A stretch of DNA of 64,000 bases from Pedobacter sp. MC2016-15 (lineage in GTDB: Bacteria > Bacteroidota > Bacteroidia > Sphingobacteriales > Sphingobacteriaceae): assembly GCF_026239695.1 (NCBI RefSeq), contig NZ_JAPIVS010000001.1:310001-374000 (forward strand), in the 5' to 3' direction. The notes under the pieces were generated by a model, which saw only the letters and a list, made by a program, of their open reading frames with translations, searched no databases and had not been told where the DNA came from. Of this stretch, positions 1 through 64,000 are shown one piece after another. Positions within the stretch are counted from its first letter, which is position 1; each line of letters begins with the position of its first letter. Made by a program: the position numbers and the translations under genes.

Positions 1-232
1 AATAGGGATAATAAGTACTTTTCTCAAACCAGTTACCCAGTCCATTGTCAAAGTTATAATAATTGATGACAGAACTATCTCTAACTGGCGCAGCGGCGGA
101 TGAAGAATTTTCCGGAGCCGTTGGCGTAGTTGTTTGTTCAAGACTATCCTTCTGGCAGCCCATGAATAAAAACGCGGAAATGAGAGTGATGACCAAAAGA
201 ATTTGAGATTGGGGATTACGGAGCTTTTTCAT
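1..232 (-). CDS. Lipoprotein, 3' end outside the window
   Basis: The reading frame starts at the ATG at 232-230 and runs off the left edge, so only the first 77 residues are visible. The N-terminus has two lysines, a hydrophobic stretch and a lipobox ending in FMGC, followed by a Ser/Thr/Pro/Ala-rich linker (residues about 30-55), then a sequence with NYYNFDNGLGNWFE. This is a typical Bacteroidota surface or periplasmic lipoprotein start. The piece after the linker resembles the first strand of a concanavalin-like or carbohydrate-binding domain, but too little is present to name a family. It is the last minus-strand gene in line with the polysaccharide locus, 94 bp after the acetyltransferase, and need not belong to that operon. 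Confidence 0.75.
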   Translation of the reverse strand, partial: MKKLRNPQSQILLVITLISAFLFMGCQKDSLEQTTTPTAPENSSSAAAPVRDSSVINYYNFDNGLGNWFEKSTYYPY

Positions 233-326
233 AACGATCTGATTGGTAGTCAAATCTACTACAATAAAACTGTAATCCAATAAACAAAAGGATTATTTTA
301 CACAAATAGGGGAATTAATTACACAT

Positions 327-839
327 CTATACCCGGTACCTGATAATTTTCGCTGGCACACCTCCTACAATTGCATAGGCAGGAACATCTTTTGTCACCA
401 CTGCACCCGCACCTACAATAGCGCCCTTCTCGATATTAATACCCGGCATTATCACCACATTACGGCCAATCCATACGTCATCTTTAATCACTACAGGACG
501 TACTCCGGTAGATCCCTGCTGGATGATTGGCACATCGATTGTGTCGAAATTGTGCGTTACGGCCAGAATAGCGACGTTTTGAGCGATCAAAACATAATTC
601 CCGATAATGGCCGACTGGATATAAACGTCCTCATTTACCTGGCAATGGTGCCCGATTTCGATAATATCCCGCTGTCCGAATTTGAAGCCCGGCTGCACTT
701 TGGTATGATCCCCGATCTTCATCAATCCACGCAATACTCTTATCCGCAGTGAATTAAAAAACATCCCCATTGGAAAGTAAGTCGCCGGAAGATGACGGAC
801 AAAGCAGTAATAGAGCATGAGTAAAAGCTTCTTCTTCAT
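327..839 (-). CDS. Left-handed beta-helix O-acetyltransferase (WcaF/maltose acetyltransferase-like)
   Basis: 170 aa. Residues about 45-165 show hexapeptide repeats (for example [39 protein letters not shown]) and the family-typical end [12 protein letters not shown]. Such enzymes form trimers and transfer acetyl from acetyl-CoA to a sugar hydroxyl in the cytoplasm. The HNF sequence near residue 97 supplies the likely catalytic His. It closes the minus-strand polysaccharide gene run, 28 bp downstream of a GT4 gene, so acetylation of a lipid-linked repeat unit is the likely job (inference). The acceptor sugar cannot be told from sequence. Confidence 0.85.
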
Positions 840-867
840 AGTTTTAGGTTCTGATTTACGACAATTC

Positions 868-1833
868 TTATTTCTGCTGCAAAGTCTCCTTGTAGAGATG
901 AAAGATCCTTTCAGAAACCTTACGTGAGTTCAGCCCCATCTCAATCAGCTTCTCCCTGCCGTTACTCAGCCTCGCTGATGCGGGAAGGTTCATGATCTTC
1001 ACCACCGGCTCCAGGAAGTCCCTGAAATCGAGATTGTTAACCACAGTAGAATTAGCCACCCCTGCAAGCAAATCATCCACATCACCCACATTTGTGGAGA
1101 TGATTGGCCTGTTGCAAGCCATAGCCTCTTTTATAATCTGGGGACTTCCTTCCACAGTTGAGGTCATCAGTAACAGATCGATCTTTCCTAATCCCGCTAT
1201 CACTTCCTCCCTGGTCAGGTTATGGAATTCAATGATATCAATAGTAGATGCTTTTCGCAGTTCTGTTATAATCTGCATGAACAGCGGATGATTCTTCTCC
1301 GGCCGTGCTTTATTCCCCGGGAAGCCAATGGTAAAATGAGGAGCACGTTTAGGCTCAGCAGAATTACTGAATAGTTCCAGATCTGTACCGCAGGGAAGCT
1401 TCACCAGCTTATCTTTATATTGATCCAACAGGCTGATCATTGTATCATTTAATACAATTACCTTCTGCACCCTCTTTACAATAGCCATCGTCAGATTCTT
1501 CTGCATCAGGTGGTTGATATATCCTTTCTTCTGAAACAGCTCTCCGCTGTGCAGCGTCACAATCACAGGCACTTTAGGTGTATAAAACAAAAGAAATAGC
1601 CCTGAAATACCATAATGAATGTGAATCAGGTCATAGTTTCCCTGTTCTATCTTTTTACGCAGGGCGAAGATGCTTTTGAAATAGTTGAGTTTGCTCTCGC
1701 GGCCATTGATAAAATACACATCATTCTCCACTCCTTCATCCTTCCGTAACGCATCGATTTGTTCTTTCACATGAATGCCAAAATAGATATAGTCTGGCAC
1801 CGGGTACATATTGGTAATAAATAATACTTTCAT
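868..1833 (-). CDS. GT4-family glycosyltransferase
   Basis: 321 aa, a GT-B fold enzyme. The N-terminal half begins [19 protein letters not shown], typical of GT4 acceptor domains. The C-terminal half carries [20 protein letters not shown] and GDVDDLL, the conserved nucleotide-sugar-binding region with the E-x7-E pattern. It is slightly shorter than the usual 360-400 aa but both lobes are represented. It should transfer one sugar to the growing lipid-linked repeat unit on the cytoplasmic side. It sits between a GT2 gene (36 bp upstream) and the acetyltransferase, and is probably co-transcribed with both. Confidence 0.88.
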
Positions 1834-1869
1834 AACAGCGTTAATAATGAGATTTAGATAGCGTTTATA

Positions 1870-2850
1870 TTATACTTTTTTTGAGACATCGGCATCGGTC
1901 AGGCGGCAATACATCTTCATGGCCTGCTCATATACCGGCGGACTGAAATTAAAAATCCTGTAAGCGTACTCATGTTTTTTTCTGAGCACCCCACTTTTTG
2001 CAAATGCAGCGTAATCCCTGAGGTTGGAGACGACCAGCCTGTAATCTTCCAGATAGGCATCTTTCCCGGATAAGATCAGCAGGTTCAGTAGGGAGATATG
2101 GGTGATAAAATCGAACTCACGCGCCAAGCCATTTAACTCAGGCAATTCCTCCTTACAGGCAGCCACAATCTTTTGCGAAAGCGCGATGGTATCCATCCAT
2201 TTCACACTGAACTTGCTCATGCTGACAGAATTATCACGGATGATATAATTGTATAGGAGTTGATCATCAAATACACTCTTCCGGGCTTTCATAAATACCA
2301 GGAAGTTATAATAGATATCCTCATTGATTCTGCCTTCAAATTTTGCACTCTTCGCCAGCTCAGCTTTGTATATCTTATCATATACACTGCGCAGGAACTT
2401 CTTTTTCAACAGCGCTGACACCCCTTCGGCACGATCGTAAACAGTCGTATTGCCTGTCCCGTAATAAACCTCCACCTTATCAGGAAAAAACTTCTGCACA
2501 CCGCAGACCGAAATATCAGCCTCATGTTTCTTTGCATTCCGCATAAGGATCTCGTACATATCTGGCTCCAGTGTATCGTCACAATCCACAAAACCGATAT
2601 AGGCACCCCTTGCGTGGTTCAGTCCTTTGTTCCTGGCCGAAGACACCCCTCCGTTCTGCTGATGGAAGACCCTCACCCTGCTATCAACATTCGCATAGTA
2701 GTCACATTTCTTCCCGCTGTCATCTGTTGAGCCATCATTGACCAGGATAAGCTCCAGGTCGGTGTACGACTGGTTCAGGATGGACATAATAGAAGAATCA
2801 ATATACAATTCTTTGTTATAAACCGGGACAATAACAGAAAGAGAAGCCAT
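1870..2850 (-). CDS. GT2-family glycosyltransferase
   Basis: About 326 aa from the ATG at 2850 (MASLSVIVPVYNK). An in-frame ATG nine codons upstream is possible, but GT2 proteins normally start right at this strand. The GT-A signature is complete: VIVPVYNKE, LILVNDGSTDDS, GGVSSARNKG and the metal-binding FVDCDD near residue 88. The C-terminal third is helical and not conserved, which is usual. It probably adds one sugar of the exopolysaccharide repeat in the cytoplasm. It follows the flippase gene with a 47 bp gap. Confidence 0.88.
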   Translation of the reverse strand: MASLSVIVPVYNKELYIDSSIMSILNQSYTDLELILVNDGSTDDSGKKCDYYANVDSRVRVFHQQNGGVSSARNKGLNHARGAYIGFVDCDDTLEPDMYEILMRNAKKHEADISVCGVQKFFPDKVEVYYGTGNTTVYDRAEGVSALLKKKFLRSVYDKIYKAELAKSAKFEGRINEDIYYNFLVFMKARKSVFDDQLLYNYIIRDNSVSMSKFSVKWMDTIALSQKIVAACKEELPELNGLAREFDFITHISLLNLLILSGKDAYLEDYRLVVSNLRDYAAFAKSGVLRKKHEYAYRIFNFSPPVYEQAMKMYCRLTDADVSKKV

Positions 2851-2897
2851 GTATGAGCGTTTTAAAAGGGATATCAAATTGGTTTATAAAATTATAA

Positions 2898-4382
2898 TTA
2901 CATGCTACCATTAAACTGCAGATTTTCTTTGGGGCCATTCTCGAAATGCCCCCTGATCTTTGTAAACAGGTACACCATTGCCGGAATCATGACCAGCAGG
3001 AAAAAGCAGGCAAACACGATCAATGCATCAAATGCCTGTGAAGCAAATTGATAACATAAGATAAATGCAGCCGCGGCAACATAGAATGCCACTGCACTTT
3101 GTATCGTGTTGATCTTCATTCTGATCAGCAGGATGTTCTGTGAGATGTGGAAGATCGTAAAGGAAATAAAGATGGAATAGTTAAGAACTGAAAGTGAAGA
3201 GAAGAAATGCAGACCGATCAAAGAGCAAGTCAGGTTGATCACCAGCGCCATAAAGTTGAGCAGCATATCCATCTTTTCCAGTTTCATCGCCACCAAAAGA
3301 TTGGCCTGCAGAAAAACCGTAGGGAATACAATCAGCGTCAGGAACATCTCTTTCATGCAATTGCCCGCCGTCAGAAACTTATCCCCAAAAATCAGGGTGA
3401 TCAGGATATCTGAGAAGGAATACATAAAAGCATAGGAGAAAATCACAAAGAGGCCAAAACCCATGGAAATCACACTATACAATGATCTTATCTTTTCATA
3501 GTCGTTCGCCGCTATCAGCTTCACAAAACGCGGATAAATTGTAGTCGAGGCCACAATACACAACATCGTAAAGATGGAGAAGATCTTATAGGAAATCTCG
3601 TAATTGGCGACATCCGCTGCCGTCAAATATTTCGAGATAATGATCGTCGCGCTGCGCCAGAACAAGATTGAGGAGCCGACGATCAGGATAAATTTCCAGT
3701 TCATCAGCACATTCTTTTGCAAGTCTGCCCATGAAATTTTGAACAGCCACAGTTTCTTCAGACTGATGCTTCCCCCGGAACCGATCTGGATAAACACCCC
3801 TACTGTCAGGAGCCTGATCACGACGAGAACTATAGAAAGATAAGCTAATGATATCGGAAGAACAAACAAGAGACACCCCGCGATGAGTCTCAGTAAACCT
3901 TCTACCGCCATGATAATCGCCGTCTTTCTTTGTTCAGACTGCGCGATATTCAGGTGTTTCAAAGCATAAATGATATTATCAAAAATGATGTTAGTCCCCA
4001 GTATCAGCGTCAGCATCCTGATCTGCTGGTCTTCATAAATCACAAAAGCCAGCGCGATATTGATCGCATAAAAAACAATACCCAGAAAGCCCTGTACCTT
4101 GATGAAGCGGTACACCAAAGTATCGCGGTCATCTGTTTCATGACCATATTCGCGGATAAACCAGAGCCCCAGGCCCATTGAAGAGAATCCCACGATCAGC
4201 TGATAAATCGTGTTTGCAATCAGGAAATGCGAAAACTCAGTAATCGAGTACTGCCGTGACAGGATCACAAAAAACGCACTCAGGAACAGCGTCTGAAATA
4301 AGGTTGATACTATCCCCCAAAGACTGTTACTCACCAGACCGGACCGTCCAAAGATATTTTTCGGACTAAATTGACTCTTCAT
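2898..4382 (-). CDS. Wzx-like polysaccharide flippase (MOP superfamily)
   Basis: 494 aa, almost entirely hydrophobic, with about 12-14 membrane segments spread evenly over the length, as in the polysaccharide-specific transport branch of the MOP superfamily. The start KNIFGRSGLVSNSLWGIVSTLFQTLFLSAFFVILSR is typical of Wzx proteins. It should flip the undecaprenyl-linked repeat unit across the inner membrane. Its first 17 nt overlap the end of the upstream polymerase/ligase gene, indicating translational coupling. Assignment rests on topology and neighbours; Wzx primary sequence is poorly conserved. Confidence 0.85.
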   Translation of the reverse strand: MKSQFSPKNIFGRSGLVSNSLWGIVSTLFQTLFLSAFFVILSRQYSITEFSHFLIANTIYQLIVGFSSMGLGLWFIREYGHETDDRDTLVYRFIKVQGFLGIVFYAINIALAFVIYEDQQIRMLTLILGTNIIFDNIIYALKHLNIAQSEQRKTAIIMAVEGLLRLIAGCLLFVLPISLAYLSIVLVVIRLLTVGVFIQIGSGGSISLKKLWLFKISWADLQKNVLMNWKFILIVGSSILFWRSATIIISKYLTAADVANYEISYKIFSIFTMLCIVASTTIYPRFVKLIAANDYEKIRSLYSVISMGFGLFVIFSYAFMYSFSDILITLIFGDKFLTAGNCMKEMFLTLIVFPTVFLQANLLVAMKLEKMDMLLNFMALVINLTCSLIGLHFFSSLSVLNYSIFISFTIFHISQNILLIRMKINTIQSAVAFYVAAAAFILCYQFASQAFDALIVFACFFLLVMIPAMVYLFTKIRGHFENGPKENLQFNGSM

Positions 4383-5676
4383 ATGTTTGTGTGCTACGGG
4401 TATTTTGTACGATTAATAAGGTCAGCAAAGTGATCACTACAATCAGTATCCTCCGGTCGTTTAAGGAATAAGCAGAGATAAACGTGACCAGAAAACCCAG
4501 GATTGAAGCAATGAACAAGAAGACCACCGGACTGTTCTCGCCGGAAAGATATTTTTTGATACTATTCAGTACCGGATGAAGTATAAAAAGACAAGTTATG
4601 ATAAAACCAGTGAGCCCCAGTTCCGTCAGGAGCATCCAGTACCCACTCTCCGGCTGACCATATCCGAAAAACACGATTTCATTGCTCTCGTTCAGCATGT
4701 AATTGGTAGAGAAATCCATATTATACCATTTATAGTTGCCGAAGCCCACGCCCAGCCAGGTATTGTGCTGAAAGATCACAGCAGCCTCATCCCAGATTGC
4801 CGCCCGGAACAAGTAATCCTCATTGAGCGTATCCACCCTGTTAAAGATCGTCAGCGACTCCGATAGCGATAAAAACGCAAATACCCCCAGTCCGGCGATA
4901 CTCATCATCAAAAACTTGTACTGCGAGTCAAATATGAAAAACAGCAATGCCATACCAACGGCGATCCCCAGCAAGGCAGAGCGCCCACCAGTTAAAAGCA
5001 AGGCTGTCACCATCAGGAAAAACAAGCCATAGTTTCTCCAGTCAGGACGGCGGATATTTGAGACATTCAGCAGAAACAGGAAACAGATCATCACCAGGTA
5101 CTGCCCATACATCTGCGGATCCTGGAAGAAACCCGGATAGCGGATCACACCTTCCAAAGCCGTGTTCCGGTTCAGGGAGGGATAAAACGTAAATTTCAGA
5201 CCCATCAGCAGCTGGGCCGCCAGAAAAACCACAGAGAAAATCGCCACAACCTTCAGCACGCGAATCACCTTCAGCTGAAACTGCCTGTTATCCAGACATT
5301 CAGTGATCAGAGATTTGGTGTAAATGAATACCGGAAAGATCGACAACATAGAAAAGAGTGAACTTTTCACATACCTGGAATGCAGACTGCCAAACAACAC
5401 GGCGAGTACAAAAAAACCAAAAAGCCAGTAGTACAAATTAAAGCCTTCCCGCCGTTTGATCAGTACCACTTCAGCAAAAGTAAAAGGCAAACTCAGGTAA
5501 CACACCACTTCAAACACCCTGAGCCTTCCCCATTCCACCGGTGTCACTGCCAGATCCATCACCGGAAAAAGATAAAGCACATAAATCAGGAAATCCCTTT
5601 TTCTGTCCTTACTCAATACCATCAGCACCGCAAAAAGCGAGACAGCAGCCAGTGAAAGTAAGTGATCGATTTTCAT
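4366..5676 (-). CDS. Wzy/WaaL-like O-antigen polymerase or ligase
   Basis: 436 aa with about 11-12 membrane segments and one larger periplasmic loop (residues about 290-370) containing NTWLGVGFGNYKWYN, the family landmark G(V/I)GFGN of the O-antigen polymerase/ligase domain. A stretch GGRSALLGIAVGMALLFF precedes it. In a Wzx/Wzy pathway such a protein polymerises repeat units in the periplasm. A single such gene in a cluster with Wzc and Wza argues for polymerase rather than lipid A ligase (inference). It overlaps the flippase gene by 17 bp. Confidence 0.82.
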   Translation of the reverse strand: MKIDHLLSLAAVSLFAVLMVLSKDRKRDFLIYVLYLFPVMDLAVTPVEWGRLRVFEVVCYLSLPFTFAEVVLIKRREGFNLYYWLFGFFVLAVLFGSLHSRYVKSSLFSMLSIFPVFIYTKSLITECLDNRQFQLKVIRVLKVVAIFSVVFLAAQLLMGLKFTFYPSLNRNTALEGVIRYPGFFQDPQMYGQYLVMICFLFLLNVSNIRRPDWRNYGLFFLMVTALLLTGGRSALLGIAVGMALLFFIFDSQYKFLMMSIAGLGVFAFLSLSESLTIFNRVDTLNEDYLFRAAIWDEAAVIFQHNTWLGVGFGNYKWYNMDFSTNYMLNESNEIVFFGYGQPESGYWMLLTELGLTGFIITCLFILHPVLNSIKKYLSGENSPVVFLFIASILGFLVTFISAYSLNDRRILIVVITLLTLLIVQNTRSTQTYEESI

Positions 5677-5694
5677 GTTTAAGAGATGATAGGG

Positions 5695-6648
5695 CTAGAT
5701 AATATCTTTGGCAATCAGTTGGGTAAATAATATGGCTCCCTCATTATTCAGATGCCCCTGATCCCAGAAAAAATTGCTGTGCTGAACAAAATGTTCATCA
5801 TTTGAATAATTGTAAAAAGGAATCTTATTCTTTTCTGCGATTTCCTTTATCATTTTTGTCGAACTGTTTTCAGGCAGTAACTTCAGATAGGGAGAAATCG
5901 TAATGTATAATTTGATATTGTGCGACTGACATTCTTTGATAAAAGAGTGATAAACCGCGAGCTTATTCGGATCAATCTTCATGATCTTTTCCGGCTCCGG
6001 ACTATCAAGATCTCCTTTAAATTCTCCAAATAAAGGCAGATAACCGTTGTGTTCCACAAACCTGTTTTTTGATAAGCTACTGTTGCCACTGGCGATGGAG
6101 ATCAGTAAAGAGTTAAAAGGATAGATCTGCGACTTCATCTTGAACTGCTCGAAAGGCCCCCGCAGGGAAGTCACAAAGTCCAGACCCGCGTGATCCCTGC
6201 AATACGGCAGCAACTCCGAAAGGCGGTCGTACGACTCCGTTTTCTGATACAACTCATCACTGAGCAGATCCAGCACGATCACCTTTGGCGTATACCGCTC
6301 CAGCACACATTTCAGAATTGCATAATGATAAAATATCGACTGCCCGTCTTTACCAGAATTATAAAAAGGCATCTTGTTTATTGACGTCAGAGAATCGGTC
6401 ACAAAATGGTGGCTTGCCCTGGAGGAGCCCATAATAAGACCTTCCGCATGCGTACCTTCAATGGCATAGGTGATGCGCGAAAGCACCCCGTATTTTTGTG
6501 AGAAATAAGCTTTACGCAGGATATTCCCGAAAAGCAGGTCCATCGCCACGAGCAAAATAAGGAACGCGACTACCCTTAACCATACAAATCGCTGCATTAA
6601 CAATGAAAAAACAAAAGGCTTAGCTGGAGATGATACAACGTTGTCCAT
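5695..6648 (-). CDS. SGNH-type membrane-anchored acyltransferase partner of MBOAT (AlgJ/DltD-like)
   Basis: About 317 aa from the ATG at 6648. A longer start at 6687 would overlap the MBOAT gene by 35 bp. One N-terminal transmembrane helix (residues about 20-45) precedes a periplasmic SGNH domain: GSSRASHHF holds the likely nucleophile Ser, and WDQGHLNNEGA near the C-terminus holds the Asp-x2-His pair. Such proteins act with an MBOAT protein to O-acetylate polysaccharides in the periplasm. The partner gene is immediately upstream, which supports the assignment. The acceptor here is presumably the exopolysaccharide. Confidence 0.82.
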   Translation of the reverse strand: MDNVVSSPAKPFVFSLLMQRFVWLRVVAFLILLVAMDLLFGNILRKAYFSQKYGVLSRITYAIEGTHAEGLIMGSSRASHHFVTDSLTSINKMPFYNSGKDGQSIFYHYAILKCVLERYTPKVIVLDLLSDELYQKTESYDRLSELLPYCRDHAGLDFVTSLRGPFEQFKMKSQIYPFNSLLISIASGNSSLSKNRFVEHNGYLPLFGEFKGDLDSPEPEKIMKIDPNKLAVYHSFIKECQSHNIKLYITISPYLKLLPENSSTKMIKEIAEKNKIPFYNYSNDEHFVQHSNFFWDQGHLNNEGAILFTQLIAKDII

Positions 6649-6652
6649 GATC

Positions 6653-8164
6653 TTAAAATTGAAAATAAATAAACTGTCCGCCGTCAAACACCCCCAGCAG
6701 CAGGATCAGAATAATCGCCACTGCGTAAGAAGTATAACGTGCAAATCTGTAACTGCTCGTAAATAGATTAATCTTACCCCATTTGAATTCGTTAACACTC
6801 TCCATTAATAGCAACAGCATCACCGAAAGCAAAGTATAAATCAGCATCGAAGGGTTATCATACCATAACTTCCCGTTCAGATGAATGATCTTTTTAAGTA
6901 TCAAAGTAGCATGATCAAGGCCATCAGCCCTGAAGAAGATCCATGCCAGACAGGCCATAAAGAAAGTACTGATCCGCTGGTAGACCGCATAACCTGAGCT
7001 TTCCATATTGATCTTCAGAACTCCGCAGATCTGTTTAATTGGCTTCGCGAGCAATTTCCCGGCGATCAGATACACCCCGTTGATACCGCCCCAGATAATG
7101 AATGTCCAGCTTGCACCGTGCCACAGACCACTCACTAAAAACACGATCATGATATTGAGGTAAGCCCTGGGAATGGCGACCCGGTTACCCCCCATGGGGA
7201 TATACAGATAATCTGTGAACCAGCTGGAGAGCGAAATATGCCAGCGCCGCCAGAACTCTGCCATGGTCCTGGAGAAATATGGCCTCCTGAAATTCGTCAT
7301 CAGATCAAATCCCATCACCCTTGCCGCTCCGATTGCAATTTCTGAGTATGCCGAAAAGTCGCAATAGATTTGGAAAGCAAACAGCATCGTCGCGAAAAGC
7401 AGGGTAACCCCCGAATGATTTTCTGCATTGCCGTATACCGTATTCACATAAATCGCGAGCCGGTCGGCAATGATCAACTTCTTGAAAAAGCCCAGCAGCA
7501 TCAGCTTCAGACCGTCCACCATTCTGGAGAAATCAAAGCTCTTTTTCTCATGAAACTGGTGCAGGATGTTTTGCGGACGCTCGATCGGACCCGCAACCAG
7601 CTGGGGATAAAACATCACATATAAAGCATAGATCCCAAAATGCCGCTCCGCCTTCTGGTTACCACGATATACTTCGATGGTATAACTCATTGCCTGGAAA
7701 GTATGAAATGATAGTCCGATAGGCAGAATGATATGTGTCAGGATCGAGAAGTTCGTACCGATCACATTGTTCAGATGCGTATTGATAAAGTTATTATAAC
7801 TGATAATATATTGAGATAACCAGAGTTCATTCAGCATCGGCAGATGTACAGAAAGAAGGCTGTTGATATTAAAAATGATAAAATCATAATATTTGAACAG
7901 GCATAAAAAGCCAATGTTCCCGATCAGACTCAGGATCAGGCACCATTTGCGCCTGCTGCCAGATGATTTTTCAATATAGATCCCGGCGACATAGTCGATC
8001 ACAATCGTAATCAGCAGGATGAGCACATAGATCGGCAGGAAAGTCATGTAAAAGATAAAACTCGCCAGCAGCAGATGCACCCAGCGTATCCGATGCGGCA
8101 ACAGGAAAAAGAGCAGCGTAACTACCGGAAAATAAATCAGAAATTCAAAGGAATTGAAGAGCAT
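6653..8164 (-). CDS. MBOAT-family O-acyltransferase (AlgI/DltB-like)
   Basis: 503 aa with about 11 membrane segments. The start MLFNSFEFLIYFPVVTLLFF is characteristic of AlgI-like MBOAT proteins. The catalytic region contains EFWRRWHISLSSWFTDYLYIP and, near residue 345, SGLWHGASWTF with the invariant His. These proteins pass acetyl groups from a cytoplasmic donor across the inner membrane for O-acetylation of an extracytoplasmic polysaccharide. It pairs with the adjacent SGNH protein and lies 6 bp after the CysE-like gene. Confidence 0.93.
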   Translation of the reverse strand: MLFNSFEFLIYFPVVTLLFFLLPHRIRWVHLLLASFIFYMTFLPIYVLILLITIVIDYVAGIYIEKSSGSRRKWCLILSLIGNIGFLCLFKYYDFIIFNINSLLSVHLPMLNELWLSQYIISYNNFINTHLNNVIGTNFSILTHIILPIGLSFHTFQAMSYTIEVYRGNQKAERHFGIYALYVMFYPQLVAGPIERPQNILHQFHEKKSFDFSRMVDGLKLMLLGFFKKLIIADRLAIYVNTVYGNAENHSGVTLLFATMLFAFQIYCDFSAYSEIAIGAARVMGFDLMTNFRRPYFSRTMAEFWRRWHISLSSWFTDYLYIPMGGNRVAIPRAYLNIMIVFLVSGLWHGASWTFIIWGGINGVYLIAGKLLAKPIKQICGVLKINMESSGYAVYQRISTFFMACLAWIFFRADGLDHATLILKKIIHLNGKLWYDNPSMLIYTLLSVMLLLLMESVNEFKWGKINLFTSSYRFARYTSYAVAIILILLLGVFDGGQFIYFQF

Positions 8165-8170
8165 ATGAAT

Positions 8171-8746
8171 TTATAGGTTATTAGGATCGCGAACTTTTAT
8201 AATACGGGCCGGCACCCCCACAACAGTACAGTTGTCGGGCACATCTTTCACCACGACTGCATTGGCACCAACGATTACATTATTTCCAACTACCACATTA
8301 CCAATGATCTTCGCCCCTGCGTAGACCGTTACATTGTCCTTCAGCGTCGGCCGGTCGGTCTTATTGGAAAAACCAATCGTCACCTGCTGATTGATCCAGC
8401 AATTGCTGCCGACAGAATGCGCATTGATGATTGTGCTGAAACCATGTTGTATGAACAAACCCGGGCCTATTTCCGGAGTATTGATAAATAACGTCGACAT
8501 ACCCGGACAAAGGAAACTGATGAAATGTTTGAGGCGACCGGCACGGTAATAAAATAAGTTTCTGAACTCAGGAAAGAAGGCCATGAGGTAGACAAAACCC
8601 GATGCGGCATCCTGATTCTGTTTTTCAATCACCTCCAGCCAGCGGATCACATCAGCATTCATCAGATGCTTGTTTTTATGCGTTAAGAACAAGAGCACAT
8701 GAGGAAAACACCTGATGAAAGTTAGAAGGACGATTATTCGTTTCAA
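8171..8746 (-). CDS. CysE/EpsH-like hexapeptide acetyltransferase
   Basis: 191 aa. The middle region has FINTPEIGPGLFIQHGFSTIINAHSVGSNCWINQQVTIGF, the serine-acetyltransferase-type beta-helix with the catalytic-type His of IQHG, then NVVVGNNVIVGANAVVVKDVPDNCTVVGVPARIIK. True CysE proteins have a longer helical N-terminus and different neighbours. In exopolysaccharide clusters this shorter form is usually a sugar or aminosugar acetyltransferase. It lies between the Wzc-like kinase and the MBOAT gene, so a role in decorating the polysaccharide is more likely than cysteine synthesis. Confidence 0.85.
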   Translation of the reverse strand: MKRIIVLLTFIRCFPHVLLFLTHKNKHLMNADVIRWLEVIEKQNQDAASGFVYLMAFFPEFRNLFYYRAGRLKHFISFLCPGMSTLFINTPEIGPGLFIQHGFSTIINAHSVGSNCWINQQVTIGFSNKTDRPTLKDNVTVYAGAKIIGNVVVGNNVIVGANAVVVKDVPDNCTVVGVPARIIKVRDPNNL

Positions 8747-8774
8747 GATCCGCGTTGATTAATAAATTGATATG

Positions 8775-11135
8775 TTAAAATCTGTCTGACAGATTACTGA
8801 ATACTGATAACTTTTTCTGCTCGGTATAATCATAAGAGTGATCATAATCATATCCATAACCATACTTGGATCGCTGTATACCATTAAACACCAGGCTCAT
8901 ATTTTTGAGCTGGCCCTGCATGTGCAGTTCTTTGATAAACCTCACCTCTTCCCTTCCGGTAACTCCCTGCCTTACGACATACAATGTCACATCTGCGAAT
9001 TGTGAAAGCACCAGCGCATCAGGCAGCAAATGCAAAGGCGGACTATCAATGATGATATCATCGTATACTTCCGTCAGTTGACTGATCAGTTCCTGCAAAC
9101 GCGGGCTCTCCAGCAGCTCTGCAGAATTCCTGATCGCACTGCCACTGGTGATTACATCCAGGTTTGTTTCCAGTCCGATGGTCTGTACGATATCTACCAG
9201 ACGCAGCGAGCCTTCCAGGAAATCACTGACACCGGCATGTGTTGGAGAGATATTGATGATCTCAGCGATCTTTGGCTTCCTCATATCCATTTCCACAATC
9301 ACCGTTTTTCTGCCCGTCATCGCCACAGACCCTGCGAGGTTGCTACTCAGGAAACTCTTACCTTCATTCGGAACACTGGAAGTGATCAGAGTTACTCTTC
9401 CCCTCGACTTATTTCCATACAGCATCCCCAGCTTGATGCGCAAAGCCCTCAGGTGGTCGATAATCGGACTTAAACGGTAGCCGTTGATCATTACGCTGTC
9501 TTTCGCCTCAGCGTAAGGTAGCTCTGCCAGAACCGGGATACCGAATACGGCCTTCATCTGTTGTAAATCCGTCAGCGTAGGCTTCAAGGTGCCCCTGCCA
9601 AAAAGAATCCCTGCCGGAATCAGTAGTCCGAGCAGCAATGCAGCTGCAAAGGCCAGTGGTTTTTGCGGGATCTTTGCAGGACCAGAAAAAGGCTGATCAA
9701 TTACCTGACTGCCAGCCAGCGTAGAAGTATAACTTACTGCTACTTCTTCTCTCTTTTGTAAAAGGTAAGTGTACAGATTTTCCTTGATCGCCTGTTGTCT
9801 TTTGATACTGATATACTGACGTTCCTGTGTAGGAATATTTTTGATAGTCGACTGATAACCTGAGCCAAAGGACTGCATCTTTGAAGCCGTAGCCTGCAGA
9901 CTTGCTTTGATATTTCTGATATTATCTTTCAGAGCCATGCTCGTTGCCGCAATCTGCCTGTTGAGGGGTTCAAAATCAGGATTCGTTTCCGGCGTGGTGG
10001 CCAGCATGCGTTCGCGTTGCAGCTGCAAGTCTGATAACTTTTCTGTCAGACTGCTCAGTGAAGGATCCACAATACCCATTGTCGCCGGTACCTTGTTATA
10101 ATTTCTCGGCGCTTTCACAAAACGTTCGATACCCTCTATTGCACTCAGCTGTACACGAATCTCATTTAGCCGCGCGTCATTTGCCTGCATATTTTCCAGG
10201 CCAATCTTCGATTCAGAACTGAGGTCGGTCACCCCGCTGCTCACCCTGAAAGTTTCAATCCCTTTCTCCGCATCTGTCAGTTCCGTCGTCAGCGAGGCCA
10301 GTCTTTCGTTCAGGAAGTCCAGCGTGCGTTTGCTTTCCACATCTTTTGATATCTTTCCTGCCAGCTGGTAATTGATAATCAGCCTGCCCAGAACATCTTC
10401 GCCCCTTTCGGCTATCGGATCTTTCAATGATAAGGAAATGATATTTGCCAGTTTGTTTGGCATCGTTACTTCTACAGCTTCCTGATAGTACAGCGCCAGT
10501 TTATTGGGATCTTTGAATGCGATACGTAGAGATTCATGTCCCGCAGGAGATACACCAACCTTCGGTTTCAGCATCAGAATTCCAAATTCTGTGGTGAGGG
10601 CACTATTGAAAACCCCTTTTTGTACAGAGCCATCCTCTTTAGTCAGCGTAAAAGCGTCCTTATTGAGCAACTGAATATCCAGATGTCCTTCAGGGTTACC
10701 TTTAACTGTTTTCAGCATCTCCACTGTGAAGGGAGCTGATGTATACAGATCTTCATAAAAAAAGTGATCCTTCTGTTGTAACACCACCCACAACTGGAGG
10801 TCGCGCACCACCTGCGTCATCAGCGTTTTCGACTGCAGCACAGCCATTTCATTTTCAATGATCGTTGAAGAATTTGATAAGTCGATCTCCTTCAGTGCAG
10901 AATGCCTGTCGGTATTCTTTTTTTCGTCACTGATGCCCAGGGTAGCTTTTACTTCATGCACCGGTTTGCTCAGCTTCACATAACCCACAAAAAACAGCAC
11001 GGCAATGAGCAAGCCGATCAACACCAGCGGCCAGTGGTACAAAAAATTGGTAAAGAAACCACGAAGATCTGTCGTCTGTGCTTTTTCTGTTACCGGAACA
11101 GCAGGGATTGAGAAAGAAGTTAATCTGGTATCCAT
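8775..11135 (-). CDS. Wzc-like chain-length determinant with BY-kinase domain
   Basis: 786 aa. The N-terminal Wzz-type part has a membrane helix at about 30-50, a long periplasmic coiled-coil region and a second helix near 505-525 (PLAFAAALLLGLLIPAGILF). The cytoplasmic tyrosine kinase follows, with Walker A SSVPNEGKS (about 585-593), Walker A' VIVEMDMRKP and Walker B DDIIIDSPP. The tail has a tyrosine cluster, KYGYGYDYDHSYDY, for autophosphorylation. It controls polymerisation and export of capsule or exopolysaccharide together with the Wza-like protein encoded 5 bp upstream. Fused kinase and membrane parts are the arrangement known from Gram-negative bacteria. Confidence 0.95.
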   Translation of the reverse strand: MDTRLTSFSIPAVPVTEKAQTTDLRGFFTNFLYHWPLVLIGLLIAVLFFVGYVKLSKPVHEVKATLGISDEKKNTDRHSALKEIDLSNSSTIIENEMAVLQSKTLMTQVVRDLQLWVVLQQKDHFFYEDLYTSAPFTVEMLKTVKGNPEGHLDIQLLNKDAFTLTKEDGSVQKGVFNSALTTEFGILMLKPKVGVSPAGHESLRIAFKDPNKLALYYQEAVEVTMPNKLANIISLSLKDPIAERGEDVLGRLIINYQLAGKISKDVESKRTLDFLNERLASLTTELTDAEKGIETFRVSSGVTDLSSESKIGLENMQANDARLNEIRVQLSAIEGIERFVKAPRNYNKVPATMGIVDPSLSSLTEKLSDLQLQRERMLATTPETNPDFEPLNRQIAATSMALKDNIRNIKASLQATASKMQSFGSGYQSTIKNIPTQERQYISIKRQQAIKENLYTYLLQKREEVAVSYTSTLAGSQVIDQPFSGPAKIPQKPLAFAAALLLGLLIPAGILFGRGTLKPTLTDLQQMKAVFGIPVLAELPYAEAKDSVMINGYRLSPIIDHLRALRIKLGMLYGNKSRGRVTLITSSVPNEGKSFLSSNLAGSVAMTGRKTVIVEMDMRKPKIAEIINISPTHAGVSDFLEGSLRLVDIVQTIGLETNLDVITSGSAIRNSAELLESPRLQELISQLTEVYDDIIIDSPPLHLLPDALVLSQFADVTLYVVRQGVTGREEVRFIKELHMQGQLKNMSLVFNGIQRSKYGYGYDYDHSYDYTEQKKLSVFSNLSDRF

Positions 11136-11140
11136 AGCGA

Positions 11141-11920
11141 TTATCTGTAAAGGTTAGACAAAACAATGGCGATGATCGACAGGCCTGCAAGCACTAAACT
11201 CGCGGTCCTGTAGCCACGGTCGACCGTCGCGTATTTGGTGCGATCGGGCGTTACATAGATTTCGTCGTTGTTCTGTAAGTAATAATATTCTGATTCAAAC
11301 AGCTTCTTTGAAGTGAGGTCGATAGGAATATACTTGCGTTTGCCATCTTTCTCCCTGATCAGGATCACGTTTTTACGCATACCCGTAATATTCAGATCCC
11401 CCGCTAAACTCAGCGCCTGCGTAATGGTCGTACGTTCGTTTTGCAGCGTATAGGCGTTTGGTTTCGCCACATCTCCGAAAATAGAAACTTTGAGGTTAGC
11501 GATCCTGATGTTCACCATCGGATCTTTGTAATACGTCAGCAGTTTCCTGGTCAGGATTTTTGATAAGGAATCTGTAGTTAATCCCGAAACCAGCGTACTT
11601 CCCAGCAGTGGCAACTGGATGCGGCCATCTTCTGCAACCAGGTATCCTGTAAGTGGATTTTCACGTGAGGTGTCGAAGCTATTTCCATTGACCCTGTTGA
11701 GGTTATAATTAAATATCGCTGAAGATTCCGGTGTTCTGCTGGTGACGTTTATTGCCAGGATATCCGCTGGTTTGATCGTTAACGGAGTGTAGTTATCAAT
11801 TGTTTCTGTAGTCTCCTTTGTGTGATCAAGATCCTGGAAATAAGGTATAGTTTTATATGAACCGCAGGAAGTCAGCACCAGTGATAAAAGTATAAGAAAA
11901 GGAGTAAAGTTTTTAATCAT
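11141..11920 (-). CDS. Wza-like polysaccharide export lipoprotein
   Basis: 259 aa. The signal peptide ends in a lipobox, LVLTSCGSYK (Cys about 19). A polysaccharide-export domain follows with YTPLTIKPADILAINV and YLVAEDGRIQLPLLGS, then an SLBB-type domain with ISIFGDVAKPNAYTLQNERTTITQALSLAGDL. The last 20 residues form a membrane helix (TASLVLAGLSIIAIVLSNLY), as in the shorter Bacteroidota export proteins, which end in a single helix. It should form the outer-membrane export channel with the adjacent Wzc-like protein. Confidence 0.93.
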   Translation of the reverse strand: MIKNFTPFLILLSLVLTSCGSYKTIPYFQDLDHTKETTETIDNYTPLTIKPADILAINVTSRTPESSAIFNYNLNRVNGNSFDTSRENPLTGYLVAEDGRIQLPLLGSTLVSGLTTDSLSKILTRKLLTYYKDPMVNIRIANLKVSIFGDVAKPNAYTLQNERTTITQALSLAGDLNITGMRKNVILIREKDGKRKYIPIDLTSKKLFESEYYYLQNNDEIYVTPDRTKYATVDRGYRTASLVLAGLSIIAIVLSNLYR

Positions 11921-11960
11921 AAAATGTTTCGTATCGGTTTTTGTATATGCAGTAATAGCT

Positions 11961-13346
11961 TTAAAATGCGTTTTCTTCTCCTTTGAAAATGTTGGTGACC
12001 GTCATTACCATGATCTTAATGTCCAGTCCGATGCTCCAGTTGCCCAGGTACCAGATGTCATGCTCCACCCTGGCTTCCATCAAATGCGTTTCTTTTGTTT
12101 CGCCACGATAGCCGTTCACCTGTGCCCAGCCACTAATTCCTGGTTTGAGGAACTGGCGTGTCATGTAAGTATCAATCAAAGTGCTGTAGTATTCGGTATG
12201 TGAAATCATGTGTGGCCTTGGGCCGATGATACTCATGTCGCCCATCAGCACATTGAAGAACTGCGGAAATTCATCGAGGCTGCTCTTTCTCAGGAAGCGG
12301 CCGATCGGCGTAATCCTGTCATCATTTTTACTGGCCTGTCTGGAGCCACTTTGTGTGTTCATCTTCATACTCCTGAACTTGTAACACCAGAAAGGCTGGT
12401 TATCGCGACCTGAGCGCAACTGTTTAAAAATCACAGGTCCCGGGCTCTGTATTTTGATGATTAGTGCCAGCAGCGGATACAGCCAGCTCAGGATAAAGAC
12501 AATCACCATTGAGCTCACAACGATATCAAAAAAGCGTTTCTGAAAGCGGTTAGCGATATTTTCCAGGGGTTCATTTCTGGTGGTGAGCACCATAAAGTCG
12601 CCACTTTCGTCATATTTAAAGTTGCTTTCCGGCGTCATGAAATCCGGAACAAACTTAACCCGGATACAATGTTTTTCGCCTTCAGTGATGAGTTCCTGCA
12701 TCTCGACAATCCGTCCTGGGTCGATGCAGACATAGAGTTCGTAAATTCCCGCTTTCACTGCTTCCTTGAAACTTTGGGCACCAGAAAAAGAAACAATTGC
12801 GTCACCAGAAGCGCTGAGCGATAATCCATTATTGACGAAACCTCTGAAATTTAAGGCCGACTGTGATTGGAGATACTCGGCGAGACGCCCTCCACCCTGA
12901 GACATCGCCATGATCCCTACCGACTTTTTCATATCGGGATTATTGGTAAGCAGATTTTGGAGGGTTGTTCCGGTATAGCGACTTAAGATGAAACCAAATA
13001 TTGTGAGCAGGTAAAACCCTGCAATGAAATGCGCCGGAAACATCAGCAGCTCCATGATGAAGAGGTATGACATGAATAAACTGAAGTGGAGAATCAGGCA
13101 GGCTGCAGTCGTTTGATAGATATATTTTACACTACTGATTTTGTTGGAAGAATACATTCCGATGGTGGCCGAGCATACCAGCCAGATCATGTTATTAATG
13201 ATCAGTGTATCCCTGAAAATCTTTTCGTCGATGGCAACAAAGTACTTATCTGCAAGGTAGTACGCGAGGAAGAAACACATATTGACCAGGATAAAATCGG
13301 TCACCCCCAGCATGAAGCGTAATAAAAAGAAGTATCTGTTCACCAT
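11961..13346 (-). CDS. Undecaprenyl-phosphate sugar-1-phosphate transferase (WcaJ-like)
   Basis: 461 aa. The N-terminal half has four to five membrane segments and a Rossmann-like cytoplasmic part. The C-terminal half is the bacterial sugar transferase domain, starting KRFFDIVVSSMVIVF, with PVIFKQLRSGRDNQPFWCYKFRSM, the catalytic SSLDEFPQ and GPRPH. This polyisoprenyl-phosphate hexose-1-phosphate transferase loads the first sugar phosphate onto undecaprenyl phosphate and so begins the repeat unit. It is the first gene of the minus-strand run; the promoter should lie in the 650 bp upstream region. Confidence 0.94.
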   Translation of the reverse strand: MVNRYFFLLRFMLGVTDFILVNMCFFLAYYLADKYFVAIDEKIFRDTLIINNMIWLVCSATIGMYSSNKISSVKYIYQTTAACLILHFSLFMSYLFIMELLMFPAHFIAGFYLLTIFGFILSRYTGTTLQNLLTNNPDMKKSVGIMAMSQGGGRLAEYLQSQSALNFRGFVNNGLSLSASGDAIVSFSGAQSFKEAVKAGIYELYVCIDPGRIVEMQELITEGEKHCIRVKFVPDFMTPESNFKYDESGDFMVLTTRNEPLENIANRFQKRFFDIVVSSMVIVFILSWLYPLLALIIKIQSPGPVIFKQLRSGRDNQPFWCYKFRSMKMNTQSGSRQASKNDDRITPIGRFLRKSSLDEFPQFFNVLMGDMSIIGPRPHMISHTEYYSTLIDTYMTRQFLKPGISGWAQVNGYRGETKETHLMEARVEHDIWYLGNWSIGLDIKIMVMTVTNIFKGEENAF

Positions 13347-13996
13347 ATGTGCGGAATATAAAATGATAGTAATGCGCTTGTATACAACTGATCAGAGTGA
13401 GAGCTAAGATGTTACCACTTGAGAGTTGATTGCAGGAAGGCAATTATCATACAAATCCAGATGGAGGATACCATTTTATCTAGGGGGAATCAGGGAATAT
13501 CCGGGCTGTATTGTAGTATTTTATCATTATAACAGAATTGATACAAACAATTAAAAACAGCACTTAGGGAACATTAAAGCATCATAATAAGCACAGAAAT
13601 TTATAATTTGATGAAGATTATTGTCTTCAATATTAAATTATTGTTAAGACCTCCAGATCTATTTTGTGTATTTCAAAATTGTGGAACTATAAATCACAAA
13701 ACGGGAATTTAAAACCACAATATGTGGCAATAAATCTATTTGTGTAATTATGGGGAATTTCGAGAGAGCACCAAAACCTACTTGTTTATTTGGGGATAAT
13801 TTTGATTTGATTTACAGCGAATTACACTTATAGGTGGTATGATATATAAATATTCCTAAAAATGATAAAATGTGTAACCGGGATTTATACTCCCCACATT
13901 TCCCCAACATGAGCAAAGTGTTACAACGAATAATTATTAGGAAATAGAGCTGAGAAGTGATGCTTTGTAACGATGCCTTTACGTTAAAACATTTAT
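13347..13996 (-). other. Intergenic region upstream of the polysaccharide operon, no gene seen
   Basis: About 650 bp of AT-rich sequence separating the WcaJ-like gene from a small membrane-protein gene. I see no supported ORF, tRNA or clear terminator. Given its position it should contain the operon promoter and a long 5' leader, but I could not place a convincing -7/-33 pair. Confidence 0.5.
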
Positions 13997-14152
13997 TTAG
14001 AAAAGATAGTATATGAGCAGCAGGATGCCGATCACACAAAGATTACTCAGCACAAAGAGGCCAATTATCTGATAAACAGACAACTTAGACTTTTGTTCTT
14101 TCGAATCTCCCTCAGTTTGAGGTCCCAGAAATCCTTTCTTTTTCTGAATCAT
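13997..14152 (-). CDS. Small single-pass membrane protein, 51 aa
   Basis: ATG at 14152-14150, stop TAA at 13999-13997. The product starts with a charged cytoplasmic-type segment (MIQKKKGFLGPQTEGDSKEQ) and ends in one membrane helix (IIGLFVLSNLCVIGILLLIYYLF) that reaches the C-terminus. No family is recognised. It lies between the two arms of the polysaccharide locus, divergent from the Alg14-like gene, so an accessory role there is possible but unproven. Evidence is the coherent amphipathic-to-hydrophobic design and the clean start and stop. Confidence 0.6.
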   Translation of the reverse strand: MIQKKKGFLGPQTEGDSKEQKSKLSVYQIIGLFVLSNLCVIGILLLIYYLF

Positions 14153-14286
14153 ATAGCTAGTATACATATTTTTTTAAACTTGGCATAATGAAAAAATAAA
14201 AGTTTCAGTTAATTAACAGGTATTGAGCTGTAATTGTTTGATTTACTGGTATAGCTATTGAACCTACCCTATCAAATTAGCTCAAA

Positions 14287-15156
14287 ATGAACAAAATTTA
14301 TTTAACGCTTTCCAGGCTTGTCTTCGCGATAAGTGATCTCTTTCTCGTCAACCTTAGTTTGTTTCTCTGCTTTTATTTTTTTGCGGTACACGCAAATCCA
14401 CTGGAGCCATCTTCCATTTGCGACTTCTCGGTTTCCTCGGGCATCTGGATCTTTTCCAACTGGCTATTTAATTCGTACGACCCACATACAATTGTGAAGT
14501 TCAAAAATGTACGCCGCGCTACATTACGTAGTGTCAGCTTATATCTTTTGTTATTTATCCCTTATCTTTTGATATTCCGTGCTACGCCTAACAGCGCAGC
14601 TTTCCTGTTATCATTTACGGCGATCATTACGCTTAGTTTCACACTGACACGTTATACTTATACCACTTTCGAATATCTTCTGATCAAACTCATTGATAAA
14701 GATGAAGCGGTGAATGTTTTCGCCATCGCCTCTATCGGCGGACACTGGGTACAATTACTGCGACTGATGCCTTTGTTTAATATGAATGATGTATCCTTTG
14801 TTTCAACGAAGCCAGGCTTGAAGGATACTGTAGACGGACATAAGTATTACCTCGTGCCTGACGCCAACAGGAACAACAAAACGGACCTGGTGAGATGCTG
14901 TCTCTCCATTGGGGCGAAGATCGTCTTTGCACGACCAAAGGTGATCGTAACCACGGGTGCTGCTCCGGGTTTGTTCGGCATCTTCATCGGGAAGGTTCTC
15001 GGCGTAAAAACGATCTGGATCGACAGCATCGCGAATGTCGAAAAGTTATCCCTGAGTGGGAAAATCGCAAGCAGAATGGCCGACCGCGTGTATACGCAAT
15101 GGGAACACCTGGCTACTCCAAAGATTATTTATGCAGGCAATATCCTGGAAGGATGA
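14287..15156 (+). CDS. Alg14/PssD-like glycosyltransferase subunit with WcaJ-type membrane domain
   Basis: 289 aa. Residues 1-about 135 form four to five membrane segments and align by eye with the start of the WcaJ-like protein at 11961-13346 (LSRLVFAISDLFLVNLSLFL versus LLRFMLGVTDFILVNMCFFL; both end near SRYT/TRYT). Residues about 140-289 match the Alg14/PssD family: VFAIASIGGHWVQLLRL, FARPKVIVTTGAAPG, and a KTIWIDSIANVEKLSLSGK stretch. Alg14-type subunits anchor and activate the catalytic Alg13-type subunit, here encoded next with an ATGA overlap. Together they should transfer a sugar from a UDP donor to a lipid-linked intermediate. Ordinary Alg14/PssD proteins have only one N-terminal helix, so this domain join is unusual. 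Confidence 0.85.
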   Translation: MNKIYLTLSRLVFAISDLFLVNLSLFLCFYFFAVHANPLEPSSICDFSVSSGIWIFSNWLFNSYDPHTIVKFKNVRRATLRSVSLYLLLFIPYLLIFRATPNSAAFLLSFTAIITLSFTLTRYTYTTFEYLLIKLIDKDEAVNVFAIASIGGHWVQLLRLMPLFNMNDVSFVSTKPGLKDTVDGHKYYLVPDANRNNKTDLVRCCLSIGAKIVFARPKVIVTTGAAPGLFGIFIGKVLGVKTIWIDSIANVEKLSLSGKIASRMADRVYTQWEHLATPKIIYAGNILEG

Positions 15157-15635
15157 TCTTTATCACGACGGGCACGCAGGAGCCATTTGACAGATTAGTA
15201 AAGGTTGCTGATGAAATTGCAGCGCTTTTACCAGGGGTAATTTTTAAAGTGCAGGCTTTCACTGCGCAGTATCAGGCTACACATATTGATGTGGTCAACT
15301 TCATGACTCCATTGGAATTTGAAGAAAATATGAAGAATGCGAGTTTGATTATCAGCCATGCTGGTATGGGAACTATCATTTCTGCACTGGTTAATATGAA
15401 ACCTATCATTGTGATGCCAAGGATGATGAAATACAAGGAACATCGTAATGAGCATCAGTTTGCCACAGCAAAAAAACTGGATGCGTTACAGTATGTGGAT
15501 GTGGCTTATGATGAGAATGAACTGCGCTCGAAAGTCCTGGAGATGTGGCCCGACAAACTTCGCTGCCTGCATCAGGTGGGGAAATTCGCCTCTCAGCAAC
15601 TGATCGACTCCCTGCAGACTTACATTAAGGAATAA
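15153..15635 (+). CDS. Alg13/PssE-like catalytic glycosyltransferase subunit
   Basis: 160 aa from the ATG at 15153, which overlaps the stop of the preceding gene (ATGA). The start MIFITTGTQEPFDRLVK is the hallmark of PssE/Alg13. The core ASLIISHAGMGTIISALVNMKPIIVMPR and EHRNEHQFATAKKL is the GT28-type UDP-sugar-binding segment. It acts with the preceding Alg14-like subunit. The tight overlap implies coupled translation and a stoichiometric complex. The frame remains open upstream of 15153, but that part is only the Alg14 gene read in another frame. Confidence 0.93.
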   Translation: MIFITTGTQEPFDRLVKVADEIAALLPGVIFKVQAFTAQYQATHIDVVNFMTPLEFEENMKNASLIISHAGMGTIISALVNMKPIIVMPRMMKYKEHRNEHQFATAKKLDALQYVDVAYDENELRSKVLEMWPDKLRCLHQVGKFASQQLIDSLQTYIKE

Positions 15636-15639
15636 AATG

Positions 15640-15662
15640 AGCCGACCATCACTGGCCGGCTT
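15640..15662 (+). terminator. Hairpin terminator between convergent genes
   Basis: AGCCG...CGGCT arms with inner CCA/TGG pairing, followed by TTTT. It lies right after the Alg13-like gene and before the 3' end of the convergent SGNH gene, so it may serve both. Confidence 0.7.
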
Positions 15663-15668
15663 TTAAAT

Positions 15669-16913
15669 TTACAATATTGAAGGTACTTTTCTTGTACCAA
15701 TCTTATGAATTACCAGGCTGGCATTGATCGCGGTAGCTACCGTGGTCTCTTTTAACAGGATCGTGAGCTCCATCGCTACGCGTGTTGGTGTTCCGGTATT
15801 TCCAATCGCCACAGATGGTGTTCTCAAAGTATATATCTTTCCTGTGGTCATCGTGTTTGATAACTGATCGAGCGCCAGCAATGAATCTGCCCTTGCCAGT
15901 TGTGAAAAGGTGGAAGTATAAACGAAGTACGTCACGTTGACGCCGACAATATTTGGGTCGTTCGTTACAAATTCATATTCTGCAAATGCTTCCATGATAT
16001 CTCCGATAGCCGGAGGGTTTACCGTAGAGTTGTTTTTCATGGATACAAGTTGGTTGGCACCCGTATAAGTACCGGTGATATTGATTTGCTGAGTTCTGAT
16101 ACCCGCATTTGATAACACCACTCCATCTACGTTCGCCCCGGAAGCGCCCCTGTCCAGTTCATAGCTGGTGGCAACTACCCCGGTTGCCCCGTTGGTCTTC
16201 ACTCCTGCCGTGCCGGCAAAGTAAAGGTTCAGGTTATAAGCCGTATCAACCGCCAGTACATCGGCTACCCGTCCGGCTTTGCTCATGCTGTTCAGAATGT
16301 CTGCCACAGCCGTGCCCAGTATCGCGGCACCAATGGAGTTGAGGTGCAGGCCGTCATAGTAGTACGCTGCGTCATTCATAAAGATTTCTGCATCAATGAC
16401 GGTGATGTCATCAGACGACTGGGTGCGGATCCAGGTGTTTACTTCCTGTCTTTTGATCTCGTTTGCCGGTGTCGGGATGTTTGCACCAAACCTTGGGAGG
16501 ATCGTGATGGCGATTACTTTTGCACGGACAGCGATGAAGCCGCTGTGCAATCTCCGCAGGTTGTTGATGATGGTTTCAGAAGTAGCGGAAGTTCCCAGAT
16601 CGTTTGTACCACCCAGCACAATAGCTATTGCGGGGTTTAGGGCCAGGGCTGCGCCGAGCCTGTTGATCATGTCGGTTGTGGTATTCCCTGACACGCCTTT
16701 ATTGCCGCCAATGGGCATGTAAAACCTGTTGTCGGAAGCGATCGCGGCGTAGGTGGTATACCCTCTGCTCTGATAGGAACTTCGTGTCGGGGAAATCACA
16801 GCGATGCCGGAAGCGGTTAAACTGTCGCCCATAGCTACGATTCTGGAATTTACCGGAAATAAGGATGCGGCTGCATCAGCGGTTGTCGGAGAAAGATTCT
16901 GTTGTTGGCTCAT
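15669..16913 (-). CDS. SGNH/GDSL-type hydrolase
   Basis: 414 aa from the ATG at 16913 (MSQQQNLSPTT). A frame extension upstream is basic and unlikely to be translated. The hydrolase domain (residues about 20-210) has block I VAMGDSLTASG with the nucleophile Ser, block III LGGTNDLGTS, and block V YDGLHLNSIGA with the catalytic Asp/His. The C-terminal 200 residues (about 215-414) look like a beta-sandwich with many short strands, possibly for substrate or carbohydrate binding. No signal peptide is visible, which is unusual for a polysaccharide-acting esterase. The C-terminus ends IHKIGTRKVPSIL. Substrate unknown. Confidence 0.8.
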   Translation of the reverse strand: MSQQQNLSPTTADAAASLFPVNSRIVAMGDSLTASGIAVISPTRSSYQSRGYTTYAAIASDNRFYMPIGGNKGVSGNTTTDMINRLGAALALNPAIAIVLGGTNDLGTSATSETIINNLRRLHSGFIAVRAKVIAITILPRFGANIPTPANEIKRQEVNTWIRTQSSDDITVIDAEIFMNDAAYYYDGLHLNSIGAAILGTAVADILNSMSKAGRVADVLAVDTAYNLNLYFAGTAGVKTNGATGVVATSYELDRGASGANVDGVVLSNAGIRTQQINITGTYTGANQLVSMKNNSTVNPPAIGDIMEAFAEYEFVTNDPNIVGVNVTYFVYTSTFSQLARADSLLALDQLSNTMTTGKIYTLRTPSVAIGNTGTPTRVAMELTILLKETTVATAINASLVIHKIGTRKVPSIL

Positions 16914-16985
16914 ATAGCAGTAAAAATAACATTTATACTGACAGTAGCGTGTTGGTTTTAAGGTTTTTAGTAGGGTTTTCTGAGT

Positions 16986-17199
16986 TTTTTTGTTCAGCAA
17001 AGTATTGTAACGAGTTCCAGAGTTTTGTTAAGTTTATACTTCAGTAGTGATTTGCAAAGCGGATGCTGCTCTAGTGCAAATTATTGCAGCCACTTCCAGC
17101 GTTTTGCCCAGTTTCTACTTCAGTAGTGATTTGCAAAGCGGATGCTTTTCGCGCGCAAATTATTGCAACCACCTCCAGCGTTTTGCCCAGTCCAGCAAT
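16986..17199 (-). repeat. Imperfect tandem repeat, period 79 bp, duplicating the end of the DUF1593 gene
   Basis: The sequence beginning TCAGTAGTGATTTGCAAAGC at 17041 recurs at 17120. A third, more decayed partial unit precedes them from about 16986. Each unit includes the last codons of the DUF1593 gene (WAKRW-x-WLQ and stop, on the minus strand) plus a flanking inverted repeat ATTTGC...GCAAAT that could act as a terminator. The copies therefore look like duplicated gene-end/terminator units. Confidence 0.8.
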
Positions 17200-18452
17200 A
17201 TATCGCTGCGCCACTTACGAACGGTCTCTCCGCCCTGCCAGATGCCGTCAAACAACTGTGGCGCCTGGCGGTCGGTGTACCAATTTGCACCCAATTGATA
17301 GTTTGTGGTGCGTGGCTTGCCCGGCCAGATATTCTCAACTACAAAAGTTCCGCTTTGTTCTTTAAAACCGGGGATACCCGAAGTGACTTTGTAAGTTAGT
17401 GTTTCTGATCTTTTTGGCGAGTACCTGATGACATAGTCGCCCTTATCCAGATAGAACCCGTCCCATTGCTGTTCCCCGATCTCGGCCTGTACCGTCATTG
17501 TAAAACACGCGGAATCTGCGGGGATGTTGATTTCAGGGCCTTTAAAGTGGAATTCTACGATGGAGAATATAGTGAGCGTGTCGGCAGTAGTGGTGTTGTG
17601 GTTGAATACGATCCTCGGACTGCTGTTGAATTTTTCGTAACTGCCGCCCCAGTTTTCACGCGAAGGATCATTGGGATCTCCATCCATCATGTACAGCAAT
17701 GAAGGTGTGTCCCCCATTTTGACTTTGCCCTTGTAGCGGTTTTTTTTGAAATCCTTGCCCAGATATCCCGCTTCAGCAATATAGTTTTGATAGTAATTTT
17801 GATTACTCAAACTATCAGGAATATTATTAGTTGAGAAGAAACCATAATAAGAAGAGTTGGATTCAATCATCCAGAGGTTCGGGAAGTTCTGCGCGATATA
17901 TGCATAGCTGTTGGCGCACCATTTTTTGTTGGGGCCACCGATAAAGTATACTTTGATCTTATTTTGGATATCCGGGGCATCATGCAAAGCTTGAGCCAGA
18001 TCTTCCATTCCTCCCCAGATCAACACCCATAACGGCTGGTCGCTTTTCTTTTGTGCACATTTGATGATCCAGTCTGATCCCTCAGTAGGTTTGTCGTAAC
18101 CTTTGTAGGGTGCCGCACCATGCCTACCTTGTTTTGTAATTGCTCTTAGCTGAGCCGGGCTAGCATATCCTTTGATATGTTTGCTTAGTTTCGGGAGGTC
18201 TTTTTCATAAAGATCTATCATTCTCAGGATTTCACCTTTAGTGCCATCGCCGTATGATGGTGAAGAGACCAGACCTTCCAGGTTAAATTGTTCATTGTAC
18301 ATCAGCAGATGCGCCATCGACTGGTTATCATCAGGATCGGTGCCGCCAATATCTGTACTGATCAGGACTCTGGGTTTTAAGGGTACAAATTTCTGAGCGA
18401 AAGTATCAAATGATAATACGGCGAGGGAACACAGAAGAAAGAGTTTGCGCAT
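17160..18452 (-). CDS. Secreted DUF1593 (nucleoside hydrolase-like) protein
   Basis: 430 aa with an N-terminal signal peptide (MRKLFLLCSLAVLSFDTFAQ). The main domain begins RVLISTDIGGTDPDDNQSMAHLL, a nucleoside-hydrolase-like metal site with clustered Asp residues, and contains LWVLIWGGMEDLAQAL and IKVYFIGGPNKKW. This matches the DUF1593/Sde182-type family, often found among carbohydrate-active enzymes. The C-terminal 120 residues form a beta-sandwich-like domain. Likely periplasmic or secreted, acting on a ribosyl- or glycoside-like substrate; the real substrate is not known. Its 3' end is tandemly duplicated downstream. Confidence 0.85.
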   Translation of the reverse strand: MRKLFLLCSLAVLSFDTFAQKFVPLKPRVLISTDIGGTDPDDNQSMAHLLMYNEQFNLEGLVSSPSYGDGTKGEILRMIDLYEKDLPKLSKHIKGYASPAQLRAITKQGRHGAAPYKGYDKPTEGSDWIIKCAQKKSDQPLWVLIWGGMEDLAQALHDAPDIQNKIKVYFIGGPNKKWCANSYAYIAQNFPNLWMIESNSSYYGFFSTNNIPDSLSNQNYYQNYIAEAGYLGKDFKKNRYKGKVKMGDTPSLLYMMDGDPNDPSRENWGGSYEKFNSSPRIVFNHNTTTADTLTIFSIVEFHFKGPEINIPADSACFTMTVQAEIGEQQWDGFYLDKGDYVIRYSPKRSETLTYKVTSGIPGFKEQSGTFVVENIWPGKPRTTNYQLGANWYTDRQAPQLFDGIWQGGETVRKWRSDILLDWAKRWRWLQ

Positions 18453-18641
18453 AGCTGACGGTGTATATTTGGTTCAGCAAGCTTACATATAATCTTTTGT
18501 GATATCGATTGATAAAGGAAGTATATCTGTGCAATCGTTTGCAGGTCAGTGCTTCCGAGGAAAAACTAATCCACCTGTGACCATCAAAACCTTTCGTTAT
18601 TTGCGTTGTTTGAGAATCAGCACTTATTGCTCAGACCAATT

Positions 18642-19316
18642 ATGACTCCATCTCGGGTACAACAGCATTCATTTTTTTTCCGGAACGGACTGACTATCTT
18701 TTTTGTAGCGCTATTCCTCGTCACACTGATGGCCCAGGCCCTAACAGGCTGGAAAACTCACAATCAAGATCTGAAGGATGATCAGGCGCAGGAAATCGGG
18801 TTAGGCACCTATCTGCAAAGCGGTCACTTTATATCAGCCACTTTTGAAAACTTTGAAAGTGAATTCCTGCAGATGTCTATGTATGTCCTACTGACGGTGT
18901 ACCTGCGCCAGATCGGCTCTGCGGAATCAAAGCAACTGGACGAAAAAGAGGAGGTGGATCGCGAGCCGGTACCTTCTCCCGATGCTCCCTGGCCGGTTAG
19001 AAAAGGCGGCTGGATACTTAAATTGTACAATCATTCCCTGTCCATATGTTTCGGAATCCTGTTCCTGACGAGCTGGATTTTGCATTTTTATGGCAGCTGG
19101 CAGAACCACAATGTAGAGCAGCTGGCGAAACACTTACCGCGGGATACCGTTGCTCAGTACCTCGGACAAGCGGAGTTTTGGTTTGAAACCTTTCAGAACT
19201 GGCAAAGTGAGTTTTTGTCGGTTGCCTCGATTGTGTTCTTTACCATCTATCTCCGTCAGAAAGGCTCCCCGGAATCGAAACCTGTAGATGCTCCGCATAT
19301 GGAGACGGGTAAATAA
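18642..19316 (+). CDS. DUF6766-type membrane protein with two similar halves
   Basis: 224 aa from the ATG at 18642 (MTPSRVQQHSFFF); an alternative start at 18606 adds 12 residues. Each half repeats the same plan: a helix (LTIFFVALFLVTLMAQALTGW; LSICFGILFLTSWILHFYGSW), a polar segment with HNQ/HNV, then F-ENFESEFLQMS / F-QNWQSEFLSVA, a second helix and YLRQIGSAESK / YLRQKGSPESK. The internal duplication is clear. The family is widespread in soil bacteria with no known function. It stands alone between genes of other pathways. Confidence 0.8.
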   Translation: MTPSRVQQHSFFFRNGLTIFFVALFLVTLMAQALTGWKTHNQDLKDDQAQEIGLGTYLQSGHFISATFENFESEFLQMSMYVLLTVYLRQIGSAESKQLDEKEEVDREPVPSPDAPWPVRKGGWILKLYNHSLSICFGILFLTSWILHFYGSWQNHNVEQLAKHLPRDTVAQYLGQAEFWFETFQNWQSEFLSVASIVFFTIYLRQKGSPESKPVDAPHMETGK

Positions 19317-19466
19317 CAGGAGCTTCTCCCAGCTATTTTATTGATAACTCTGATTAACCTGCTGATATATATCACTTAATAGTGAAAGGAATATTCCTTA
19401 TCTTGATCCTGTTATCAGAATATTCATTTATAGTTTCAGATCATTCAAAATCTAATCAACAAAACA

Positions 19467-20285
19467 ATGAAAATTACAGTAAAAGACGGCACGGAAATTT
19501 ATTACAAAGATTGGGGAACAGGACAACCTATCGTATTCCATCACGGGTGGCCGCTATCGGGCGACGACTGGGATACGCAGATGATGTTTTTTGTTCAAAA
19601 GGGCTACCGCGTTATCGCACACGACCGCAGGGGTCATGGGAGGTCGACTCAGGTTTCTGAAGGCCACAACATGGATACCTATGCAGCAGATGTGGCGGAA
19701 CTGACTGCGCATCTGGATTTAAAAGACGCGATCCACATCGGTCACTCGACAGGTGGTGGTGAGGTGATCCGCTATGTAGCGAAATACGGGAAAGACCGTG
19801 TCGTAAAAGCAGTGCTGATCAGCGCTGTAACACCAATTATGATACAAAGTGAATCGAATCCTGATGGCGTGCCGCTGGCCGTGTTAGATGGTATCCGTGA
19901 GCAGACCGCGAACAACAGACCGCAGTTTTTCGCTGATTTTACGATGCCCTTTTACGGATACAACCGTGAAGGTGTTACTCCTCACCAGGGAATCCGGGAT
20001 AACTGGTGGCGTCAGGGCATGATGGGTGGAGTGAAAGCTCATTATGAGGGGATAAAGGCTTTTTCAGAAACTGATTTTACTGAAGACCTTAAGAGTGTGG
20101 AGATCCCTGTTCTGGTGCTTCATGGCGAGGATGATCAGGTAGTTCCTTACGGTATCACAGGTCCTAAATCTGCGGAGTTATTAAAAAATGGAAAGCTGAT
20201 TTCGTATCCGGGTTTTCCGCACGGTATGCCAACTACAGAAGCAGAAACTATCAATGCTGATTTGTTGGCTTTTATAGAATCATAA
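19467..20285 (+). CDS. Alpha/beta hydrolase, non-haem chloroperoxidase-like
   Basis: 272 aa, the normal length for the family. MKITVKDGTEIYYKDWGTGQPIVFHHGWPLS is the classic start. The oxyanion region HHGWPLSGDDWD, nucleophile elbow GHSTGGGE (Ser about residue 98), acid in LHGEDDQVVPY and GFPHGMP with the catalytic His are all present. Members are esterases with incidental perhydrolase or haloperoxidase activity in the cytoplasm. The gene is monocistronic by spacing. Confidence 0.92.
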   Translation: MKITVKDGTEIYYKDWGTGQPIVFHHGWPLSGDDWDTQMMFFVQKGYRVIAHDRRGHGRSTQVSEGHNMDTYAADVAELTAHLDLKDAIHIGHSTGGGEVIRYVAKYGKDRVVKAVLISAVTPIMIQSESNPDGVPLAVLDGIREQTANNRPQFFADFTMPFYGYNREGVTPHQGIRDNWWRQGMMGGVKAHYEGIKAFSETDFTEDLKSVEIPVLVLHGEDDQVVPYGITGPKSAELLKNGKLISYPGFPHGMPTTEAETINADLLAFIES

Positions 20286-20402
20286 TTTTTTATTACAAGC
20301 TGTTTTCTTTTGGGGAAGCAGCTAGTATTGAATTTACGCTTTAACAGCAAATTAACTTTAATCCAAAATTATCGCGGTATATTGCAATATCAATTCAGTA
20401 TT

Positions 20403-20648
20403 ATGGCGAGCAATACAAAACACCGACTCATATTTGACTTACCTAAATCAGAGCGTGATTTATCACTCAGAAGCGCATTAAATGAGGCTATTCAATTAGC
20501 TATTGAGAAAAATCAACCCTTTGTCTACAGAAATAGTTTATGTATCCAGCCAAATTATTTTATTCATGAATATCCTGATGGGAAAAAATTTCTAATTGCC
20601 CAGAATCAGAATAATTCTGAAGAGACTGTGCTTAGAGAGCTGCGCTGA
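20403..20648 (+). CDS. Hypothetical protein, 81 aa
   Basis: Starts at the ATG at 20403 (MASNTKHRLIFDLPKSERDL). The frame stays open upstream to 20310, but the region before 20403 has no coding look. The protein is mixed alpha/beta with no signal peptide or membrane helix: a charged helix (ERDLSLRSALNEAIQLAIEK) then strands (FVYRNSLCIQPNYFIHEYPD). No family recognised. It is convergent with the gene at 20656, separated by 7 bp. Confidence 0.55.
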   Translation: MASNTKHRLIFDLPKSERDLSLRSALNEAIQLAIEKNQPFVYRNSLCIQPNYFIHEYPDGKKFLIAQNQNNSEETVLRELR

Positions 20649-20655
20649 AGCATGT

Positions 20656-21882
20656 TCAAAGTGGTTCTGTGCTCACAGTTTCATCCACGAATAACTCCCC
20701 TTCTTTGATCGAACCATCATTGCTGATTTTGCCGGAAAGTATACTTTGTCCAGTTATCGCAGGGTTATTACCTCTGCCACCGGGCCACTTTCCGAAAGTA
20801 TCATTAATATGAATGCCAACGATGTGCGCCGCTTGCAGGCCGAAGTCGGTGCAGTTCTGTTTGTTCAAATTGTAAGTCATTCCTTCAAACTTTTGTGTGA
20901 GCTCAAGGATGTTCTCGAAGCTTCTCCTGGAGATAAACTTGCCGAGCACTTCATCCCAGAGGTGACCGGTATCGTCTTTAAATGTAGCCGAGGTTGTAGG
21001 TGCCAGTGGTGTTGCAGAAAGTACCTGGTCTTTGTCGGGGTAAAACCCGAAGGACGTTGAAGCGTAAGTCGAGTCTGAGTTATATTTGATGAGAGTGATG
21101 AAGGTATGGCCGGTATTGACGCCTACGAAGATCTTGGGTTTGCCCGGAGCGGGTTGTTTGACATGAAAAAGCAAGGCGTAAGCTACTGCTGTTTTGCCGT
21201 CATTGAAATTGCTGACAATTTGTGGGAAGGTAGTGGGGCGGCTTTTCTTGATTCTTTTCCTGTGTTTGCTGGCGGCTTCAGTTTTTAGAAGCAATGCGGT
21301 AGATTGGACGACGGCGTCATCTTTGGAACTAACTTGTAAAGCGCGGTATTTGATGGTGTATAAACTATCATTTGATATGTTGTCATCAGGATCATTATCA
21401 TTTACCCGGGCAGCTTTGAAAAAACATTTCATTGCGAGAGGATATAATTTCAGGCGCGCAAAAACATTGGCCATGTGGTAATAGAATTTTTTGTTTGTGC
21501 GATGCTTTTGATCGGACATCCCGAGATCGTTCAAGTAGTTCAGTAATTTGTTCTGTTCTCTTGAAATGCTGGCCGCTGCTGCAGAATCTGATGTCGATTG
21601 CGGAGTTGTTGCGACGTGGGTCAAAGTATAATTTCTATCTATGATGCTTGTCGCCCCCGCCCGTGATTGGGTTGATATATTTGCTGATGTTAAGGTGTTA
21701 TTTGATACCTCTGGAAGATAAACTTCCTGAGCTCCTCTCTGCACTTGGGCATCTATTGATTTTGACACCTCTGGAAGATAACTTGACTGAACTCTCTTCA
21801 CTTGCGCATCCACAAATGTGACAGAAAATAGAATAACTGCGAAAACTGTTGTTTTGAATAACAACGCGATACGGGTAGTCAT
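20656..21882 (-). CDS. Secreted protein with a papain-like Cys/His motif, function unknown
   Basis: 408 aa with a signal peptide (LLFKTTVFAVILFSVTFVDAQ). Just after it, the sequence YLPEVS occurs twice in a short imperfect repeat (VQSSYLPEVSKSIDAQ / VYLPEVSNNT). Residues about 105-180 look helical and TPR-like (YYHMANVFARLKLYPLAMKCFFKAARV). The C-terminal half contains VGVNTGHTFITL and LNKQNCTDFGLQAAHIVGI, a His strand and an NC-x-DF helix start resembling permuted papain-like peptidases and acyltransferases. That resemblance is an inference from motif shape only. No neighbour explains its role. Confidence 0.7.
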   Translation of the reverse strand: MTTRIALLFKTTVFAVILFSVTFVDAQVKRVQSSYLPEVSKSIDAQVQRGAQEVYLPEVSNNTLTSANISTQSRAGATSIIDRNYTLTHVATTPQSTSDSAAAASISREQNKLLNYLNDLGMSDQKHRTNKKFYYHMANVFARLKLYPLAMKCFFKAARVNDNDPDDNISNDSLYTIKYRALQVSSKDDAVVQSTALLLKTEAASKHRKRIKKSRPTTFPQIVSNFNDGKTAVAYALLFHVKQPAPGKPKIFVGVNTGHTFITLIKYNSDSTYASTSFGFYPDKDQVLSATPLAPTTSATFKDDTGHLWDEVLGKFISRRSFENILELTQKFEGMTYNLNKQNCTDFGLQAAHIVGIHINDTFGKWPGGRGNNPAITGQSILSGKISNDGSIKEGELFVDETVSTEPL

Positions 21883-22178
21883 GCGATGAAATTTATGGAT
21901 AACGAATGTGCGAACTCAGGAACGCGATTGAAGCAGAAAACCGTCACAGCGGGAGCAACAGTTCTCAAATACCCCGATACAGGGTCAGATTACCCGCAAC
22001 AACAACAGCACATTCGAAATACCGGCAGGATGTTTCTAAGATGACTTCTCAGAAAATTTCCTTTAGAGGGCTGGCTTCCTATGTTAAATGTGCTTTTCAT
22101 GCGATAAAGCAAACATATAAAATTATATTTAAATCTACCAAGACAGTAGACTTAAATTATCAGAGAAAGCGAAAAAAC

Positions 22179-22547
22179 TTATCTTTCAGCCTTCAACTTA
22201 TCACGGTGTTTGGCACCCCAGCTTTCCAGGGCGTTTAGTACCTCATCCAGACTGTTTGCATATTCAGTAACATTGTACTCCACCACTACAGGCGTATCGG
22301 TATGTACAGTACGCTTAACAAATCCGTTTAACTCTAACTCCTTCAACTCATTAGACAAAACCCGGGCAGATATTCCTTGTACAGAACGCTGGATCTCATT
22401 GAACCGGCAGTTGCCTTCACGAATGGAAATAATGACCCGCAGTTTCCACTTCCCTCCGATTACATACAAGGCATCACCAATATTACTTAGTGCACCCTGA
22501 CATTCTGAATAGGTCTTCTTGTGTCTGACTTTTGCTTCCAATTCCAT
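22179..22547 (-). CDS. HxlR-family transcriptional regulator
   Basis: 122 aa. The winged-helix core has GKWKLRVIISIREGNCRFNEIQRSVQGISARVLSNELKELELNGFVKR and VVEYNVTEYANSLDEVLNALESWG, a textbook HxlR match. A Cys in the N-terminal SECQGALSNIG lies where redox-sensing members (HypR/YodB type) have theirs, so control by electrophiles such as quinones or diamide is plausible. It is divergent from the azoreductase gene and probably represses it through the palindrome between them. Confidence 0.93.
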   Translation of the reverse strand: MELEAKVRHKKTYSECQGALSNIGDALYVIGGKWKLRVIISIREGNCRFNEIQRSVQGISARVLSNELKELELNGFVKRTVHTDTPVVVEYNVTEYANSLDEVLNALESWGAKHRDKLKAER

Positions 22548-22574
22548 AACTATCTGATTTACATTAAAGTAATG

Positions 22575-22609
22575 AAAAGGTTAGTACTAACCTTTTGTAT
22601 AGTACTAAC
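22575..22609. promoter_or_regulatory. Candidate HxlR operator in the azoreductase/regulator intergenic region
   Basis: A perfect 22 bp palindrome occupies 22575-22596, centred on TTAGTACTAA. The core TAGTACTAAC then recurs at 22600-22609, 18 bp further on. Two such sites between divergent HxlR and azoreductase genes fit repressor binding to both promoters. Confidence 0.7.
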
Positions 22610-22666
22610 ATTTAATTAGCAAATATACGTAATATTGGCCATTATAAAATTTGAATGATTATTATT

Positions 22667-23269
22667 ATGAAAAAGATACTTCACATTATTTCGAGCCCAA
22701 GAGGAGATTCGTCGATGAGCATTAAACTGGGAAATGCGATCGTAGAGCAAATCAAAGAGACCTATCCGGGCAGTACAGTTACGGAAAGAAATCTGGTAAC
22801 TCAAAAGTTTCCTCACCTGGAAGAGTCGCACATCACTTCGTTTTACACGCCGAAGGAACACCATACTCCTGAGAACGCTGCAGCAATTAAACATTCTGAT
22901 GAAGCTATCGCAGAAATCCTGGATGCTGATATTATCGTTATTGGTGCGCCACTTTATAACTTCACCATTCACTCTGCGCTGAAGGCCTGGATTGACCATA
23001 TTGTACGTAAAGGGATATCTTTCGACTACGACGAGAATGGCCCGAGAGGTTTAATCACCGGCAAAAAGATTTATCTTGCCGTAGCTACCGGCGGTGTGTA
23101 CTCTGAAGGTCCGATGCAGTCGTACGATTTCGTTGTCCCTTACATCAAGACTATACTGGGCTTCCAGGGAATGACTGATGTGACTGTTTTCAGAGTTGAA
23201 GGAACAAATGTTTCTGAGCTTGCAGCTGACGCGTTACAAAATGGATTGAATAGTATAGTTATTGACTAA
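22667..23269 (+). CDS. azoR: FMN-dependent NADH:quinone/azo oxidoreductase (AzoR-like)
   Basis: 200 aa from the ATG at 22667 (MKKILHIISSPRG), which is the usual family start. The flavodoxin-like fold is shown by IISSPRGDSSMSIKLGNAIVEQ (FMN phosphate loop), IIVIGAPLYNFTIHSALKAWIDHIVRKGISF and IYLAVATGGVYSEGPMQSYDFVVPYIKTILGFQG. It reduces quinones and azo compounds with NAD(P)H and protects against electrophile stress. The divergent HxlR gene and the palindrome upstream indicate substrate-inducible expression. Confidence 0.93.
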   Translation: MKKILHIISSPRGDSSMSIKLGNAIVEQIKETYPGSTVTERNLVTQKFPHLEESHITSFYTPKEHHTPENAAAIKHSDEAIAEILDADIIVIGAPLYNFTIHSALKAWIDHIVRKGISFDYDENGPRGLITGKKIYLAVATGGVYSEGPMQSYDFVVPYIKTILGFQGMTDVTVFRVEGTNVSELAADALQNGLNSIVID

Positions 23270-23289
23270 GTTCAGTATCATAAGCAGAA

Positions 23290-23317
23290 AGGGGCTATCA
23301 GCAGGTAGCCCCTTTTT
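23290..23317 (+). terminator. Rho-independent terminator after the azoreductase gene
   Basis: AGGGGCTA and TAGCCCCT arms around a short loop, followed by a T run, 20 bp after the stop codon. Confidence 0.9.
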
Positions 23318-23360
23318 TAATGCACAATCCTGATGTTGCAAAAATACTGTAATTCATATT

Positions 23361-24122
23361 TTACGCCGCTCTTTCAGGCATCTGCCTGTAAATATTCCCG
23401 TCCAACTGACATCCGCCTTTAGCATGATCAGGATGTTTAGAATCAATAGTCGGATCATTTGGATCAACATTAAATTTAGGTTTGCCCCACTGTTTGAAGA
23501 AAAAAGGAACATTTGACGACTCGCATTTCAATTTAATGTAATCAACCCAGCGTTTTTCCAGAGGACGGGCTTTCGCACCGGATTCTCCGCCTACGATCAC
23601 CCAGTCAATATTTTGAAGATCGAGGGTCTTTACTTCATCTATCAGTGGTTCAATTGACAAAAATTTTGTTTTAGCAGGTGTCAAAGAGAGATCTGTGATT
23701 CTAGATATATATTTTTCACTTTCAACAGACACCCCCATCCAAATATTATCCGTCCACTTCAGTTCATTAGCGATCTGTAATAAGCGCTCTGATCTTTTTG
23801 TCAGCACCTGATAAATATGTTGAGGCGTATTGTTCATCACTGCGAATACAGCCTTTATAAAATCTAACGGCACCTCAGGATGAAAAAGGTCACTCATAGA
23901 GTTTACAAATACTATTTTAGGTTTTTTCCAAGTGAAAGGAGTAGCTAAGGTATCAGCATGAGTCCTCACCTTAAAGCCTTCACTATACTTTTCTAAGCCC
24001 ATTAATTCAAGTCTTCTGGTCATTGTCTCCGCATAACAATTTTTACAACCAGGACTAATCTTCGTGCAGCCTGTCACTGGGTTCCAGGTCAGCTCTGTCC
24101 ATTCTATATTTGATTGTGCCAT
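23361..24122 (-). CDS. DUF5131 (phage Gp37/Gp68-like) protein with a radical-SAM-like Cys motif
   Basis: 253 aa. The N-terminus NIEWTELTWNPVTGCTKISPGCKNCYAE is the family signature. The three cysteines are spaced C-x6-C-x2-C, like an iron-sulfur cluster site. Further family blocks are FVNSMSDLFHPEVP, IYQVLTKRSERLL, NIWMGVSVES and NIDWVIVGGESGAKARPL. The C-terminus is PFFFKQWG as in relatives. The family occurs in phages and genomic islands and is thought to modify nucleic acid or nucleotide, without a settled reaction. A common partner, the three-Cys-motif TcmP protein, is not present nearby, so this copy stands alone. Confidence 0.9.
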   Translation of the reverse strand: MAQSNIEWTELTWNPVTGCTKISPGCKNCYAETMTRRLELMGLEKYSEGFKVRTHADTLATPFTWKKPKIVFVNSMSDLFHPEVPLDFIKAVFAVMNNTPQHIYQVLTKRSERLLQIANELKWTDNIWMGVSVESEKYISRITDLSLTPAKTKFLSIEPLIDEVKTLDLQNIDWVIVGGESGAKARPLEKRWVDYIKLKCESSNVPFFFKQWGKPKFNVDPNDPTIDSKHPDHAKGGCQLDGNIYRQMPERAA

Positions 24123-24245
24123 ATGTAATTTTTTTTAATAAACGAACGTTTTTAAATTATAGCTAAATTAGGCACGACCTGTAAGAAAATCAAATATGGA
24201 TTAAGAGAGATATTATTATTTTTAATAAGGCCAATATGGACAGTA

Positions 24246-25262
24246 TTACTGAATAATCGTATCTGCAAACCGCTCCATTTCCTCTAACTGCGGGCTGCAT
24301 TGCAGCAAAAAGAAATTTACCCCAATCTTTTCAAACTCCCCGATCTCTTCCTGTACCTGTGCAGGCGTACCTACAAGACCAGTTCTGAGGCCCCGGTTGG
24401 AAACCGAGTAATCATATAATGATACCTGCTGTTCCAGTTGCGTTCCGGAAATCCACTGCTGGTAGTTCTTGTAACCCGAACTTCCCTCCTGCACATTGGT
24501 GATCCGGTCGAGTTCCTTCTTCACTTCAGCATTGCTGTTGCGGATGATACTGTAAGCGGCAACGCCAAACTGCATTGGTGGCAAGCCCTTTTTATCACGA
24601 CGCTCCGAGAGATCGGCAATACGGCGGGCAATCAGCTCCGGAGAGTCGCCATGCATCACATAACCATCACAAGTGGAGGAAATCAGATCTTTGGCAGCTT
24701 CAGATTCACCACCAGCATAAATGGGCGGACGCGGAGAAGAGATTGGCTTCGGCTGCAGGATGTTATCTTTTACCTTATAAAACTTCCCTTCGAAAGTATA
24801 GTTATCTTTTTTCCATACGTTGTCCAGTACTTCCAGCCATTCCGCAGATCTCGCATAGCGGTCGTCATGCTGCTCGAAGTTCACGCCGTACTTCTCCGCT
24901 TCGTCCTTCCACCAGGAAGAGACGAGGTTTAGGGAAAGCCTCCCACCACTGATGTGGTCGATGTTTGCGGCTTGTTTCGCCAGTAATGCAGGATTGTGAA
25001 AGGTAGGTCGTACTGCAACCATCAATTCCTGTTTCGAGGTCACGGCAGCCAGTGCAGCGGCGGTCGACCAGGCGTCGAGTGAAGGTGCATGTTCTCCTTT
25101 GATATCATTGAGGTTCAGCTCTGCGATGAGCGCGAGGTCGAACCCAATCTCTTCACTGCGAATGGCGAGGCGTTTCACATAATCCCAGCTGGGCTGCATC
25201 TGCTCATCCTCGACGTTCCGGAGCCATCCTCCGAAAACGGGTAACCAATATCCGTATCTCAT
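24246..25262 (-). CDS. LLM-class flavin-dependent monooxygenase (SsuD-like)
   Basis: 338 aa. The start RYGYWLPVFGGWLRN and the blocks FDLALIAELN, LMVAVRPTFHNPALLAKQAANIDHISGGRLSLNLVSSWWKDEAEKYG and PPIYAGGESEAAKDLIS place it among FMNH2-dependent bacterial-luciferase-like monooxygenases closest in look to alkanesulfonate monooxygenases. Such enzymes cleave C-S bonds to release sulfite, but related ones act in natural-product or nitrile pathways. Its start overlaps the stop of the ATP-grasp gene (ATGA), indicating that the two products work together. No flavin reductase is seen in the window. Confidence 0.9.
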   Translation of the reverse strand: MRYGYWLPVFGGWLRNVEDEQMQPSWDYVKRLAIRSEEIGFDLALIAELNLNDIKGEHAPSLDAWSTAAALAAVTSKQELMVAVRPTFHNPALLAKQAANIDHISGGRLSLNLVSSWWKDEAEKYGVNFEQHDDRYARSAEWLEVLDNVWKKDNYTFEGKFYKVKDNILQPKPISSPRPPIYAGGESEAAKDLISSTCDGYVMHGDSPELIARRIADLSERRDKKGLPPMQFGVAAYSIIRNSNAEVKKELDRITNVQEGSSGYKNYQQWISGTQLEQQVSLYDYSVSNRGLRTGLVGTPAQVQEEIGEFEKIGVNFFLLQCSPQLEEMERFADTIIQ

Positions 25263-26239
25263 ATCGAATAGCTTGTTTTGATACCTTTGACCTTTTCCAG
25301 TTCTTCTTCGAGGAAGTCGACCAGCCGCTCATGCGGGTTGAAACCTATCACATTGACGGCATCAGCGACGAAATTTGATAAAGCGTTGATATCATAGTAT
25401 AACACTTCACCATCACGGTCGTCAATGATATACTCAATACCACCGACATCAATACCGCTTTCCTGCACGATCTTCTCAATATTCGCGATAACTTCCGCCG
25501 GAGGTGTATATGCTTCGACGCGCAGTCCGTTTTTCGGAGCATCAACTGCACAGGCATTTCGGACCAGTTCCTGACCACCGATAGTCTGGCAGATATCGGC
25601 AGGACAAAGATTAAAGCTGTCACCATTGGTGTAAACCCTGATCGCGTAAAGATATTTGCCGCCAAGAGTTTCGACACGGGTAATATATCCGCCTCTGGCT
25701 GGAATGAACTCCTGCACAAGAGCAGTGTGGTCAATACCAAAATCGATCGCGTTATCGCTAATGGCAGCCTTTATGGCATCAAGAGAATCAAACTTCTCAA
25801 TTCCTGCACCGCTACCACCAATATTGGCTTTAATGACAATGGGAAAACGGAGTCCTTCGGCAGCTTTTTCGATCTGGGAAACGTGGTTAACCACTCTTGA
25901 TTTCGGATAGCGAATGTTTAGTTTTTCAAGTAAAAGTAGTTGCAGGGCCTTAGATGTTTCGTAAGTAAAAGCTTTGTATCCGTTGATTACGCGAACACCA
26001 TGTTCCTCCAGAAATTTCAGGTAATTTAAGGTGTAGAATGTTCCTTGTATCCCTTCCCGCAGATATGCCGAAGGACTCATCCGGTTGAAGAAGAGATCAA
26101 AGGAAGGTTTCGCTCCGTCTATGGCGAAGTAATGCGCCGTCGGGTTGCTCGTTTGGAAGTTTATACCCCGTTTATCAAGCTCTGCGAAAAGAGGTTTGAA
26201 CCAATCAGTTTGTTCATATGATATTGCTATTGCGCTCAT
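25259..26239 (-). CDS. ATP-grasp ligase (RimK/D-Ala-D-Ala ligase type)
   Basis: About 326 aa from the ATG at 26239 (MSAIAISYEQTDWF). The N-terminal domain includes DLFFNRMSPSAYLREG. The ATP-grasp core has RFPIVIKANIGGSGAGIEKFD (ATP-binding lysine and glycine loop), ALVQEFIPARGGYITRVETLGGKYLYAIRV and DVGGIEYIIDDRDGEVLYYDINALSNF with the Mg-binding D-x-N. It forms a carboxylate-amine bond through an acyl-phosphate. Translational overlap with the SsuD-like monooxygenase suggests a two-step pathway, possibly ligating an amine such as taurine or an amino acid before oxidation (speculation). Confidence 0.87.
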   Translation of the reverse strand: MSAIAISYEQTDWFKPLFAELDKRGINFQTSNPTAHYFAIDGAKPSFDLFFNRMSPSAYLREGIQGTFYTLNYLKFLEEHGVRVINGYKAFTYETSKALQLLLLEKLNIRYPKSRVVNHVSQIEKAAEGLRFPIVIKANIGGSGAGIEKFDSLDAIKAAISDNAIDFGIDHTALVQEFIPARGGYITRVETLGGKYLYAIRVYTNGDSFNLCPADICQTIGGQELVRNACAVDAPKNGLRVEAYTPPAEVIANIEKIVQESGIDVGGIEYIIDDRDGEVLYYDINALSNFVADAVNVIGFNPHERLVDFLEEELEKVKGIKTSYSI

Positions 26240-26379
26240 ATTTTGATAATTATATTTGTATACCAATTTACTATACTTTAATTGAAAAACTGAATTTTCA
26301 TTGATTAATTTATATCACTTTCTCATCATTTCTCAGTCCAACCTTTCGCTACCGATGAGCAAAATCGATCTGATTTCAG

Positions 26380-26451
26380 AGGCGTGAGGGCGGAATCGAA
26401 CCGCCGTAAAAGGTTTTGCAGACCCCCGCCTGACCACTCAGCCACTCCGCC
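26380..26451 (-). tRNA. tRNA-Cys (GCA)
   Basis: Reading the minus strand, the anticodon loop is CTGCAAA with anticodon GCA. The T arm is GGCGG-TTCGATT-CCGCC, the D region holds GAGTGGTCA, and the discriminator is U as in tRNA-Cys generally. The acceptor 5' strand GGCGGAG pairs with CTCACGCC only if one A is bulged, and the anticodon stem has two G-U pairs. CCA is not encoded. The gene sits between the M14 peptidase and ATP-grasp genes. Confidence 0.85.
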
Positions 26452-26546
26452 TGATTAAAGCAGAAGGAACGTGATTGCTCCTTCTGCATTTGTATTTATC
26501 TTCAAAATTCTCCTGCCCTGTCATCGCAATCCATGACTATCAAATC

Positions 26547-26700
26547 CGAAAGATATTCCTGCAGGAGCCAAAGCACAAAGCTCCCTCAAGGTCTTTTCTA
26601 TTATCTATATCCGCTGTTCAATTCGAAAGATATTCCTGCAGGAGCCAAAGCAAAAAGCTCCCGCAGGGTGATTTCTCTTATCTATATCCGTTGTTCAGCA
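26547..26700 (-). repeat. Two tandem units, period 77 bp, each with a gene-end tail and terminator hairpin
   Basis: CGAAAGATATTCCTGCAGG at 26547 recurs at 26624. Each unit holds an inverted repeat (CCTGCAGGAGC with GCTCCCGCAGG in one, a decayed arm in the other), followed by the TATCTATATCCG block that encodes the last codons (GYR, stop) of the M14 gene on the minus strand. The copy next to the gene is functional and the distal one looks like a duplicated gene end. The hairpin probably terminates the SusCD-peptidase transcript. Confidence 0.8.
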
Positions 26701-29677
26701 AATTCCCAAAGAAAATCGCATTCAGGAACAAACGCCCTGTCCCTAACCAATATCCCCTGTAAGTCGGGTCATCTGCAAACAGAATCACCTCACCACTACC
26801 ACTTGCCGTAGCAATGATCGCTGCAGAGTTCGCCACTTTGCCGATGTTGTTTTTCGAAGAATACCCATTCACGAAAGGCTTCGCAGAATACTGCGCAACC
26901 GTTGCGTACTTGTTGGCACTTGGCAGCAATAAAGTCGGGCCGTTTTTGTTAATGAAGAGCTTCCGCGATGTTACACCGAACGCAATCGGGTGCGTGATAT
27001 CCAGATCCGCGAGGAAGATCGCGCCATTGATCCTTTTCGAACCTTCCACATCTTCCTGTCTCGCGTAATCCAATCTTTGTGAACCAGGTTTTGCTCCTGC
27101 ATCCAAACCACCTTTGGACTTGTCTTTACCGGCAGCGGCCGAAGAAGACCGTGATCCTTCAGCAGATGTGGCAGAGCCCGATGATCCGCGTGATGCATTT
27201 CCAGCACCGGAAGAGTAACCCGCGTCACCAGATCCTGATGCACCAGCAGATCCAGTTCCAGTGGCTGAGCCCGGTGAAGCAGCCGAAGTCGTCGTGGCAA
27301 CCGCAACCTCGCCTCTGCGAGAAAAGTTATCCGTCTCGCCCAACTTCTCCTGCACAAGACCCTGCTTCACTGCCCATGCCGTAGCCGTCTGGAAAGTAAT
27401 CAGCGTTCCGCCATCAGTCACCCAGTTTTTGATCTTGTCAACTGTAGCTTTATCCCAATCAGAATACGTACCTCCCGGTAAAACCAGGACATTGTATCTG
27501 TTCAGTGGTGCACGTGCAAAATTCTGCAGATCCAGTTTCGTCACTGGCAGATCCAGCTGCTGGTTCAGTAAAAACCAAACCTGACCTGCTTCGGAAGCTG
27601 TCACACCCTGACCAAAAGCCAATGCTACTTCCGGCTTGCGGAGCGACTTGATATTGTTACTCCCGAGGTCGATACCCTCAGCACTAAACCCAGTAGACAC
27701 CGGCAAAATCTCCACGTTCGCAGAAACAGCCACAGCCTTCAGCGCCGCGTATAAAGAATCCGGAGAAAGATTCTGCCCCACGACAGGAATCACCAGGGAT
27801 CCTGGCAGGTAAGTCTTCCTCACCGTACCAGCCGGAGCACCAGAACCACCAGATGCTCCTGCGCCAGCCGATAAAGATTTTGAACGCTTTGCAGCAGAAG
27901 AAGCGGAGCCGGAACCTGCATCGCTGCGAGAAGACGAACCAGAACCTTCAGGAGATGAAGATTTTGAACGCCCTGCAGCAGAAGAAGCAGAACCAGAACC
28001 TGAATCGCCATCAGAAGACGAACCTGCGGTAGCAACATTAACCCCAAAAGACTTAAAAGCAGTCTTCACCAATACCTTCTTCAGCTGCAACTGATACAGC
28101 GCTTTCGTAAAGTTATAATCTGTAGAATTAATCAAATACGCATACGCAGACTGATCCCCCACCAACTTACCCGTCTGAGAAGCAACGCTTTTAACAAGAG
28201 CCCCTTTACCAAACGCACCATTTAACTTCGCATACTTCAAGCCATACGCATGCACGATACTCCAGCCCGTATTATCATAAAAGATACTATCCTTCAGCGT
28301 ATTCTCTTCAAAAATCGAATGCACAATCATGAAATTCGGCTGTGCCGAAGGCACGATATAAGCCTTCCCTTTTTCAAAAGACTTTCCATCCTGCGTCACC
28401 TTATCCTGAACCTCATACACCTCCACATGATGCTGCAACAGCAATCCCAGAAACTTCTGCGTAAGGTTCACATCATTGGCATCCCCAAAGACAAAACCTT
28501 TCGCAGGATTCTTCTGACCCTGCTGAAGCCCATATTTAAAAAACTCCTTCTGTACCTTGAACAAACCAGATTTCTCCTCCACAGCTCCCCTGATTGTAGA
28601 GAAACTCGTTGCCAGATGATTGCGGATCGTGAACGCAAAGGTCAGCGGACCGTTGGACGACTCCTGAAGAATACCGCGTGAACTCGCCTGCTCAAAGGTC
28701 GCAGCTACAGAGCCAAAGAATTTTGGGTAAGTGGACCCATAAATCGGCGAAAGGTTATCATAGTTCTCCTTCGTAAAATAGAACGAACCGATATCATCCA
28801 AGGCTTTTGCATGATACTTCGCTAAAACCACCTGAAAATCATACAGAAACTGCGGGATGATCGGACTTTCGTGACTCTTCGGCGTAGGCTCAAAGTAATA
28901 CGTCGCGTTTGCCCCCTGCTCATGGAAATCGATCTGCACATTCGGGTACCACTGGTGAAAAAACGCCAGTCGGTTGCGACTCTCCACCTGCACCAGGTTC
29001 AGCCAGTCGCGGTTAAGGTCTGTGAAATAATGGTTTGTCCTGCCGTTTGGCCAGCCTTCCACATGCTCCTTATCCAGAGGATCGCCCACTGCAGGGAAAG
29101 AATGATAAGCATTGTGCCAGTTCGCCGCGCGATCGCGACCATCCGGATTCAGACATGGGTCGATAAAAATCACTGATTCCGAGAGCCATTTCTGCGTTTC
29201 TGCATCATTGCTCGCCGCGAGGTAGTAACCTGTCAGCAAGGATGTTTCAGTGCTAGAAGTTTCGTTTCCGTGCACTCCATACCCTAGGTTGATGATCACC
29301 GGCGCCGCAGCAGCCAATACAGGTTTCGCAGGATCGATCTGGTTCAAATGCTCCTGCCTGATCTGCTCCAGCTTCGCATAGTTTGCGGGCGAAGTAATCG
29401 TTACGATAATCTGCTCACGCTGTTCGTAAGTCTTCCCTATACTCTGCACATGCACCCTATCCGACACCTTTTCCAGCTGCCTGAAATACGCCGCTACCTG
29501 CTCGATCCGCGTATAGTAAGTCCCGATGGGATAACCCAAAAATGCTTCCGGCGTCGGGATTTTCGGATCTAAAGAACCCGCCTTCGGAAAGAAATACGAG
29601 TTTTGTGCCGATGCCTGGTTGACCCAAAGAACACCAAAAACGATCAGCAGCTGAGTTATTTTATATAATCTGTTCAT
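26678..29677 (-). CDS. Secreted M14 zinc carboxypeptidase with Ser/Gly-rich insertions
   Basis: 999 aa from the ATG at 29677 (MNRLYKITQLLIVFGVLWVNQASAQ, a signal peptide). The M14 catalytic domain has NLGYGVHGNETSSTETSLL (zinc His and Glu), NPDGRDRAANWHN and QIDFHEQGANATYYFEP (third zinc ligand). The second half includes a GATase-like segment, YNVLVLPGGTYSDWDKATVDKIKNWVTDGG. Two low-complexity Ser/Gly/Ala-rich stretches interrupt it at about residues 550-620 and 795-865. The first contains a 28-residue repeat (84 bp at DNA level, from 27876 and 27960). Homologues lacking the inserts are near 850 aa. It follows SusD by 19 bp and likely trims imported or surface peptides. Confidence 0.9.
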   Translation of the reverse strand: MNRLYKITQLLIVFGVLWVNQASAQNSYFFPKAGSLDPKIPTPEAFLGYPIGTYYTRIEQVAAYFRQLEKVSDRVHVQSIGKTYEQREQIIVTITSPANYAKLEQIRQEHLNQIDPAKPVLAAAAPVIINLGYGVHGNETSSTETSLLTGYYLAASNDAETQKWLSESVIFIDPCLNPDGRDRAANWHNAYHSFPAVGDPLDKEHVEGWPNGRTNHYFTDLNRDWLNLVQVESRNRLAFFHQWYPNVQIDFHEQGANATYYFEPTPKSHESPIIPQFLYDFQVVLAKYHAKALDDIGSFYFTKENYDNLSPIYGSTYPKFFGSVAATFEQASSRGILQESSNGPLTFAFTIRNHLATSFSTIRGAVEEKSGLFKVQKEFFKYGLQQGQKNPAKGFVFGDANDVNLTQKFLGLLLQHHVEVYEVQDKVTQDGKSFEKGKAYIVPSAQPNFMIVHSIFEENTLKDSIFYDNTGWSIVHAYGLKYAKLNGAFGKGALVKSVASQTGKLVGDQSAYAYLINSTDYNFTKALYQLQLKKVLVKTAFKSFGVNVATAGSSSDGDSGSGSASSAAGRSKSSSPEGSGSSSRSDAGSGSASSAAKRSKSLSAGAGASGGSGAPAGTVRKTYLPGSLVIPVVGQNLSPDSLYAALKAVAVSANVEILPVSTGFSAEGIDLGSNNIKSLRKPEVALAFGQGVTASEAGQVWFLLNQQLDLPVTKLDLQNFARAPLNRYNVLVLPGGTYSDWDKATVDKIKNWVTDGGTLITFQTATAWAVKQGLVQEKLGETDNFSRRGEVAVATTTSAASPGSATGTGSAGASGSGDAGYSSGAGNASRGSSGSATSAEGSRSSSAAAGKDKSKGGLDAGAKPGSQRLDYARQEDVEGSKRINGAIFLADLDITHPIAFGVTSRKLFINKNGPTLLLPSANKYATVAQYSAKPFVNGYSSKNNIGKVANSAAIIATASGSGEVILFADDPTYRGYWLGTGRLFLNAIFFGNLLNNGYR

Positions 29678-29696
29678 ATCAAAAGTTTTATAAAAA

Positions 29697-31034
29697 TTAA
29701 TACCCCGGGTTTTGCACAACATCCGGATCTGACTGGATATCAGAATATGGAATCGGGAACAACCAGTAATTCCTGTTCGTCACCCCTAATACAGCACCTG
29801 CCCTCTCCGTCCTCACCAGGTCAAACCAGCGGTGCGATTCAAAGGCGAACTCAATCCCGTTCTCATCCTCAATCGCCTGTAGCAATCCAGCCTGCGTTGT
29901 AGCCGTAGTTGGAGGGACATCCGCCCTTGCGCGTACCGCATTCAGATCCGCCGCAGCTTCAGTCAACTTATTCTGCTGCGCCCTTGCTTCAGCGCGGATC
30001 AGGTATAATTCCGCAATGCGGATGAGATATGAAGGATCCACACCAGTGGCAGTTGTATTGTAAAGCACACCGTAAACCGTAGTACCCGTTCCCGCAATCA
30101 GCGTATTCCTTGTACCACCTACTGCAGGATTATTTAGTTTCGCCACCAGCGCATCTGAAGGCTTCAGCGTATACTGACCTCCCGCAGAACTTGGGTACCA
30201 CAGGTTCCAGTAGGTATTCCTGTCATTCGCAGAGTAAGCCAGTTCCAGCACAGATTCAGCCGTTTGGAAAGGCGCTGTAAAAAACGACTTATACGGTTTT
30301 ATCAAAGTATACTTCGTATTGCTGATTACCTGCGAAGCATAGTTCTCTGCATCCGCCCATTGGCGACGATACAAGTGTAACCTGGCACGCAATGCCCTTG
30401 CCGCACTTTTCTGCGCACGGTTCCTCACTGTAGCATCTTCGGGAAGCAACTGCTCCGCCTGCACCAAATCCGCCAGTACCTGATCATACGTCTGATCCAG
30501 CGTACTCCGTTTGATACCCTTCAGCACACCCAGGTCAGAAGTCGGCACCAGCTGCAGCTGCACACCACCCCATCCGCGACCCAAATCAAAATAAGCCAGG
30601 GCGCGAATAAAATACGCCTCGCCCAGGATCTTGTTCCGCTCTGCGGTAGTCAGCAAAGGATCGCCCACTGCCGGCAGGGAAGCAATCACACTGTTCGCCG
30701 AGTTGATCGTCCTGTAGATCGCCTGATAAGCCGCAACCGTAATCACGTTATCCGTAGGAATCGCATTCTGATCCAGCTGCAGGTATTCACTCAGCGTCCC
30801 GTTGAAGATCACATTGTCTGTCGTGATCGTCCCCAGTGTCGGATAATGGCGTGCGTAGTAACTCTGCACCCTGTCGTAAGCACCCGTGATTGCCGCCCTT
30901 GCCGTCGTTGCGTCTACGATAGAACTTTCTGTCGGAAGCGCATCATTAGGCACCTCTTCCAGGAACTTTTTGCAGGAAGCCGAGAGCAGGATAAAAGCGA
31001 TCAGGATTCCGTTTTTGATATATCTAGTATTCAT
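29697..31034 (-). CDS. SusD/RagB-family nutrient-binding lipoprotein
   Basis: 445 aa. The lipobox is LLSASCKKFLEEVP. The N-terminal part has DATTARAAITGAYDRVQSYY. The TPR-like core holds ILGEAYFIRALAYFDLGRGWGGVQL and AARALRARLHLYRRQWADAENYASQVI. The C-terminal SusD part has YLIRIAELYLIRAEARAQ, DLNAVRARADVPPTT, FAFESHRWFDLVRT and LFPIPYSDIQSDPDVVQNPGY. It sits on the cell surface as a lid on the SusC porin. With an M14 peptidase in the operon, peptides are a more likely ligand than glycans (inference). Confidence 0.95.
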   Translation of the reverse strand: MNTRYIKNGILIAFILLSASCKKFLEEVPNDALPTESSIVDATTARAAITGAYDRVQSYYARHYPTLGTITTDNVIFNGTLSEYLQLDQNAIPTDNVITVAAYQAIYRTINSANSVIASLPAVGDPLLTTAERNKILGEAYFIRALAYFDLGRGWGGVQLQLVPTSDLGVLKGIKRSTLDQTYDQVLADLVQAEQLLPEDATVRNRAQKSAARALRARLHLYRRQWADAENYASQVISNTKYTLIKPYKSFFTAPFQTAESVLELAYSANDRNTYWNLWYPSSAGGQYTLKPSDALVAKLNNPAVGGTRNTLIAGTGTTVYGVLYNTTATGVDPSYLIRIAELYLIRAEARAQQNKLTEAAADLNAVRARADVPPTTATTQAGLLQAIEDENGIEFAFESHRWFDLVRTERAGAVLGVTNRNYWLFPIPYSDIQSDPDVVQNPGY

Positions 31035-31052
31035 ATTCTTCTCAATAAATTA

Positions 31053-34000
31053 TTAAAATGTCACGTTAGCACCTACCTGAATTGTCTTTGGCTGAGGCAC
31101 CGTCGCCCAGTCGTAACCCACCGTATTCTGGTTGTTCGACTGAGAGCTTACTTCCGGATCCAGACCACCGTATTTGGTGAAAGTGAGCAAGTTTGTACCC
31201 TGCACATAAATCCGTAGTTTACTTACACCGATCCTGCTCAGCACATCTTTCGGCAAGGCGTAACCCAGCGTCAAGGCCTTCAACCTGATGAAAGAACCAT
31301 CTTCCAGGTAACGCGAGGAAAGACTCGCTACTGTACCCCCGTAGTTATTTGCAGCACCACCGTTTTGTGTAGGATTTCCACTGTAAGTCGTTAAACGAGG
31401 GATATCCGTCACATCCCCCGGGTTCTGCCATCTTTCCAGCTGACGCGGCAGGAAGCCGATGTTCGCCTGCGTACCGCCATGTACCATAAAGAAATCGTTC
31501 ATGTTCATGATCTTGTTTCCCTGCTGGAAGTAGAAGAAAAAGCTCAGGTCGAAACCTTTGTAGTTGAAATTATTTGTCAATCCACCAGTGTATTTCGGCA
31601 GCGCATTGCCCACAATCTGGCGGTCGGCCGAAGTGATGATACCATCCCCGTTCAGGTCGTCATACACCGCATTTCCCGTTTGAGGATCCACGTACAATTG
31701 CTTGTAAAGCTGGAAAGAGTTTACTGAATATCCCTGTCTCAGGATCGAAATATTACGTCCCGAAGCACCTAAACTGATATCAGAAGCTAGCTTCTCTATC
31801 TTGTTCTTATTGAAGGAGATATTGAAGTTTGTTGTCCATTGGAAAGCATCAGATTCAATGTTCGTCGAGTTGATACCCAGCTCGAAACCCTTGTTCCTCA
31901 CCGCACCATAATTCTGCAGGTACGACGCGAAACCTGAGCGGTAAGGCACCGGCACATTCAACAGCAGATCATAAGTGTATTTGTTGTAGTAATCCGCTGT
32001 GATACTCAACCTGTTTTTGAAGATGCTAAAATCCGTACCCACGTTAAACTGACGCGTTGTTTCCCAGGTCAGGTCAGGGTTGATCAGCTGCGTCGGCTCG
32101 ATGCCCGGCTGCTCCAAATAGTTCGCTCCCGAAGACCAAAGACCCTGCGCCGCATAAGCTCCGATCCCGTTCTGGTTACCCGAAAGTCCCAAACTCGCAC
32201 GCAGTTTCAGCTCGTTGAAGAAGTTCAAGTCCTTGATGAAATCCTCCTGACTCAACCTCCAGGCTACACCTCCCGAAGGGAAATAACCCCAGCGTTTGTT
32301 CGTACCAAATTTCGAGGAACCATCCGCACGGATACTTCCGTCGATCGTGTACTTCCCGTCGTAGGTATAACTCGCTTTACTAAAGAACGACAGCAACTTC
32401 GTTTCTGAACGCTGCGCCGATCCTGAGCGCGTCGCCGCTACGGAAACCGACCTCAGGCTATTTGCTGCGAAACCCGTTCCTGTAGCGGTAGTACTTTGGT
32501 TTAAGACCGTGTTGATCGTATTGCCGACCAGCGCGTTGATGTTGTGTTTTTTATCGGCACCCAGCGTTTTCACAAAGCTCAGCACCTGCTCATTGGTCAG
32601 CACCTGGTATTTGTTTTCCGAAGAAGAAGCCGAACCATTCGTTGCGATACCCGCAGAGATCAGCGTGCTCGAATAACTGTTGTCGTACTCCGAAGTATTA
32701 TCGATACTCCAGCTGCTGCGCAGTTTCAGTCCCGGGATGATGTTGTACTCGCCGAAGATATTGCCGATCGTCCTCCATCCTACGGCATTGTTATCCAGGT
32801 TTTCGATCAGCGCCAGGTGGTTGTCGAAACTTCCGTACCGCGCATAAGTACCATCGGCATTGTAGATCGGGAGGTACGAACGCGGGAAAAGCGCCGAGTT
32901 GATCACCCCTGTCGGGTTGTTATCGCTACCGCTGAGTTTTCTTTCGGAGCGCGTGAAGTTAATACTCGTACCGATCTTCAGTTTATCAGTGAGGTAGTTA
33001 TCATAATTTAACCTGCCGGAATATCTCGTGTATTCAGAAGGTTTCACGATCGACTCCTGATTGAGGTAGCCCAGACTGATGTAATACGTACTTTTATCCG
33101 TACCGCCCTGTGTGGAGAGCTCGTAATTCTGACTTCTTGCCGTGCGGAATAAACCACTGATGCGGTCGTAGGTAGGCTGACTTGCGGGATCCGGGAAAGG
33201 CAAAACCACCGTGGAAGGATTCTGACCATTGTCGCGCGCCGTGTTGATCCGCGACTCGTTGGTCAGCAGTGCCACCTCCGGTCCGCTCGCTACTTTGAAT
33301 TTCTCCACTGCCGTGGCCCATCCCTGGAACGTATTTAGGTTGATGTTGGCTTTAGTGTTTCTCGTACCGCGTTTGGTAGTCACGATAATTACTCCATTTG
33401 CGCCAAGTGATCCATAAATCGCAGTAGCATTGGCATCTTTCAGGATCTGGATATCCTCGATGTCTGAAGGATTGAGATCTGCCAGCGGGTTTGATGCTGC
33501 CTGCTGACCCAAACCTGCGGTGATCGGATCGCTGTTGTTCACGAAAACGCCGTCGATGATGTACAAAGGATCTACCGAAGCGTTGATCGAGTTGTTTCCT
33601 CTGACGCGGAAAGTAATCCCTGCTCCCGGAACCCCGTTATTCGTCGTGATCTGTACACCTGTGGTTTTTCCCTGAAGGAGCTGGTTAAAACCTCCGCCGG
33701 GTTGGTTCTGTACAGTTGATCCTTTGATACTGCTGATGGAACCCGCGATGTACTTACGTTCCTGAGTACTGTAGCCGGTTACGACGACATCATTTAGTTG
33801 GTTCTGTGTTTCCTGCAGACGGATCGTCACAGGGCTTCCGTTAACGGTGAGTTCTTTTTGTTCGTAGCCGAGGTAACTTACGAGGAGGATATAAGGAAAA
33901 CTCTGACCCGTTCTGAAGCTGAACTTCCCTTCGGAGTCGGCAGATACGCTGTGGGTGGTGCCTTTGATCCTGACTACTGCGCCGGGTAATGGCTGGTTGG

Positions 34001-34124
34001 TCGACTGGTCGAGGACTGTCCCGTTCAGTGTGGATTTGATGGTTGGGTTTACCTGTGCGAAGGATATGGCAGACCAAAAGACGCACAAAAACAGGTAAAC
34101 ACCTTTTTTGTAAAGATGATTCAT
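31053..34124 (-). CDS. SusC/RagA-family TonB-dependent outer-membrane transporter
   Basis: 1023 aa. A signal peptide (LFLCVFWSAISFAQ) is followed by a carboxypeptidase-regulatory-like domain (residues about 33-115, GTVLDQSTNQPLPGAVVRIKG), a TonB-box-like/plug domain (VVVTGYSTQERKYIAGSISSI; GAGITFRVRGNNSINASVDPLYIIDGV) and a 22-strand barrel ending QPKTIQVGANVTF. It imports an oligomer bound by the SusD partner encoded 18 bp downstream, using TonB. No ECF sigma/anti-sigma pair is adjacent; instead a short leader ORF and an inverted-repeat promoter precede it. Confidence 0.96.
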   Translation of the reverse strand: MNHLYKKGVYLFLCVFWSAISFAQVNPTIKSTLNGTVLDQSTNQPLPGAVVRIKGTTHSVSADSEGKFSFRTGQSFPYILLVSYLGYEQKELTVNGSPVTIRLQETQNQLNDVVVTGYSTQERKYIAGSISSIKGSTVQNQPGGGFNQLLQGKTTGVQITTNNGVPGAGITFRVRGNNSINASVDPLYIIDGVFVNNSDPITAGLGQQAASNPLADLNPSDIEDIQILKDANATAIYGSLGANGVIIVTTKRGTRNTKANINLNTFQGWATAVEKFKVASGPEVALLTNESRINTARDNGQNPSTVVLPFPDPASQPTYDRISGLFRTARSQNYELSTQGGTDKSTYYISLGYLNQESIVKPSEYTRYSGRLNYDNYLTDKLKIGTSINFTRSERKLSGSDNNPTGVINSALFPRSYLPIYNADGTYARYGSFDNHLALIENLDNNAVGWRTIGNIFGEYNIIPGLKLRSSWSIDNTSEYDNSYSSTLISAGIATNGSASSSENKYQVLTNEQVLSFVKTLGADKKHNINALVGNTINTVLNQSTTATGTGFAANSLRSVSVAATRSGSAQRSETKLLSFFSKASYTYDGKYTIDGSIRADGSSKFGTNKRWGYFPSGGVAWRLSQEDFIKDLNFFNELKLRASLGLSGNQNGIGAYAAQGLWSSGANYLEQPGIEPTQLINPDLTWETTRQFNVGTDFSIFKNRLSITADYYNKYTYDLLLNVPVPYRSGFASYLQNYGAVRNKGFELGINSTNIESDAFQWTTNFNISFNKNKIEKLASDISLGASGRNISILRQGYSVNSFQLYKQLYVDPQTGNAVYDDLNGDGIITSADRQIVGNALPKYTGGLTNNFNYKGFDLSFFFYFQQGNKIMNMNDFFMVHGGTQANIGFLPRQLERWQNPGDVTDIPRLTTYSGNPTQNGGAANNYGGTVASLSSRYLEDGSFIRLKALTLGYALPKDVLSRIGVSKLRIYVQGTNLLTFTKYGGLDPEVSSQSNNQNTVGYDWATVPQPKTIQVGANVTF

Positions 34125-34239
34125 TTTTTTGTTGTTTAGGAAAATTTAGGGCAAAGCATTTCCATCAGCCTTGTGCAGGCGGTCAGGAATTGGTTCTAAA
34201 GGGTATTAGACAGGGTGATCCGGAAGGGATCAGGAGGAA

Positions 34240-34374
34240 TTAACAGCCCGTGCTTTTACACATCGGACAGGAAGCAGGTTGGTTTTTTGCTGAATTTTGC
34301 AGCGAAGTAGTGGTGTTCAGGAGAATATTTCCCGCAATTTCTGTAGATGTACTGAGAGGTAAAGCGTGTTTCAT
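34240..34374 (-). CDS. Cysteine-rich leader ORF, 44 aa, upstream of SusC
   Basis: ATG at 34374-34372, TAA at 34242-34240. The product starts MKHALPLSTSTEIAGN and ends PASCPMCKSTGC, so three Cys codons fall in the last ten codons before the stop. A hairpin TGATCC-CTTCC-GGATCA follows within 15 nt. The layout resembles a translated leader peptide that reads cysteinyl-tRNA supply ahead of the SusCD operon; this is inference, and no database family is claimed. The ATG is only a few nucleotides from where transcription should start after the promoter box at 34390-34383. Confidence 0.5.
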   Translation of the reverse strand: MKHALPLSTSTEIAGNILLNTTTSLQNSAKNQPASCPMCKSTGC

Positions 34375-34382
34375 GATCGTAA

Positions 34383-34409
34383 CAAATATAATGTCTACTG
34401 AATTAGTAG
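34383..34409 (-). promoter_or_regulatory. Candidate promoter and inverted-repeat operator of the SusCD operon
   Basis: On the minus strand TATATTTG (34390-34383) matches the Bacteroidota -7 box TAnnTTTG. Five bases upstream lies an inverted repeat with CTACT and AGTAG arms around a 5 bp centre (34395-34409), where a repressor would overlap the promoter. A partial second inverted sequence (TTAGTAGTACTAA) extends to 34415. Confidence 0.5.
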
Positions 34410-34703
34410 TACTAATTTATGAGATAAGATTGGAAACTGCAATTTTTATTTTTTTCTGGGGATTTTGGGACGAGGGTTGGCAGAATATAATTTCTTTCAA
34501 TTGAACATATTCCCTTTTAATTGACCTTATTAGCTGATATAAAAAGCACCTTATTCTGAAAAGCCCTCTGAAAAAATATTGTGTCGATGTTTGGAATATT
34601 TGCTATTGAACAGACATAAGTCACACAAATCAATGTTTTCATATAATTTAAATCTGGCTCACTTGGCCTTACAGGATGTATGAATTCCTCCGAGATTTAA
34701 GAT

Positions 34704-34850
34704 ATGAAAATCGTATTGAGGATCCTGTTAGCTGTTCTTGTATTCCTGTTTTTGCAATGGGTCATGCTGGAGCTTTATAAGATTGGAACCGGACCAGAGC
34801 CTCACCGATCAGTAAATCCTTATTCGGTTTATAATGGTAAGATGATTTAA
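34704..34850 (+). CDS. Small single-pass membrane protein, 48 aa
   Basis: ATG at 34704, stop at 34848. An N-terminal membrane helix (IVLRILLAVLVFLFLQWVML) is followed by a polar tail (ELYKIGTGPEPHRSVNPYSVYN). Family unknown. A decayed copy of the same gene lies at 39483-39565, which supports that this is a real, once-duplicated gene. A strong hairpin starts at its stop codon. Confidence 0.6.
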   Translation: MKIVLRILLAVLVFLFLQWVMLELYKIGTGPEPHRSVNPYSVYNGKMI

Positions 34851-34875
34851 GCCCGTGGCTGCCAAGTCACGGGCT
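34850..34875. terminator. Bidirectional hairpin terminator
   Basis: AGCCCGTG and CACGGGCT form a perfect 8 bp stem with a 10 nt loop between the convergent small membrane-protein gene and the DUF6266-like gene. Confidence 0.75.
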
Positions 34876-34888
34876 ATACAAGCAATGA

Positions 34889-35569
34889 TCAACCTTCGCT
34901 TGCAATGATCTTTACATCTTTGATGTAGTCACTGTAAGAGACCTCATACCCTTTAAAAGCTTTCAGGAAATTCCAACAGTGCAGAACTTCATCACTCCTG
35001 ATGGGTCCGATATCAATAGTAGCCTGTTCTTCTTTTTGCAGACCAACATAACCTGAGTAAAGGACAGCATTTTGAGTTTCGCTGTAAATCAACAGATAAA
35101 CCAGATCAGTCTCACTGTCTTTAGTCATTGGTCTATCGCCCATGATCCAAGTCAGCGATGCATTACCCAAAGTTGAAATCCTAATCTGCGGCACCATCAA
35201 TGGATTCCTCACACCCTCGCTTAGAAGAAGATCTTTAAAGCTTGTCACAAATTGAGAGCCATCAGTGACTGTGCAATTCATAATATTAGTCATCAGGCAA
35301 TTCATTGGAGTTTGGGGTTTCTTTTTTGTAATTAGATGGTATCCGATTTTAGCGGCTTCATTCATTTTGCCTGCTAATGCATTAGCATATGCGAATTTTG
35401 ACCGTGTCTTTTCCTGAAGTGCTGTTGCTGGCTTAACAGGTTTAGTGCTTTTTTTTCTTGGAGGTTCAATGCCAAAGAATTCATAGACATCGCTCATTCT
35501 TTTCGCCCAGTTTTTGCGGCGTGCGTTTGGAAAGGGGTTGTGTCTTCCGGGTCCTAGTTTTTTTCTCAT
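34889..35569 (-). CDS. DUF6266-like protein, divergent member
   Basis: 226 aa without a signal peptide. It starts with a basic segment (MRKKLGPGRHNPFPNARRKNW). From about residue 50 it follows the same plan as the two DUF6266 proteins at 37045 and 38404: TALQEKTRSKFAYANALAGKMNEAAKIGYH, then a strand with GNASLTWIMGD in the position of their LEISWTME/LVFTWDTS, LVYLLIYSETQNAVLYSG, and LHCWNFLKAFKGYEVSYS. Role unknown. It ends the minus-strand island, 6 bp after the spanin-like gene, so it is probably in one transcript with the lysis-like genes. Confidence 0.7.
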   Translation of the reverse strand: MRKKLGPGRHNPFPNARRKNWAKRMSDVYEFFGIEPPRKKSTKPVKPATALQEKTRSKFAYANALAGKMNEAAKIGYHLITKKKPQTPMNCLMTNIMNCTVTDGSQFVTSFKDLLLSEGVRNPLMVPQIRISTLGNASLTWIMGDRPMTKDSETDLVYLLIYSETQNAVLYSGYVGLQKEEQATIDIGPIRSDEVLHCWNFLKAFKGYEVSYSDYIKDVKIIASEG

Positions 35570-35574
35570 AATAT

Positions 35575-36090
35575 TTAAGTTTTAAGGGTGAATTTTTCTT
35601 TTAGTTTTCTTATAGCCAACCTAGCGATGACTGCTAGTAATACTAATCCGATTATTAACCATAACCAGGACGGCGTACTCTTTTTGTTATCAGTTTTACT
35701 CCCAGATTCAAGCTTCTGCTTCAGTTTAATCTTTGATTTGAAAGCAGCTGCCTCCGATTCAAAGTTTTTTGCAATGTTGGTATTCGAAGAACCAGACTTA
35801 CTTGATCCATGAATCCTGACCTTCTCTGCTTCTCCTGAAAAGCCTTTCTCGCTTGAGAAGGTAAAGGGACCTTTGGGCCATAGTTCAACGAAGTAATCAC
35901 TTCTATTGCTATCTAAACGCAGCCCAATCACAGCCGAACTGCGCAAATAATCAATGTTCCCTGAGACCTGCTGCTCTAATTGATTAGTCATTTGCTCTTC
36001 ATAACGTTCAGAGTTTGACCCGGTATTCTTGAACAAACCGCAACCAACAATCAGAATAGCAAGCGGGCTGATATATTTCAAAGATTTCAT
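35575..36090 (-). CDS. Unimolecular-spanin-like lipoprotein with C-terminal membrane helix
   Basis: 171 aa. The N-terminus is a lipoprotein signal (SPLAILIVGCGLFKN, Cys about 17). The middle (residues about 30-135) is hydrophilic and partly helical, with many Lys/Ser. Residues about 142-160 form a membrane helix (WLWLIIGLVLLAVIARLAI) and the tail is basic (RKLKEKFTLKT). A lipid anchor at one end and an inner-membrane helix at the other is the topology of u-spanins, which fuse inner and outer membranes in phage lysis. It lies directly after the endolysin-like gene with an ATGA overlap. Function is inferred from topology and context only. Confidence 0.6.
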   Translation of the reverse strand: MKSLKYISPLAILIVGCGLFKNTGSNSERYEEQMTNQLEQQVSGNIDYLRSSAVIGLRLDSNRSDYFVELWPKGPFTFSSEKGFSGEAEKVRIHGSSKSGSSNTNIAKNFESEAAAFKSKIKLKQKLESGSKTDNKKSTPSWLWLIIGLVLLAVIARLAIRKLKEKFTLKT

Positions 36091-36743
36091 GGAACACTCC
36101 TTTCTTTGTTGATCCAGTCAGCTACCTGATGAATTGTTCTTCGATGCCTGATCCGGCGATATACACCATCCCCATTTCTACCTCCGCCAGGATTTGTATT
36201 CGCCTCGATAGAACTACACCAATCTCCCCGAAGGTTTTCTATGATCCCAACATGAGCAATCCTTTTTAATTCAGGAAAGTAGATCCCCAAAACATTGCCA
36301 GCTAAATATTGACCTGTGATTCTTGATTTAGGGAATAAATCAGGACACCATGCTGTGCGCGGTTTCGCAAATCCTTCCTTAGCATAGATAAAACTCACAA
36401 AGGCGGCGCAGTATGGAAATCCCTTTTTTAATCCAGCGGTTTTCAGATATGCCTCTACACGTTCACCATCATTGGCATTTGTCTTCTCCCGCACTCCTAT
36501 TTCGGCCTGCGCAAGTTTCACTAATCTGTCTCTGCAATACTGATTGGTAATTTCCCCCGAAGGTTGTGAGTGTTCCTTTAGCAAATAGCGATGAAACACA
36601 TTGCACCAGATAATAAGAGTATACCAAATGATGCCAAGTAAAATACGAACTGTTGCCATAGCGATAAAACGTAAAATTGTGAAACCATAGACGATAAAAG
36701 TGGAAGCCCAATAGTCATTAGAAATTGATTCAATAACCACCAT
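36087..36743 (-). CDS. Membrane-anchored CHAP-like peptidoglycan hydrolase (endolysin-like)
   Basis: 218 aa. Residues about 12-55 are hydrophobic (FIVYGFTILRFIAMA; ILLGIIWYTLIIWCNVF), giving one or two N-terminal helices like a signal-anchor-release endolysin. The C-terminal domain (about 72-205) has VKLAQAEIGVREK, PYCAAFVSFIYAKEG with the nucleophile Cys, and RIAHVGIIENLRGDWCSSIEANT with the His and acidic/Asn partner, a CHAP/NlpC-type amidase or endopeptidase. ATGs at 36743 and 36659 are both possible starts. It overlaps the holin-like gene in another frame and the spanin-like gene by 4 bp. Confidence 0.7.
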   Translation of the reverse strand: MVVIESISNDYWASTFIVYGFTILRFIAMATVRILLGIIWYTLIIWCNVFHRYLLKEHSQPSGEITNQYCRDRLVKLAQAEIGVREKTNANDGERVEAYLKTAGLKKGFPYCAAFVSFIYAKEGFAKPRTAWCPDLFPKSRITGQYLAGNVLGIYFPELKRIAHVGIIENLRGDWCSSIEANTNPGGGRNGDGVYRRIRHRRTIHQVADWINKERSVP

Positions 36744-36961
36744 GAGAGGGCGACAATGAGTAAGAATCCTATGAGACTTATCAATATTAATAACCAGATC
36801 GTTTGGTCCATCACACCAATAGTTGGATCAATGCGATGCAAGAAGGCTGAACTCACTATCCAAATGCCCACTAATAGATTGAGCAATAAAAAAGGCTGCC
36901 AGTTATAAACATTAAAATATGATGACCGCACAGCGATCGGGATTGATCTTAAGACTTTCAT
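36578..36961 (-). CDS. Small membrane protein, holin-like
   Basis: 127 aa with three or four hydrophobic helices: FLLLNLLVGIWIVSSAFL, WLLILISLIGFLLIVALSWWLL, LPLLSSMVSQFYVLSLW and FVFYLASFGILLLSGAMCFIAI. Short basic N-terminus, no soluble domain. Its 3' 82-166 bp overlap the start of the endolysin-like gene in a different frame. Small multi-helix proteins placed just before an endolysin are commonly holins. Sequence alone cannot prove this, and a simple unknown membrane protein is the alternative. Confidence 0.55.
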   Translation of the reverse strand: MKVLRSIPIAVRSSYFNVYNWQPFLLLNLLVGIWIVSSAFLHRIDPTIGVMDQTIWLLILISLIGFLLIVALSWWLLNQFLMTIGLPLLSSMVSQFYVLSLWQQFVFYLASFGILLLSGAMCFIAIC

Positions 36962-37044
36962 AATAAATGTTTTAAAATGTTATACAATCAGATAATTGAT
37001 TTAAATACCTGGCAGGCTTATGGGGCCTGCCAGGTTTGGTTCAT

Positions 37045-37707
37045 TTAAGCGATAGGCTTAAATGTACCCAGATGATCACTTGTCGAAACATAAGTTTTAT
37101 CTTCGGACAAGAAGAACATCCAGCCATACATGGTATCACCAATATATGGTCTTGGTAATTGGATGGTGTACTTTAACATTGCCCTTGTCGCTGCGCCACG
37201 GGCAATCACAAATTTCTCCTTTACAGGACTGTAAAAAACAAATGTTGCGAGATCTGTTGGCTTTGAAATTGGATTTAAAGGTGGATTTTCCATTGTCCAG
37301 CTTATTTCCAATTCCCCCTGAGCCAAGGGCACTAATGAGGTCTGGTATCCACCATCAATCTCATTTTTAACTTTAAGACCAGTAATTGGCAATTTGGAAT
37401 AATCCAATGCATAGTTTGGATAAACACCGATTATTGCATTTTTCAAGCCATTGCGTACAGCAAGGTTAATCGCTGTTGGTCCGGTGTTGTCCGATTCATG
37501 ACCTATGGAAATAAATTCAGAGACATTTCCATAGAACATGGTCACCAGACCAAATTTTGAACGCTGATTGAGTTGTTTCAGCGTTGGCTCTTTTGTTGAA
37601 GCTTTTGGGGTGCTTTTACCCACGGTAAGACCTCGCCATTGAGATATTACCACCTGGCCGATCTTTCCATTGAAATCTCCGACCTGTCCTCTTTTGATAA
37701 TTGACAT
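37045..37707 (-). CDS. DUF6266-family protein
   Basis: 220 aa. The start SIIKRGQVGDFNGKIGQVVISQWRGLTVGK and the segment PTLKQLNQRSKFGLVTMFYGNVSEFISIG are the family signature. Later blocks are NAIIGVYPNYALDYSKLPITG, LEISWTMENPP, FVFYSPVKEKFVIARG and MYGWMFFLSEDKTYVSTS. The predicted fold is mostly beta, with no signal peptide, lipobox or membrane helix. Function is unknown. It lies directly upstream of the holin/endolysin/spanin-like genes (84 bp gap) and could be the cargo they release (inference). Confidence 0.85.
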   Translation of the reverse strand: MSIIKRGQVGDFNGKIGQVVISQWRGLTVGKSTPKASTKEPTLKQLNQRSKFGLVTMFYGNVSEFISIGHESDNTGPTAINLAVRNGLKNAIIGVYPNYALDYSKLPITGLKVKNEIDGGYQTSLVPLAQGELEISWTMENPPLNPISKPTDLATFVFYSPVKEKFVIARGAATRAMLKYTIQLPRPYIGDTMYGWMFFLSEDKTYVSTSDHLGTFKPIA

Positions 37708-37966
37708 TTTGATAAATGTTAAGTGAAAAAATTAATTATTTCAAGCCTGTACTACCGGTAGTTTTCTGACTTGTTGAAACGAATGTAGGAAGGGGTTTTA
37801 TAAGTCACAAGTGATCAGCCTGTTATGTCGTATCTTGTCGCTTCTTGTCGCACATTTGTCTCATTTTACGACATTACAGTGCAACCAGAGTACAGTTTTT
37901 GTACTGATTTGTACATAAAACTGTCCCTGGTTTTTAGTAATGAATTTAGAAATTCTTCAGAAAGAG

Positions 37967-38281
37967 TTACTGGTCACAACCTTTACAGCCATGTTTTTGA
38001 GATTTATTTTCTCTGATCCATTGTTCTAGTTCCCGGCGAACATAAACGGGATGGCCCCCAACGTAGTAAGCAGGATAAATCTGGTTTTTGTTCCAGCGTT
38101 GAAAGCTCCTTACGCTAAACCTAAATAATAGCGCAGCCTCCTTGAGTGTGATGTAATCTGAAGTCTTTAGAGTAATTTGGTCTACAGGCTTTGTACGGTC
38201 AGCAATTTCTTTTAATGTTGTCGAAGCCCCCGTTAATAAATCAATCAACTTATCCAATTTTGAAAATAAATGTTTGAACAT
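37967..38281 (-). CDS. MerR/excisionase-like helix-turn-helix protein
   Basis: 104 aa from the ATG at 38281 (MFKHLFSKLDKLIDLL); an in-frame ATG at 38311 is also possible. A short N-terminal helix precedes a winged HTH: ITLKEAALLFRFSVRSFQRWNKNQIYPAYYVGGHPVYVRRELEQWIREN. This is the AlpA/excisionase-like helix_turn_helix_17 type common next to Bacteroidota mobile elements. It is a likely DNA-binding regulator or excisionase for the island. The C-terminus ends HGCKGCDQ, with two close cysteines. Confidence 0.82.
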   Translation of the reverse strand: MFKHLFSKLDKLIDLLTGASTTLKEIADRTKPVDQITLKTSDYITLKEAALLFRFSVRSFQRWNKNQIYPAYYVGGHPVYVRRELEQWIRENKSQKHGCKGCDQ

Positions 38282-38403
38282 AATTAGAAATTTGTTTAAT
38301 AAATGAAACAATTATGATTACATTCTATCGCCCTATTGAATTTATAAATTCTGTAAATAATAACAAAATTTATTTTGAAGGAAATTGTTTTATTTCAAAA
38401 ATC

Positions 38404-39033
38404 TCAGAAGTTACCAAGATATATACTGTTTGATATAGCTTTTTTGTCAGCAGAAACAAAAGCTGAATATACATAAATGGTGTATGGATCTTTATATTTG
38501 GGGAGTTTGATGATCTCTGTTCCCTCATTCCTCCTTACGTTATCAATGGAGTAAACAGCAAAGTTTTTTTCCGGGCAGTACGCAACTACCATGATCCTGT
38601 CGGTGGGTTTTGTGCCAATTATTTTTTCTGATGTATCCCAGGTGAATACTAAGCCATCCTTTGTTCTTTCAACATTTACAAATTCGTACACTGGCATTTC
38701 TCCTTTACTTAAGATGACATTAGTGTAATCTATTTCCTGATTTGGATAAACTCCTTTGATAGCGTTTAGTTTATTGAGGGATGTAGCTTTATTGTATGGG
38801 TTTAATGTGGTGTTTTTAGTTTCCAATTCAAATCCTGCGTTGATGAAAGGTTTTAACGGTTTGAGTAGATTTGCGACCAGGGTTGTTCCAGCTCTAACAG
38901 CAAGCTGGGCCTTGCTGGGATTATTTTTTTGTTTACCAATCCGCCGTTTAATTAGCTGACCATTTAATTCGTAAATCACGGTGTCACCTAGCCTTCCACG
39001 AAAGCTATCAGCGACCTTTTTTGCTGTTGCCAT
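38404..39033 (-). CDS. DUF6266-family protein
   Basis: 209 aa. Family blocks: VADSFRGRLGDTVIYELNGQLIKRRIGKQKNNPSKAQLAVRAGTTLVANLLKPLKPFINAGF, NAIKGVYPNQEIDYTNVILSKGEMPV, LVFTWDTSEK, MVVAYCPEKNFAVYS and IYVYSAFVSADKKAISNSIYLGNF. No signal peptide. It is separated from the HTH gene by 122 bp and is the first gene of the island as transcribed. Function unknown; paralogous to the proteins at 37045 and 34889. Confidence 0.85.
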   Translation of the reverse strand: MATAKKVADSFRGRLGDTVIYELNGQLIKRRIGKQKNNPSKAQLAVRAGTTLVANLLKPLKPFINAGFELETKNTTLNPYNKATSLNKLNAIKGVYPNQEIDYTNVILSKGEMPVYEFVNVERTKDGLVFTWDTSEKIIGTKPTDRIMVVAYCPEKNFAVYSIDNVRRNEGTEIIKLPKYKDPYTIYVYSAFVSADKKAISNSIYLGNF

Positions 39034-39482
39034 AGTTATAAGTTTTATTGAAATATTGTATTATTACTCAGACAGCCTGGAAATGGAGTTGTTACAGATG
39101 CAAGTTGTGTTTTTGGAGTATGTAGAAAATGGCGACAGAAGGTATTGAGAAGACGTTTTTAAGATAATTTTTAGACCAGGGGGCTACCCAACGCCTAACC
39201 AATGCCTTCTGAAGGACTTTACAAGATATAGCAAAGACATTCCCTCAGAAAATTAAAATATACCCGGTAAGCCGGAAAAATCAACTGCATAGTTTAGCAG
39301 TTGGAGATTTATTAGTCGACGTACGCTTAAATTATTTTTACTGCTTATCAATGGTGTACTATTTCCTATTTCCAATGCATCGGCATTTATTGGTCAAGTA
39401 AGTGAGCAGTGTGCGGTGTCAGAGAATTAGAGCTCATATGATGCCTTAATAAATTATATTACCTATTGCAATAGGTAGCAGG
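39034..39482. other. Gene-free stretch at the right edge of the DUF6266 island
   Basis: About 450 bp of AT-rich sequence with no supported ORF. It contains the presumable promoter of the DUF6266 operon and ends at a decayed duplicate gene. I see no tRNA or integrase remnant. Confidence 0.5.
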
Positions 39483-39565
39483 GTTTGCAATGAGTTATGC
39501 TGGAACTTTATAAGATTAGAGCCAGACCGGAGTTTCACCGGTCGGTTAATCCTTAATCGGTTAAT
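39483..39565 (+). pseudogene. Decayed copy of the 48-aa membrane-protein gene (34704-34850)
   Basis: About 85 bp match the 3' part of the intact gene at roughly 80 percent by eye. Read in the same frame, it gives VMLELYKI-x4-PE-x-HRSVNP but with stop codons before VMLEL and after NP, and no start. The two copies flank the DUF6266/lysis-like genes as imperfect direct repeats. Confidence 0.75.
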
Positions 39566-39576
39566 ACAGAATAAAT

Positions 39577-39849
39577 TTAGCTAGACTTTTTCAAAACATA
39601 TCCCAGATCATCAAATTGAGGCACTTGGTGAACAGAAGTAGTTGCCGCTTTCAAAATGTAGTCTCTTAAATTATTAGATAGCGGCGGCTTTGGATGGGGT
39701 GCCGGAGCTACGATACCAGCAAAATATGCAGACAGTGCACATAGCTGTGAAGTCCCCAAACATTCAGGCTCTTGTGGATCCATCAGATCCCAACTTGCAG
39801 CAACATTGGCGGGAATCCCACCATTATATGAATACCAAGCTCTAGGCAT
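39577..39849 (-). CDS. WYxYNG-family small protein (copy 1)
   Basis: 90 aa from the ATG at 39849 (MPRAWYSYNGG); upstream in-frame codons lie inside the conserved leader. Family blocks: N-terminal WYSYNG, then ECLGTSQLCALSAYF with the two cysteines 7 positions apart, a helix PPLSNNLRDYILKAATT and a C-terminal strand GYVLKKSS. No signal peptide, no membrane helix. I do not recognise the family; seven relatives follow on the plus strand between 43.8 and 62.3 kb. The small size and strand-core-helix-strand plan suggest one compact domain. It is the only copy on the minus strand and has the shared 5' element. Confidence 0.75.
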   Translation of the reverse strand: MPRAWYSYNGGIPANVAASWDLMDPQEPECLGTSQLCALSAYFAGIVAPAPHPKPPLSNNLRDYILKAATTSVHQVPQFDDLGYVLKKSS

Positions 39850-39935
39850 AATGATCAATGCTTTTATAGATCAAAAAGCATATGAAAAACTTTAATAAAC
39901 GCCTACTCTTTTCAGGGTTTTCGGCTAGTCCCATA
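39850..39935 (-). ncRNA. Conserved 5' leader element, copy 1
   Basis: Read on the minus strand: GGG (39933-39931), then GCCGAAAACCC, GAGTAGGC, AAAGTTTTT, and the hairpin GCTTTTTGATCTATAAAAGC at 39879-39860, ending 10 nt before the ATG. The order matches six other copies in the window. Confidence 0.75.
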
Positions 39936-40189
39936 ATTATCAGGCAATTATAGCAGAAATGCGTAAACAGCAGCTGCTTAATACCAATACAATCTATTAA
40001 AAACATAATAAAGGCATCCAGACATAGGTCACATAAGCCATATTCAGTAGATCATAAATCCTATAGGAGATTACTCAAAATATCATACTCTTAATAAGAC
40101 AGCTTCATGTTTCCTCGTCAGTTGCTAAAAGCGCCGGCGAAAATACATTCATGATTGCATATATAGACCCAATTATTTTTAATCCTCAC

Positions 40190-41674
40190 ATGAATCTAAT
40201 CAAGAAAAACCTGCTGACATTAATGACAAGCCTTTTTGTTTCATTCCATGCGCAAGCTCAATCAACTCCCCCTAAGCCATATGGTGCAATTCCAACTGCC
40301 AGACAGCTCAAATGGCATGAAACCGAAATGTATTGTTTAATTCATTTTGGCCCAATCACATTTACAGGAGAGCAACGAGGCTTTGGTGATGCAGATCCCA
40401 ATGTATTTAATCCCTCTAAACTTGATGCCGGACAAATAGTTAAAGCAGCTAAAGCTGGTGGCTTCAGAGGCATCATCCTTGTTGCCAAACATCATGACGG
40501 ATTTCATATGTGGCCAACCAAGGTATCAAAATATAACATCAGTGCCAGTTCATGGAGAAATGGCAAGGGCGATGTGGTAAAAGAATTCCAAATGGCCTGT
40601 AAAAAGGAAGGTCTGAAGTTTGGGTTGTACAACTCTCCCTGGGATAGAAATAATCTGAATTATGGCTCAGCTGCTTATGTTGACGACTATAGAAATGAAT
40701 TGAAAGAGTTGTACTCAAACTATGGCCCGCTTTTCATGAGCTGGCATGATGGAGCAAATGGGGGTGACGGTTTTTACGGGGGCAAAAAAGAACAGAGAAA
40801 AGTGGATCCGGGAAGTTATTATGACTGGCTTAATACCTGGAAAATAACGAGAAAACTACAGCCGGATGCAGCGATATTCAGCGATGCAGGTTTGGATGTC
40901 CGCTGGGTAGGAAATGAGGAAGGCTTTGCACCTGAAACAAGCTGGTCAACTATAACACTTAAAAGTACAGATACAAGGCCCGCTATGCCCGGCTTCATTG
41001 ATACTAAGAATCTGGGAAGTGGCACAAGAAACGGCAAGAAATGGATTCCCTTTGAAGCAGATGTTCCCCTACGCCCAAACTGGTTTTATGATGCGGATGA
41101 TGATGATAATGTAAAATCAGTTGAAAAACTATTCGAAATCTATTGTACTTCGGTTGGTCGTGGTGGTGGATTGGATTTGGGGTTATCGCCAAACAAAGAA
41201 GGCTTGCTGCATCAAAACGATGTAGAGGTTCTATCCAAATTTGGAATTTTGCTTAAAGAAGTTTTTGCTAATAATCTTGCTAAAAAAGCAAAAATTTCCG
41301 TGTCAGATACTAGAGGTGCTGGTAAACAATTTGACATATCTAAGTTAACGGACACAGACCGATACAGTTATTGGGCGACCAAAAACAATATTCATAAAGC
41401 ATCTGTTCAACTTTCGTATTCTAAACCTATACAGTTTTCCATCATACAGTTACGTGAAAATATTAAGCTTGGGCAGCGTATTGACAATGTGAAAGTGCAG
41501 ATATTTAATAATAATCAGTGGGAAGAAATAGCAGAAGCCACAAGTATTGGGGCGAACAAAATTATACGTTTAAAATCCGCTCAAACTGCCGATAAAATCA
41601 GAATCCTGATCTCTGCACCGGTCAGTATCACACTAAGTGATGTTGGTATCTATCAGGAACCAATCAAAATATAA
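40190..41674 (+). CDS. Secreted GH29 alpha-L-fucosidase
   Basis: 494 aa from the ATG at 40190 (MNLIKKNLLTLMTSLFVSFHAQAQ, signal peptide). The GH29 barrel shows LKWHETEMYCLIHFGPITFTG, LVAKHHDGFHMWPTKVSKYNI and GPLFMSWHDGANG, whose Asp is at the nucleophile position. GRGGGLDLGLSPNKEGLL closes the barrel. The C-terminal 130 residues (about 365-494) form a discoidin-like beta domain (YWATKNNIHKASVQLSY; FSIIQLRENIKLGQRI). It removes alpha-linked fucose in the periplasm or outside. Two GT10 fucosyltransferase-like genes lie 6-8 kb away, so fucose is both added and removed in this region. Confidence 0.92.
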   Translation: MNLIKKNLLTLMTSLFVSFHAQAQSTPPKPYGAIPTARQLKWHETEMYCLIHFGPITFTGEQRGFGDADPNVFNPSKLDAGQIVKAAKAGGFRGIILVAKHHDGFHMWPTKVSKYNISASSWRNGKGDVVKEFQMACKKEGLKFGLYNSPWDRNNLNYGSAAYVDDYRNELKELYSNYGPLFMSWHDGANGGDGFYGGKKEQRKVDPGSYYDWLNTWKITRKLQPDAAIFSDAGLDVRWVGNEEGFAPETSWSTITLKSTDTRPAMPGFIDTKNLGSGTRNGKKWIPFEADVPLRPNWFYDADDDDNVKSVEKLFEIYCTSVGRGGGLDLGLSPNKEGLLHQNDVEVLSKFGILLKEVFANNLAKKAKISVSDTRGAGKQFDISKLTDTDRYSYWATKNNIHKASVQLSYSKPIQFSIIQLRENIKLGQRIDNVKVQIFNNNQWEEIAEATSIGANKIIRLKSAQTADKIRILISAPVSITLSDVGIYQEPIKI

Positions 41675-41734
41675 GACACAAATTATAATCTCTTCATTGG
41701 TCATCGACACTATAACCAAATATATAAACTAGTA

Positions 41735-43693
41735 ATGAAATTTAAAGTTGCCATTTGTTTATTCCAAAGCATTATACCTGCCCTATGTTTTGGTCAATCA
41801 TTCAAACTAAATTCTCCTTCAGGGAATATCCAGATAGAAATTAAAAATACCAGCTCCCTTAACTATAGGGTTCAGATGAGCAATCAAGTTATCATCAAGG
41901 ATTCTCCTCTGGGCTTTAAATTTGAAAATGAGAAGGACATGGGTTCAGACCTGAAATTGATTGCTCAAGAAATCAAAGAGATTAATGAAGTATGGCGCCC
42001 GGTAATAAAGTCTAAGCATGAAAGTATCAAAGATCATTACAAATTTCTGAAACTTAGTTTTATTGAAAAATCTGGACTGCAAAGAAAATTGAATCTTGAA
42101 TTACGAGCCTATAATGATGGGGTGGCATTTAGATACCAATTGTACCCGGAATCCATGATCGGTTGTAGAGGTATTGTCAGGGAGCTTACGGGATTTAATT
42201 TCACTGGAGATCCCAAAGCCTGGGTTGCAGATTATAAAAAATACAATTCTCCACAGGAAGAGCAATTCTTACCAAAGCGCCTGAGTTCTATTGACACTTT
42301 AACAAAAGCTGGTCTCCCCTTTTTAATTGAGGTAGATAAGTCCCATTTCGCCGCAATCACTGAAGCAAAAATTGACAATTATCCTGGCTTTTACATAGGA
42401 AAAGAAAGTGGTAAAAGTGATCTGATCACAAAGCTATCACCTCTGCCAAGTGAATCTGAACAAGGGGTCAAAGCAAGATTTTCAGACATACTATACACCC
42501 CCTGGCGTGTGGTCATGCTTGGAAAAACACCAGGAAGTCTGATAGAGTCTGAAATTATCCAGAACTTGAATGATCCTTGTGCACTCAATGACGTATCATG
42601 GATAAAGGCTGGTATGAGTGCATGGGATCATTGGTGGAGTGGCGAAGTTAAACAAGATATGCCCACGATCAGAAAGTATATTGATCTGGCCTCAGAGCAA
42701 GGCTGGCCATATATGATTATCGATTGGCAATGGTATGGACCTTACAATAAACCTGAGGCAGATATCACCAAGGCAGCACCCGAGCTTAACATACAAGAGC
42801 TATTACACTATGCCAAAGAGAAAAATGTGAGGCTGTGGTTGTGGCTTTATTCTTCAGATGTCAATCGTTCCAATAATTTTGAAAAAGCATTTGCACTTTA
42901 TGAAAAATGGGGCATTGCTGGTATCAAGATTGATTTCATGGATCGTGATGACCAGGAAATGGTAAACTGGTACAAAAAAATAATAAAAGCAGCAGCAGAA
43001 CATCATTTGATGGTCGATTTTCATGGCGCATACAAACCTGATGGTATTATACGAACTTACCCAAACATGATTACCCGCGAAGGTGTTATGGGTGAAGAAT
43101 GGTCAAAATTCTCGAACAAACTTCTGCCAGAACACAATGTAACTTTACCTTTTACGCGCATGCTGGCAGGACAAATGGATTACACACCTGGTGGTTTTTT
43201 AAACATCACAAAAGCACAATTTAAGGAAGGTTCACTTCCGACAAAAGTAATGAATACCCGTTGTGCAGAATTGTCAAAGTTCGTCATTTATGAAAGTCCC
43301 TTAACAGTAAATTGCGAACATCCAGACAACATCATTAATCAGCCTGGCGCTGACTTCCTTAAAATCGTTCCTACAGTATGGGATGATATTAAAGTATTAT
43401 CCGGATATCCTGGGGAACATATTATATTGACAAAGCGATCAGGTAGAAATTTTTTCATCGGCGCAATGACCAATAGCCTGTCAAGGGAAATAAAAATAAA
43501 GCTTAACTTTCTTCCGGAAGGAACTTATGAATTAACTTCCTGGGCAGATGCAAATGATGCTGAAATAGATCCATCCAAACTCATTAAAAGTAAACGGAAA
43601 GTTAATCAAAAAAGTTTAATTAAGATCAAAATGGCTGGAAGTGGTGGATATGTAGCCCATCTAAAAGTCCTCTCAACAGGCAGGACAAAATAA
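41735..43693 (+). CDS. Secreted GH97 glycoside hydrolase, retaining alpha-galactosidase type
   Basis: 652 aa. A signal peptide (VAICLFQSIIPALCFGQS) is followed by the N-terminal beta-sandwich typical of GH97 (FKLNSPSGNIQIEI; NDGVAFRYQLYPES). The barrel has WDHWWSG, MIIDWQWYGPYN, LWLWLYSS, AGIKIDFMDRDDQEMVNWYKKI, MVDFHGAYKPDG and ITREGVMGEEWSK. The Asp of KIDFMD occupies the nucleophile position of the retaining GH97 branch; inverting SusB-type enzymes lack it. The C-terminal beta domain ends in GGYVAHLKVLS. It follows the GH29 gene by 60 bp, probably as one operon. Confidence 0.9.
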   Translation: MKFKVAICLFQSIIPALCFGQSFKLNSPSGNIQIEIKNTSSLNYRVQMSNQVIIKDSPLGFKFENEKDMGSDLKLIAQEIKEINEVWRPVIKSKHESIKDHYKFLKLSFIEKSGLQRKLNLELRAYNDGVAFRYQLYPESMIGCRGIVRELTGFNFTGDPKAWVADYKKYNSPQEEQFLPKRLSSIDTLTKAGLPFLIEVDKSHFAAITEAKIDNYPGFYIGKESGKSDLITKLSPLPSESEQGVKARFSDILYTPWRVVMLGKTPGSLIESEIIQNLNDPCALNDVSWIKAGMSAWDHWWSGEVKQDMPTIRKYIDLASEQGWPYMIIDWQWYGPYNKPEADITKAAPELNIQELLHYAKEKNVRLWLWLYSSDVNRSNNFEKAFALYEKWGIAGIKIDFMDRDDQEMVNWYKKIIKAAAEHHLMVDFHGAYKPDGIIRTYPNMITREGVMGEEWSKFSNKLLPEHNVTLPFTRMLAGQMDYTPGGFLNITKAQFKEGSLPTKVMNTRCAELSKFVIYESPLTVNCEHPDNIINQPGADFLKIVPTVWDDIKVLSGYPGEHIILTKRSGRNFFIGAMTNSLSREIKIKLNFLPEGTYELTSWADANDAEIDPSKLIKSKRKVNQKSLIKIKMAGSGGYVAHLKVLSTGRTK

Positions 43694-43774
43694 TATTGAA
43701 AAATAGTTCATCTTGCTTTTTAGTGTCTTTTGTCTCCTGACATTTTTGAGGTTTTCTCTAATTTTAGCTAAAAA

Positions 43775-43849
43775 GGGGGAAGCTGAAAACCCTGCTCAGA
43801 GTAGGCGCATACCTAAATTTTAAAGTTTTTTATTAAAAAACAACATATT
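43775..43849 (+). ncRNA. Conserved 5' leader element, copy 2
   Basis: GGGGG at 43775, GCTGAAAACCC, AGAGTAGGC, AAAGTTTTTT. The usual hairpin is replaced by a different one with the same shape, GTTTTTTATTAAAAAAC (43825-43841), ending 8 nt before the ATG. Structure kept while sequence changes supports a functional RNA. Confidence 0.75.
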
Positions 43850-44107
43850 ATGGGTGATAAACATAAACACAAACAATGGTATGTCTACATTTATGGAAAT
43901 CCATTAAGCCCAGATAGTTATCAACTGATTACCGTAACACCAAGATGTGTTACGGGTAGAAATGTCTGTGCAATATATGCAGACGGATATGAAGATCAGC
44001 CTTTTGATTTTTCACATAAATTGATTACTCATATAGCAAATGCGATAGCAACAGGAGTTCCTCAGCCAGCCGATGCAGAACAAAAGGTAGTTGTACTTAG
44101 AAATTAA
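43850..44107 (+). CDS. WYxYNG-family small protein (copy 2, divergent)
   Basis: 85 aa. A charged start (MGDKHKHK) precedes QWYVYIYGNP, then the core RCVTGRNVCAIYADG, a helix FSHKLITHIANAIATG, and the final strand KVVVLRN. It shares the C-x6-C-A-I-Y-A core with the other copies but lacks the PRAW start and the C-terminal YLYKK. No signal peptide. It lies 156 bp after the GH97 gene and has its own leader element and terminator, so it is probably transcribed separately. Confidence 0.72.
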   Translation: MGDKHKHKQWYVYIYGNPLSPDSYQLITVTPRCVTGRNVCAIYADGYEDQPFDFSHKLITHIANAIATGVPQPADAEQKVVVLRN

Positions 44108-44110
44108 GAT

Positions 44111-44165
44111 TAACTTATTTGAGCGATCTGGCTAAGGATCATAGCTGGATCGCTAACAATAAGTT
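44111..44165. terminator. Long hairpin terminator between convergent genes
   Basis: AACTTATT and AATAAGTT outer arms enclose AGCGATC and GATCGCT inner arms. It lies between the small-protein gene and the convergent hydrolase gene and could terminate both. Confidence 0.75.
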
Positions 44166-44170
44166 ATAAA

Positions 44171-46375
44171 TTATTCTACAACCAGCCAGGTATAGCCATT
44201 GGCAGGAATAGCTACTTCAACGTAGGTATCCCCGTTCTTATCAAGACGGTAAGATTTTGATTTGCCTTCCTTTTCTCTAATCGATGCTTTATCATGCAAA
44301 CCGGTGTAGTATAAAGGAAGTTTGATCTTCTTTGTGATTACTTCGTTCAACGGATTATATAACATCACCAGTGCCTTCTCCTTTCCCCTTGGGTCAACAT
44401 GTAAAATTCCATCCCAGTCCCTCCCGTCTGGCCTGCGCAAATGTATGATCTGTGAATTTAAAATCATCCGGTATGTTTTATACCAGGTTACTACACGGGA
44501 TACCATCCTTTTGGTATCGTCGGTGTCATAGATTCGTGTTCCCAGATAACAGGCCTGGATACCTGCACCAAAATATTGCATCATCAGCTGTTCATAAGCA
44601 TCAAGATGTTCGGATAATGGCTCCAAAGTGGCCGCCGCGCCTCCCCCATGATATTCTGTTAAAGGCACGAAACCCCATCCCATAGACGGCATCTTTTCCC
44701 AGGTCGCATCATAGATATTCTGACGGTTCAATATGATTTGTTGTGCTCTTGGCAAAGAAAAATTCACCTCACGGTAGCCGAGGGCACATTTACTCCCCCC
44801 ATCCAAAAAATACCAATCTGGCGTATTCAGGAATATTGCATTTTCTGCACACCAACGGTAAAAGTCTTTTTGAAGTTCAATTTGTTTCCATTGAGAATCA
44901 TCCAGACCTTTATGTCCGGGGTGTTTGGTTGAAGCACATACGTCACCAGGATACGCACCATCCTGATCGAATTCATCAAAACCAGTTCTTTTATAAAAAT
45001 CTTTTAATTTTCTAAAATATTCAAGGCCCCATTTGCTTCCAAGACATGGTGAATGAGCATAATATGCATGGACATTGGGCTTTCCTGTTTTGGGATCAAT
45101 AACGTCAGTTTCATCATCGATGCGCCTGCTCGCTAATAAAGAATATCCCCCTATTTGAATGCCTTTGCTATGAGCATAATCAGCCATTTTCTTACAAAAG
45201 CTAATATTTTTCTCCGAAAGGTATTCCATATTAAAGGCTGTGCCAAAACTAAATATCACCATTTCAAACCCGGCAGCAGCGCATTGATCTACTGCTTTTT
45301 TAAAGACTGTTTCATCAAAACTCTTGAGGAAAAGGTAGATGGGATTCTGGGTGGCCCAAGGGGCAACTGTTCTGTAAAAAATTCTTTGTGCCAGGCCATT
45401 CCTTTCCCGGTCATAACTGTCAAGTAGTAATTCATTCGTCCTGATCGACTTAAAGACCGCTCCGGGTATCAGTTCTATACCCGGGCCGACCGGCGGATGC
45501 ACCTCAAGCAGACACGGGGTATTCAGGAGATAATTCACCTGCGAAGTATAACTTGTATCAGCCTTCCAATTTGTTGTTTGATCTGACAAACGCGCATTCA
45601 TCGAATTATTGAATGCATAATTACTTTCGATATATAAACCATGGGGAATCTTAAGCTGAGTGGCAGTACCAGCAACAGAAGATTCCTCTTCATGTACGGC
45701 CAGAATCTCATTCACGACCTTATCAACTTTGATGATAGAAATACTTCTATTTTCAATACTGATCCATTTACAAACCAGTGGGATACCATCGTATAATTCG
45801 TAATTTACCTTAATGACAATGCCTTTAAGAGCAGCAGTCCCGGATTCAAAATTAAAGGTCACCATCTTGCCAGTGGGCTGCTGTTGGTTCGCAGCCCATC
45901 TGGCAGGTGATGGCTTCCAGTTTAGGTAAGGCATAACAGTTGTGATATCGTAGGATTTATATTGAAAATCACCTGCATATGACCTCAGCTGATTTATCCA
46001 TTCAATCTTTAAATAGCCTTTCTCAGGCTGGCCATAAAGACCGCCTATATTGTAATCTTTCCCATTAATAGTTATCCTTGCTTCTGCTTTAACAGCCCTG
46101 AGCAACTGTTGACCATTACTCAGATTGGTAAAATCAGTACAGGAAAGGTTGGGCCTTAAACGGAAAGTTCTTCTTAATAAGCCATTATCCAGTATAATAT
46201 CTTTATGATCCTCACTGACAAAAATTTCTGCACGGTCGGTAATTTTAGTGATCAGCCAATCTGCCTGTATTTTGTTTTTTTTACTGTCTTTCCATACCGG
46301 CAGATATGATTTCAACTCCTGACCTCTGCTTAGCATGGCTTGAAATAACAGCAACGCTGTTAAATATTTTCTCAT
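44171..46375 (-). CDS. Secreted glycoside hydrolase, clan GH-D-like (possible alpha-galactosidase)
   Basis: 734 aa with a signal peptide (LTALLLFQAMLSRGQ). The first 300 residues form a beta-sandwich (LDNGLLRRTFRLRPNLSCTDF; GIVIKVNYELYDGIPLVCKWISIEN). The central barrel includes FEMVIFSFGTAFNMEYL, HSKGIQIGGYSLLASRR, GFDEFDQDGAYPGDVC and FLNTPDWYFLDGGSKCALGYREV, and Asp residues in the DQDG and PDWYFLDGG strands could be catalytic. The C-terminal beta domain ends in YTWLVVE. This plan fits GH36/GH27-type enzymes, but family membership is not certain. It stands alone, convergent with the copy-2 small-protein gene. Confidence 0.65.
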   Translation of the reverse strand: MRKYLTALLLFQAMLSRGQELKSYLPVWKDSKKNKIQADWLITKITDRAEIFVSEDHKDIILDNGLLRRTFRLRPNLSCTDFTNLSNGQQLLRAVKAEARITINGKDYNIGGLYGQPEKGYLKIEWINQLRSYAGDFQYKSYDITTVMPYLNWKPSPARWAANQQQPTGKMVTFNFESGTAALKGIVIKVNYELYDGIPLVCKWISIENRSISIIKVDKVVNEILAVHEEESSVAGTATQLKIPHGLYIESNYAFNNSMNARLSDQTTNWKADTSYTSQVNYLLNTPCLLEVHPPVGPGIELIPGAVFKSIRTNELLLDSYDRERNGLAQRIFYRTVAPWATQNPIYLFLKSFDETVFKKAVDQCAAAGFEMVIFSFGTAFNMEYLSEKNISFCKKMADYAHSKGIQIGGYSLLASRRIDDETDVIDPKTGKPNVHAYYAHSPCLGSKWGLEYFRKLKDFYKRTGFDEFDQDGAYPGDVCASTKHPGHKGLDDSQWKQIELQKDFYRWCAENAIFLNTPDWYFLDGGSKCALGYREVNFSLPRAQQIILNRQNIYDATWEKMPSMGWGFVPLTEYHGGGAAATLEPLSEHLDAYEQLMMQYFGAGIQACYLGTRIYDTDDTKRMVSRVVTWYKTYRMILNSQIIHLRRPDGRDWDGILHVDPRGKEKALVMLYNPLNEVITKKIKLPLYYTGLHDKASIREKEGKSKSYRLDKNGDTYVEVAIPANGYTWLVVE

Positions 46376-46515
46376 TATTTTACATTTGGTTTGACGAATA
46401 TATAAAGAGAAAAAAGGAATAAAAAACCGTAAATTCCTGACTGAAACCTAACACAAACGGTAAAATGTTTTAGCTGTAGTACATTGACAGAAAGTATGTT
46501 GATAAGTTTTTTTTA

Positions 46516-47229
46516 CTATATCCTAAACCTTGTGGCCCAGAACGGAAATGGCCAGCCTTGTCTCAAAAAATCTAAAAAATAGGTTTCATCAGCTATAGGG
46601 TTACATCCGTTTTGCTTTCTAATAATGCTAAAAACACTTTGGTCATAACGGTTAGCCTGATAGTCGGGATGCTGCGTATTGACGATGATCTCATCTGTAA
46701 AAAGAAAAGGATTATCACACGCAGTTTCATACCATTCATTAACAAGCATCACCGAGTGAGCACATTTTCTTAAAAGTACTACTGTTGCCATCAGTTGATT
46801 CGAATTGATACTTTCAGCAGGTGTATCAAAATAATCAAAGATCTCCTTCTTTGTAAACCTGAACTCTTCAAGTGGTAATTCAAAATCTACAGTTCCAGTA
46901 GTGGACAGCCTTAACATTTCCAGATATTCCTCAAATCTTTTTCTTCCTGAATCATTCACCATACATCCGGCATCACAGTAGACCAATATATCATCCTCAT
47001 CAATACTATCCAGAGTTTGTTTGATAATATATGGTTTCCACAACCAGTAGCCGCCACCTTTGGGCATCTTTATTGTCTCTTCTACCTGTTCAATAAATTC
47101 ATGTCCTATATCATCCGGTGTAAAAATTCGAATGTTGTCGAAAAATTGTGAAGACAGGGCGGTCTGCGCTAAAAATTCCCGCTGTTTCCGGTATGCGTCA
47201 TCACCGTAGGTAATTATGTGTTTTTTCAT
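46516..47229 (-). CDS. GT-A-like glycosyltransferase of unassigned family
   Basis: 237 aa, no signal peptide. MKKHIITYGDDAYRKQREFLAQTA, then GGGYWLWKPYIIKQTLDSIDEDDILVYCDAGC and SNQLMATVVLLRKC. The WLWKPYII...VYCDAGC block with its metal-type Asp is shared with several capsule-type and galactosyltransferase-like GT-A proteins; the conserved YDQSVFSIIRKQNG fits the C-terminal acceptor region. The exact family is not claimed. It follows the GT10 gene by 22 bp in the same direction, so it is probably co-transcribed and acts on the same glycan. Confidence 0.7.
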   Translation of the reverse strand: MKKHIITYGDDAYRKQREFLAQTALSSQFFDNIRIFTPDDIGHEFIEQVEETIKMPKGGGYWLWKPYIIKQTLDSIDEDDILVYCDAGCMVNDSGRKRFEEYLEMLRLSTTGTVDFELPLEEFRFTKKEIFDYFDTPAESINSNQLMATVVLLRKCAHSVMLVNEWYETACDNPFLFTDEIIVNTQHPDYQANRYDQSVFSIIRKQNGCNPIADETYFLDFLRQGWPFPFWATRFRI

Positions 47230-47251
47230 AGTTATTATAGATTAGTGGTTC

Positions 47252-48118
47252 TTACCTGAAGATAATCTCTTTTAGCTTTTTGTATAGATTGTAACGATCC
47301 ATATAGATCATCTTGTTGATAGTTGAAAACGGTGAAGGTTCGGCAACAATGCTTTTCAGCTCATCGATAATGCATGGACTATCCAGATCAATAGTTTTAT
47401 AATATCTTTGATCATAAATGTCATTGATATTCGGCGCTCCATGATAAATTGGTATGGTATTACATAATACACAGTCGACAAATTTTTCTGTGACATAATT
47501 CTTCTCTTCAGAATTCTCTATGGCAATAGAATACTCATAAGGCAATAAACCGGTAAATTTATAATCTATGAAGCCTTTATAACGCGGATCATCTAAATTT
47601 AAACGCCAGCCATAAATATCTATATCCAGATCTGATGCCAGAATTTTCTGCAGTAAAGCGGTACGCTTCTGATAAATGCCCCGGGGTTTATTCAGATAGG
47701 ATACAATTATAGACAGTTTCCTGATCTTTTTTGTGGATGCAGCATAATGGAAAAATGTTTTGTCTACCTTGTCGTGAAAAAACATAAAAGAAGGCGTTTC
47801 TATTACAGTTCCGCCAAGATCTATTTGATAGGTATGCTCAAACAGCTCGGCATCATGAATAAGCAAAAAATCACTAGTCCTCAGGAACGGGTTATCTACA
47901 TTTGCGTCACTCCATGAGGGTTCCTGTATAATGGTAATGATTTTTGCACAAGAGCTTATCAGCTCGTCCGTTCTGTTAAATACAACTGCATAGTCATAAT
48001 TTTCGCTGATTTTAAAGCAGAGCTGGTCGTCCCATACCGCATAGTTAGCTAAAAATCTTTTTGTAAGCTCTTCTGAGGAAGCATAATTAGAAAATAATCT
48101 AACATTCATACGCGTCAA
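47252..48118 (-). CDS. GT10-family (alpha-1,3/4-fucosyltransferase-like) glycosyltransferase, copy A
   Basis: 288 aa, cytoplasmic. The C-terminal nucleotide-binding region reads LLPYEYSIAIENSEEKNYVTEKFVDCVLCNTIPIYHGAPN, the diagnostic GT10 block (Y-x-IAIENS...NYVTEKF) that binds GDP-fucose. The N-terminal half has IITIIQEPSW and SIIVSYLNKPRGIYQKR, as in Helicobacter-type enzymes. It lacks the C-terminal heptad repeats of those enzymes. Fucose from GDP-fucose is the expected donor; no GDP-fucose synthesis genes are in the window. Strongly similar to the gene at 48868, and both are divergent from a GT2 gene. Confidence 0.88.
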   Translation of the reverse strand: MTRMNVRLFSNYASSEELTKRFLANYAVWDDQLCFKISENYDYAVVFNRTDELISSCAKIITIIQEPSWSDANVDNPFLRTSDFLLIHDAELFEHTYQIDLGGTVIETPSFMFFHDKVDKTFFHYAASTKKIRKLSIIVSYLNKPRGIYQKRTALLQKILASDLDIDIYGWRLNLDDPRYKGFIDYKFTGLLPYEYSIAIENSEEKNYVTEKFVDCVLCNTIPIYHGAPNINDIYDQRYYKTIDLDSPCIIDELKSIVAEPSPFSTINKMIYMDRYNLYKKLKEIIFR

Positions 48119-48232
48119 TATTGGTCAGACCTAATTTATGAATTGTCACCCTTAGCTGGAATCATCTTGCGGGTTTTGCGACATATGACCCGTGTCAGGG
48201 ATGCAAAGCTTTCTAACTTGCAATAAAAAACT

Positions 48233-48871
48233 ATGAAAGCACCATACGTCTCCTGCATAATGCCAACAGCGAACAGAGAAAAATACATCCCTTTTGCAAC
48301 CAGATATTTTCTTGAACAAAACTATCCCTTAGCAGAGCTGATCATCATAGATGACGGAAAATCTTCTGTTGCCAGTCTGGTACCTGAGGATGAGCGCATC
48401 CGGTACTATTACACTGCGCCCTTGGGAACGATCGGGCTAAAAAGGAATTATGCTATTGAACTCGCTAAGGGTGATATCATTATGCATTGGGATGATGATG
48501 ACTGGCGTGCGCTGGACTGGATCAGCCGCTCTGTGGATTTTCTGATCGCTAACGATGCTGATGTTACGGGTATTAAACATGTACATTATTTTTCTCCTAT
48601 CAGAAACATATTCTGGCAGGGCGATGCACATAACCGCAATATGCAAAATACAAGAGTATGGCTAAATGGTGCCACCCTGGCCTACTGGAAATCATATTGG
48701 GAAAAACATCCATTTAAGGATTTGCAGAAGGGAGAGGATGAAGAATTTATACAACATGAAGGGGCAAAAGTATTTGCTCATGATTATATCAATGGATTTG
48801 TAGCAATTCTCCATCAGCACAATACTACAATCAAACCATTTGAATACAAAAAACACAAAAAGAATACTTAG
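48233..48871 (+). CDS. Small GT2 glycosyltransferase, HWDDDDW type (copy 1 of 4)
   Basis: 212 aa, a bare GT-A domain. SCIMPTANREKYIPFATRYFL, AELIIIDDGKSS, LGTIGLKRNYAIELAKGDIIMHWDDDDW (metal-binding Asp cluster), then WLNGATLAYWKSYWEKHPFKDLQKGEDEEF with the likely catalytic Glu/Asp, and FVAILHQHNTT. No membrane helix. Three close relatives lie at 50607, 56819 and 57478. It is divergent from the copy-A GT10 gene (114 bp), and its stop overlaps that of the copy-B GT10 gene by 4 bp. Confidence 0.88.
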   Translation: MKAPYVSCIMPTANREKYIPFATRYFLEQNYPLAELIIIDDGKSSVASLVPEDERIRYYYTAPLGTIGLKRNYAIELAKGDIIMHWDDDDWRALDWISRSVDFLIANDADVTGIKHVHYFSPIRNIFWQGDAHNRNMQNTRVWLNGATLAYWKSYWEKHPFKDLQKGEDEEFIQHEGAKVFAHDYINGFVAILHQHNTTIKPFEYKKHKKNT

Positions 48872-49734
48872 CTTAGATGATTACCGGTTTCTATTATAAT
48901 TTCTTTGAGTTTTGTATACAAGTTATAAGTCTTTGTATAAATATCTTTATTCACCAAAGCTCCCGGTGACGGTTTTGAGATGATAGCTTTGATATCATCA
49001 ATGATACTGGGACTATCGAGATCAATTGTCCTGAAATAGTTTTGATCATAAACATCGCTGATATTAGGTGCACCATTGTAAATGGGCACAGTGTTGCACA
49101 ACACGCAGTCAAAAAACTTTTCGGATATATAGTTTTTCTCATGGGAATTTTCAATTGCTATGGAATACTCATAGGGTAAAAGTCCAACATGTTGCTCACC
49201 TTTATACCTGTCATCATTGATATACCAGTTTCTGCCATAGATATCAATATCCAAATCCGACTTTAAAATTTGGTCGAGAACATTAATCCGCTTTAGGTAG
49301 TTACCCCATTTAAAGTGATGGGAAGAGACAATCATAGATATTTTTTTCTGTTTTTTGATATGCTCGACCCCATCATAAAATTTATGATCTACCCGATCAT
49401 GATAGAACATAAATGCCGGGGATTCAATTACATTTTTACCCAACGTTACCTTCCACACTTTTTCAAACAAGGTGCGGTCATGTACAATGAGATAATCGCT
49501 GTTAGTTAGGGAATATCCCTGTAGAAAAGCCTCACTAAAGGTTGGCTCCTGTATAACGGTAATCAATTTAGCATCAGATTTGGTATGTCCATCCGCCCGG
49601 TTAAAGGCAACAGCATAATCATAATCAACATCGGTTGTGAACTGTAGATCATCATCATAGACATCATAGTTGGCCAAGAATCTGTCCAGCAGTTGTTCTG
49701 ATGCAGCGTAGTCTGAGAAGAATTTGACTTTCAT
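48868..49734 (-). CDS. GT10-family fucosyltransferase-like glycosyltransferase, copy B
   Basis: 288 aa. The GT10 block LLPYEYSIAIENSHEKNYISEKFFDCVLCNTVPIYNGAPN is nearly identical to copy A. The rest aligns from end to end (VKFFSDYAASEQLLDRFLANYDVYDDDLQF versus VRLFSNYASSEELTKRFLANYAVWDDQLCF). The middle part that should contact the acceptor (SHHFKWGNYLKRINV, NWYINDDRYKGEQHVG) differs most, so acceptor specificity may have shifted. Convergent with one GT2 gene and divergent from another; the pair looks like a duplicated GT10/GT2 unit. Confidence 0.88.
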   Translation of the reverse strand: MKVKFFSDYAASEQLLDRFLANYDVYDDDLQFTTDVDYDYAVAFNRADGHTKSDAKLITVIQEPTFSEAFLQGYSLTNSDYLIVHDRTLFEKVWKVTLGKNVIESPAFMFYHDRVDHKFYDGVEHIKKQKKISMIVSSHHFKWGNYLKRINVLDQILKSDLDIDIYGRNWYINDDRYKGEQHVGLLPYEYSIAIENSHEKNYISEKFFDCVLCNTVPIYNGAPNISDVYDQNYFRTIDLDSPSIIDDIKAIISKPSPGALVNKDIYTKTYNLYTKLKEIIIETGNHLS

Positions 49735-49882
49735 AAGTTGCGATTTGGTAGGGCATAAATTTAAGAATTGACATCTTTTTTCCCCAGCGACAACCCTATT
49801 ACGGGGCAGATGACCCTATTTCAGACTCTGATTGATCTTTAAATTGATCCCTATAATTTGGTCAGACAACATTTAATTTAAC

Positions 49883-50596
49883 ATGATGAAAACCAGACTT
49901 GCACACCCTTTAATCTCCTGTATCTGTATCACCAGCAACCGGCCGCAGATGTTATTGAAGAATATTGTGAGCTTCGATACTCAAAATTATCCAAACAGGG
50001 AACTGGTCATCTCCTATCCAAAGCAAGAATTTGAAACCAGAAACTTGATCAATCATATCAAGGCCATTTCTGAACTCAATATCCTGACCGTTGAACGTGA
50101 GACTGACGAGTCCGTAGGTCAGGCGAGAAACAAAGCAATTGAGATTTGCAATGGTGAGTATGTATGCTGTTGGGACGATGATGACCTTTATCATTACAAC
50201 AGGATTACCCATCAGTTTAATAGCATGCAGGGAAATTATTATCAGGCAGGTATTCTCTCAAAAGTACTGATCTATGATACGGTTGAAGACAAGGCCTATC
50301 AATCCTATGCGCATAATTGGGGGGGCACCTTAATTTGTAAAAAGGAGCTTATTGTAAGGCATCCCTATGGTGACAGCAATAGTTCCGAAGATGTAACTAC
50401 ACTGAACTCGCTCGACTCCAGGGGCTATCTGTTAAGTATCTCAGATGCACCCTTCCTGTATGTGCTGATCCGACATCATCAGAATGCTACCCAACGCATA
50501 TATTTTCAAAAATTTTTAAATATAAGTAATAAGCTTGATGCTAACTCAACCAGACAAATCCGTCAGCAATATGAAACGCAGATTAACCTTGTATAA
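49883..50596 (+). CDS. GT2-family glycosyltransferase, CWDDDDL type
   Basis: 237 aa, a GT-A fold with SCICITSNRPQMLLKNIVSF, VGQARNKAIEICNGEYVCCWDDDDLY (metal site) and NWGGTLICKKELIVRHPYGDSNSSEDVTTLNSLD with the putative catalytic acidic pair. It is more distant from the HWDDDDW group and has a longer C-terminal helical tail (FLNISNKLDANSTRQIRQQYE). No membrane helix. It is followed after 10 bp by another GT2 gene and then a GT4 gene, forming a three-gene operon. Confidence 0.87.
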   Translation: MMKTRLAHPLISCICITSNRPQMLLKNIVSFDTQNYPNRELVISYPKQEFETRNLINHIKAISELNILTVERETDESVGQARNKAIEICNGEYVCCWDDDDLYHYNRITHQFNSMQGNYYQAGILSKVLIYDTVEDKAYQSYAHNWGGTLICKKELIVRHPYGDSNSSEDVTTLNSLDSRGYLLSISDAPFLYVLIRHHQNATQRIYFQKFLNISNKLDANSTRQIRQQYETQINLV

Positions 50597-50606
50597 ATAA
50601 CAGATA

Positions 50607-51248
50607 ATGAACCGACCAAAAGCATACTGCATTATGCCGACGGCAGACAGGCACAGGTATATCCCTTTTTCCATCAATGACTTTTTGCAGCAGGATTATC
50701 CTGATGCAGAACTGATCATCATTGATGATGGTACGCAATCAATAGCTTCATTACTACCAGCGGATAAGCGTATCAAACACTATTTTTTTGATCAAAAACA
50801 AAGTGTAGGTATTAAACGCAATGAAGCCTGTCAAAGGGCAACCGGTGAAATCATTCTTCATTGGGATGATGACGACTGGCATGCGAAGGACTGGATAAGT
50901 AGGCAGGTACAGTTTCTAAACACTTCAGGAGCAGATATAACTGGCATTGAACATGTAAACTTTTACTCAGCGATTACTGATACCTTATGGAAAGGAACGG
51001 CGCTAAACAGAAACAATCCCAACTACCCTGGCTGGCTGAATGGTGCTACTTTAGCATACCGAAAATCATTCTGGGAAAAATATAATTTCAAAGACCTGCA
51101 AGCAGGGGAAGACAGTGATTTTCTTAAAAACTCCGGAGCCAAGTTATTTGCACACGATTATATCGATGGATTTATTGCAATTCTCCATCCCCGGAATACA
51201 ACCAGAAAGTACTTTGAGAATCCAGCACATAAAATAAATTCCCTATAA
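50607..51248 (+). CDS. Small GT2 glycosyltransferase, HWDDDDW type (copy 2 of 4)
   Basis: 213 aa. YCIMPTADRHRYIPFSINDFL, AELIIIDDGTQS, VGIKRNEACQRATGEIILHWDDDDWHAKDWISRQV, WLNGATLAYRKSFWEKYNFKDLQAGEDSDF and FIAILHPRNTT. All family residues are present, and the closest relative by eye is copy 1. Compared with copies 3 and 4 the acceptor region (SAITDTLWKGTALNRNNPNYPG) keeps an extra LNRN loop. The next gene's ATG directly follows its stop codon. Confidence 0.88.
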   Translation: MNRPKAYCIMPTADRHRYIPFSINDFLQQDYPDAELIIIDDGTQSIASLLPADKRIKHYFFDQKQSVGIKRNEACQRATGEIILHWDDDDWHAKDWISRQVQFLNTSGADITGIEHVNFYSAITDTLWKGTALNRNNPNYPGWLNGATLAYRKSFWEKYNFKDLQAGEDSDFLKNSGAKLFAHDYIDGFIAILHPRNTTRKYFENPAHKINSL

Positions 51249-52451
51249 ATGCATAAAATAAAACTGATTGAGGCCGGTAATGAATTGGGGTTGGGTGGTA
51301 CTGAATATGCCATTCAGCTATATAGCAAGTATCTCAACAAAGAATACTTTGATGTTACAGTGGTTGCTCTTCGTGAGGGTGGGCCCAGAAGGGAACTGAT
51401 TGGGAAACTGGGTTTACGAGTGGTTGTTCTTGACGGGGACCTTAACAAACTAGCAACTATGCTGCAGGAAACAGATGTGTTCCATTGGCACGGATATGGG
51501 ACGCTGGATCAGGACCTGTTTGAGGTGATACGAGACAACAAACCAAAACTGGTGTTGCAGACCAATGTTTTCGGAGCCTATAAACATACCAAACTATATA
51601 ATGTCATAGACTACGACTTATACATCTCCAAAATGATCCTGGTCAGGAGAATGTTTTATGACCAGCATCTGCCTGATAATTTTGCTTATAAAAGAAAGGT
51701 TCTTTCCTATCCAATCGATATACCGGAAATTGAACGCTTAAGACCATCAGATTGGGAATTACAAAGATTCAAAAGGCAACATGGATTACAAGGATTATTT
51801 ATTGTTGGAAGGATAGGAAGGGCAGATAATGCGAAGTTTGACCTTATTACTCTGGATGCCTTTGCAGCATTTGCTGAAAATGTAAAAGAAGCGCAGTTCC
51901 TTTTGGTAGGTTGCACACCTGAAATTTTGTTCTACGTTAATCAATTAGGAATACAGGATAAAATGCTTATTTTGGAAAATACAGCAGATCTAGAAAAATT
52001 ATTATATTATTATCACTCAATGGATATCTTTCTGGCCGCAAGTGAATTTGGAGAAAGTTTCGGGATGGTGATTGCTGAATCTATGGTTTCCGGTATCCCT
52101 GTCGTTACGATCAGTACGCCACATAAGGATAACGCACAGATTGAATTGGTTGACAATGGTACAACAGGTCTGGTAGTGGAACGGAGCATTACAAAGATTG
52201 CAGATGCACTGCTTTTCCTCTATCAGCATCAAGATTTGCGATCAGCATTTTCTGCTGCATCAAAACGAAAAGTTGAAGAAGCATATCGTGCGAGTCGTAT
52301 TGTCAAAAGTTTGGAGAATTTAATTTTTGATCATTTGAGGATCCCCCTGCTCAATTCAGGAGGATCACTTTTAACAGACTATTCACAGGAAATGGTTGAC
52401 GAGTATATTTCAAGATTACATAATTTGTGGCAACCAGAAATACAGCTATAA
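51249..52451 (+). CDS. GT4-family glycosyltransferase
   Basis: 400 aa, GT-B fold. The N-terminus has LIEAGNELGLGGTEYAIQLYSKYL (sugar-acceptor loop with GGTE) and VFHWHGYGTL. The C-terminal half shows LFIVGRIGRADNAKFDLITLDAF, AQFLLVGCTP, and DIFLAASEFGESFGMVIAESMVSGIPVVTI with the E-x7-E motif. Full-length and intact. It starts directly at the stop of the GT2 gene (TAAATG), so it is translationally coupled, and its end overlaps the convergent GH63-like gene by 6 bp. It should add a further sugar to the product of the two GT2 enzymes. Confidence 0.92.
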   Translation: MHKIKLIEAGNELGLGGTEYAIQLYSKYLNKEYFDVTVVALREGGPRRELIGKLGLRVVVLDGDLNKLATMLQETDVFHWHGYGTLDQDLFEVIRDNKPKLVLQTNVFGAYKHTKLYNVIDYDLYISKMILVRRMFYDQHLPDNFAYKRKVLSYPIDIPEIERLRPSDWELQRFKRQHGLQGLFIVGRIGRADNAKFDLITLDAFAAFAENVKEAQFLLVGCTPEILFYVNQLGIQDKMLILENTADLEKLLYYYHSMDIFLAASEFGESFGMVIAESMVSGIPVVTISTPHKDNAQIELVDNGTTGLVVERSITKIADALLFLYQHQDLRSAFSAASKRKVEEAYRASRIVKSLENLIFDHLRIPLLNSGGSLLTDYSQEMVDEYISRLHNLWQPEIQL

Positions 52452-54008
52452 TCTGCCGGGTTTAATATGGAATAGCCGGGTTCCACCCTTCCACACCAAC
52501 TGAAGATCAAAGGCGATGTTAGACTGCACTTTAATTTCAGGCTGGTCGGTACTTCTCTTTCTCCTTGCCACCCAAAAATTGATGAGTCCCTTTTCCTTAT
52601 AAGGATATTTATTCACTCCAAATTCATCCAGCAGGCGAACATCCCAAACAACAGTATTGGCAGGAACATTAGGTCTAATTCCAAAAACATACTCAAAAAG
52701 CACAGATATTGGCACAAGACCCGTCCAGCCGACCAGGTCTTTCTGGTATTTTCCCTCCACTCTGTCAGGTGCATAATTCTCCCATAAAGTGCCGGTTTTG
52801 TTGAAGACCTTAACCACATTATCCAAATGATTCAATGCAATCTCATATGCCAGAGAATCCTGCTTGTATTTTGTGAGGCCGCGCAATACCATATAGGATG
52901 TGGGAGCCCACACTCCCCCTTGCCAATAGTTACCGCCTGGTGTGAATACAGGATGATCTGCGGAAAGTGTTGGTACACGATGCAGGCGTGCAAATTCGCG
53001 GGGATTTTCCAGGTGACCGATAAAATTTTTCAATTTATTATTAGGTATCGCTTCAGCAAGCAGTGCCCAGTAAGAAGCTATGCTTTTTACGTTTGATAAA
53101 GACCCATCGCGAAACCGGTCATAGTAAAAAGATGTTTGCTGGTCCCACATTTTGGTATTAACGTATTCAGATAATTGCTGGATTTCAACTTCTATTTCTT
53201 TGATCTCATTTTCGCGGCCTAGTGTTTTTGCGATAGCAATCAGTACTTTGCCTGCAAAAAGCTCCTGCATTGATGTATCAATCCAGGACATAAAGGCATG
53301 ACTGAATTCATTGTGAAACCCCTCAGGGACACGAGGCTGATTATCCATACCGCATCCCCAGCCCGTTGAAAAATATGAACCATCTGGCCAGGAACGGTTG
53401 GTTCTAAACCATTTATAATAAGCCAGCAAAGGAGCAAAAACTTTCTTTAGTCGAGTCTGATCATTGAAATTCTGGAAATATTCCCATTCAGCCCATGGCA
53501 TGATATTGGGACCTGTACTGGATGCATCGAAACGTTCAAATAATTCATTGCCATCCAGGGTAGAAATCTCGCGGCATATAAATCCGTCTTTGTGTTGTTT
53601 ATTGTAAAAGTTATCCAGGCTGCCCTGAAAATTAAAAGCATTGTGCCCATATCTCCCAAATAAGACCATGAAACTTGTATCCCACATAAAAATATGTTTA
53701 TTAAAGGCAGGATCAATATAGGGCTCGATAAAGCCGTTCTCTTTTGTAACAGGATGTACATTGCGAAATGCCAGTGACCAGGCTTTCCAGTAGCATGACA
53801 CTACATCACTTCGCTTGGGCCAAATAGGTTCTGGTAGTTTTTCCTTTATTTCACTGAAGGTAGGAGTTTTTGCAGGATTTGGTTTTTGGTTCAGGAAGGT
53901 GTTCCGGAAGACCAGAGAATCTGGAACATAGGTGTTCACGTAAATTTGGGCCTGAGCAATACCTGATAGGAAGCCAGCAATAATGATTGATAGAAAAAGG
54001 GTTTTCAT
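52446..54008 (-). CDS. Secreted GH63/MGH-like glycoside hydrolase
   Basis: 520 aa from the ATG at 54008 (MKTLFLSIIIAGFLSGIAQAQ, signal peptide). An (alpha/alpha)6 barrel with FMWDTSFMVLFGRY, PNIMPWAEWEYF, YFSTGWGCGMDNQPRVPEG, where the Asp of GMDNQPR matches the catalytic acid of GH63, WDQQTSFYYDRF and GNYWQGGVWAPTSYMVLRGL, a (YW-x-G-x-VW) hallmark. The C-terminus adds a small beta domain. Substrate could be a mannosyl- or glucosyl-alpha-linked oligosaccharide; glucosidase, mannosylglycerate hydrolase and trehalase relatives share these motifs. Confidence 0.8.
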   Translation of the reverse strand: MKTLFLSIIIAGFLSGIAQAQIYVNTYVPDSLVFRNTFLNQKPNPAKTPTFSEIKEKLPEPIWPKRSDVVSCYWKAWSLAFRNVHPVTKENGFIEPYIDPAFNKHIFMWDTSFMVLFGRYGHNAFNFQGSLDNFYNKQHKDGFICREISTLDGNELFERFDASSTGPNIMPWAEWEYFQNFNDQTRLKKVFAPLLAYYKWFRTNRSWPDGSYFSTGWGCGMDNQPRVPEGFHNEFSHAFMSWIDTSMQELFAGKVLIAIAKTLGRENEIKEIEVEIQQLSEYVNTKMWDQQTSFYYDRFRDGSLSNVKSIASYWALLAEAIPNNKLKNFIGHLENPREFARLHRVPTLSADHPVFTPGGNYWQGGVWAPTSYMVLRGLTKYKQDSLAYEIALNHLDNVVKVFNKTGTLWENYAPDRVEGKYQKDLVGWTGLVPISVLFEYVFGIRPNVPANTVVWDVRLLDEFGVNKYPYKEKGLINFWVARRKRSTDQPEIKVQSNIAFDLQLVWKGGTRLFHIKPGRL

Positions 54009-54101
54009 GTATTTTGAAAGGATATTTGGTTGTAATTCCAAAATTACTCAAATACAAACCGTCAACCGTCCTTAACAGTCTAACACCAAGTGCAGGTCTT
54101 C

Positions 54102-54827
54102 TTAAGGAGCAATTAACTTCCAGCCCTGCCCCATCCTGCTATTCCACTTTTTCTCCAGATAAAAAAATTCATTTGATGTAAGTTCAAGTTTACTGAGCAT
54201 AAAATTTACATCTGAAGTAGCGCTTCCCAGATGCTCTACAATAGAGCTTGTGACTAGAGCATGGCCCAAATGAAGGCTTGCCATCAAGTTGGCATAATCA
54301 TTATCTGCGCACCAGAATGTAAAGTTCTCATCTAAACTTCCAGTTAGCCTAAGCACATCACGCTTTAGAAATAAACACCATCCTGCTATCTCGTATCTAT
54401 TTCTATAACCTGGATAAATTCCTGTATTGAAATGAAAGCCAAGTCCCTCGTGATGAGATGGTGATAGAGGTGATGCACTGGAAAGATCATAATATGTATC
54501 AAATGCTATAAGAATTTCTGTTGCCCAATTTGTATGGAAAATCAGATCATTGTTGCAAAGGCATAAATATTTTGAAGAAGTGAGCTCAATTCCGATGTTC
54601 ATGAATTTGTTATATCCAAAATCCATATCCGGATATAAGGTTACAGAATTTTCATATTGATGGCCATCCAGCGTTCGTTCTGATTCAATAACTATTACAT
54701 TAAATTTGATCTTGTCTCTGTCTTCAGAATCCATTAATGAATGTATGCAGTTTTCTGTCATAAGTTTTAATGCTGCATTGTATGCATAACTTAATATGAT
54801 AATGTCGACTTCTGTTATACCTTTCAT
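54102..54827 (-). CDS. GT2-like glycosyltransferase, NNDLIF type (copy 1 of 2)
   Basis: 241 aa. EVDIIILSYAYNAALKLMTENCIHSLM, IVIESERTLDGHQYENSVTLYPDMDFGYNKFMNIGIELTSSKYLCLCNNDLIF (the NND in place of DxD), AGWCLFLKRDVLRLTGSLDENFTFWCADNDYANLM and ALVTSSIVEHLGSAT. The DENFTFWCADNDY block is the usual GT2 catalytic region. It is paralogous to the gene at 55857. It is 23 bp after the 54851 gene in one transcript. No membrane segment. Donor and acceptor unknown. Confidence 0.82.
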   Translation of the reverse strand: MKGITEVDIIILSYAYNAALKLMTENCIHSLMDSEDRDKIKFNVIVIESERTLDGHQYENSVTLYPDMDFGYNKFMNIGIELTSSKYLCLCNNDLIFHTNWATEILIAFDTYYDLSSASPLSPSHHEGLGFHFNTGIYPGYRNRYEIAGWCLFLKRDVLRLTGSLDENFTFWCADNDYANLMASLHLGHALVTSSIVEHLGSATSDVNFMLSKLELTSNEFFYLEKKWNSRMGQGWKLIAP

Positions 54828-54850
54828 AGTTCATTCTGTTAAAGAATTCA

Positions 54851-55414
54851 TTAATACAATCCCAGGGTAACCTCCACTTCATTATTTTCACTTATTTCAA
54901 GATGGTCAAGTGCATGTATCATGTATATGCTTGTGAGCCGACCTGTCCCTTCCACTGCGACATAGGGTCCAACTTTATCTACAGCAAGTAGTGTTATACC
55001 TTCCAATTTTACATCCTGATTTTTTAACGCACGGTAAATTCCGGATACCCGCGCATCGAGATAAGGTAGTTTGTTGAGATTTCTTGCAGCGTCAGAGATG
55101 AGGTAGGATCCATCGGTATTTCTTTTCCAACCTGGTAGCTGTAAGGTGTAAACCAGATCCAGATCTGACTTTTTTAGTTCTAAAAGAGCGCGATACCAAT
55201 TGATATATAATGAGATGGAATCAACCAAACCTTGCTTGAGCTCTAAAACATTGCTGATTCCTTCCTTTTCTAAATAATGGCTGCCGGAAAGTAACATTGT
55301 TAGGGTTTCCTGTCTGGTTGATTCAAATGCCGGATTAAAAAATTCGGAGTACACTTCCCCTACTGCCCATCTTCTCAGTACTTCATGGCGGTCTATTTTT
55401 TCTAATAATTTCAT
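54851..55414 (-). CDS. Hypothetical protein with a ParB-like VEGTGRL motif
   Basis: 187 aa, no signal peptide or membrane helix. The N-terminus is helical (LLEKIDRHEVLRRWAVGEVYSEFF). The C-terminal half contains YLDARVSGIYRALKNQ, ITLLAVDKVGPYVAVEGTGRLTSIYMIHALDHLEI, where VEGTGRLTSIY looks like the ParB/sulfiredoxin nucleotide-binding turn (DG-x-R/H-RL). That is a resemblance only. It sits directly upstream of a GT2 gene in the same transcript, so it may be a kinase-like or regulatory partner for glycan synthesis, but no function can be assigned. Confidence 0.65.
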   Translation of the reverse strand: MKLLEKIDRHEVLRRWAVGEVYSEFFNPAFESTRQETLTMLLSGSHYLEKEGISNVLELKQGLVDSISLYINWYRALLELKKSDLDLVYTLQLPGWKRNTDGSYLISDAARNLNKLPYLDARVSGIYRALKNQDVKLEGITLLAVDKVGPYVAVEGTGRLTSIYMIHALDHLEISENNEVEVTLGLY

Positions 55415-55585
55415 AGCGTATCCTTTGATGTTTGACTGGTTTAGTATTAACGTAAGTTAACGAGAAAAAACTCCCTTTGTCGCTATAGTAAATTTTAGGG
55501 ACTTTTGGCCAGATTTATAATGAGACATCTGTCCTTAGTATGAAGAAATGCTTTGTCTACTTTTAATACAAAATCATTTAAAATT

Positions 55586-55840
55586 ATGAAAAGATCTTGG
55601 TATGCATTTATGGGTGGAGATCCGTTTAATGTTGAAAACTATCATAGACTCACGGCAAAACCGGGTTATTTATGTGGGGCAAACTTATGCGCGATTTATG
55701 CTACGGGAGTGGAAATTCATCCATTGGATCCTCTATCTAATAATCTAAGAGACTACATTAAAAAAGGTTTAGAGACGGAGTTATTGCAACCTTTTGATCC
55801 ATTTTTTACAAAAAAGTATGTATATCTAAAAGATGTATAA
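55586..55840 (+). CDS. WYxYNG-family small protein (copy 3, no leader element)
   Basis: 84 aa from the ATG at 55586 (MKRSWYAFMGGD). Blocks: SWYAFMGGDPFNVENYHRLTAKPG, YLCGANLCAIYATG (cysteines five apart), HPLDPLSNNLRDYIKKGLE and the final KYVYLKDV. It closely matches copy 1 in the PLSNNLRDYI helix. Unlike the other seven it lacks the GCCGAAAACCC...AGTAGGC leader. Instead it carries a GAGACA..TGTCC motif like those upstream of the plus-strand GT2 genes. It lies between two minus-strand glycan genes. Confidence 0.72.
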   Translation: MKRSWYAFMGGDPFNVENYHRLTAKPGYLCGANLCAIYATGVEIHPLDPLSNNLRDYIKKGLETELLQPFDPFFTKKYVYLKDV

Positions 55841-55856
55841 ACGGTTTCCTGGGAGG

Positions 55857-56576
55857 TTAACTAATAATCTCCCAACCTGTGCCCAAACGATATTTCCATT
55901 TTTTTTCCCAGTATTTTAACTCTCCATAAGTTAAATCTTGCTGTTTGTAATCTGTTTGAGCATGCAGGGTGATGCTACCAAGGTGGTCAACTCTTGAAGA
56001 TGTTACTAACCCGTGCCTCAGCTTTAAGATAAAAAGTGTATTTCCATAATCATTATCTGCACACCAAAAACGGTAATTTTCATCCAGTCTGCCCATTTGC
56101 TTCAATAGGTCGCGCTTGAAAAATAGACACCAGCCTGCAATATGTGCTCTAACTCTGTATCCGAAATGTATAGAACCGTCCAACTTAAAACCCTCCTGCG
56201 GGTGGAAAATACCACAAGCAGGTGATGCACTGTCCAATTTAAATTTCTCGCAAGCATTGACAATATTGGTAGCCCATCCCTCATAAAATATCAAGTCATT
56301 ATTACAAATACAGACATAAGGCGACGAAGAGATGTCTATGCCTTTATTCATATACAGATTATATCCAAATTCAACATCAGGATAAATCGTTGTCGTATAT
56401 TCATATTGATATGAACCCATTGCTCTCTCGGATTCAACTACGATAATATTAAATTTGACCTTAGTCGGATCTTCTGAGCAGAGTAGTGATTTAATACAAT
56501 TGTCAGTAACCTCTTTGAGTTCAATACTTTGAGCATAACTCAAAATGATAATGTCTATTTCTATTTTTTTACTCAT
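55857..56576 (-). CDS. GT2-like glycosyltransferase, NNDLIF type (copy 2 of 2)
   Basis: 239 aa from the ATG at 56576 (MSKKIEIDIIILSYAQ); an upstream ATG at 56606 is possible. VTDNCIKSLL, IIVVESERAMGSYQYEYTTTIYPDVEFGYNLYMNKGIDISSSPYVCICNNDLIF, AGWCLFFKRDLLKQMGRLDENYRFWCADNDYGNTL and LVTSSRVDHLGSITL match the 54102 protein throughout. Cytoplasmic GT-A fold. It is convergent with the copy-3 small-protein gene (16 bp) and divergent from the GT2 gene at 56819. Confidence 0.82.
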   Translation of the reverse strand: MSKKIEIDIIILSYAQSIELKEVTDNCIKSLLCSEDPTKVKFNIIVVESERAMGSYQYEYTTTIYPDVEFGYNLYMNKGIDISSSPYVCICNNDLIFYEGWATNIVNACEKFKLDSASPACGIFHPQEGFKLDGSIHFGYRVRAHIAGWCLFFKRDLLKQMGRLDENYRFWCADNDYGNTLFILKLRHGLVTSSRVDHLGSITLHAQTDYKQQDLTYGELKYWEKKWKYRLGTGWEIIS

Positions 56577-56818
56577 AATTGATAGGGTTTTTCTAAATAT
56601 TTCCATTCATTTAAAATTGAATTTACAATAAAGTACGATCAGTGAAACTTCTTTTGTAATTCCGGATCATTTGTCCCAAATGTTGCAAATATTCCAAAAG
56701 ACAAATTCTTGTTTGTAGCGTTAAATATTTATGTCGATCACTTATGAGACAAGTGTCCCTATGAAAAACCTAGCCTATCATTTAATTTTATAACATACAA
56801 TTATAAAAACAAAATTCT

Positions 56819-57475
56819 ATGGATCAACCACTCGTCTCCTGCATCATGCCGACTGCAAATCGGCAGAGATATCTTCCGATGGCCATTCAATACTTTTTAG
56901 AACAGGACTACGTTAGATCTGAGCTAATCATTTTGGATGACGGAAAAGAATCAGCATTTGATATTATTCCAGACAATCTAAGGATCAAATATTTTTATAT
57001 TGAGCCAATGGGTACTATTGGTATCAAAAGAAACGCAGCCTGTGACAAAGCTAATGGTGAAATCATTTTGCACTGGGACGATGACGACTGGTATGCACCA
57101 GACTGGATAAGCAGACAAGTGGAAGCGCAATTAAAATCTGGAGCCGATATAACAGGCTTAAATAGAGTGATTTTTTTCTCTCCATCTTTGAATAAACGGT
57201 ATATGTATGAAGATACCGATGAAGATAAACCCTGGTTGTGTGGAGCTACAATGGCATATAAAAAGTCCTTTTGGAAGGAACACAGCTTTGTAGACCTACA
57301 AGTGGGTGAAGATTACGATTTTGTATGGAATTCTGGCGGGAAGATTTTTGCTTTAGATTACCTTCATGGATTTGTTGCAATTCTTCATGCAAACAATACC
57401 AGTATTAAACCTATTGAAAATCCTAAGCATAAAAAAAATCCAGTGGGTTGGAAAGAATCAAAACCAGCATCCTGA
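56819..57475 (+). CDS. Small GT2 glycosyltransferase, HWDDDDW type (copy 3 of 4)
   Basis: 218 aa. SCIMPTANRQRYLPMAIQYFLEQDY, SELIILDDGKES, MGTIGIKRNAACDKANGEIILHWDDDDWYAPDWISRQV, WLCGATMAYKKSFWKEHSFVDLQVGEDYDF and FVAILHANNTS are all in place. It shares the short SPSLNKRYMYEDTDEDKP acceptor loop with copy 4 rather than the LNRN loop of copies 1 and 2. The next gene starts 3 bp after its stop, so the two are one operon of paralogues. Confidence 0.88.
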   Translation: MDQPLVSCIMPTANRQRYLPMAIQYFLEQDYVRSELIILDDGKESAFDIIPDNLRIKYFYIEPMGTIGIKRNAACDKANGEIILHWDDDDWYAPDWISRQVEAQLKSGADITGLNRVIFFSPSLNKRYMYEDTDEDKPWLCGATMAYKKSFWKEHSFVDLQVGEDYDFVWNSGGKIFALDYLHGFVAILHANNTSIKPIENPKHKKNPVGWKESKPAS

Positions 57476-57477
57476 TT

Positions 57478-58164
57478 ATGAGTGCTCATCACGTGTCTTG
57501 TATTATGCCGACAGCTAATAGAGAATTATTTGTACCAATGGCTGTAGATTACTTTCTTAATCAAAGTTATCGCAACGCGGAATTGATTATTGTTGATGAT
57601 GGCAAATATTCTGTCAGATCAGTAATACCTGAACATTATAGAGTAAAATATCATTATACAGAACCTCTTGGAAGCATCGGCCTTAAAAGGAATTATGCAT
57701 GTCAGCTGGCACAAGGTAAAATAATCATGCATTGGGATGATGATGACTGGTATGGCTATGAATGGATTGCAAAACAGGTCGCCGCATTAGAAAGCTCCGG
57801 CGCAGACATATGTGGTTTAAATCAAATTCCTTTTTATTCGCCTTTGATGAAAAAATATTGGAATTATGATGGCAGAAGCCAGGAAAGGCCCTGGCTATCA
57901 GGTGCAACTATGGCTTATCATAAATCTTTTTGGAAAGATCATCCATTTAAAGATGTGCAAATAGGTGAAGATTATGATTATATCTGGAATAATAACGCGA
58001 CTATATTTGCACATGATTATACCGAGGGATTTTGTGCTATACTCCATTCGGGTAATACTACACTCAAACCTTTTGAAAATAAAAAACATAAGAGACGTGC
58101 GATACAATATATGGATATTGAATTTAAGGGAGATTCCGAAAACCCAGAAAAGAGTAGGATCTAA
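57478..58164 (+). CDS. Small GT2 glycosyltransferase, HWDDDDW type (copy 4 of 4)
   Basis: 228 aa from the ATG at 57478 (MSAHHVSCIMPTANRELF). Blocks: AELIIVDDGKYS, LGSIGLKRNYACQLAQGKIIMHWDDDDWYGYEW, WLSGATMAYHKSFWKDHPFKDVQIGEDYDY and FCAILHSGNTT. The last 11 codons (GDSENPEKSRI) are read from the conserved leader element that precedes the next gene, so its C-terminus has been extended compared with its paralogues, which end near NTTxKPxENxxHKKN. Confidence 0.87.
   Translation: MSAHHVSCIMPTANRELFVPMAVDYFLNQSYRNAELIIVDDGKYSVRSVIPEHYRVKYHYTEPLGSIGLKRNYACQLAQGKIIMHWDDDDWYGYEWIAKQVAALESSGADICGLNQIPFYSPLMKKYWNYDGRSQERPWLSGATMAYHKSFWKDHPFKDVQIGEDYDYIWNNNATIFAHDYTEGFCAILHSGNTTLKPFENKKHKRRAIQYMDIEFKGDSENPEKSRI
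58128..58160 (+). ncRNA. Conserved leader element, copy 4 (truncated, inside a gene end)
   Basis: GGG at 58128, TCCGAAAACCC, GAGTAGGA. The inner arm pair is TCC/GGA where other copies have GCC/GGC, a compensating change. The AT-rich hairpin is absent and the next ATG (58180) is only 20 nt away. Confidence 0.6.
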
Positions 58165-58179
58165 TGCTAAAATTGGAAT

Positions 58180-58506
58180 ATGCCTTGGTATAAATTAATT
58201 AATAATGAGCTGGATATATGTGATTCATCCAGTTATAAAATCTTAAATAAAGCACCTGATTGTGTCGATGGCCCTTACTTGCATGCTATATTTGCAGACG
58301 AAATTCCTGAAGATCCGGAACGAAGGCCTGATATTGAAGGAACACCGGGACTACTCTTTTATATTATTCGAGCCTTGGCAAGTGGTAAAGGCCAACCCTC
58401 TTCCACCTTTCCACCAGTACCGCTTGAGGTACGAATGTCTCCTAATCCTGCAATGGATAGTACCAATTTTCAATATGTTAGGGGAAATGCCGAAAACCCA
58501 GAATAG
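58180..58506 (+). CDS. WYxYNG-family small protein (copy 4, most divergent)
   Basis: 108 aa. MPWYKLINNELDICD keeps the W-Y start. The core is DCVDGPYLHAIFADE, where the second cysteine is replaced by His. Then come GTPGLLFYIIRALASGKGQ and NFQYVRGN. It is longer than the rest because of an insertion (EDPERRPDIEG) and a C-terminal tail AENPE read from the leader element of the next gene. It lies 15 bp after a GT2 gene and may be co-transcribed with it, unlike the other family members. Confidence 0.65.
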   Translation: MPWYKLINNELDICDSSSYKILNKAPDCVDGPYLHAIFADEIPEDPERRPDIEGTPGLLFYIIRALASGKGQPSSTFPPVPLEVRMSPNPAMDSTNFQYVRGNAENPE

Positions 58507-58565
58507 AGTAGGCTGAAATTTAAAGTTTTCTGATCGCTTTTTGATCTATAAAAGCATCCTTTATT
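58481..58565 (+). ncRNA. Conserved 5' leader element, copy 5
   Basis: GGGG at 58481, GCCGAAAACCC, AGAGTAGGC, AAAGTTTTC, hairpin GCTTTTTGATCTATAAAAGC at 58536-58555, ending 10 nt before the ATG. Its first 26 bp are the coding end of the preceding gene. Confidence 0.8.
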
Positions 58566-58856
58566 ATGCCTAGAGCCTGGTATGTTTTCAATGGGGCAAC
58601 AACAGCAGATGCCCAGTATGCGGCAGGTAATTATCGACTTTTAAGTAATAATTCAAAACCTGCTTGTGTAAATGGCATACAGGTATGTGCAGTTTATGCT
58701 TTCTACCCTGGCCCAATCGCACCTCTAAATCCTCTTGCTCCCCTCAGTACCAATATTAGACAATATATAGCTGATGGTACCGCCACATTAGTATCTCAAC
58801 CACAGATCCCAACGGATGCTAAGCGATATGTATATATGAGAGGCGTATTAGTTTGA
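58566..58856 (+). CDS. WYxYNG-family small protein (copy 5)
   Basis: 96 aa. MPRAWYVFNGATTADAQYAAGNYRLLSNNSKPACVNGIQVCAVYAFYPGP keeps the PRAWY start and the C-x6-C core. NPLAPLSTNIRQYIADGTATLVSQPQIPTDAKRYVYMRGVLV gives the helix and the final strand. No signal peptide. The loop between WYVFNG and the first cysteine is longer than in other copies. It is followed by a strong terminator shared with the convergent TlpA-FKBP gene. Confidence 0.78.
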   Translation: MPRAWYVFNGATTADAQYAAGNYRLLSNNSKPACVNGIQVCAVYAFYPGPIAPLNPLAPLSTNIRQYIADGTATLVSQPQIPTDAKRYVYMRGVLV

Positions 58857-58866
58857 TAAATGTAAT

Positions 58867-58922
58867 GATTCCGCAATAATAGTAAAGCATCTAGAGCTTA
58901 CATCCTAAATTATTGCGGAATC
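58867..58922. terminator. Long hairpin terminator between convergent genes
   Basis: GATTCCGCAATAAT pairs with ATTATTGCGGAATC across a 28 nt loop, giving a 14 bp perfect stem followed by T-rich sequence. Confidence 0.85.
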
Positions 58923-58929
58923 TGTATTT

Positions 58930-60729
58930 TTACTTAACCACCTCTATAAGTTCAATTTCGAAAATTAAATTACTATTTGGTGGAAAACTTCCATGCGCTG
59001 TATGACTTCCATATCCCAGGAAGGAAGGTATATATATAATCCATTTTGATCCTACTTTCATTAATGCCAATGCTTCCTTCCACCCATCAATCACATCAGC
59101 TAATTTTAATTCCACAGGTTTTGCATTTTTCAACGTAGTTTCGAAAACTTTACCGTTCACTTGCATTCCAGTGTAATGAACCTTAATTTTATTATTAAAT
59201 TTGGGTCTAATACCATTTCCCTCACGAATAATCCTATACTGTAAACCTGAAGGCAGTGAAATGACACCTTCTCTTTCTTTGTTTTCATCTAGAAATCTTT
59301 CATTCTCCTCTTGTGTGGCATTGTTTACTTGTTTAGTGGAAGATTTGTTTAAAATATGTTGATTAAAGTTATTATTCTCACTGACTTCGGTGAAGATTAA
59401 CTTATCGACAGTTCGCAATTCTTTCCTGAGAATCAATCCATAGGAACTTAAAACCATATTTATGTCCTCAAAACTTGCATGTAGATCTAAATTAATTCTT
59501 ATCCATAAATTAGAGGAAATCCTACTATCGACGGAGGCCGCTGGTGTTTCATCAAAAACATAAGGATGATCTTCCTGATTATTCAATTTTGATATAAGCC
59601 CTGAAACACTTATCCCTATTCCAATTTTTTCTCCCTTAACTTTTTTTGCGATTCCTGATGAAATTTCATTTAATACCCACACTATTTCTGTTCTTTTTTC
59701 CCAACGTACATGTAATCCTAAGATTTCATCCAACTGTTTATTGACTTTCCTATAGATTTCTGAATCACTTTGACCGCTATCCTTATTTACGGATTCAAAA
59801 CAATGTCCAGCAGTTAATATCCATTCTTCAGGATACCTATTGTCTTTGTAATTCCACCTATACTTAGAGCGGTCCAAAACTTCCCACACGGTTTGATTTG
59901 AATCAATAGTCAATGATGGTGTAATGAGATCTCCCATTTTATATGTGGACATCCAATTTACTACATACATAGTATGAATTGGTTCATTGATCATATAAGT
60001 TCTAAATGTTCGATCATATGCATTCCTTATAATACCTCTGCCTCCGCTAAAGCCCATGGTATTAATGCCGGACTTATAACCAGATAGAGCTGTGTATATT
60101 ATTGGGTGCCTCTCATCACCGCCAATATCAAAAAGCTTTTTGGAATAATCGTGCTTAAAAAAATCATTTTTAATCTTCCAATTAACATTCTCGCCGGCTA
60201 GTATCCGTGTAATATTTTGTTCATCGACATAATCGGCTGTTGTGATACCAACAACCTTTCTGTTATAAATCCAAATTTCATGCGGCACTCCAATGTGAGG
60301 GAAGTAAGTTTGAAATATTTTGTCTTCAACAACTGAAGGGAGAGTATTTGATTTTGTATATTTATTATTTTTCCAAAATGCAGAAACTATACTCTCTGAC
60401 TCATATGTAACGGGAAGGATTTTCAGTCTATTTCCAATTTTTTTTTGCAAATCTTCTAGACGGGGTAGAGCAGCAATACATCCACTACAATTTGTTGACC
60501 AAAAATCTATCAGCAACAATTGATTATCAAAATCCGAAATTTTGCCATAACTATATCTCGCATTAAATATTTTTGGGATGATAAAGTCTGGAACTGAATC
60601 TCCCACTGTCAGAGCGACAGTTTTAACGTTCCCATTTAGTCGCTCATCATCTGGGAAATGCTTTTGACAAAGTACTTGTAAGGGCAATGTTAGTAATATA
60701 AAGAAAATGCTTTTAAATAATATTTTCAT
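58930..60729 (-). CDS. Secreted thioredoxin (TlpA-like) / FKBP prolyl isomerase fusion
   Basis: 599 aa. A signal peptide (LFKSIFFILLTLPLQVLCQ) possibly ends in a lipidated Cys. Residues about 35-170 are a TlpA-like thioredoxin domain: IDFWSTNCSGCIAALPRLEDL with active site C-S-G-C and GVPHEIWIYNRKVVGI. Residues about 195-450 are an uncharacterised stretch with LTAGHCFESVNKDSG. Residues about 495-599 are a full FKBP: YRIIREGNGIRPKFNNKIKVHYTGMQVNGKVFETT...DVIDGWKEALALMKVGSKW. Such a protein would reduce or isomerise disulfides and prolines in the periplasm. It is on the same strand as the SusCD genes to its right, with small-protein cassettes in between on the other strand. Confidence 0.85.
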   Translation of the reverse strand: MKILFKSIFFILLTLPLQVLCQKHFPDDERLNGNVKTVALTVGDSVPDFIIPKIFNARYSYGKISDFDNQLLLIDFWSTNCSGCIAALPRLEDLQKKIGNRLKILPVTYESESIVSAFWKNNKYTKSNTLPSVVEDKIFQTYFPHIGVPHEIWIYNRKVVGITTADYVDEQNITRILAGENVNWKIKNDFFKHDYSKKLFDIGGDERHPIIYTALSGYKSGINTMGFSGGRGIIRNAYDRTFRTYMINEPIHTMYVVNWMSTYKMGDLITPSLTIDSNQTVWEVLDRSKYRWNYKDNRYPEEWILTAGHCFESVNKDSGQSDSEIYRKVNKQLDEILGLHVRWEKRTEIVWVLNEISSGIAKKVKGEKIGIGISVSGLISKLNNQEDHPYVFDETPAASVDSRISSNLWIRINLDLHASFEDINMVLSSYGLILRKELRTVDKLIFTEVSENNNFNQHILNKSSTKQVNNATQEENERFLDENKEREGVISLPSGLQYRIIREGNGIRPKFNNKIKVHYTGMQVNGKVFETTLKNAKPVELKLADVIDGWKEALALMKVGSKWIIYIPSFLGYGSHTAHGSFPPNSNLIFEIELIEVVK

Positions 60730-60899
60730 AAGTCTTCTGATATGTGATTATTTAACTTCATTGAATGTATAGGCAAATCATAAACTATCCCAAATCACTC
60801 GTGATTTTATGTATCCTTTGTCCAAAGACTTGCCATAGATAATTAGTAAATTAGGTTATAATAAATTTAGAAACTGAAGTCAACAATTATATATCTAAA

Positions 60900-60979
60900 G
60901 GGGGATGCCGAAAACCCTTCAAAGAGTAAGCATAATTAAAGTTTTTGATAGCTTTTTGATATATAAAAGCATCTATATT
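60900..60979 (+). ncRNA. Conserved 5' leader element, copy 6
   Basis: GGGGG at 60900, ATGCCGAAAACCC, GAGTAAGCAT, AAAGTTTTTG, hairpin GCTTTTTGATATATAAAAGC at 60951-60970, ending 9 nt before the ATG. Here the second arm pair is ATGC/GCAT. Confidence 0.8.
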
Positions 60980-61261
60980 ATGCCCAGAGCTTGGTATGTA
61001 TATAATGGCCAAACACCCGTAACAGCCGCAGGATCCTGGAGCTATATCCCACCTATTGGAGATTTTCCCGGAATTGAGTGTATTGGACCAACTACACTTT
61101 GCGCCATTAGTTGTTATTATCCATTTGCGGAAGCACCACAACCTAATCCTTTATCTCCATTATCTTCCAATATAAGGGCATATATTAACCTTGCCCAAAG
61201 TACTTCCGCGAATGCTATACCTCAGACAGGTAAGCCATATTTATATAAAAAATCTAATTAA
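60980..61261 (+). CDS. WYxYNG-family small protein (copy 6)
   Basis: 93 aa from the ATG at 60980; codons before it lie in the leader element. MPRAWYVYNGQTPVTAAGSWSYIPP, ECIGPTTLCAISCYYPF, NPLSPLSSNIRAYINLAQSTSANAIPQTGKPYLYKKSN. Almost the same as copy 8 except in the central loop and around the cysteines, where it has an insertion IGDFPGI. No signal peptide. The three copies 6-8 form a tandem array with about 200-250 bp between genes. Confidence 0.8.
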   Translation: MPRAWYVYNGQTPVTAAGSWSYIPPIGDFPGIECIGPTTLCAISCYYPFAEAPQPNPLSPLSSNIRAYINLAQSTSANAIPQTGKPYLYKKSN

Positions 61262-61385
61262 TAACAGTGTCAACTAAACTCATTAATTTATTCTTGTTCC
61301 ATATTATGTGCCGTGGCATTACGAAAATCGAATAATGGTATTAGATAGTAATTTATCCGTAAGAGGGTTGGTTGGTGAGAATGAA

Positions 61386-61468
61386 GGGGGAAGCCGAATA
61401 TCCTGTAATAGAGTAGGCAAAATTTAAAGTTTTTAATTGCTTTTTGATTCACAAAAGCATAAAATATT
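61386..61468 (+). ncRNA. Conserved 5' leader element, copy 7
   Basis: GGGGG at 61386, GCCGAATATCC (the CCC arm is partly changed), AGAGTAGGC, AAAGTTTTTA, hairpin with GCTTTT/AAAAGC arms at 61439-61458, ending 10 nt before the ATG. Confidence 0.78.
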
Positions 61469-61744
61469 ATGCCGAGATGTTGGTATGTTTATAATGGTGG
61501 GACCCCTGTAACAGCAGCTGGGTCCTGGAACCTCCTTGGTTGCGACGGCGCAGCAGTTATCGGATGTGAAGGTCCTGCGACTTTATGTGTTATTTCTGTG
61601 TATGTTCCTGTATTGCCAGCTCCTGCAACTCCTTTTGCACCATTATCACCAAATATTAGAAATTATATTAACTCTGCACTTGTTACGTCTTCCAATTCAA
61701 TTCCACAAATAGGGATACCTTATCTATATAAGAAAGCAGACTAA
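61469..61744 (+). CDS. WYxYNG-family small protein (copy 7)
   Basis: 91 aa. MPRCWYVYNGGTPVTAAGSWNLLGCDGAAVIGCEGPATLCVISVYVPVLPAP, then TPFAPLSPNIRNYINSALVTSSNSIPQIGIPYLYKKAD. It has two extra cysteines (PRCW and LLGCDG) on top of the core C-x6-C pair, so it could form two disulfides or a metal site. Otherwise it is close to copies 6 and 8. Its leader element is the most changed in the CCC arm. Confidence 0.8.
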   Translation: MPRCWYVYNGGTPVTAAGSWNLLGCDGAAVIGCEGPATLCVISVYVPVLPAPATPFAPLSPNIRNYINSALVTSSNSIPQIGIPYLYKKAD

Positions 61745-61919
61745 ATGCGTAATGGCAAAGAAAATATTTAAAGCAAATTGAGTTTTTTTCAGCATGTCTA
61801 AGTTTTATTATTTGGGACAGAAAGCACCTAAAAAACCAAAGAATTACACATAAATTAGTGCATGGTTAATAGTTAAATATGAAACTCTGTATTTCTAAAT
61901 TTAATTTGTAATCTAAATA

Positions 61920-62001
61920 GGGAGATGCCGAAAACCCTGCAACAGAGTAGGCGTAATTAAAGTTTTTTGATTGCTTTTTGATTTATAAAAGCGTCCATTT
62001 T
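61920..62001 (+). ncRNA. Conserved 5' leader element, copy 8
   Basis: GGG at 61920, ATGCCGAAAACCC, AGAGTAGGCGT, AAAGTTTTTTG, hairpin GCTTTTTGATTTATAAAAGC at 61973-61992, ending 9 nt before the ATG. Confidence 0.8.
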
Positions 62002-62274
62002 ATGCCTAGAGCTTGGTATGTATATAATGGTCAAACACCTGTAACGGCAGCTGGATCTTGGGATTACCTACCTTCCCAAACTATTGAATGTGTTGGTCCT
62101 ACTGTATTGTGTGCAATTTATGCTTATTTCCCATTTGCACCAGCACCACAGCCCAATCCACTATCACCCCTAAGTCCTAATATTAGGAGTTATATTAATT
62201 TAGCACAGGCTACATCAGCCAATGCAATACCACAAACTGGTGGTAAACCATACCTATATAAAAAATCACAATAA
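62002..62274 (+). CDS. WYxYNG-family small protein (copy 8)
   Basis: 90 aa from the ATG at 62002. MPRAWYVYNGQTPVTAAGSWDYLPSQTIECVGPTVLCAIYAYFPFAPAPQPNPLSPLSPNIRSYINLAQATSANAIPQTGGKPYLYKKSQ is best described by its parts: WYVYNG strand, C-x6-C core, a Pro-rich turn (APAPQP), the PLSPNIRSYI helix and the KPYLYKK strand. No export signal. It is the last copy before the SusD gene; a perfect terminator follows at once. Confidence 0.8.
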   Translation: MPRAWYVYNGQTPVTAAGSWDYLPSQTIECVGPTVLCAIYAYFPFAPAPQPNPLSPLSPNIRSYINLAQATSANAIPQTGGKPYLYKKSQ

Positions 62275-62280
62275 GATGAT

Positions 62281-62309
62281 TTTGGAGGTGCCTAAAGGCA
62301 CCTCCAAAA
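62281..62309. terminator. Bidirectional terminator
   Basis: TTTGGAGGTGCC and GGCACCTCCAAA form a perfect 12 bp stem with a TAAA loop between the copy-8 gene and the convergent SusD gene. Confidence 0.9.
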
Positions 62310-62329
62310 TTATTTTTTAAATATCTGCA

Positions 62330-63724
62330 CTATCTAAAATTCTGAGTGACGTTATTATTCTGTATTACTTCCGTAGGAATGAGAAGAACATATCTGTTGT
62401 CATTTGCCGGTAAGGTATATGTAATAGATTGTGCAGTTCTTACCAGAGTTTTAGCAAATCGATTGTCTCGGTTTAATCGTCTTAAATCGGACCATCTTAA
62501 TCCTCGCATTAATAATTCCTTTCTTCTTTCAGTAAGTATTTTGCTCAATAATTGATCTGCGTTGTCTATAGATATATTAATGTAGGTGCCATTGATCCAT
62601 CTTGATTTAAGCAATGTATTTAGATCCGCTTGTCCCGAGACAATATTACCAGCACGAGCATAACATTCTGCACGAATCAGATATACTTCATCAATGGCAA
62701 TTCCGTTAAACAATGATGATGAAACTGAACCATCATAGTTACCAGAAAAGCGAAATGTACCAACATGCAATGGTCCAATATTAGCTTTAATGTATAAAAC
62801 TTTACGTAAATCATTTGCTTCGTAAGATGCGGCTAAGCCAGGATCTATCTTCGCAATAGGTGCATCCGCTGTTCCAGGTTCAAGTAAAAGACTACTACTT
62901 GAAATACTATGAAATAACACCTCTTTATTATATCTAACAAAGGGTGCTGCGTCAGTCTTACTTAAAGTGTTGAAATCTAATAATTGATTATTTATCTGCA
63001 GTGATGCTGTTGCATTTTCCAAAGCACTTTTATACTCTTCCATTGATAAATAAACTCTAGCTAACATAGCGTAAGCAGCCGCCTTAGACGGACGAGTTGC
63101 TATAACTACTGTATTTGGCAATAGCGATGTCGCTTCCTGTAAATCACGCAAGACTTGATCATAGGTTTCCTTAACATTGCTTCGCACAATTTTCTCATTT
63201 ATATCTGACGACATTTTGAGTGGGATGCCAATATCTTGTGAGGCTGTCCCAGCTGCATATGTCTTGGCATATAATTGTGCCAGATTCCAATGTCCCCACG
63301 CTCGATAAAATAATGCTGAACCTTTCAAAATATCAAGTTTTTGTATGTCCTCACTTTTATTCTTTCTAAATTTATCACTATTCTCAATTATCAGGTTTGC
63401 AGTGTAAATTATAAAGTATGTATGTTGCCAGCTCGAAGAAGAATTACGAATTGCAGCATTATTCCATGTATAAAAATCTCGATCTTCATTGGTTACATCT
63501 TGTGAAATGTAGATATTATTGTCTACGTAATAATCATCAGCTGACAAAGTCCCATCATTTGATAGACCTAGATTTAGCGTCATATTATCTAATAGTAATT
63601 GTAAATCTTGTGTTGATTTGATTGGAACTTGTGTATTAGTGCGTTTTACATCAAGGTATTTTTCACAAGAATGCATTAAAACGCTAATTAATATCAAGGA
63701 TAAATATAATTTTAAGATTTTCAT
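62330..63724 (-). CDS. SusD/RagB-family lipoprotein
   Basis: 464 aa. Signal and lipobox LILISVLMHSCEKYLDVKR. NNAAIRNSSSSWQHTYFIIYTANLIIEN, ILKGSALFYRAWGHWNLAQLYAKTY, AAAYAMLARVYLSMEEYKSALENA and AIDEVYLIRAECYARAGNIVSGQADLNTLLKSRW are the SusD blocks; ELLMRGLRWSDLRRLNRDNRF is the C-terminal one. It should sit on the SusC porin whose end is visible 11 bp upstream. Substrate unknown; a TlpA-FKBP gene on the same strand nearby fits the SusCD-TlpA loci common in this phylum. Confidence 0.93.
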   Translation of the reverse strand: MKILKLYLSLILISVLMHSCEKYLDVKRTNTQVPIKSTQDLQLLLDNMTLNLGLSNDGTLSADDYYVDNNIYISQDVTNEDRDFYTWNNAAIRNSSSSWQHTYFIIYTANLIIENSDKFRKNKSEDIQKLDILKGSALFYRAWGHWNLAQLYAKTYAAGTASQDIGIPLKMSSDINEKIVRSNVKETYDQVLRDLQEATSLLPNTVVIATRPSKAAAYAMLARVYLSMEEYKSALENATASLQINNQLLDFNTLSKTDAAPFVRYNKEVLFHSISSSSLLLEPGTADAPIAKIDPGLAASYEANDLRKVLYIKANIGPLHVGTFRFSGNYDGSVSSSLFNGIAIDEVYLIRAECYARAGNIVSGQADLNTLLKSRWINGTYINISIDNADQLLSKILTERRKELLMRGLRWSDLRRLNRDNRFAKTLVRTAQSITYTLPANDNRYVLLIPTEVIQNNNVTQNFR

Positions 63725-63735
63725 TTTAACTAAAT

Positions 63736-64000
63736 TTAAAAGTTAGCGCTTAAACCAAAACTATAGGTTCTGGGAGTTGGATAATCATTAATATCAGGAT
63801 CAATTCCATATTTATTAGCCCTCCAAACTATTCCAAGATTACTTACATTGAAATAAAGACGTAAATTTTTCACCGCCCAGTCCTTTCTATTTAAACCATA
63901 TGAGCAAATGATCTCTTGTAATCTTACATGGTCGGCCTTTAAAACATTTATATCTGAGAATTGATAAAATTCATCTCTTGCGGAGCTGATTGGAAATGTT
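63736..64000 (-). CDS. SusC/RagA-family TonB-dependent transporter, C-terminal end only
   Basis: Only the last 87 residues are in the window; the 5' end is beyond position 64000. The piece reads FSDINVLKADHVRLQEIICSYGL, NLRLYFNVSNLGIVWRANKYGIDPDINDYPTPRTYSFGLSANF, the standard end of a SusC barrel, with the terminal aromatic Phe for BAM recognition. It is followed by SusD in the usual order. Confidence 0.92.
   Translation of the reverse strand, partial: TFPISSARDEFYQFSDINVLKADHVRLQEIICSYGLNRKDWAVKNLRLYFNVSNLGIVWRANKYGIDPDINDYPTPRTYSFGLSANF

What the first reader, a model, noticed from the sequence alone, without database searches (positions are those of the whole stretch)
34889..39033. Holin/endolysin/spanin-like trio next to signal-less DUF6266 proteins
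Seen: a small multi-helix membrane protein, a membrane-anchored CHAP-like hydrolase and a lipoprotein with a C-terminal membrane helix (u-spanin topology) are consecutive and overlapping. Around them are three DUF6266-type proteins without export signals and an excisionase-like HTH. No capsid, tail or replication genes are present. Known: holin-endolysin-spanin sets can serve as a type 10 secretion route. Inference: DUF6266 proteins could be cargo released by this set.
Basis: partly seen in the sequence, partly recalled or inferred. Interest (0 to 1): 0.75.

Follow-up and report, generated by a model that had tools for sequence, protein, structure and literature searches.

The report
Phage-derived lysis operon with FnIII proteins
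Pedobacter and related bacteria carry several copies of a small operon that joins a captured virus cell-bursting kit (pore, wall cutter, membrane fuser) to signal-less proteins of unknown function, which suggests that some cells burst on purpose to release those proteins.

Summary
A three-helix holin-like protein (HOL), a CHAP hydrolase and a lipoprotein with a C-terminal membrane helix (LPP) are consecutive, and three DUF6266 proteins surround them. The trio is homologous to the lysis module of tailed phages. HOL and CHAP overlap out of frame by exactly 82 nt in 107 of 115 copies. In the host it lies outside prophages, in 1-5 copies per Pedobacter genome and up to 22 CHAP genes in another genus. 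A DUF6266 gene sits just upstream of HOL in 78 of 90 distinct loci. All genes are under purifying selection. DUFb heads the operon behind a shared control region (10-bp repeat array, -7 box, CCGG palindrome). DUF6266 is an N-terminal domain plus a fibronectin-III domain, without an export signal; in two other genomes an apparently unrelated signal-less FnIII protein takes its place. Phages with the same lysis genes lack DUF6266. Best reading: a domesticated lysis operon (type 10 secretion-like or colicin-operon-like) releasing FnIII proteins. Release itself is not shown; internal control of lysis, a suicide function or a selfish mobile cassette remain possible.

The parts
38404..39033 (-). DUFa: DUF6266 protein, 209 aa, no signal
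   Evidence: PF19781 E 1.7e-28; DUFa clade in tree
37967..38311 (-). Excisionase-like HTH_17 regulator (TTG start; ATG at 38281 also possible)
   Evidence: PHROG_66 E 4e-8; HTH_17 E 6e-5, below its cut-off
37821..37856 (-). 10-bp-period direct-repeat array (GCGACAAGAA, GCGACAAGAT, ACGACATAAC) upstream of DUFb
   Evidence: array score 18 or more in 33/78 DUFb and 23/36 DUFa upstreams vs 17/461 controls
37780..37787 (-). Bacteroidota-type -7 box TACATTCG
37753..37760 (-). TACCGGTA palindrome, about 26 nt after the -7 box
   Evidence: 23/78 cassettes vs 0/475 control upstream regions
37045..37707 (-). DUFb: DUF6266 protein, 220 aa; N-terminal hairpin/helical domain + C-terminal FnIII domain; first gene of the lysis operon
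   Evidence: PF19781 E 1.1e-28; AlphaFold2 pLDDT 91; FnIII Z 11.2, rmsd 2.0 over 93 residues
36578..36961 (-). HOL: holin-like protein with 3 predicted membrane helices
   Evidence: alignment A3; hydropathy; phage-contig homologs E down to 6e-16
36087..36659 (-). CHAP hydrolase, 190 aa from the conserved ATG (ORF extends to 36743), N-terminal hydrophobic segment, overlaps HOL by 82 nt
   Evidence: overlap; C84, H136, E152, N154 invariant; PHROG endolysin
35575..36090 (-). LPP: lipoprotein with C-terminal membrane helix (u-spanin topology)
   Evidence: phage-contig homologs, mostly weak, in the same place
34889..35569 (-). DUFc: divergent DUF6266 protein, 226 aa
   Evidence: PF19781 E 1.7e-7
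34751..34833 (+). Left copy of an 83-nt direct repeat bracketing the cassette (3' part of an intact 48-aa ORF, 34704-34850)
39484..39566 (+). Right copy of the 83-nt direct repeat (83% identical), decayed reading frame

Best explanation
A tailed-phage lysis module (holin, CHAP endolysin with its own N-terminal export segment, u-spanin) has been taken over by Sphingobacteriaceae and placed in one regulated operon behind a signal-less DUF6266/FnIII protein. Proposed mechanism: when the operon is switched on, probably in a subset of cells, DUFb accumulates in the cytoplasm. HOL opens or depolarises the inner membrane, CHAP cuts the wall, and LPP fuses inner and outer membranes. DUF6266 proteins, including those from unlinked DUFa-DUFb loci, are then released, as in lytic type 10 secretion or in colicin operons. 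Shown by sequence: phage origin, non-prophage setting, co-operonic order, selection, conserved control region, predicted DUF6266 fold. Inferred: lytic activity, release, and the function of DUF6266. Confidence is about 0.9 for 'domesticated phage lysis operon coupled to DUF6266' and about 0.45 for the full 'releases DUF6266 as cargo'.
For: Phage contigs carry HOL-CHAP (often the same 82-nt overlap) and, in about a third of them, a detectable LPP, amid terminase, head, tail sheath and tape measure genes. The flanks of 90 host loci have no phage structural genes. DUF6266 lies within 600 nt upstream of HOL in 78/90 distinct loci. Distances of DUFb, HOL, CHAP and LPP correlate, r 0.47-0.67 vs permutation maximum 0.13. 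dN/dS is 0.07-0.39 for DUFb, HOL, CHAP and LPP. Array, -7 box and palindrome stand before DUFb; arrays are absent before HOL (0/88) and DUFc (0/22). Isolated DUFa-DUFb pairs also have repeat arrays (6/8). In the genome with 22 CHAP matches, and in 3 of 4 loci fetched from a second genome, a 210-aa signal-less protein not detectably related to DUF6266 by sequence, with a helical N-domain and FnIII C-domain, sits between CHAP and LPP. DUF6266 is absent from 29 phage records with the same lysis genes and from the phage database.
Against: No experiment. DUF6266 occurs in many loci without lysis genes, so it may act inside cells. DUF6266 has no recognisable effector activity. Its position relative to the trio varies between genera, which also fits a regulatory partner. 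Multiple copies of a lethal cassette per genome are costly unless tightly controlled. Some correlation between gene distances follows from common descent of the unit alone.
Confidence: 0.45

Rival explanations
1. DUF6266/FnIII proteins act inside the cell as sensors or inhibitors of the lysis genes (antiholin-like, toxin-antitoxin or abortive-infection style); the operon is a programmed-death device, for example against phage, with no cargo.
For: No export signal and no membrane segment in DUF6266; tight operonic link; the small single-membrane-helix gene upstream of holin seen in several phage contigs was not found in the host loci, where DUF6266 stands in that place; the HTH resembles the mad1 HTH of a defence system.
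Against: PADLOC has no model for the other parts; the cassette sits in a polysaccharide-utilisation-like region; DUF6266 pairs exist without lysis genes.
Confidence: 0.2
2. A selfish mobile cassette (phage-derived satellite or domesticated remnant) that spreads between sites; the host gains nothing.
For: Near-identical cassettes with unrelated flanks, e.g. 95.6% over 3504 nt; empty site in a relative; 83-nt direct repeats unique to the two ends; excisionase-like HTH.
Against: No recombinase or packaging gene in the unit; direct repeats are not general (10 of 88 loci, some of them common repeats); long-term purifying selection on every gene, although selfish elements are selected too.
Confidence: 0.2
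3. A non-lytic envelope-remodelling or wall-editing module in which the holin-like protein only helps export or activates CHAP, and DUF6266 is structural.
For: CHAP has its own N-terminal hydrophobic segment; some type 10 systems are reported as non-lytic (PMC13284979).
Against: A spanin-like LPP has no obvious use without outer-membrane disruption; order and overlap are those of phage lysis modules.
Confidence: 0.1

Closest known systems
Type 10 secretion systems (Serratia chiWXYZ; Yersinia entomophaga YenLC)
   Same: Holin, peptidoglycan hydrolase and spanin cluster outside phages, phage-derived, under transcriptional control, serving proteins made in the cytoplasm (PMC10847048, PMC13284979).
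   Different: CHAP-type hydrolase with its own export segment, single u-spanin-like protein instead of an i/o-spanin pair, 82-nt holin/endolysin overlap, candidate cargo inside the operon, many copies per genome, in Bacteroidota. Secretion not tested.
Lysis module of Bacteroidota-type tailed phages (IMG/VR contigs, e.g. L171, L178)
   Same: Homologous HOL and CHAP with a similar overlap and order; homologous or analogous LPP.
   Different: Host copies lack the small upstream single-helix gene seen in several phages and have DUF6266 and a shared promoter instead; no virion genes around.
Colicin operons with a lysis protein (from general knowledge)
   Same: Signal-less protein first, release genes behind it, one promoter.
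   Different: Full holin/endolysin/spanin set rather than a small lysis lipoprotein; no toxin domain recognised.
DUF6266 (PF19781)
   Same: All three proteins are members.
   Different: Nothing is published on the family in the library searched; here it is predicted to end in an FnIII domain and is seen to travel with lysis genes.

Membership tests
Type 10 secretion system | Holin, endolysin and spanin genes clustered | tested here: met
   (topology and homology; function not tested)
Type 10 secretion system | Cluster lies outside a phage genome | tested here: met
Type 10 secretion system | Derived from a phage lysis cassette | tested here: met
Type 10 secretion system | Needed for release of a specific protein | not testable with these tools
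   Needs expression and secretion assays
DUF6266 (PF19781) | Score above the curated cut-off | tested here: met
   100, 100.5 and 31.4 bits vs cut-off 23.4
u-spanin | N-terminal lipobox and C-terminal membrane helix in one protein | tested here: met
   Lipobox Cys invariant in A4; C-terminal segment in 69/71; a strict lipobox pattern was found in only 38/71, start codons uncertain
u-spanin | Membrane fusion activity | not testable with these tools
   Needs an experiment
CHAP/NlpC-P60-like endolysin | Catalytic Cys and His conserved | tested here: met
   C84 and H136 invariant in 27 sequences; no Pfam CHAP hit, PHROG endolysin hit
Known anti-phage defence system | PADLOC model for the system's core proteins | tested here: not met
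   Only the HTH resembles mad1

The most novel reading that the evidence does not exclude
A new class of type 10-like secretion in Bacteroidota: families of paralogous, separately regulated suicide-release operons (1 to about 20 per genome), each with its own FnIII cargo and its own promoter repeat word, so that different cell subsets lyse to release different FnIII proteins.
Probability: 0.3. Interest if true: 0.82.

Novelty: new variant of a known kind. Interest (0 to 1): 0.62.

Why it matters
No paper in the searched open-access library names DUF6266 or a lysis cassette together with Pedobacter, and none of the papers found through T10SS plus Bacteroidetes appeared, by title and abstract, to describe a type 10 system in this phylum. 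If the operon releases FnIII proteins it would give Bacteroidota a lysis-based secretion route, a role for an abundant unknown family, and a case of domestication and multiplication of phage lysis genes. The shared control region makes regulation directly testable.

Tried and rejected
Prophage or tailocin remnant: rejected, no structural genes in the flanks of 90 loci and all genes under purifying selection. Membrane-anchor extension of CHAP (36743 start): rejected, in-frame stops in relatives. DUF6266 as a phage protein: no hit in the phage database, in PHROGs or in 29 phage records; viral-contig scan with DUFb found none. The HOL alignment could not be used for a viral scan, too divergent. 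Sequence homology of the 210-aa FnIII protein with DUF6266: not detected by profile comparison, so remote homology is neither shown nor excluded. The N-terminal domain of DUF6266 was not searched alone. Direct repeats as a general feature of the cassettes: only 10/88 loci, several of them common repeats, and the control used mismatched loci. Solved structures for CHAP by sequence: none.

Full report
Observation. The three DUF proteins are PF19781 members. CHAP is nearest to phage endolysins. Relatives of CHAP carry an in-frame TAA inside the first part of the called ORF, and across loci the conserved start lies 82 nt before the end of HOL. In 107 of 115 HOL-CHAP pairs an ATG in the CHAP frame stands at exactly that place. 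The real CHAP is therefore most likely 190 aa, with an N-terminal hydrophobic segment encoded in the other frame of HOL's last membrane helix.

Distribution. The own genome (5.1 Mb) has 22 DUF6266 matches and three complete cassettes. In 99 relatives CHAP is found in 39, nearly all of the same genus. A scan of named genomes found 263 relatives; the 80 kept are almost all Pedobacter, several per species in some. In the GTDB family DUF6266 occurs in 89 of 201 genomes and 13 of 25 genera, and CHAP-like matches in 93 of 201 (some of these are weak and may be other CHAP proteins). Gene order DUF6266-HOL-CHAP-LPP is kept in most loci: of 90 distinct loci 78 have DUF6266 within 600 nt upstream of HOL and 71 have LPP. 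These loci were found through CHAP and are related, so the counts are not independent.

Phage origin. 42 viral contigs hold CHAP relatives; HOL is detected in 34 matches and LPP in 14, some only weakly. Contigs looked at closely carry terminase, head, tail sheath or tape measure genes. None of 29 such records contains DUF6266. Several phages have a small one-helix gene before HOL; a profile built from five of these finds no relative in the host loci. The flanks of 90 host loci contain no phage structural gene.

Selection and co-inheritance. Nei-Gojobori dN/dS in close pairs is 0.07-0.29 for DUFb, 0.08-0.39 for HOL (overlap left out), 0.09-0.22 for CHAP and 0.16-0.37 for LPP. Distance matrices of DUFb, HOL, CHAP and LPP correlate at r 0.47-0.67, permutation maximum 0.13. 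In the DUF6266 tree most cassette DUFa proteins and all eight isolated 'a' genes fall together (98/98), apart from DUFb, though each group needs several changes.

Control region. Upstream of DUFb lies an array of direct repeats with 10-bp period starting near -155 (IQR -164 to -148), then a TAnnTT[T/C]G box, then a CCGG palindrome mostly 24-29 nt after the box. TACCGGTA occurs in 23 of 78 cassettes and 0 of 475 control upstream regions. Array scores of 18 or more: DUFb 33/78, DUFa 23/36, isolated pairs 6/8, HOL 0/88, DUFc 0/22, control 17/461. The repeat word differs between loci. So DUFb appears to head the lysis operon, and DUF6266 genes elsewhere have the same kind of array. Which protein binds is unknown; the neighbouring excisionase-like HTH is a candidate by inference.

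DUF6266 fold and replacement. AlphaFold2 gives pLDDT 91. Residues 114-220 form an FnIII domain: Z 11.2, rmsd 2.0 over 93 residues to fibronectin. In genome G146 (22 CHAP matches, 2 DUF6266 matches) the 210-aa protein between CHAP and LPP has a helical N-domain and an FnIII C-domain (pLDDT 88.8, Z 13.6) and no detectable sequence relation to DUF6266. It recurs in three of the four loci fetched from genome G220. That two such families accompany the same lysis genes points to a shared role for signal-less FnIII proteins.

Mobility. Some cassettes are 87-96% identical over 2.3-3.6 kb with unrelated flanks. In the window the cassette lies between a TonB receptor and a fucosidase and is bracketed by an 83-nt direct repeat, found nowhere else in the genome. 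The repeat is the 3' part of a 48-aa ORF that relatives hold elsewhere. Genome G018 has the receptor (94% identical), an IS-type integrase ORF, one copy of the small ORF and the fucosidase, without the cassette. This indicates insertion here; the agent is unknown.

Interpretation. Shown: a domesticated phage lysis module, selected, and in one unit with DUF6266. Inferred: controlled lysis and release of DUF6266. In the literature, holin/endolysin/spanin clusters outside phages are called type 10 secretion systems, and Yersinia entomophaga uses one for lytic release from a subset of cells (PMC10847048), while Salmonella systems are reported as non-lytic (PMC13284979). The present operon meets the anatomical features; the functional one is untested.

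Noticed in passing
window 34704-34850 and 39484-39566: A 48-aa conserved one-helix small ORF, intact at the left end of the cassette and duplicated as a decayed 3' fragment at the right end; looks like an insertion into the 3' end of a small gene.
   Followed up: partly
L243-L258 (one genome outside Pedobacter): 22 CHAP matches in one genome; 16 loci were read, nearly all HOL-CHAP-FnIII protein-LPP, while L252 has DUF6266-HOL-CHAP-LPP.
   Followed up: partly
L105:2275-3723 and about 20 other loci: A 470-500 aa protein, by eye GntR/MocR-like (winged helix plus aminotransferase-like part), beside many cassettes, with no Pfam hit.
   Followed up: no
L142:2929-4092, L081:3473-4300 and others: Variable genes inserted between DUFa and DUFb, including a 275-399 aa family without Pfam hit; possible further cargo or regulators.
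   Followed up: no
L089:3686-4513, L073:7983-8795, L127:1283-2092: A 270-aa family whose N-terminus resembles DUF6266 by eye but which has no Pfam hit (two of the three tested).
   Followed up: no
upstream of isolated DUFa-DUFb pairs, L054-L061: 11-bp-period repeat arrays with a different word at each locus, within about 320 nt before the first DUF6266 gene.
   Followed up: partly

Follow-up and report, generated by a model that had tools for sequence, protein, structure and literature searches.

The window, i.e. the whole 64,000-nt stretch of soil-bacterium DNA analysed, carries a family of eight paralogous proteins of 84-108 aa that are alignable end to end and are interspersed with glycosyltransferase (GT) genes. 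The small-protein genes, their DUF805b leader RNAs (Rfam RF02914) and the other genes of the locus were located as follows (coordinates of the window).

39577-39849, minus strand: small protein, type C, with C-x6-C (ORF, alignment and profile match)
39900-39934, minus strand: DUF805b leader of 39577-39849, 38.8 bits; second hairpin at about 39860-39879 (minus strand)
43773-43807, plus strand: DUF805b leader of 43850-44107, 39.8 bits
43850-44107, plus strand: small protein, type D, with N-terminal extension (ORF, alignment and profile match)
46516-47229, minus strand: 237-aa protein with a YCDAGC motif, without a Pfam or NCBIfam match; kept in 8 of 16 clusters
47252-48118, minus strand: GT10 (PF00852, by Pfam)
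48233-48871, plus strand: GT2 (PF00535, by Pfam), HWDDDDW subfamily
48868-49734, minus strand: GT10-like, second copy
49883-50596, plus strand: GT2 (PF00535, by Pfam), 'GT2b' subfamily
50607-51248, plus strand: GT2, HWDDDDW subfamily
51249-52451, plus strand: GT4 (PF13692/PF00534, by Pfam)
54102-54827, minus strand: GT2c subfamily (PF00535 above cut-off in one relative)
54851-55414, minus strand: 187-aa core protein (u187); in nearly every cluster
55586-55840, plus strand: small protein, type-B-like, without DUF805b leader, in the type B place of other clusters
55857-56606, minus strand: GT2c subfamily, second copy
56819-57475, plus strand: GT2, HWDDDDW subfamily, first of a conserved pair
57448-58164, plus strand: GT2 of the HWDDDDW subfamily, the pair's other member, with a probable start at 57484 and an overlap with the first gene
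58126-58160, plus strand: DUF805b leader of 58180-58506, 40.4 bits; overlaps the 3' end of the GT2 gene
58180-58506, plus strand: small protein, type A (MPWYK, no Cys pair), directly 3' of the GT2-GT2 pair
58479-58514, plus strand: DUF805b leader of 58566-58856, 36.4 bits; second hairpin at about 58536-58555
58566-58856, plus strand: small protein, type C (alignment and profile match)
58930-60729, minus strand: secreted fusion of a TlpA-like thioredoxin and an FKBP prolyl isomerase
60898-60932, plus strand: DUF805b leader of 60980-61261, 46.1 bits; second hairpin at about 60951-60970
60980-61261, plus strand: small protein, type C (alignment and profile match)
61384-61419, plus strand: DUF805b leader of 61469-61744, 35.0 bits (gathering score 35.6); second hairpin at about 61439-61458
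61469-61744, plus strand: small protein, type C (alignment and profile match)
61918-61953, plus strand: DUF805b leader of 62002-62274, 42.0 bits; second hairpin at about 61973-61992
62002-62274, plus strand: small protein, type C (alignment and profile match)
62330-63724, minus strand: SusD-like lipoprotein (PF14322/PF07980, by Pfam)
63739-64000, minus strand: C-terminal end of a SusC/RagA TonB-dependent channel continuing beyond the window (whole gene L035:1736-5371)

The eight-member family proposed by the first-pass annotation proved to be real: each of the eight ORFs is there, their alignment spans the entire proteins, and a search of the 5.1-Mb genome with a profile built from them found exactly ten sites (E <= 1e-18), the ninth and tenth (C1:377832 and C1:379580) lying shortly 3' of the window. 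The mechanical ORF list places four starts (39577, 55553, 60905 and 61978) too far 5'; the true start of these ORFs is likely the ATG immediately 5' of (P/A/K)R-WY; the N terminus of the aligned small proteins reads M-x-R-WY. Four types can be told apart, each found again at a constant position in other genomes, namely A (MPWY[QK]), B (CLCG), C (array) and D (N-terminal extension). Type A is a single-copy member without a Cys pair, is the most conserved and lies 3' of the GT2 pair in nearly all clusters, and tandem arrays of type C reach ten copies. The C-x(5-6)-[CH] core, at first described as shared by all eight, is not universal: the C-x6-C pair has been lost from 58180-58506 and the first Cys is displaced in 55586; C-x6-C is present in most type B, C and D copies and in every secreted relative examined. 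Array copies have dN/dS values of 0.19-0.36, which indicates that they are translated and that selection on them is purifying.

Scans of the small proteins against Pfam, NCBIfam, PHROGs and PADLOC and a comparison with PDB returned no named family, as the first reading had stated, and no known domain of unrelated function was matched; matches to PHROGs and CrgA at E values of 0.04-0.23 were dismissed as chance. The AlphaFold2 model of 62002-62271 (mean pLDDT 76.9, pTM 0.66) consists of strands and one helix and had no match among PDB and viral structures, and therefore no fold-based function was assigned. The claim that an export signal is absent agreed with the N-terminal hydropathy (15-residue mean within the first 30 residues), with a maximum of 1.08 and a median of 0.31.

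By profile-profile alignment, the eight proteins were shown to belong to a superfamily of secreted C-x6-C peptides of about 75 residues, one that includes or adjoins DUF6520, and to form within it an amplified branch lacking the signal; DUF6520 (PF20130) is a family of secreted Bacteroidota peptides of unknown function. Comparison by hhalign of the small family with signal-bearing relatives gave 98.3% over 82 columns, covering the same mature domain, that of the secreted relatives with DUF6520 (signals removed) gave 97.2%, and the direct comparison of the small family with DUF6520 gave 73.7%. The secreted relatives scored 16-17 bits with PF20130, below its gathering score of 25.4; the window copies had no match to it at E<=1, and a PF20130 search of their own genome found nothing. 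The mature domain of about 75 residues, the C-x6/7-C core, the adjacency to MauE, SusD and TlpA (an association measured here and no Pfam criterion for DUF6520) and the frequent DUF805b leader are common to both groups, whereas the window proteins differ in having no signal peptide and no PF20130 match, in being multi-copy and in lying among GTs. Genes for DUF6520 adjoin MauE and SusD, often with a DUF805b leader, and one ORF is MauE fused to a DUF6520-type peptide. The genes of the secreted relatives nearly all adjoin SusD and several adjoin TlpA, with no GT there; their flanks are those of Sphingobacteriaceae TlpA-SusC-SusD loci with FecI/FecR surface signalling, which differ from the present locus in having a single secreted peptide and no GT battery.

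A DUF805b leader was found on 84 of 106 small genes, its core starting 44-46 or, mostly, 70-78 nt 5' of the ATG, a placement of the cis-regulatory kind. Six of the seven elements of the window exceed the RF02914 gathering score of 35.6 bits and one reaches 35.0. They share the hairpin and the 3' AGAGUAGGC with the known RNA; different here are a defined gene partner, the documented covariation of a GCC-GGC pseudoknot and a second hairpin 3' of it. This second hairpin, beside the start codon in most leader-bearing genes and in most genes of types C and D, also covaries, and Rfam reported no match for it. In tandem arrays the leaders fill the spaces between cistrons, where a canonical promoter could not be recognised, the Bacteroidota -7 box (TAnnTTTG) being found 5' of 0 of 83 leaders, and leader-plus-gene units also occur at dispersed solo copies. 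Elsewhere, 24 of the 30 best DUF805b loci lie 5' of Sec/lipoprotein or double-glycine-leader genes.

The GT assignments were based on Pfam scores of 34.5 bits for GT10 (PF00852, cut-off 23.9) and 66 bits for GT2 (PF00535); the latter has the acidic catalytic motif, HWDDDD and GED being invariant. From its YCDAGC motif the 237-aa protein (46516-47229) was read as putatively glycosyltransferase-like. For the 187-aa protein, the model derived from two sequences was poor (pLDDT 39.9) and no family was found; a likeness to ParB through 'VEGNGRL' was an impression only. In PDB, the distant relatives of the GT2 profile include the protein glycosyltransferases GalT1 (5hea) and GmaR as well as polysaccharide synthases, the profile being nearer to the latter (heparosan, chondroitin) than to protein glycosyltransferases; no SunS entry was among the PDB matches of this profile up to E 10.

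Linkage to the GTs was examined across the genus. The small family is present in 21 of 145 genomes and the HWDDDDW GT2 subfamily (scored as present at ~300 bits or more) in 20 of 145, all within those 21; the profile search proposed in the first-pass annotation thus gave co-occurrence in 20 of 20 GT2-bearing genomes, and the linkage of the family to GT10 and HWDDDDW GT2 is tight and specific. A locus of about 35 kb with GT10, GT2s, the 187-aa protein, the small-protein array, TlpA, SusCD, Crp and MauE is conserved, FecR/FecI also belonging to it together with the soluble GTs (GT2, GT10). Gene order is kept in 16 clusters of two genera, and Crp, MauE, SusC, SusD, TlpA and u187 are all present in 14 of the 16; the number and kind of GTs vary. 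In a third genus (genome G302), the strict GT2 pair was by itself enough to locate the small genes: types A and C lie 3' and type D 5' of the pair, with GT10, u187, Crp and MauE, and SusC, SusD and TlpA of the cluster type were not detected beside them. In genome G163, small B, GT2b, GT2, GT2 and small A run head-to-tail, separated by 12-33 nt except at one point, where two genes overlap by 4 nt. The flanks read around solo small genes of Pedobacter cryoconitis and P. hartonius (up to 10 kb) are free of GTs; not every copy therefore needs a GT beside it. A search of 295 sampled Bacteroidia-level genomes found no copy outside the family's own genome, and the family is therefore narrow. Of the setting first described, the GT part was confirmed, while the secreted glycosidases (GH29 and GH97 in the window) are not a constant part of the clusters read. 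The DUF805b leaders, the DUF6520-like secreted origin and the TlpA-FKBP, SusC/SusD, Crp and MauE genes were absent from that reading.

Gene-by-gene reading of clusters turned up no exporter gene, and the gene lists for the window locus, G163 and G271 contain no peptidase-containing ABC exporter. As the first reading held, no flippase or polymerase was seen in the loci read. In streptococcal serine-rich adhesin loci, several soluble GTs, GalT1 included, act sequentially on a cytosolic protein with no flippase or polymerase. The present locus is alike in its several soluble GTs, in that absence and in the match of its GT2 profile to GalT1 (5hea), and differs in that the acceptors would be of about 90 aa instead of long Ser-rich adhesins.

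On these grounds, the best-fitting reading, with a little less than an even chance, is that the locus makes a set of small proteins that would be both glycosylated and disulfide-bonded. Because their Sec signal is lost, the small proteins would stay in the cytoplasm as acceptors of the co-encoded transferases, and the glycan would be built directly on them by the linked GTs, no lipid-linked route being seen nearby. They would then be exported, the C-x6-C pair would be oxidised by MauE and TlpA, and SusCD-FecR-FecI may bind, import or sense the product with feedback on expression, while the leader RNAs may set the translation of each cistron. More tentatively, at about one chance in three, these would form a new class of leaderless, multi-copy C-x6-C ribosomal glycopeptides of Bacteroidota, whose multi-sugar glycans would be attached in the cytoplasm by soluble GTs dedicated to the task, with undescribed export, MauE/TlpA oxidation, dedicated SusCD/FecIR recognition and a DUF805b pseudoknot on each cistron marking an exported-peptide regulon. 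Against glycosylation stand the lack, in the clusters read gene by gene, of an encoded exporter through which a signal-less protein could meet TlpA, SusCD or MauE, the nearness of GT2 to polysaccharide synthases, the absence of SunS from its PDB matches, the GT-free solo copies, the variable number and kind of GTs, and type A, which is without the Cys pair yet most constant.

Several of these points would also fit an arrangement that is unlikely but deserves serious weight, in which the two gene sets share FecI/FecR and Crp surface-signalling control and are otherwise separate, the GTs making an ordinary surface glycan or exopolysaccharide and the small proteins being unglycosylated members of a DUF6520/MauE/TlpA/SusCD module. 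The secreted relatives beside TlpA and SusCD with no GT, the closeness of GT2 to polysaccharide synthases, the solo genes and the glycosidases in or near several clusters are consistent with it. It is opposed by the packing of small B and A with GT2b-GT2-GT2, by the 20/20 co-occurrence, by G302, where small genes and GTs are kept together and cluster-type SusC/SusD/TlpA were not detected beside them, and by the lack of a flippase or polymerase in the loci read. It is rather improbable that the small proteins are partners of the GTs without being substrates, i.e. scaffolds, specificity subunits or regulators of GT complexes; the single-copy, highly conserved, Cys-pair-free type A 3' of the GT2 pair suits such a role best, but the type C arrays, the secreted-peptide origin and the exported-peptide leader RNA would be left unexplained.

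Glycocin clusters (sublancin, pallidocin, glycocin F) combine a small Cys-pair precursor with a glycosyltransferase and thiol-disulfide or DsbB-like redox proteins (PMC6405829, PMC12457901). The locus resembles them in its parts list, with a Cys-pair small protein, GTs and redox proteins in one cluster, and is not a member: no double-glycine-type leader or cleavage site was seen in 106 aligned small proteins, there is no peptidase-ABC exporter, one Cys pair is present, and the GTs are many and different and the precursors multi-copy. It is very unlikely that the arrays are secreted, glycocin-like toxins or bacteriocins with the 187-aa protein as immunity factor; the shared parts (precursor, GT, thioredoxin and DsbB-like redox protein; PMC6405829), the paralogue arrays and the presence of DUF805b 5' of double-glycine-leader peptides are outweighed by the absent leader and exporter, by usually one C-x6-C versus five Cys, by purifying selection on the array copies with no signs of diversification and by an empty PADLOC result. 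That leader-plus-gene units are mobile cargo spread by recombination, with a function not tied to GTs, is scarcely credible: conserved leaders do stand 5' of dispersed solo copies, but locus order is kept in 16 clusters, selection is purifying and no transposase or integrase was noticed in the gene lists read. Cassette and phage origins were disfavoured by synteny and by the lack of phage-family matches, and the first-pass suggestions of cassette cargo and effectors found no support.

The partnership of small proteins and GTs in about 20 related genomes looks like an undescribed route to putatively sugar-coated small proteins. Through it, GT2/GT10 clusters without flippase or polymerase gain a concrete acceptor hypothesis, and DUF6520-type peptides and the DUF805b RNA, both orphan families, gain a common testable context of pseudoknot leader, exported small peptides, MauE/TlpA and SusCD. 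Should the small proteins prove to be substrates of the linked transferases, Bacteroidota would have a ribosomal glycopeptide system that uses several precursors and several transferases and lies outside both the glycocin pathway and general O-glycosylation.

The window spans bases 310001-374000 of contig 1. All eight dispersed small-protein ORFs described in the first-pass annotation were present in it and mutually alignable, and a profile built from them detected ten copies in the 5.14-Mb genome, all in this region, with two of the ten located 4-6 kb past the window end. They had been described as matching no known named family, and no family name was found for them in Pfam, NCBIfam, PHROGs, PADLOC or PDB sequences. 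Four sequence classes were distinguished: type A, with the signature MPWY[QK]xINN, has lost the Cys pair and occurs as a rule once per cluster; type B carries the Cys pattern C-x-C-x4-C; type C makes up the arrays; and type D is extended at the N terminus. The array copies are under purifying selection (dN/dS of 0.19-0.36 within arrays), and no diversification signal was detected among them.

The proposed linkage of the small genes to GT10 and HWDDDDW GT2 genes was checked by profile search and co-occurrence, and was borne out strongly. Of 145 genomes searched in the genus, 21 gave small-family matches (E<=1e-8), and each of the 20 genomes with an HWDDDDW GT2 subfamily match of about 300 bits or more was among these 21; the exception, genome G253, has one weak small-protein match. 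The Fisher-type figure for this co-occurrence was ~1e-23, which overstates the evidence, the genomes being related, and is not a probability. The strict GT2 subfamily was found in 5/301 genomes of a wider sample of the taxonomic family. For G302, one of these five and a genome of a third genus, the strict GT2 match came first, with the small family there not known beforehand, and the row agreed with the linkage: Crp, MauE, GT10, GT2b (another GT2 subfamily), the 237-aa protein (relative at window 46516-47229, minus strand), the 187-aa protein, small D, GT2, GT2, small A and small C.

Crp, MauE, SusC, SusD, TlpA and the 187-aa protein occurred together in 14 of the 16 clusters compared, and the number of glycosyltransferase genes per cluster ranged from 3 to 15. 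In genome G163, small B, GT2b, GT2, GT2 and small A follow one another head to tail, 12-33 nt apart except for one 4-nt overlap; tandem type C arrays come next (ten copies in G163). An S8-type protease, an NHL propeller, FecR, an ECF-type sigma fragment and an alpha-L-rhamnosidase were other members there, and the window glycosidases (GH29, GH97 and MGH1-like) were not constant across clusters. The 187-aa protein (window 54851-55414, minus strand), present as a core gene in almost all clusters, had no family match. Next to the glycosidases is a secreted protein of 734 aa (window 44171-46375) for which Pfam gave no match, and a close relative lies inside the Pararcticibacter cluster (L036:2122-4320). 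About 7-9 kb past the window end (L035, 9360-10554), a second GT4 gene is broken into two frames and is probably a pseudogene or a frameshift.

Among 151 genomes of the taxonomic family, Pararcticibacter amylolyticus (G076) carried nine copies, all within a single 27-kb cluster, and fourteen further genomes mostly carried a single copy each with weaker scores. In the frames read, nearly all the weaker-scoring matches had the same mature domain (W[FY]xYxGxG...NY...C-x6-C-[AS]-[IV]) preceded by an N-terminal signal or membrane segment, and the start of the window proteins corresponds to the start of this domain. By profile-profile comparison, the window-type family matched the mature secreted relatives with 98.3% probability over 82 columns, the secreted relatives matched signal-trimmed DUF6520 peptides with 97.2%, and the window-type family matched DUF6520 directly with 73.7%; PF20130 (DUF6520) scored 16-17 bits on two secreted relatives, below its cut-off of 25.4. 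On the basis of these comparisons and scores, the small family is classed, from sequence, as a signal-less branch of a DUF6520-like superfamily and not as a PF20130 member. SusD or TlpA adjoins the small gene in 18/18 secreted loci, and the DUF6520 small genes are mostly flanked by MauE and SusD. At L064 (G093:C23:40722), a MauE membrane domain and a DUF6520-type peptide are joined in a single open frame. Two DUF6266 (PF19781) genes (window 37045-37707 and 38404-39033), with an HTH_17-like gene at 37967-38311, were also observed, and DUF6266 genes occur near secreted relatives (L039, L042 and L043).

Seven DUF805b (RF02914) leader elements, six of them exceeding the gathering score, lie upstream of the window small genes (span 39900-61953), and 10 of the 12 genome-wide matches (E<=0.1) fall in this locus. 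Across clusters, 84 of 106 small genes had the core, at 44-46 nt upstream of the ATG for type A and mostly 70-78 nt for types C and D, and never for type B. Upstream regions of type B (G163 12.4 kb, G271 7.4 kb and other clusters) share the motif TTTGACCCTATT ... TAATTTTA, a possible cluster-specific promoter. In 56 non-redundant leaders, the 3 bases before GAAAA pair with the 3 bases after AGUA (GCC/GGC, GCU/AGC, ACC/GGU and UCC/GGA); pairing was complete in 52/56, a level reached by 0/10,000 shuffles in a test that ignores sequence relatedness. Together with the annotated hairpin, this predicted pairing makes the leader an H-type pseudoknot. A second covarying AU-rich hairpin of the form GCUUUU-UGAUNNAY-AAAAGC, without an Rfam match, precedes the ATG by 8-12 nt in most type C/D genes, including those at these window sites:

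58536-58555, second hairpin
60951-60970, second hairpin
61439-61458, second hairpin
61973-61992, second hairpin

Its outer pair was G-C, U-A, C-G, U-G or A-U in 48/50 cases (shuffles 0/5,000, relatedness again being ignored). Array elements often start shortly past the preceding stop codon, and the 70 nt before them yielded no canonical promoter; this suggests a polycistronic mRNA in which each cistron has its own leader.

DUF805b, an orphan Rfam RNA, also occurs outside the small family, in at least 10/17 DUF6520 genes and 6/18 secreted relatives. At 30 loci (L082, L091-L119), chosen as the best-scoring of the taxonomic family and not at random, and classed by the author's reading, the genes just downstream fell into four groups: 14 began with a Sec signal or as lipoproteins, 10 carried a double-glycine-type leader, 1 was of the window type and 5 were of other kinds; the element thus precedes mostly exported small peptides there. 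The distance from element start to start codon was very constant (~52-59 nt) at most DUF805b loci outside the window family. In Pedobacter cryoconitis and P. hartonius, small genes also stand alone behind a DUF805b leader, without a glycosyltransferase nearby (L122, L124, L125 and L127).

Glycocin clusters, in which a precursor, a glycosyltransferase, thiol-disulfide oxidoreductases and a peptidase-ABC exporter co-occur (PMC6405829, PMC12457901), have a similar parts list; however, a search of the Pedobacter locus for two of their defining features, a cleavable leader and a peptidase-ABC exporter, found neither, and a glycocin identity was therefore rejected. The locus may work like a glycocin system. 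The best PDB matches of the GT2 profile were heparosan synthase, chondroitin synthase and GalT1, with GmaR far lower, and because this mixture heads the matches, sequence alone does not decide between a protein and a polysaccharide acceptor.

The mechanism proposed here starts from established observations: the common origin with secreted C-x6-C peptides, the tight co-occurrence and co-localisation with genes for soluble glycosyltransferases, redox proteins and SusCD, the structured leaders and the purifying selection. With the signal lost, the small proteins would stay in the cytoplasm, where the glycosyltransferases act; in the loci read, signal-bearing relatives had no glycosyltransferases beside the small gene. 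Because the loci read showed neither a flippase nor a polymerase, as had been noted for the linked glycosyltransferases, the glycan would be assembled directly on the small protein. The presence of MauE and TlpA implies that oxidation of the C-x6-C pair would take place outside the cytoplasm, for which an export step would have to exist; no exporter was visible in the clusters read, and this is the weakest link. SusCD, FecR and the ECF sigma factor suggest that the product could be bound or sensed at the outer membrane. Overall, the first-pass interpretation is partly supported: the link to glycosyltransferases is strong, glycosylation of the small proteins is putative, and the small family and its RNA leaders are now given relatives and context.
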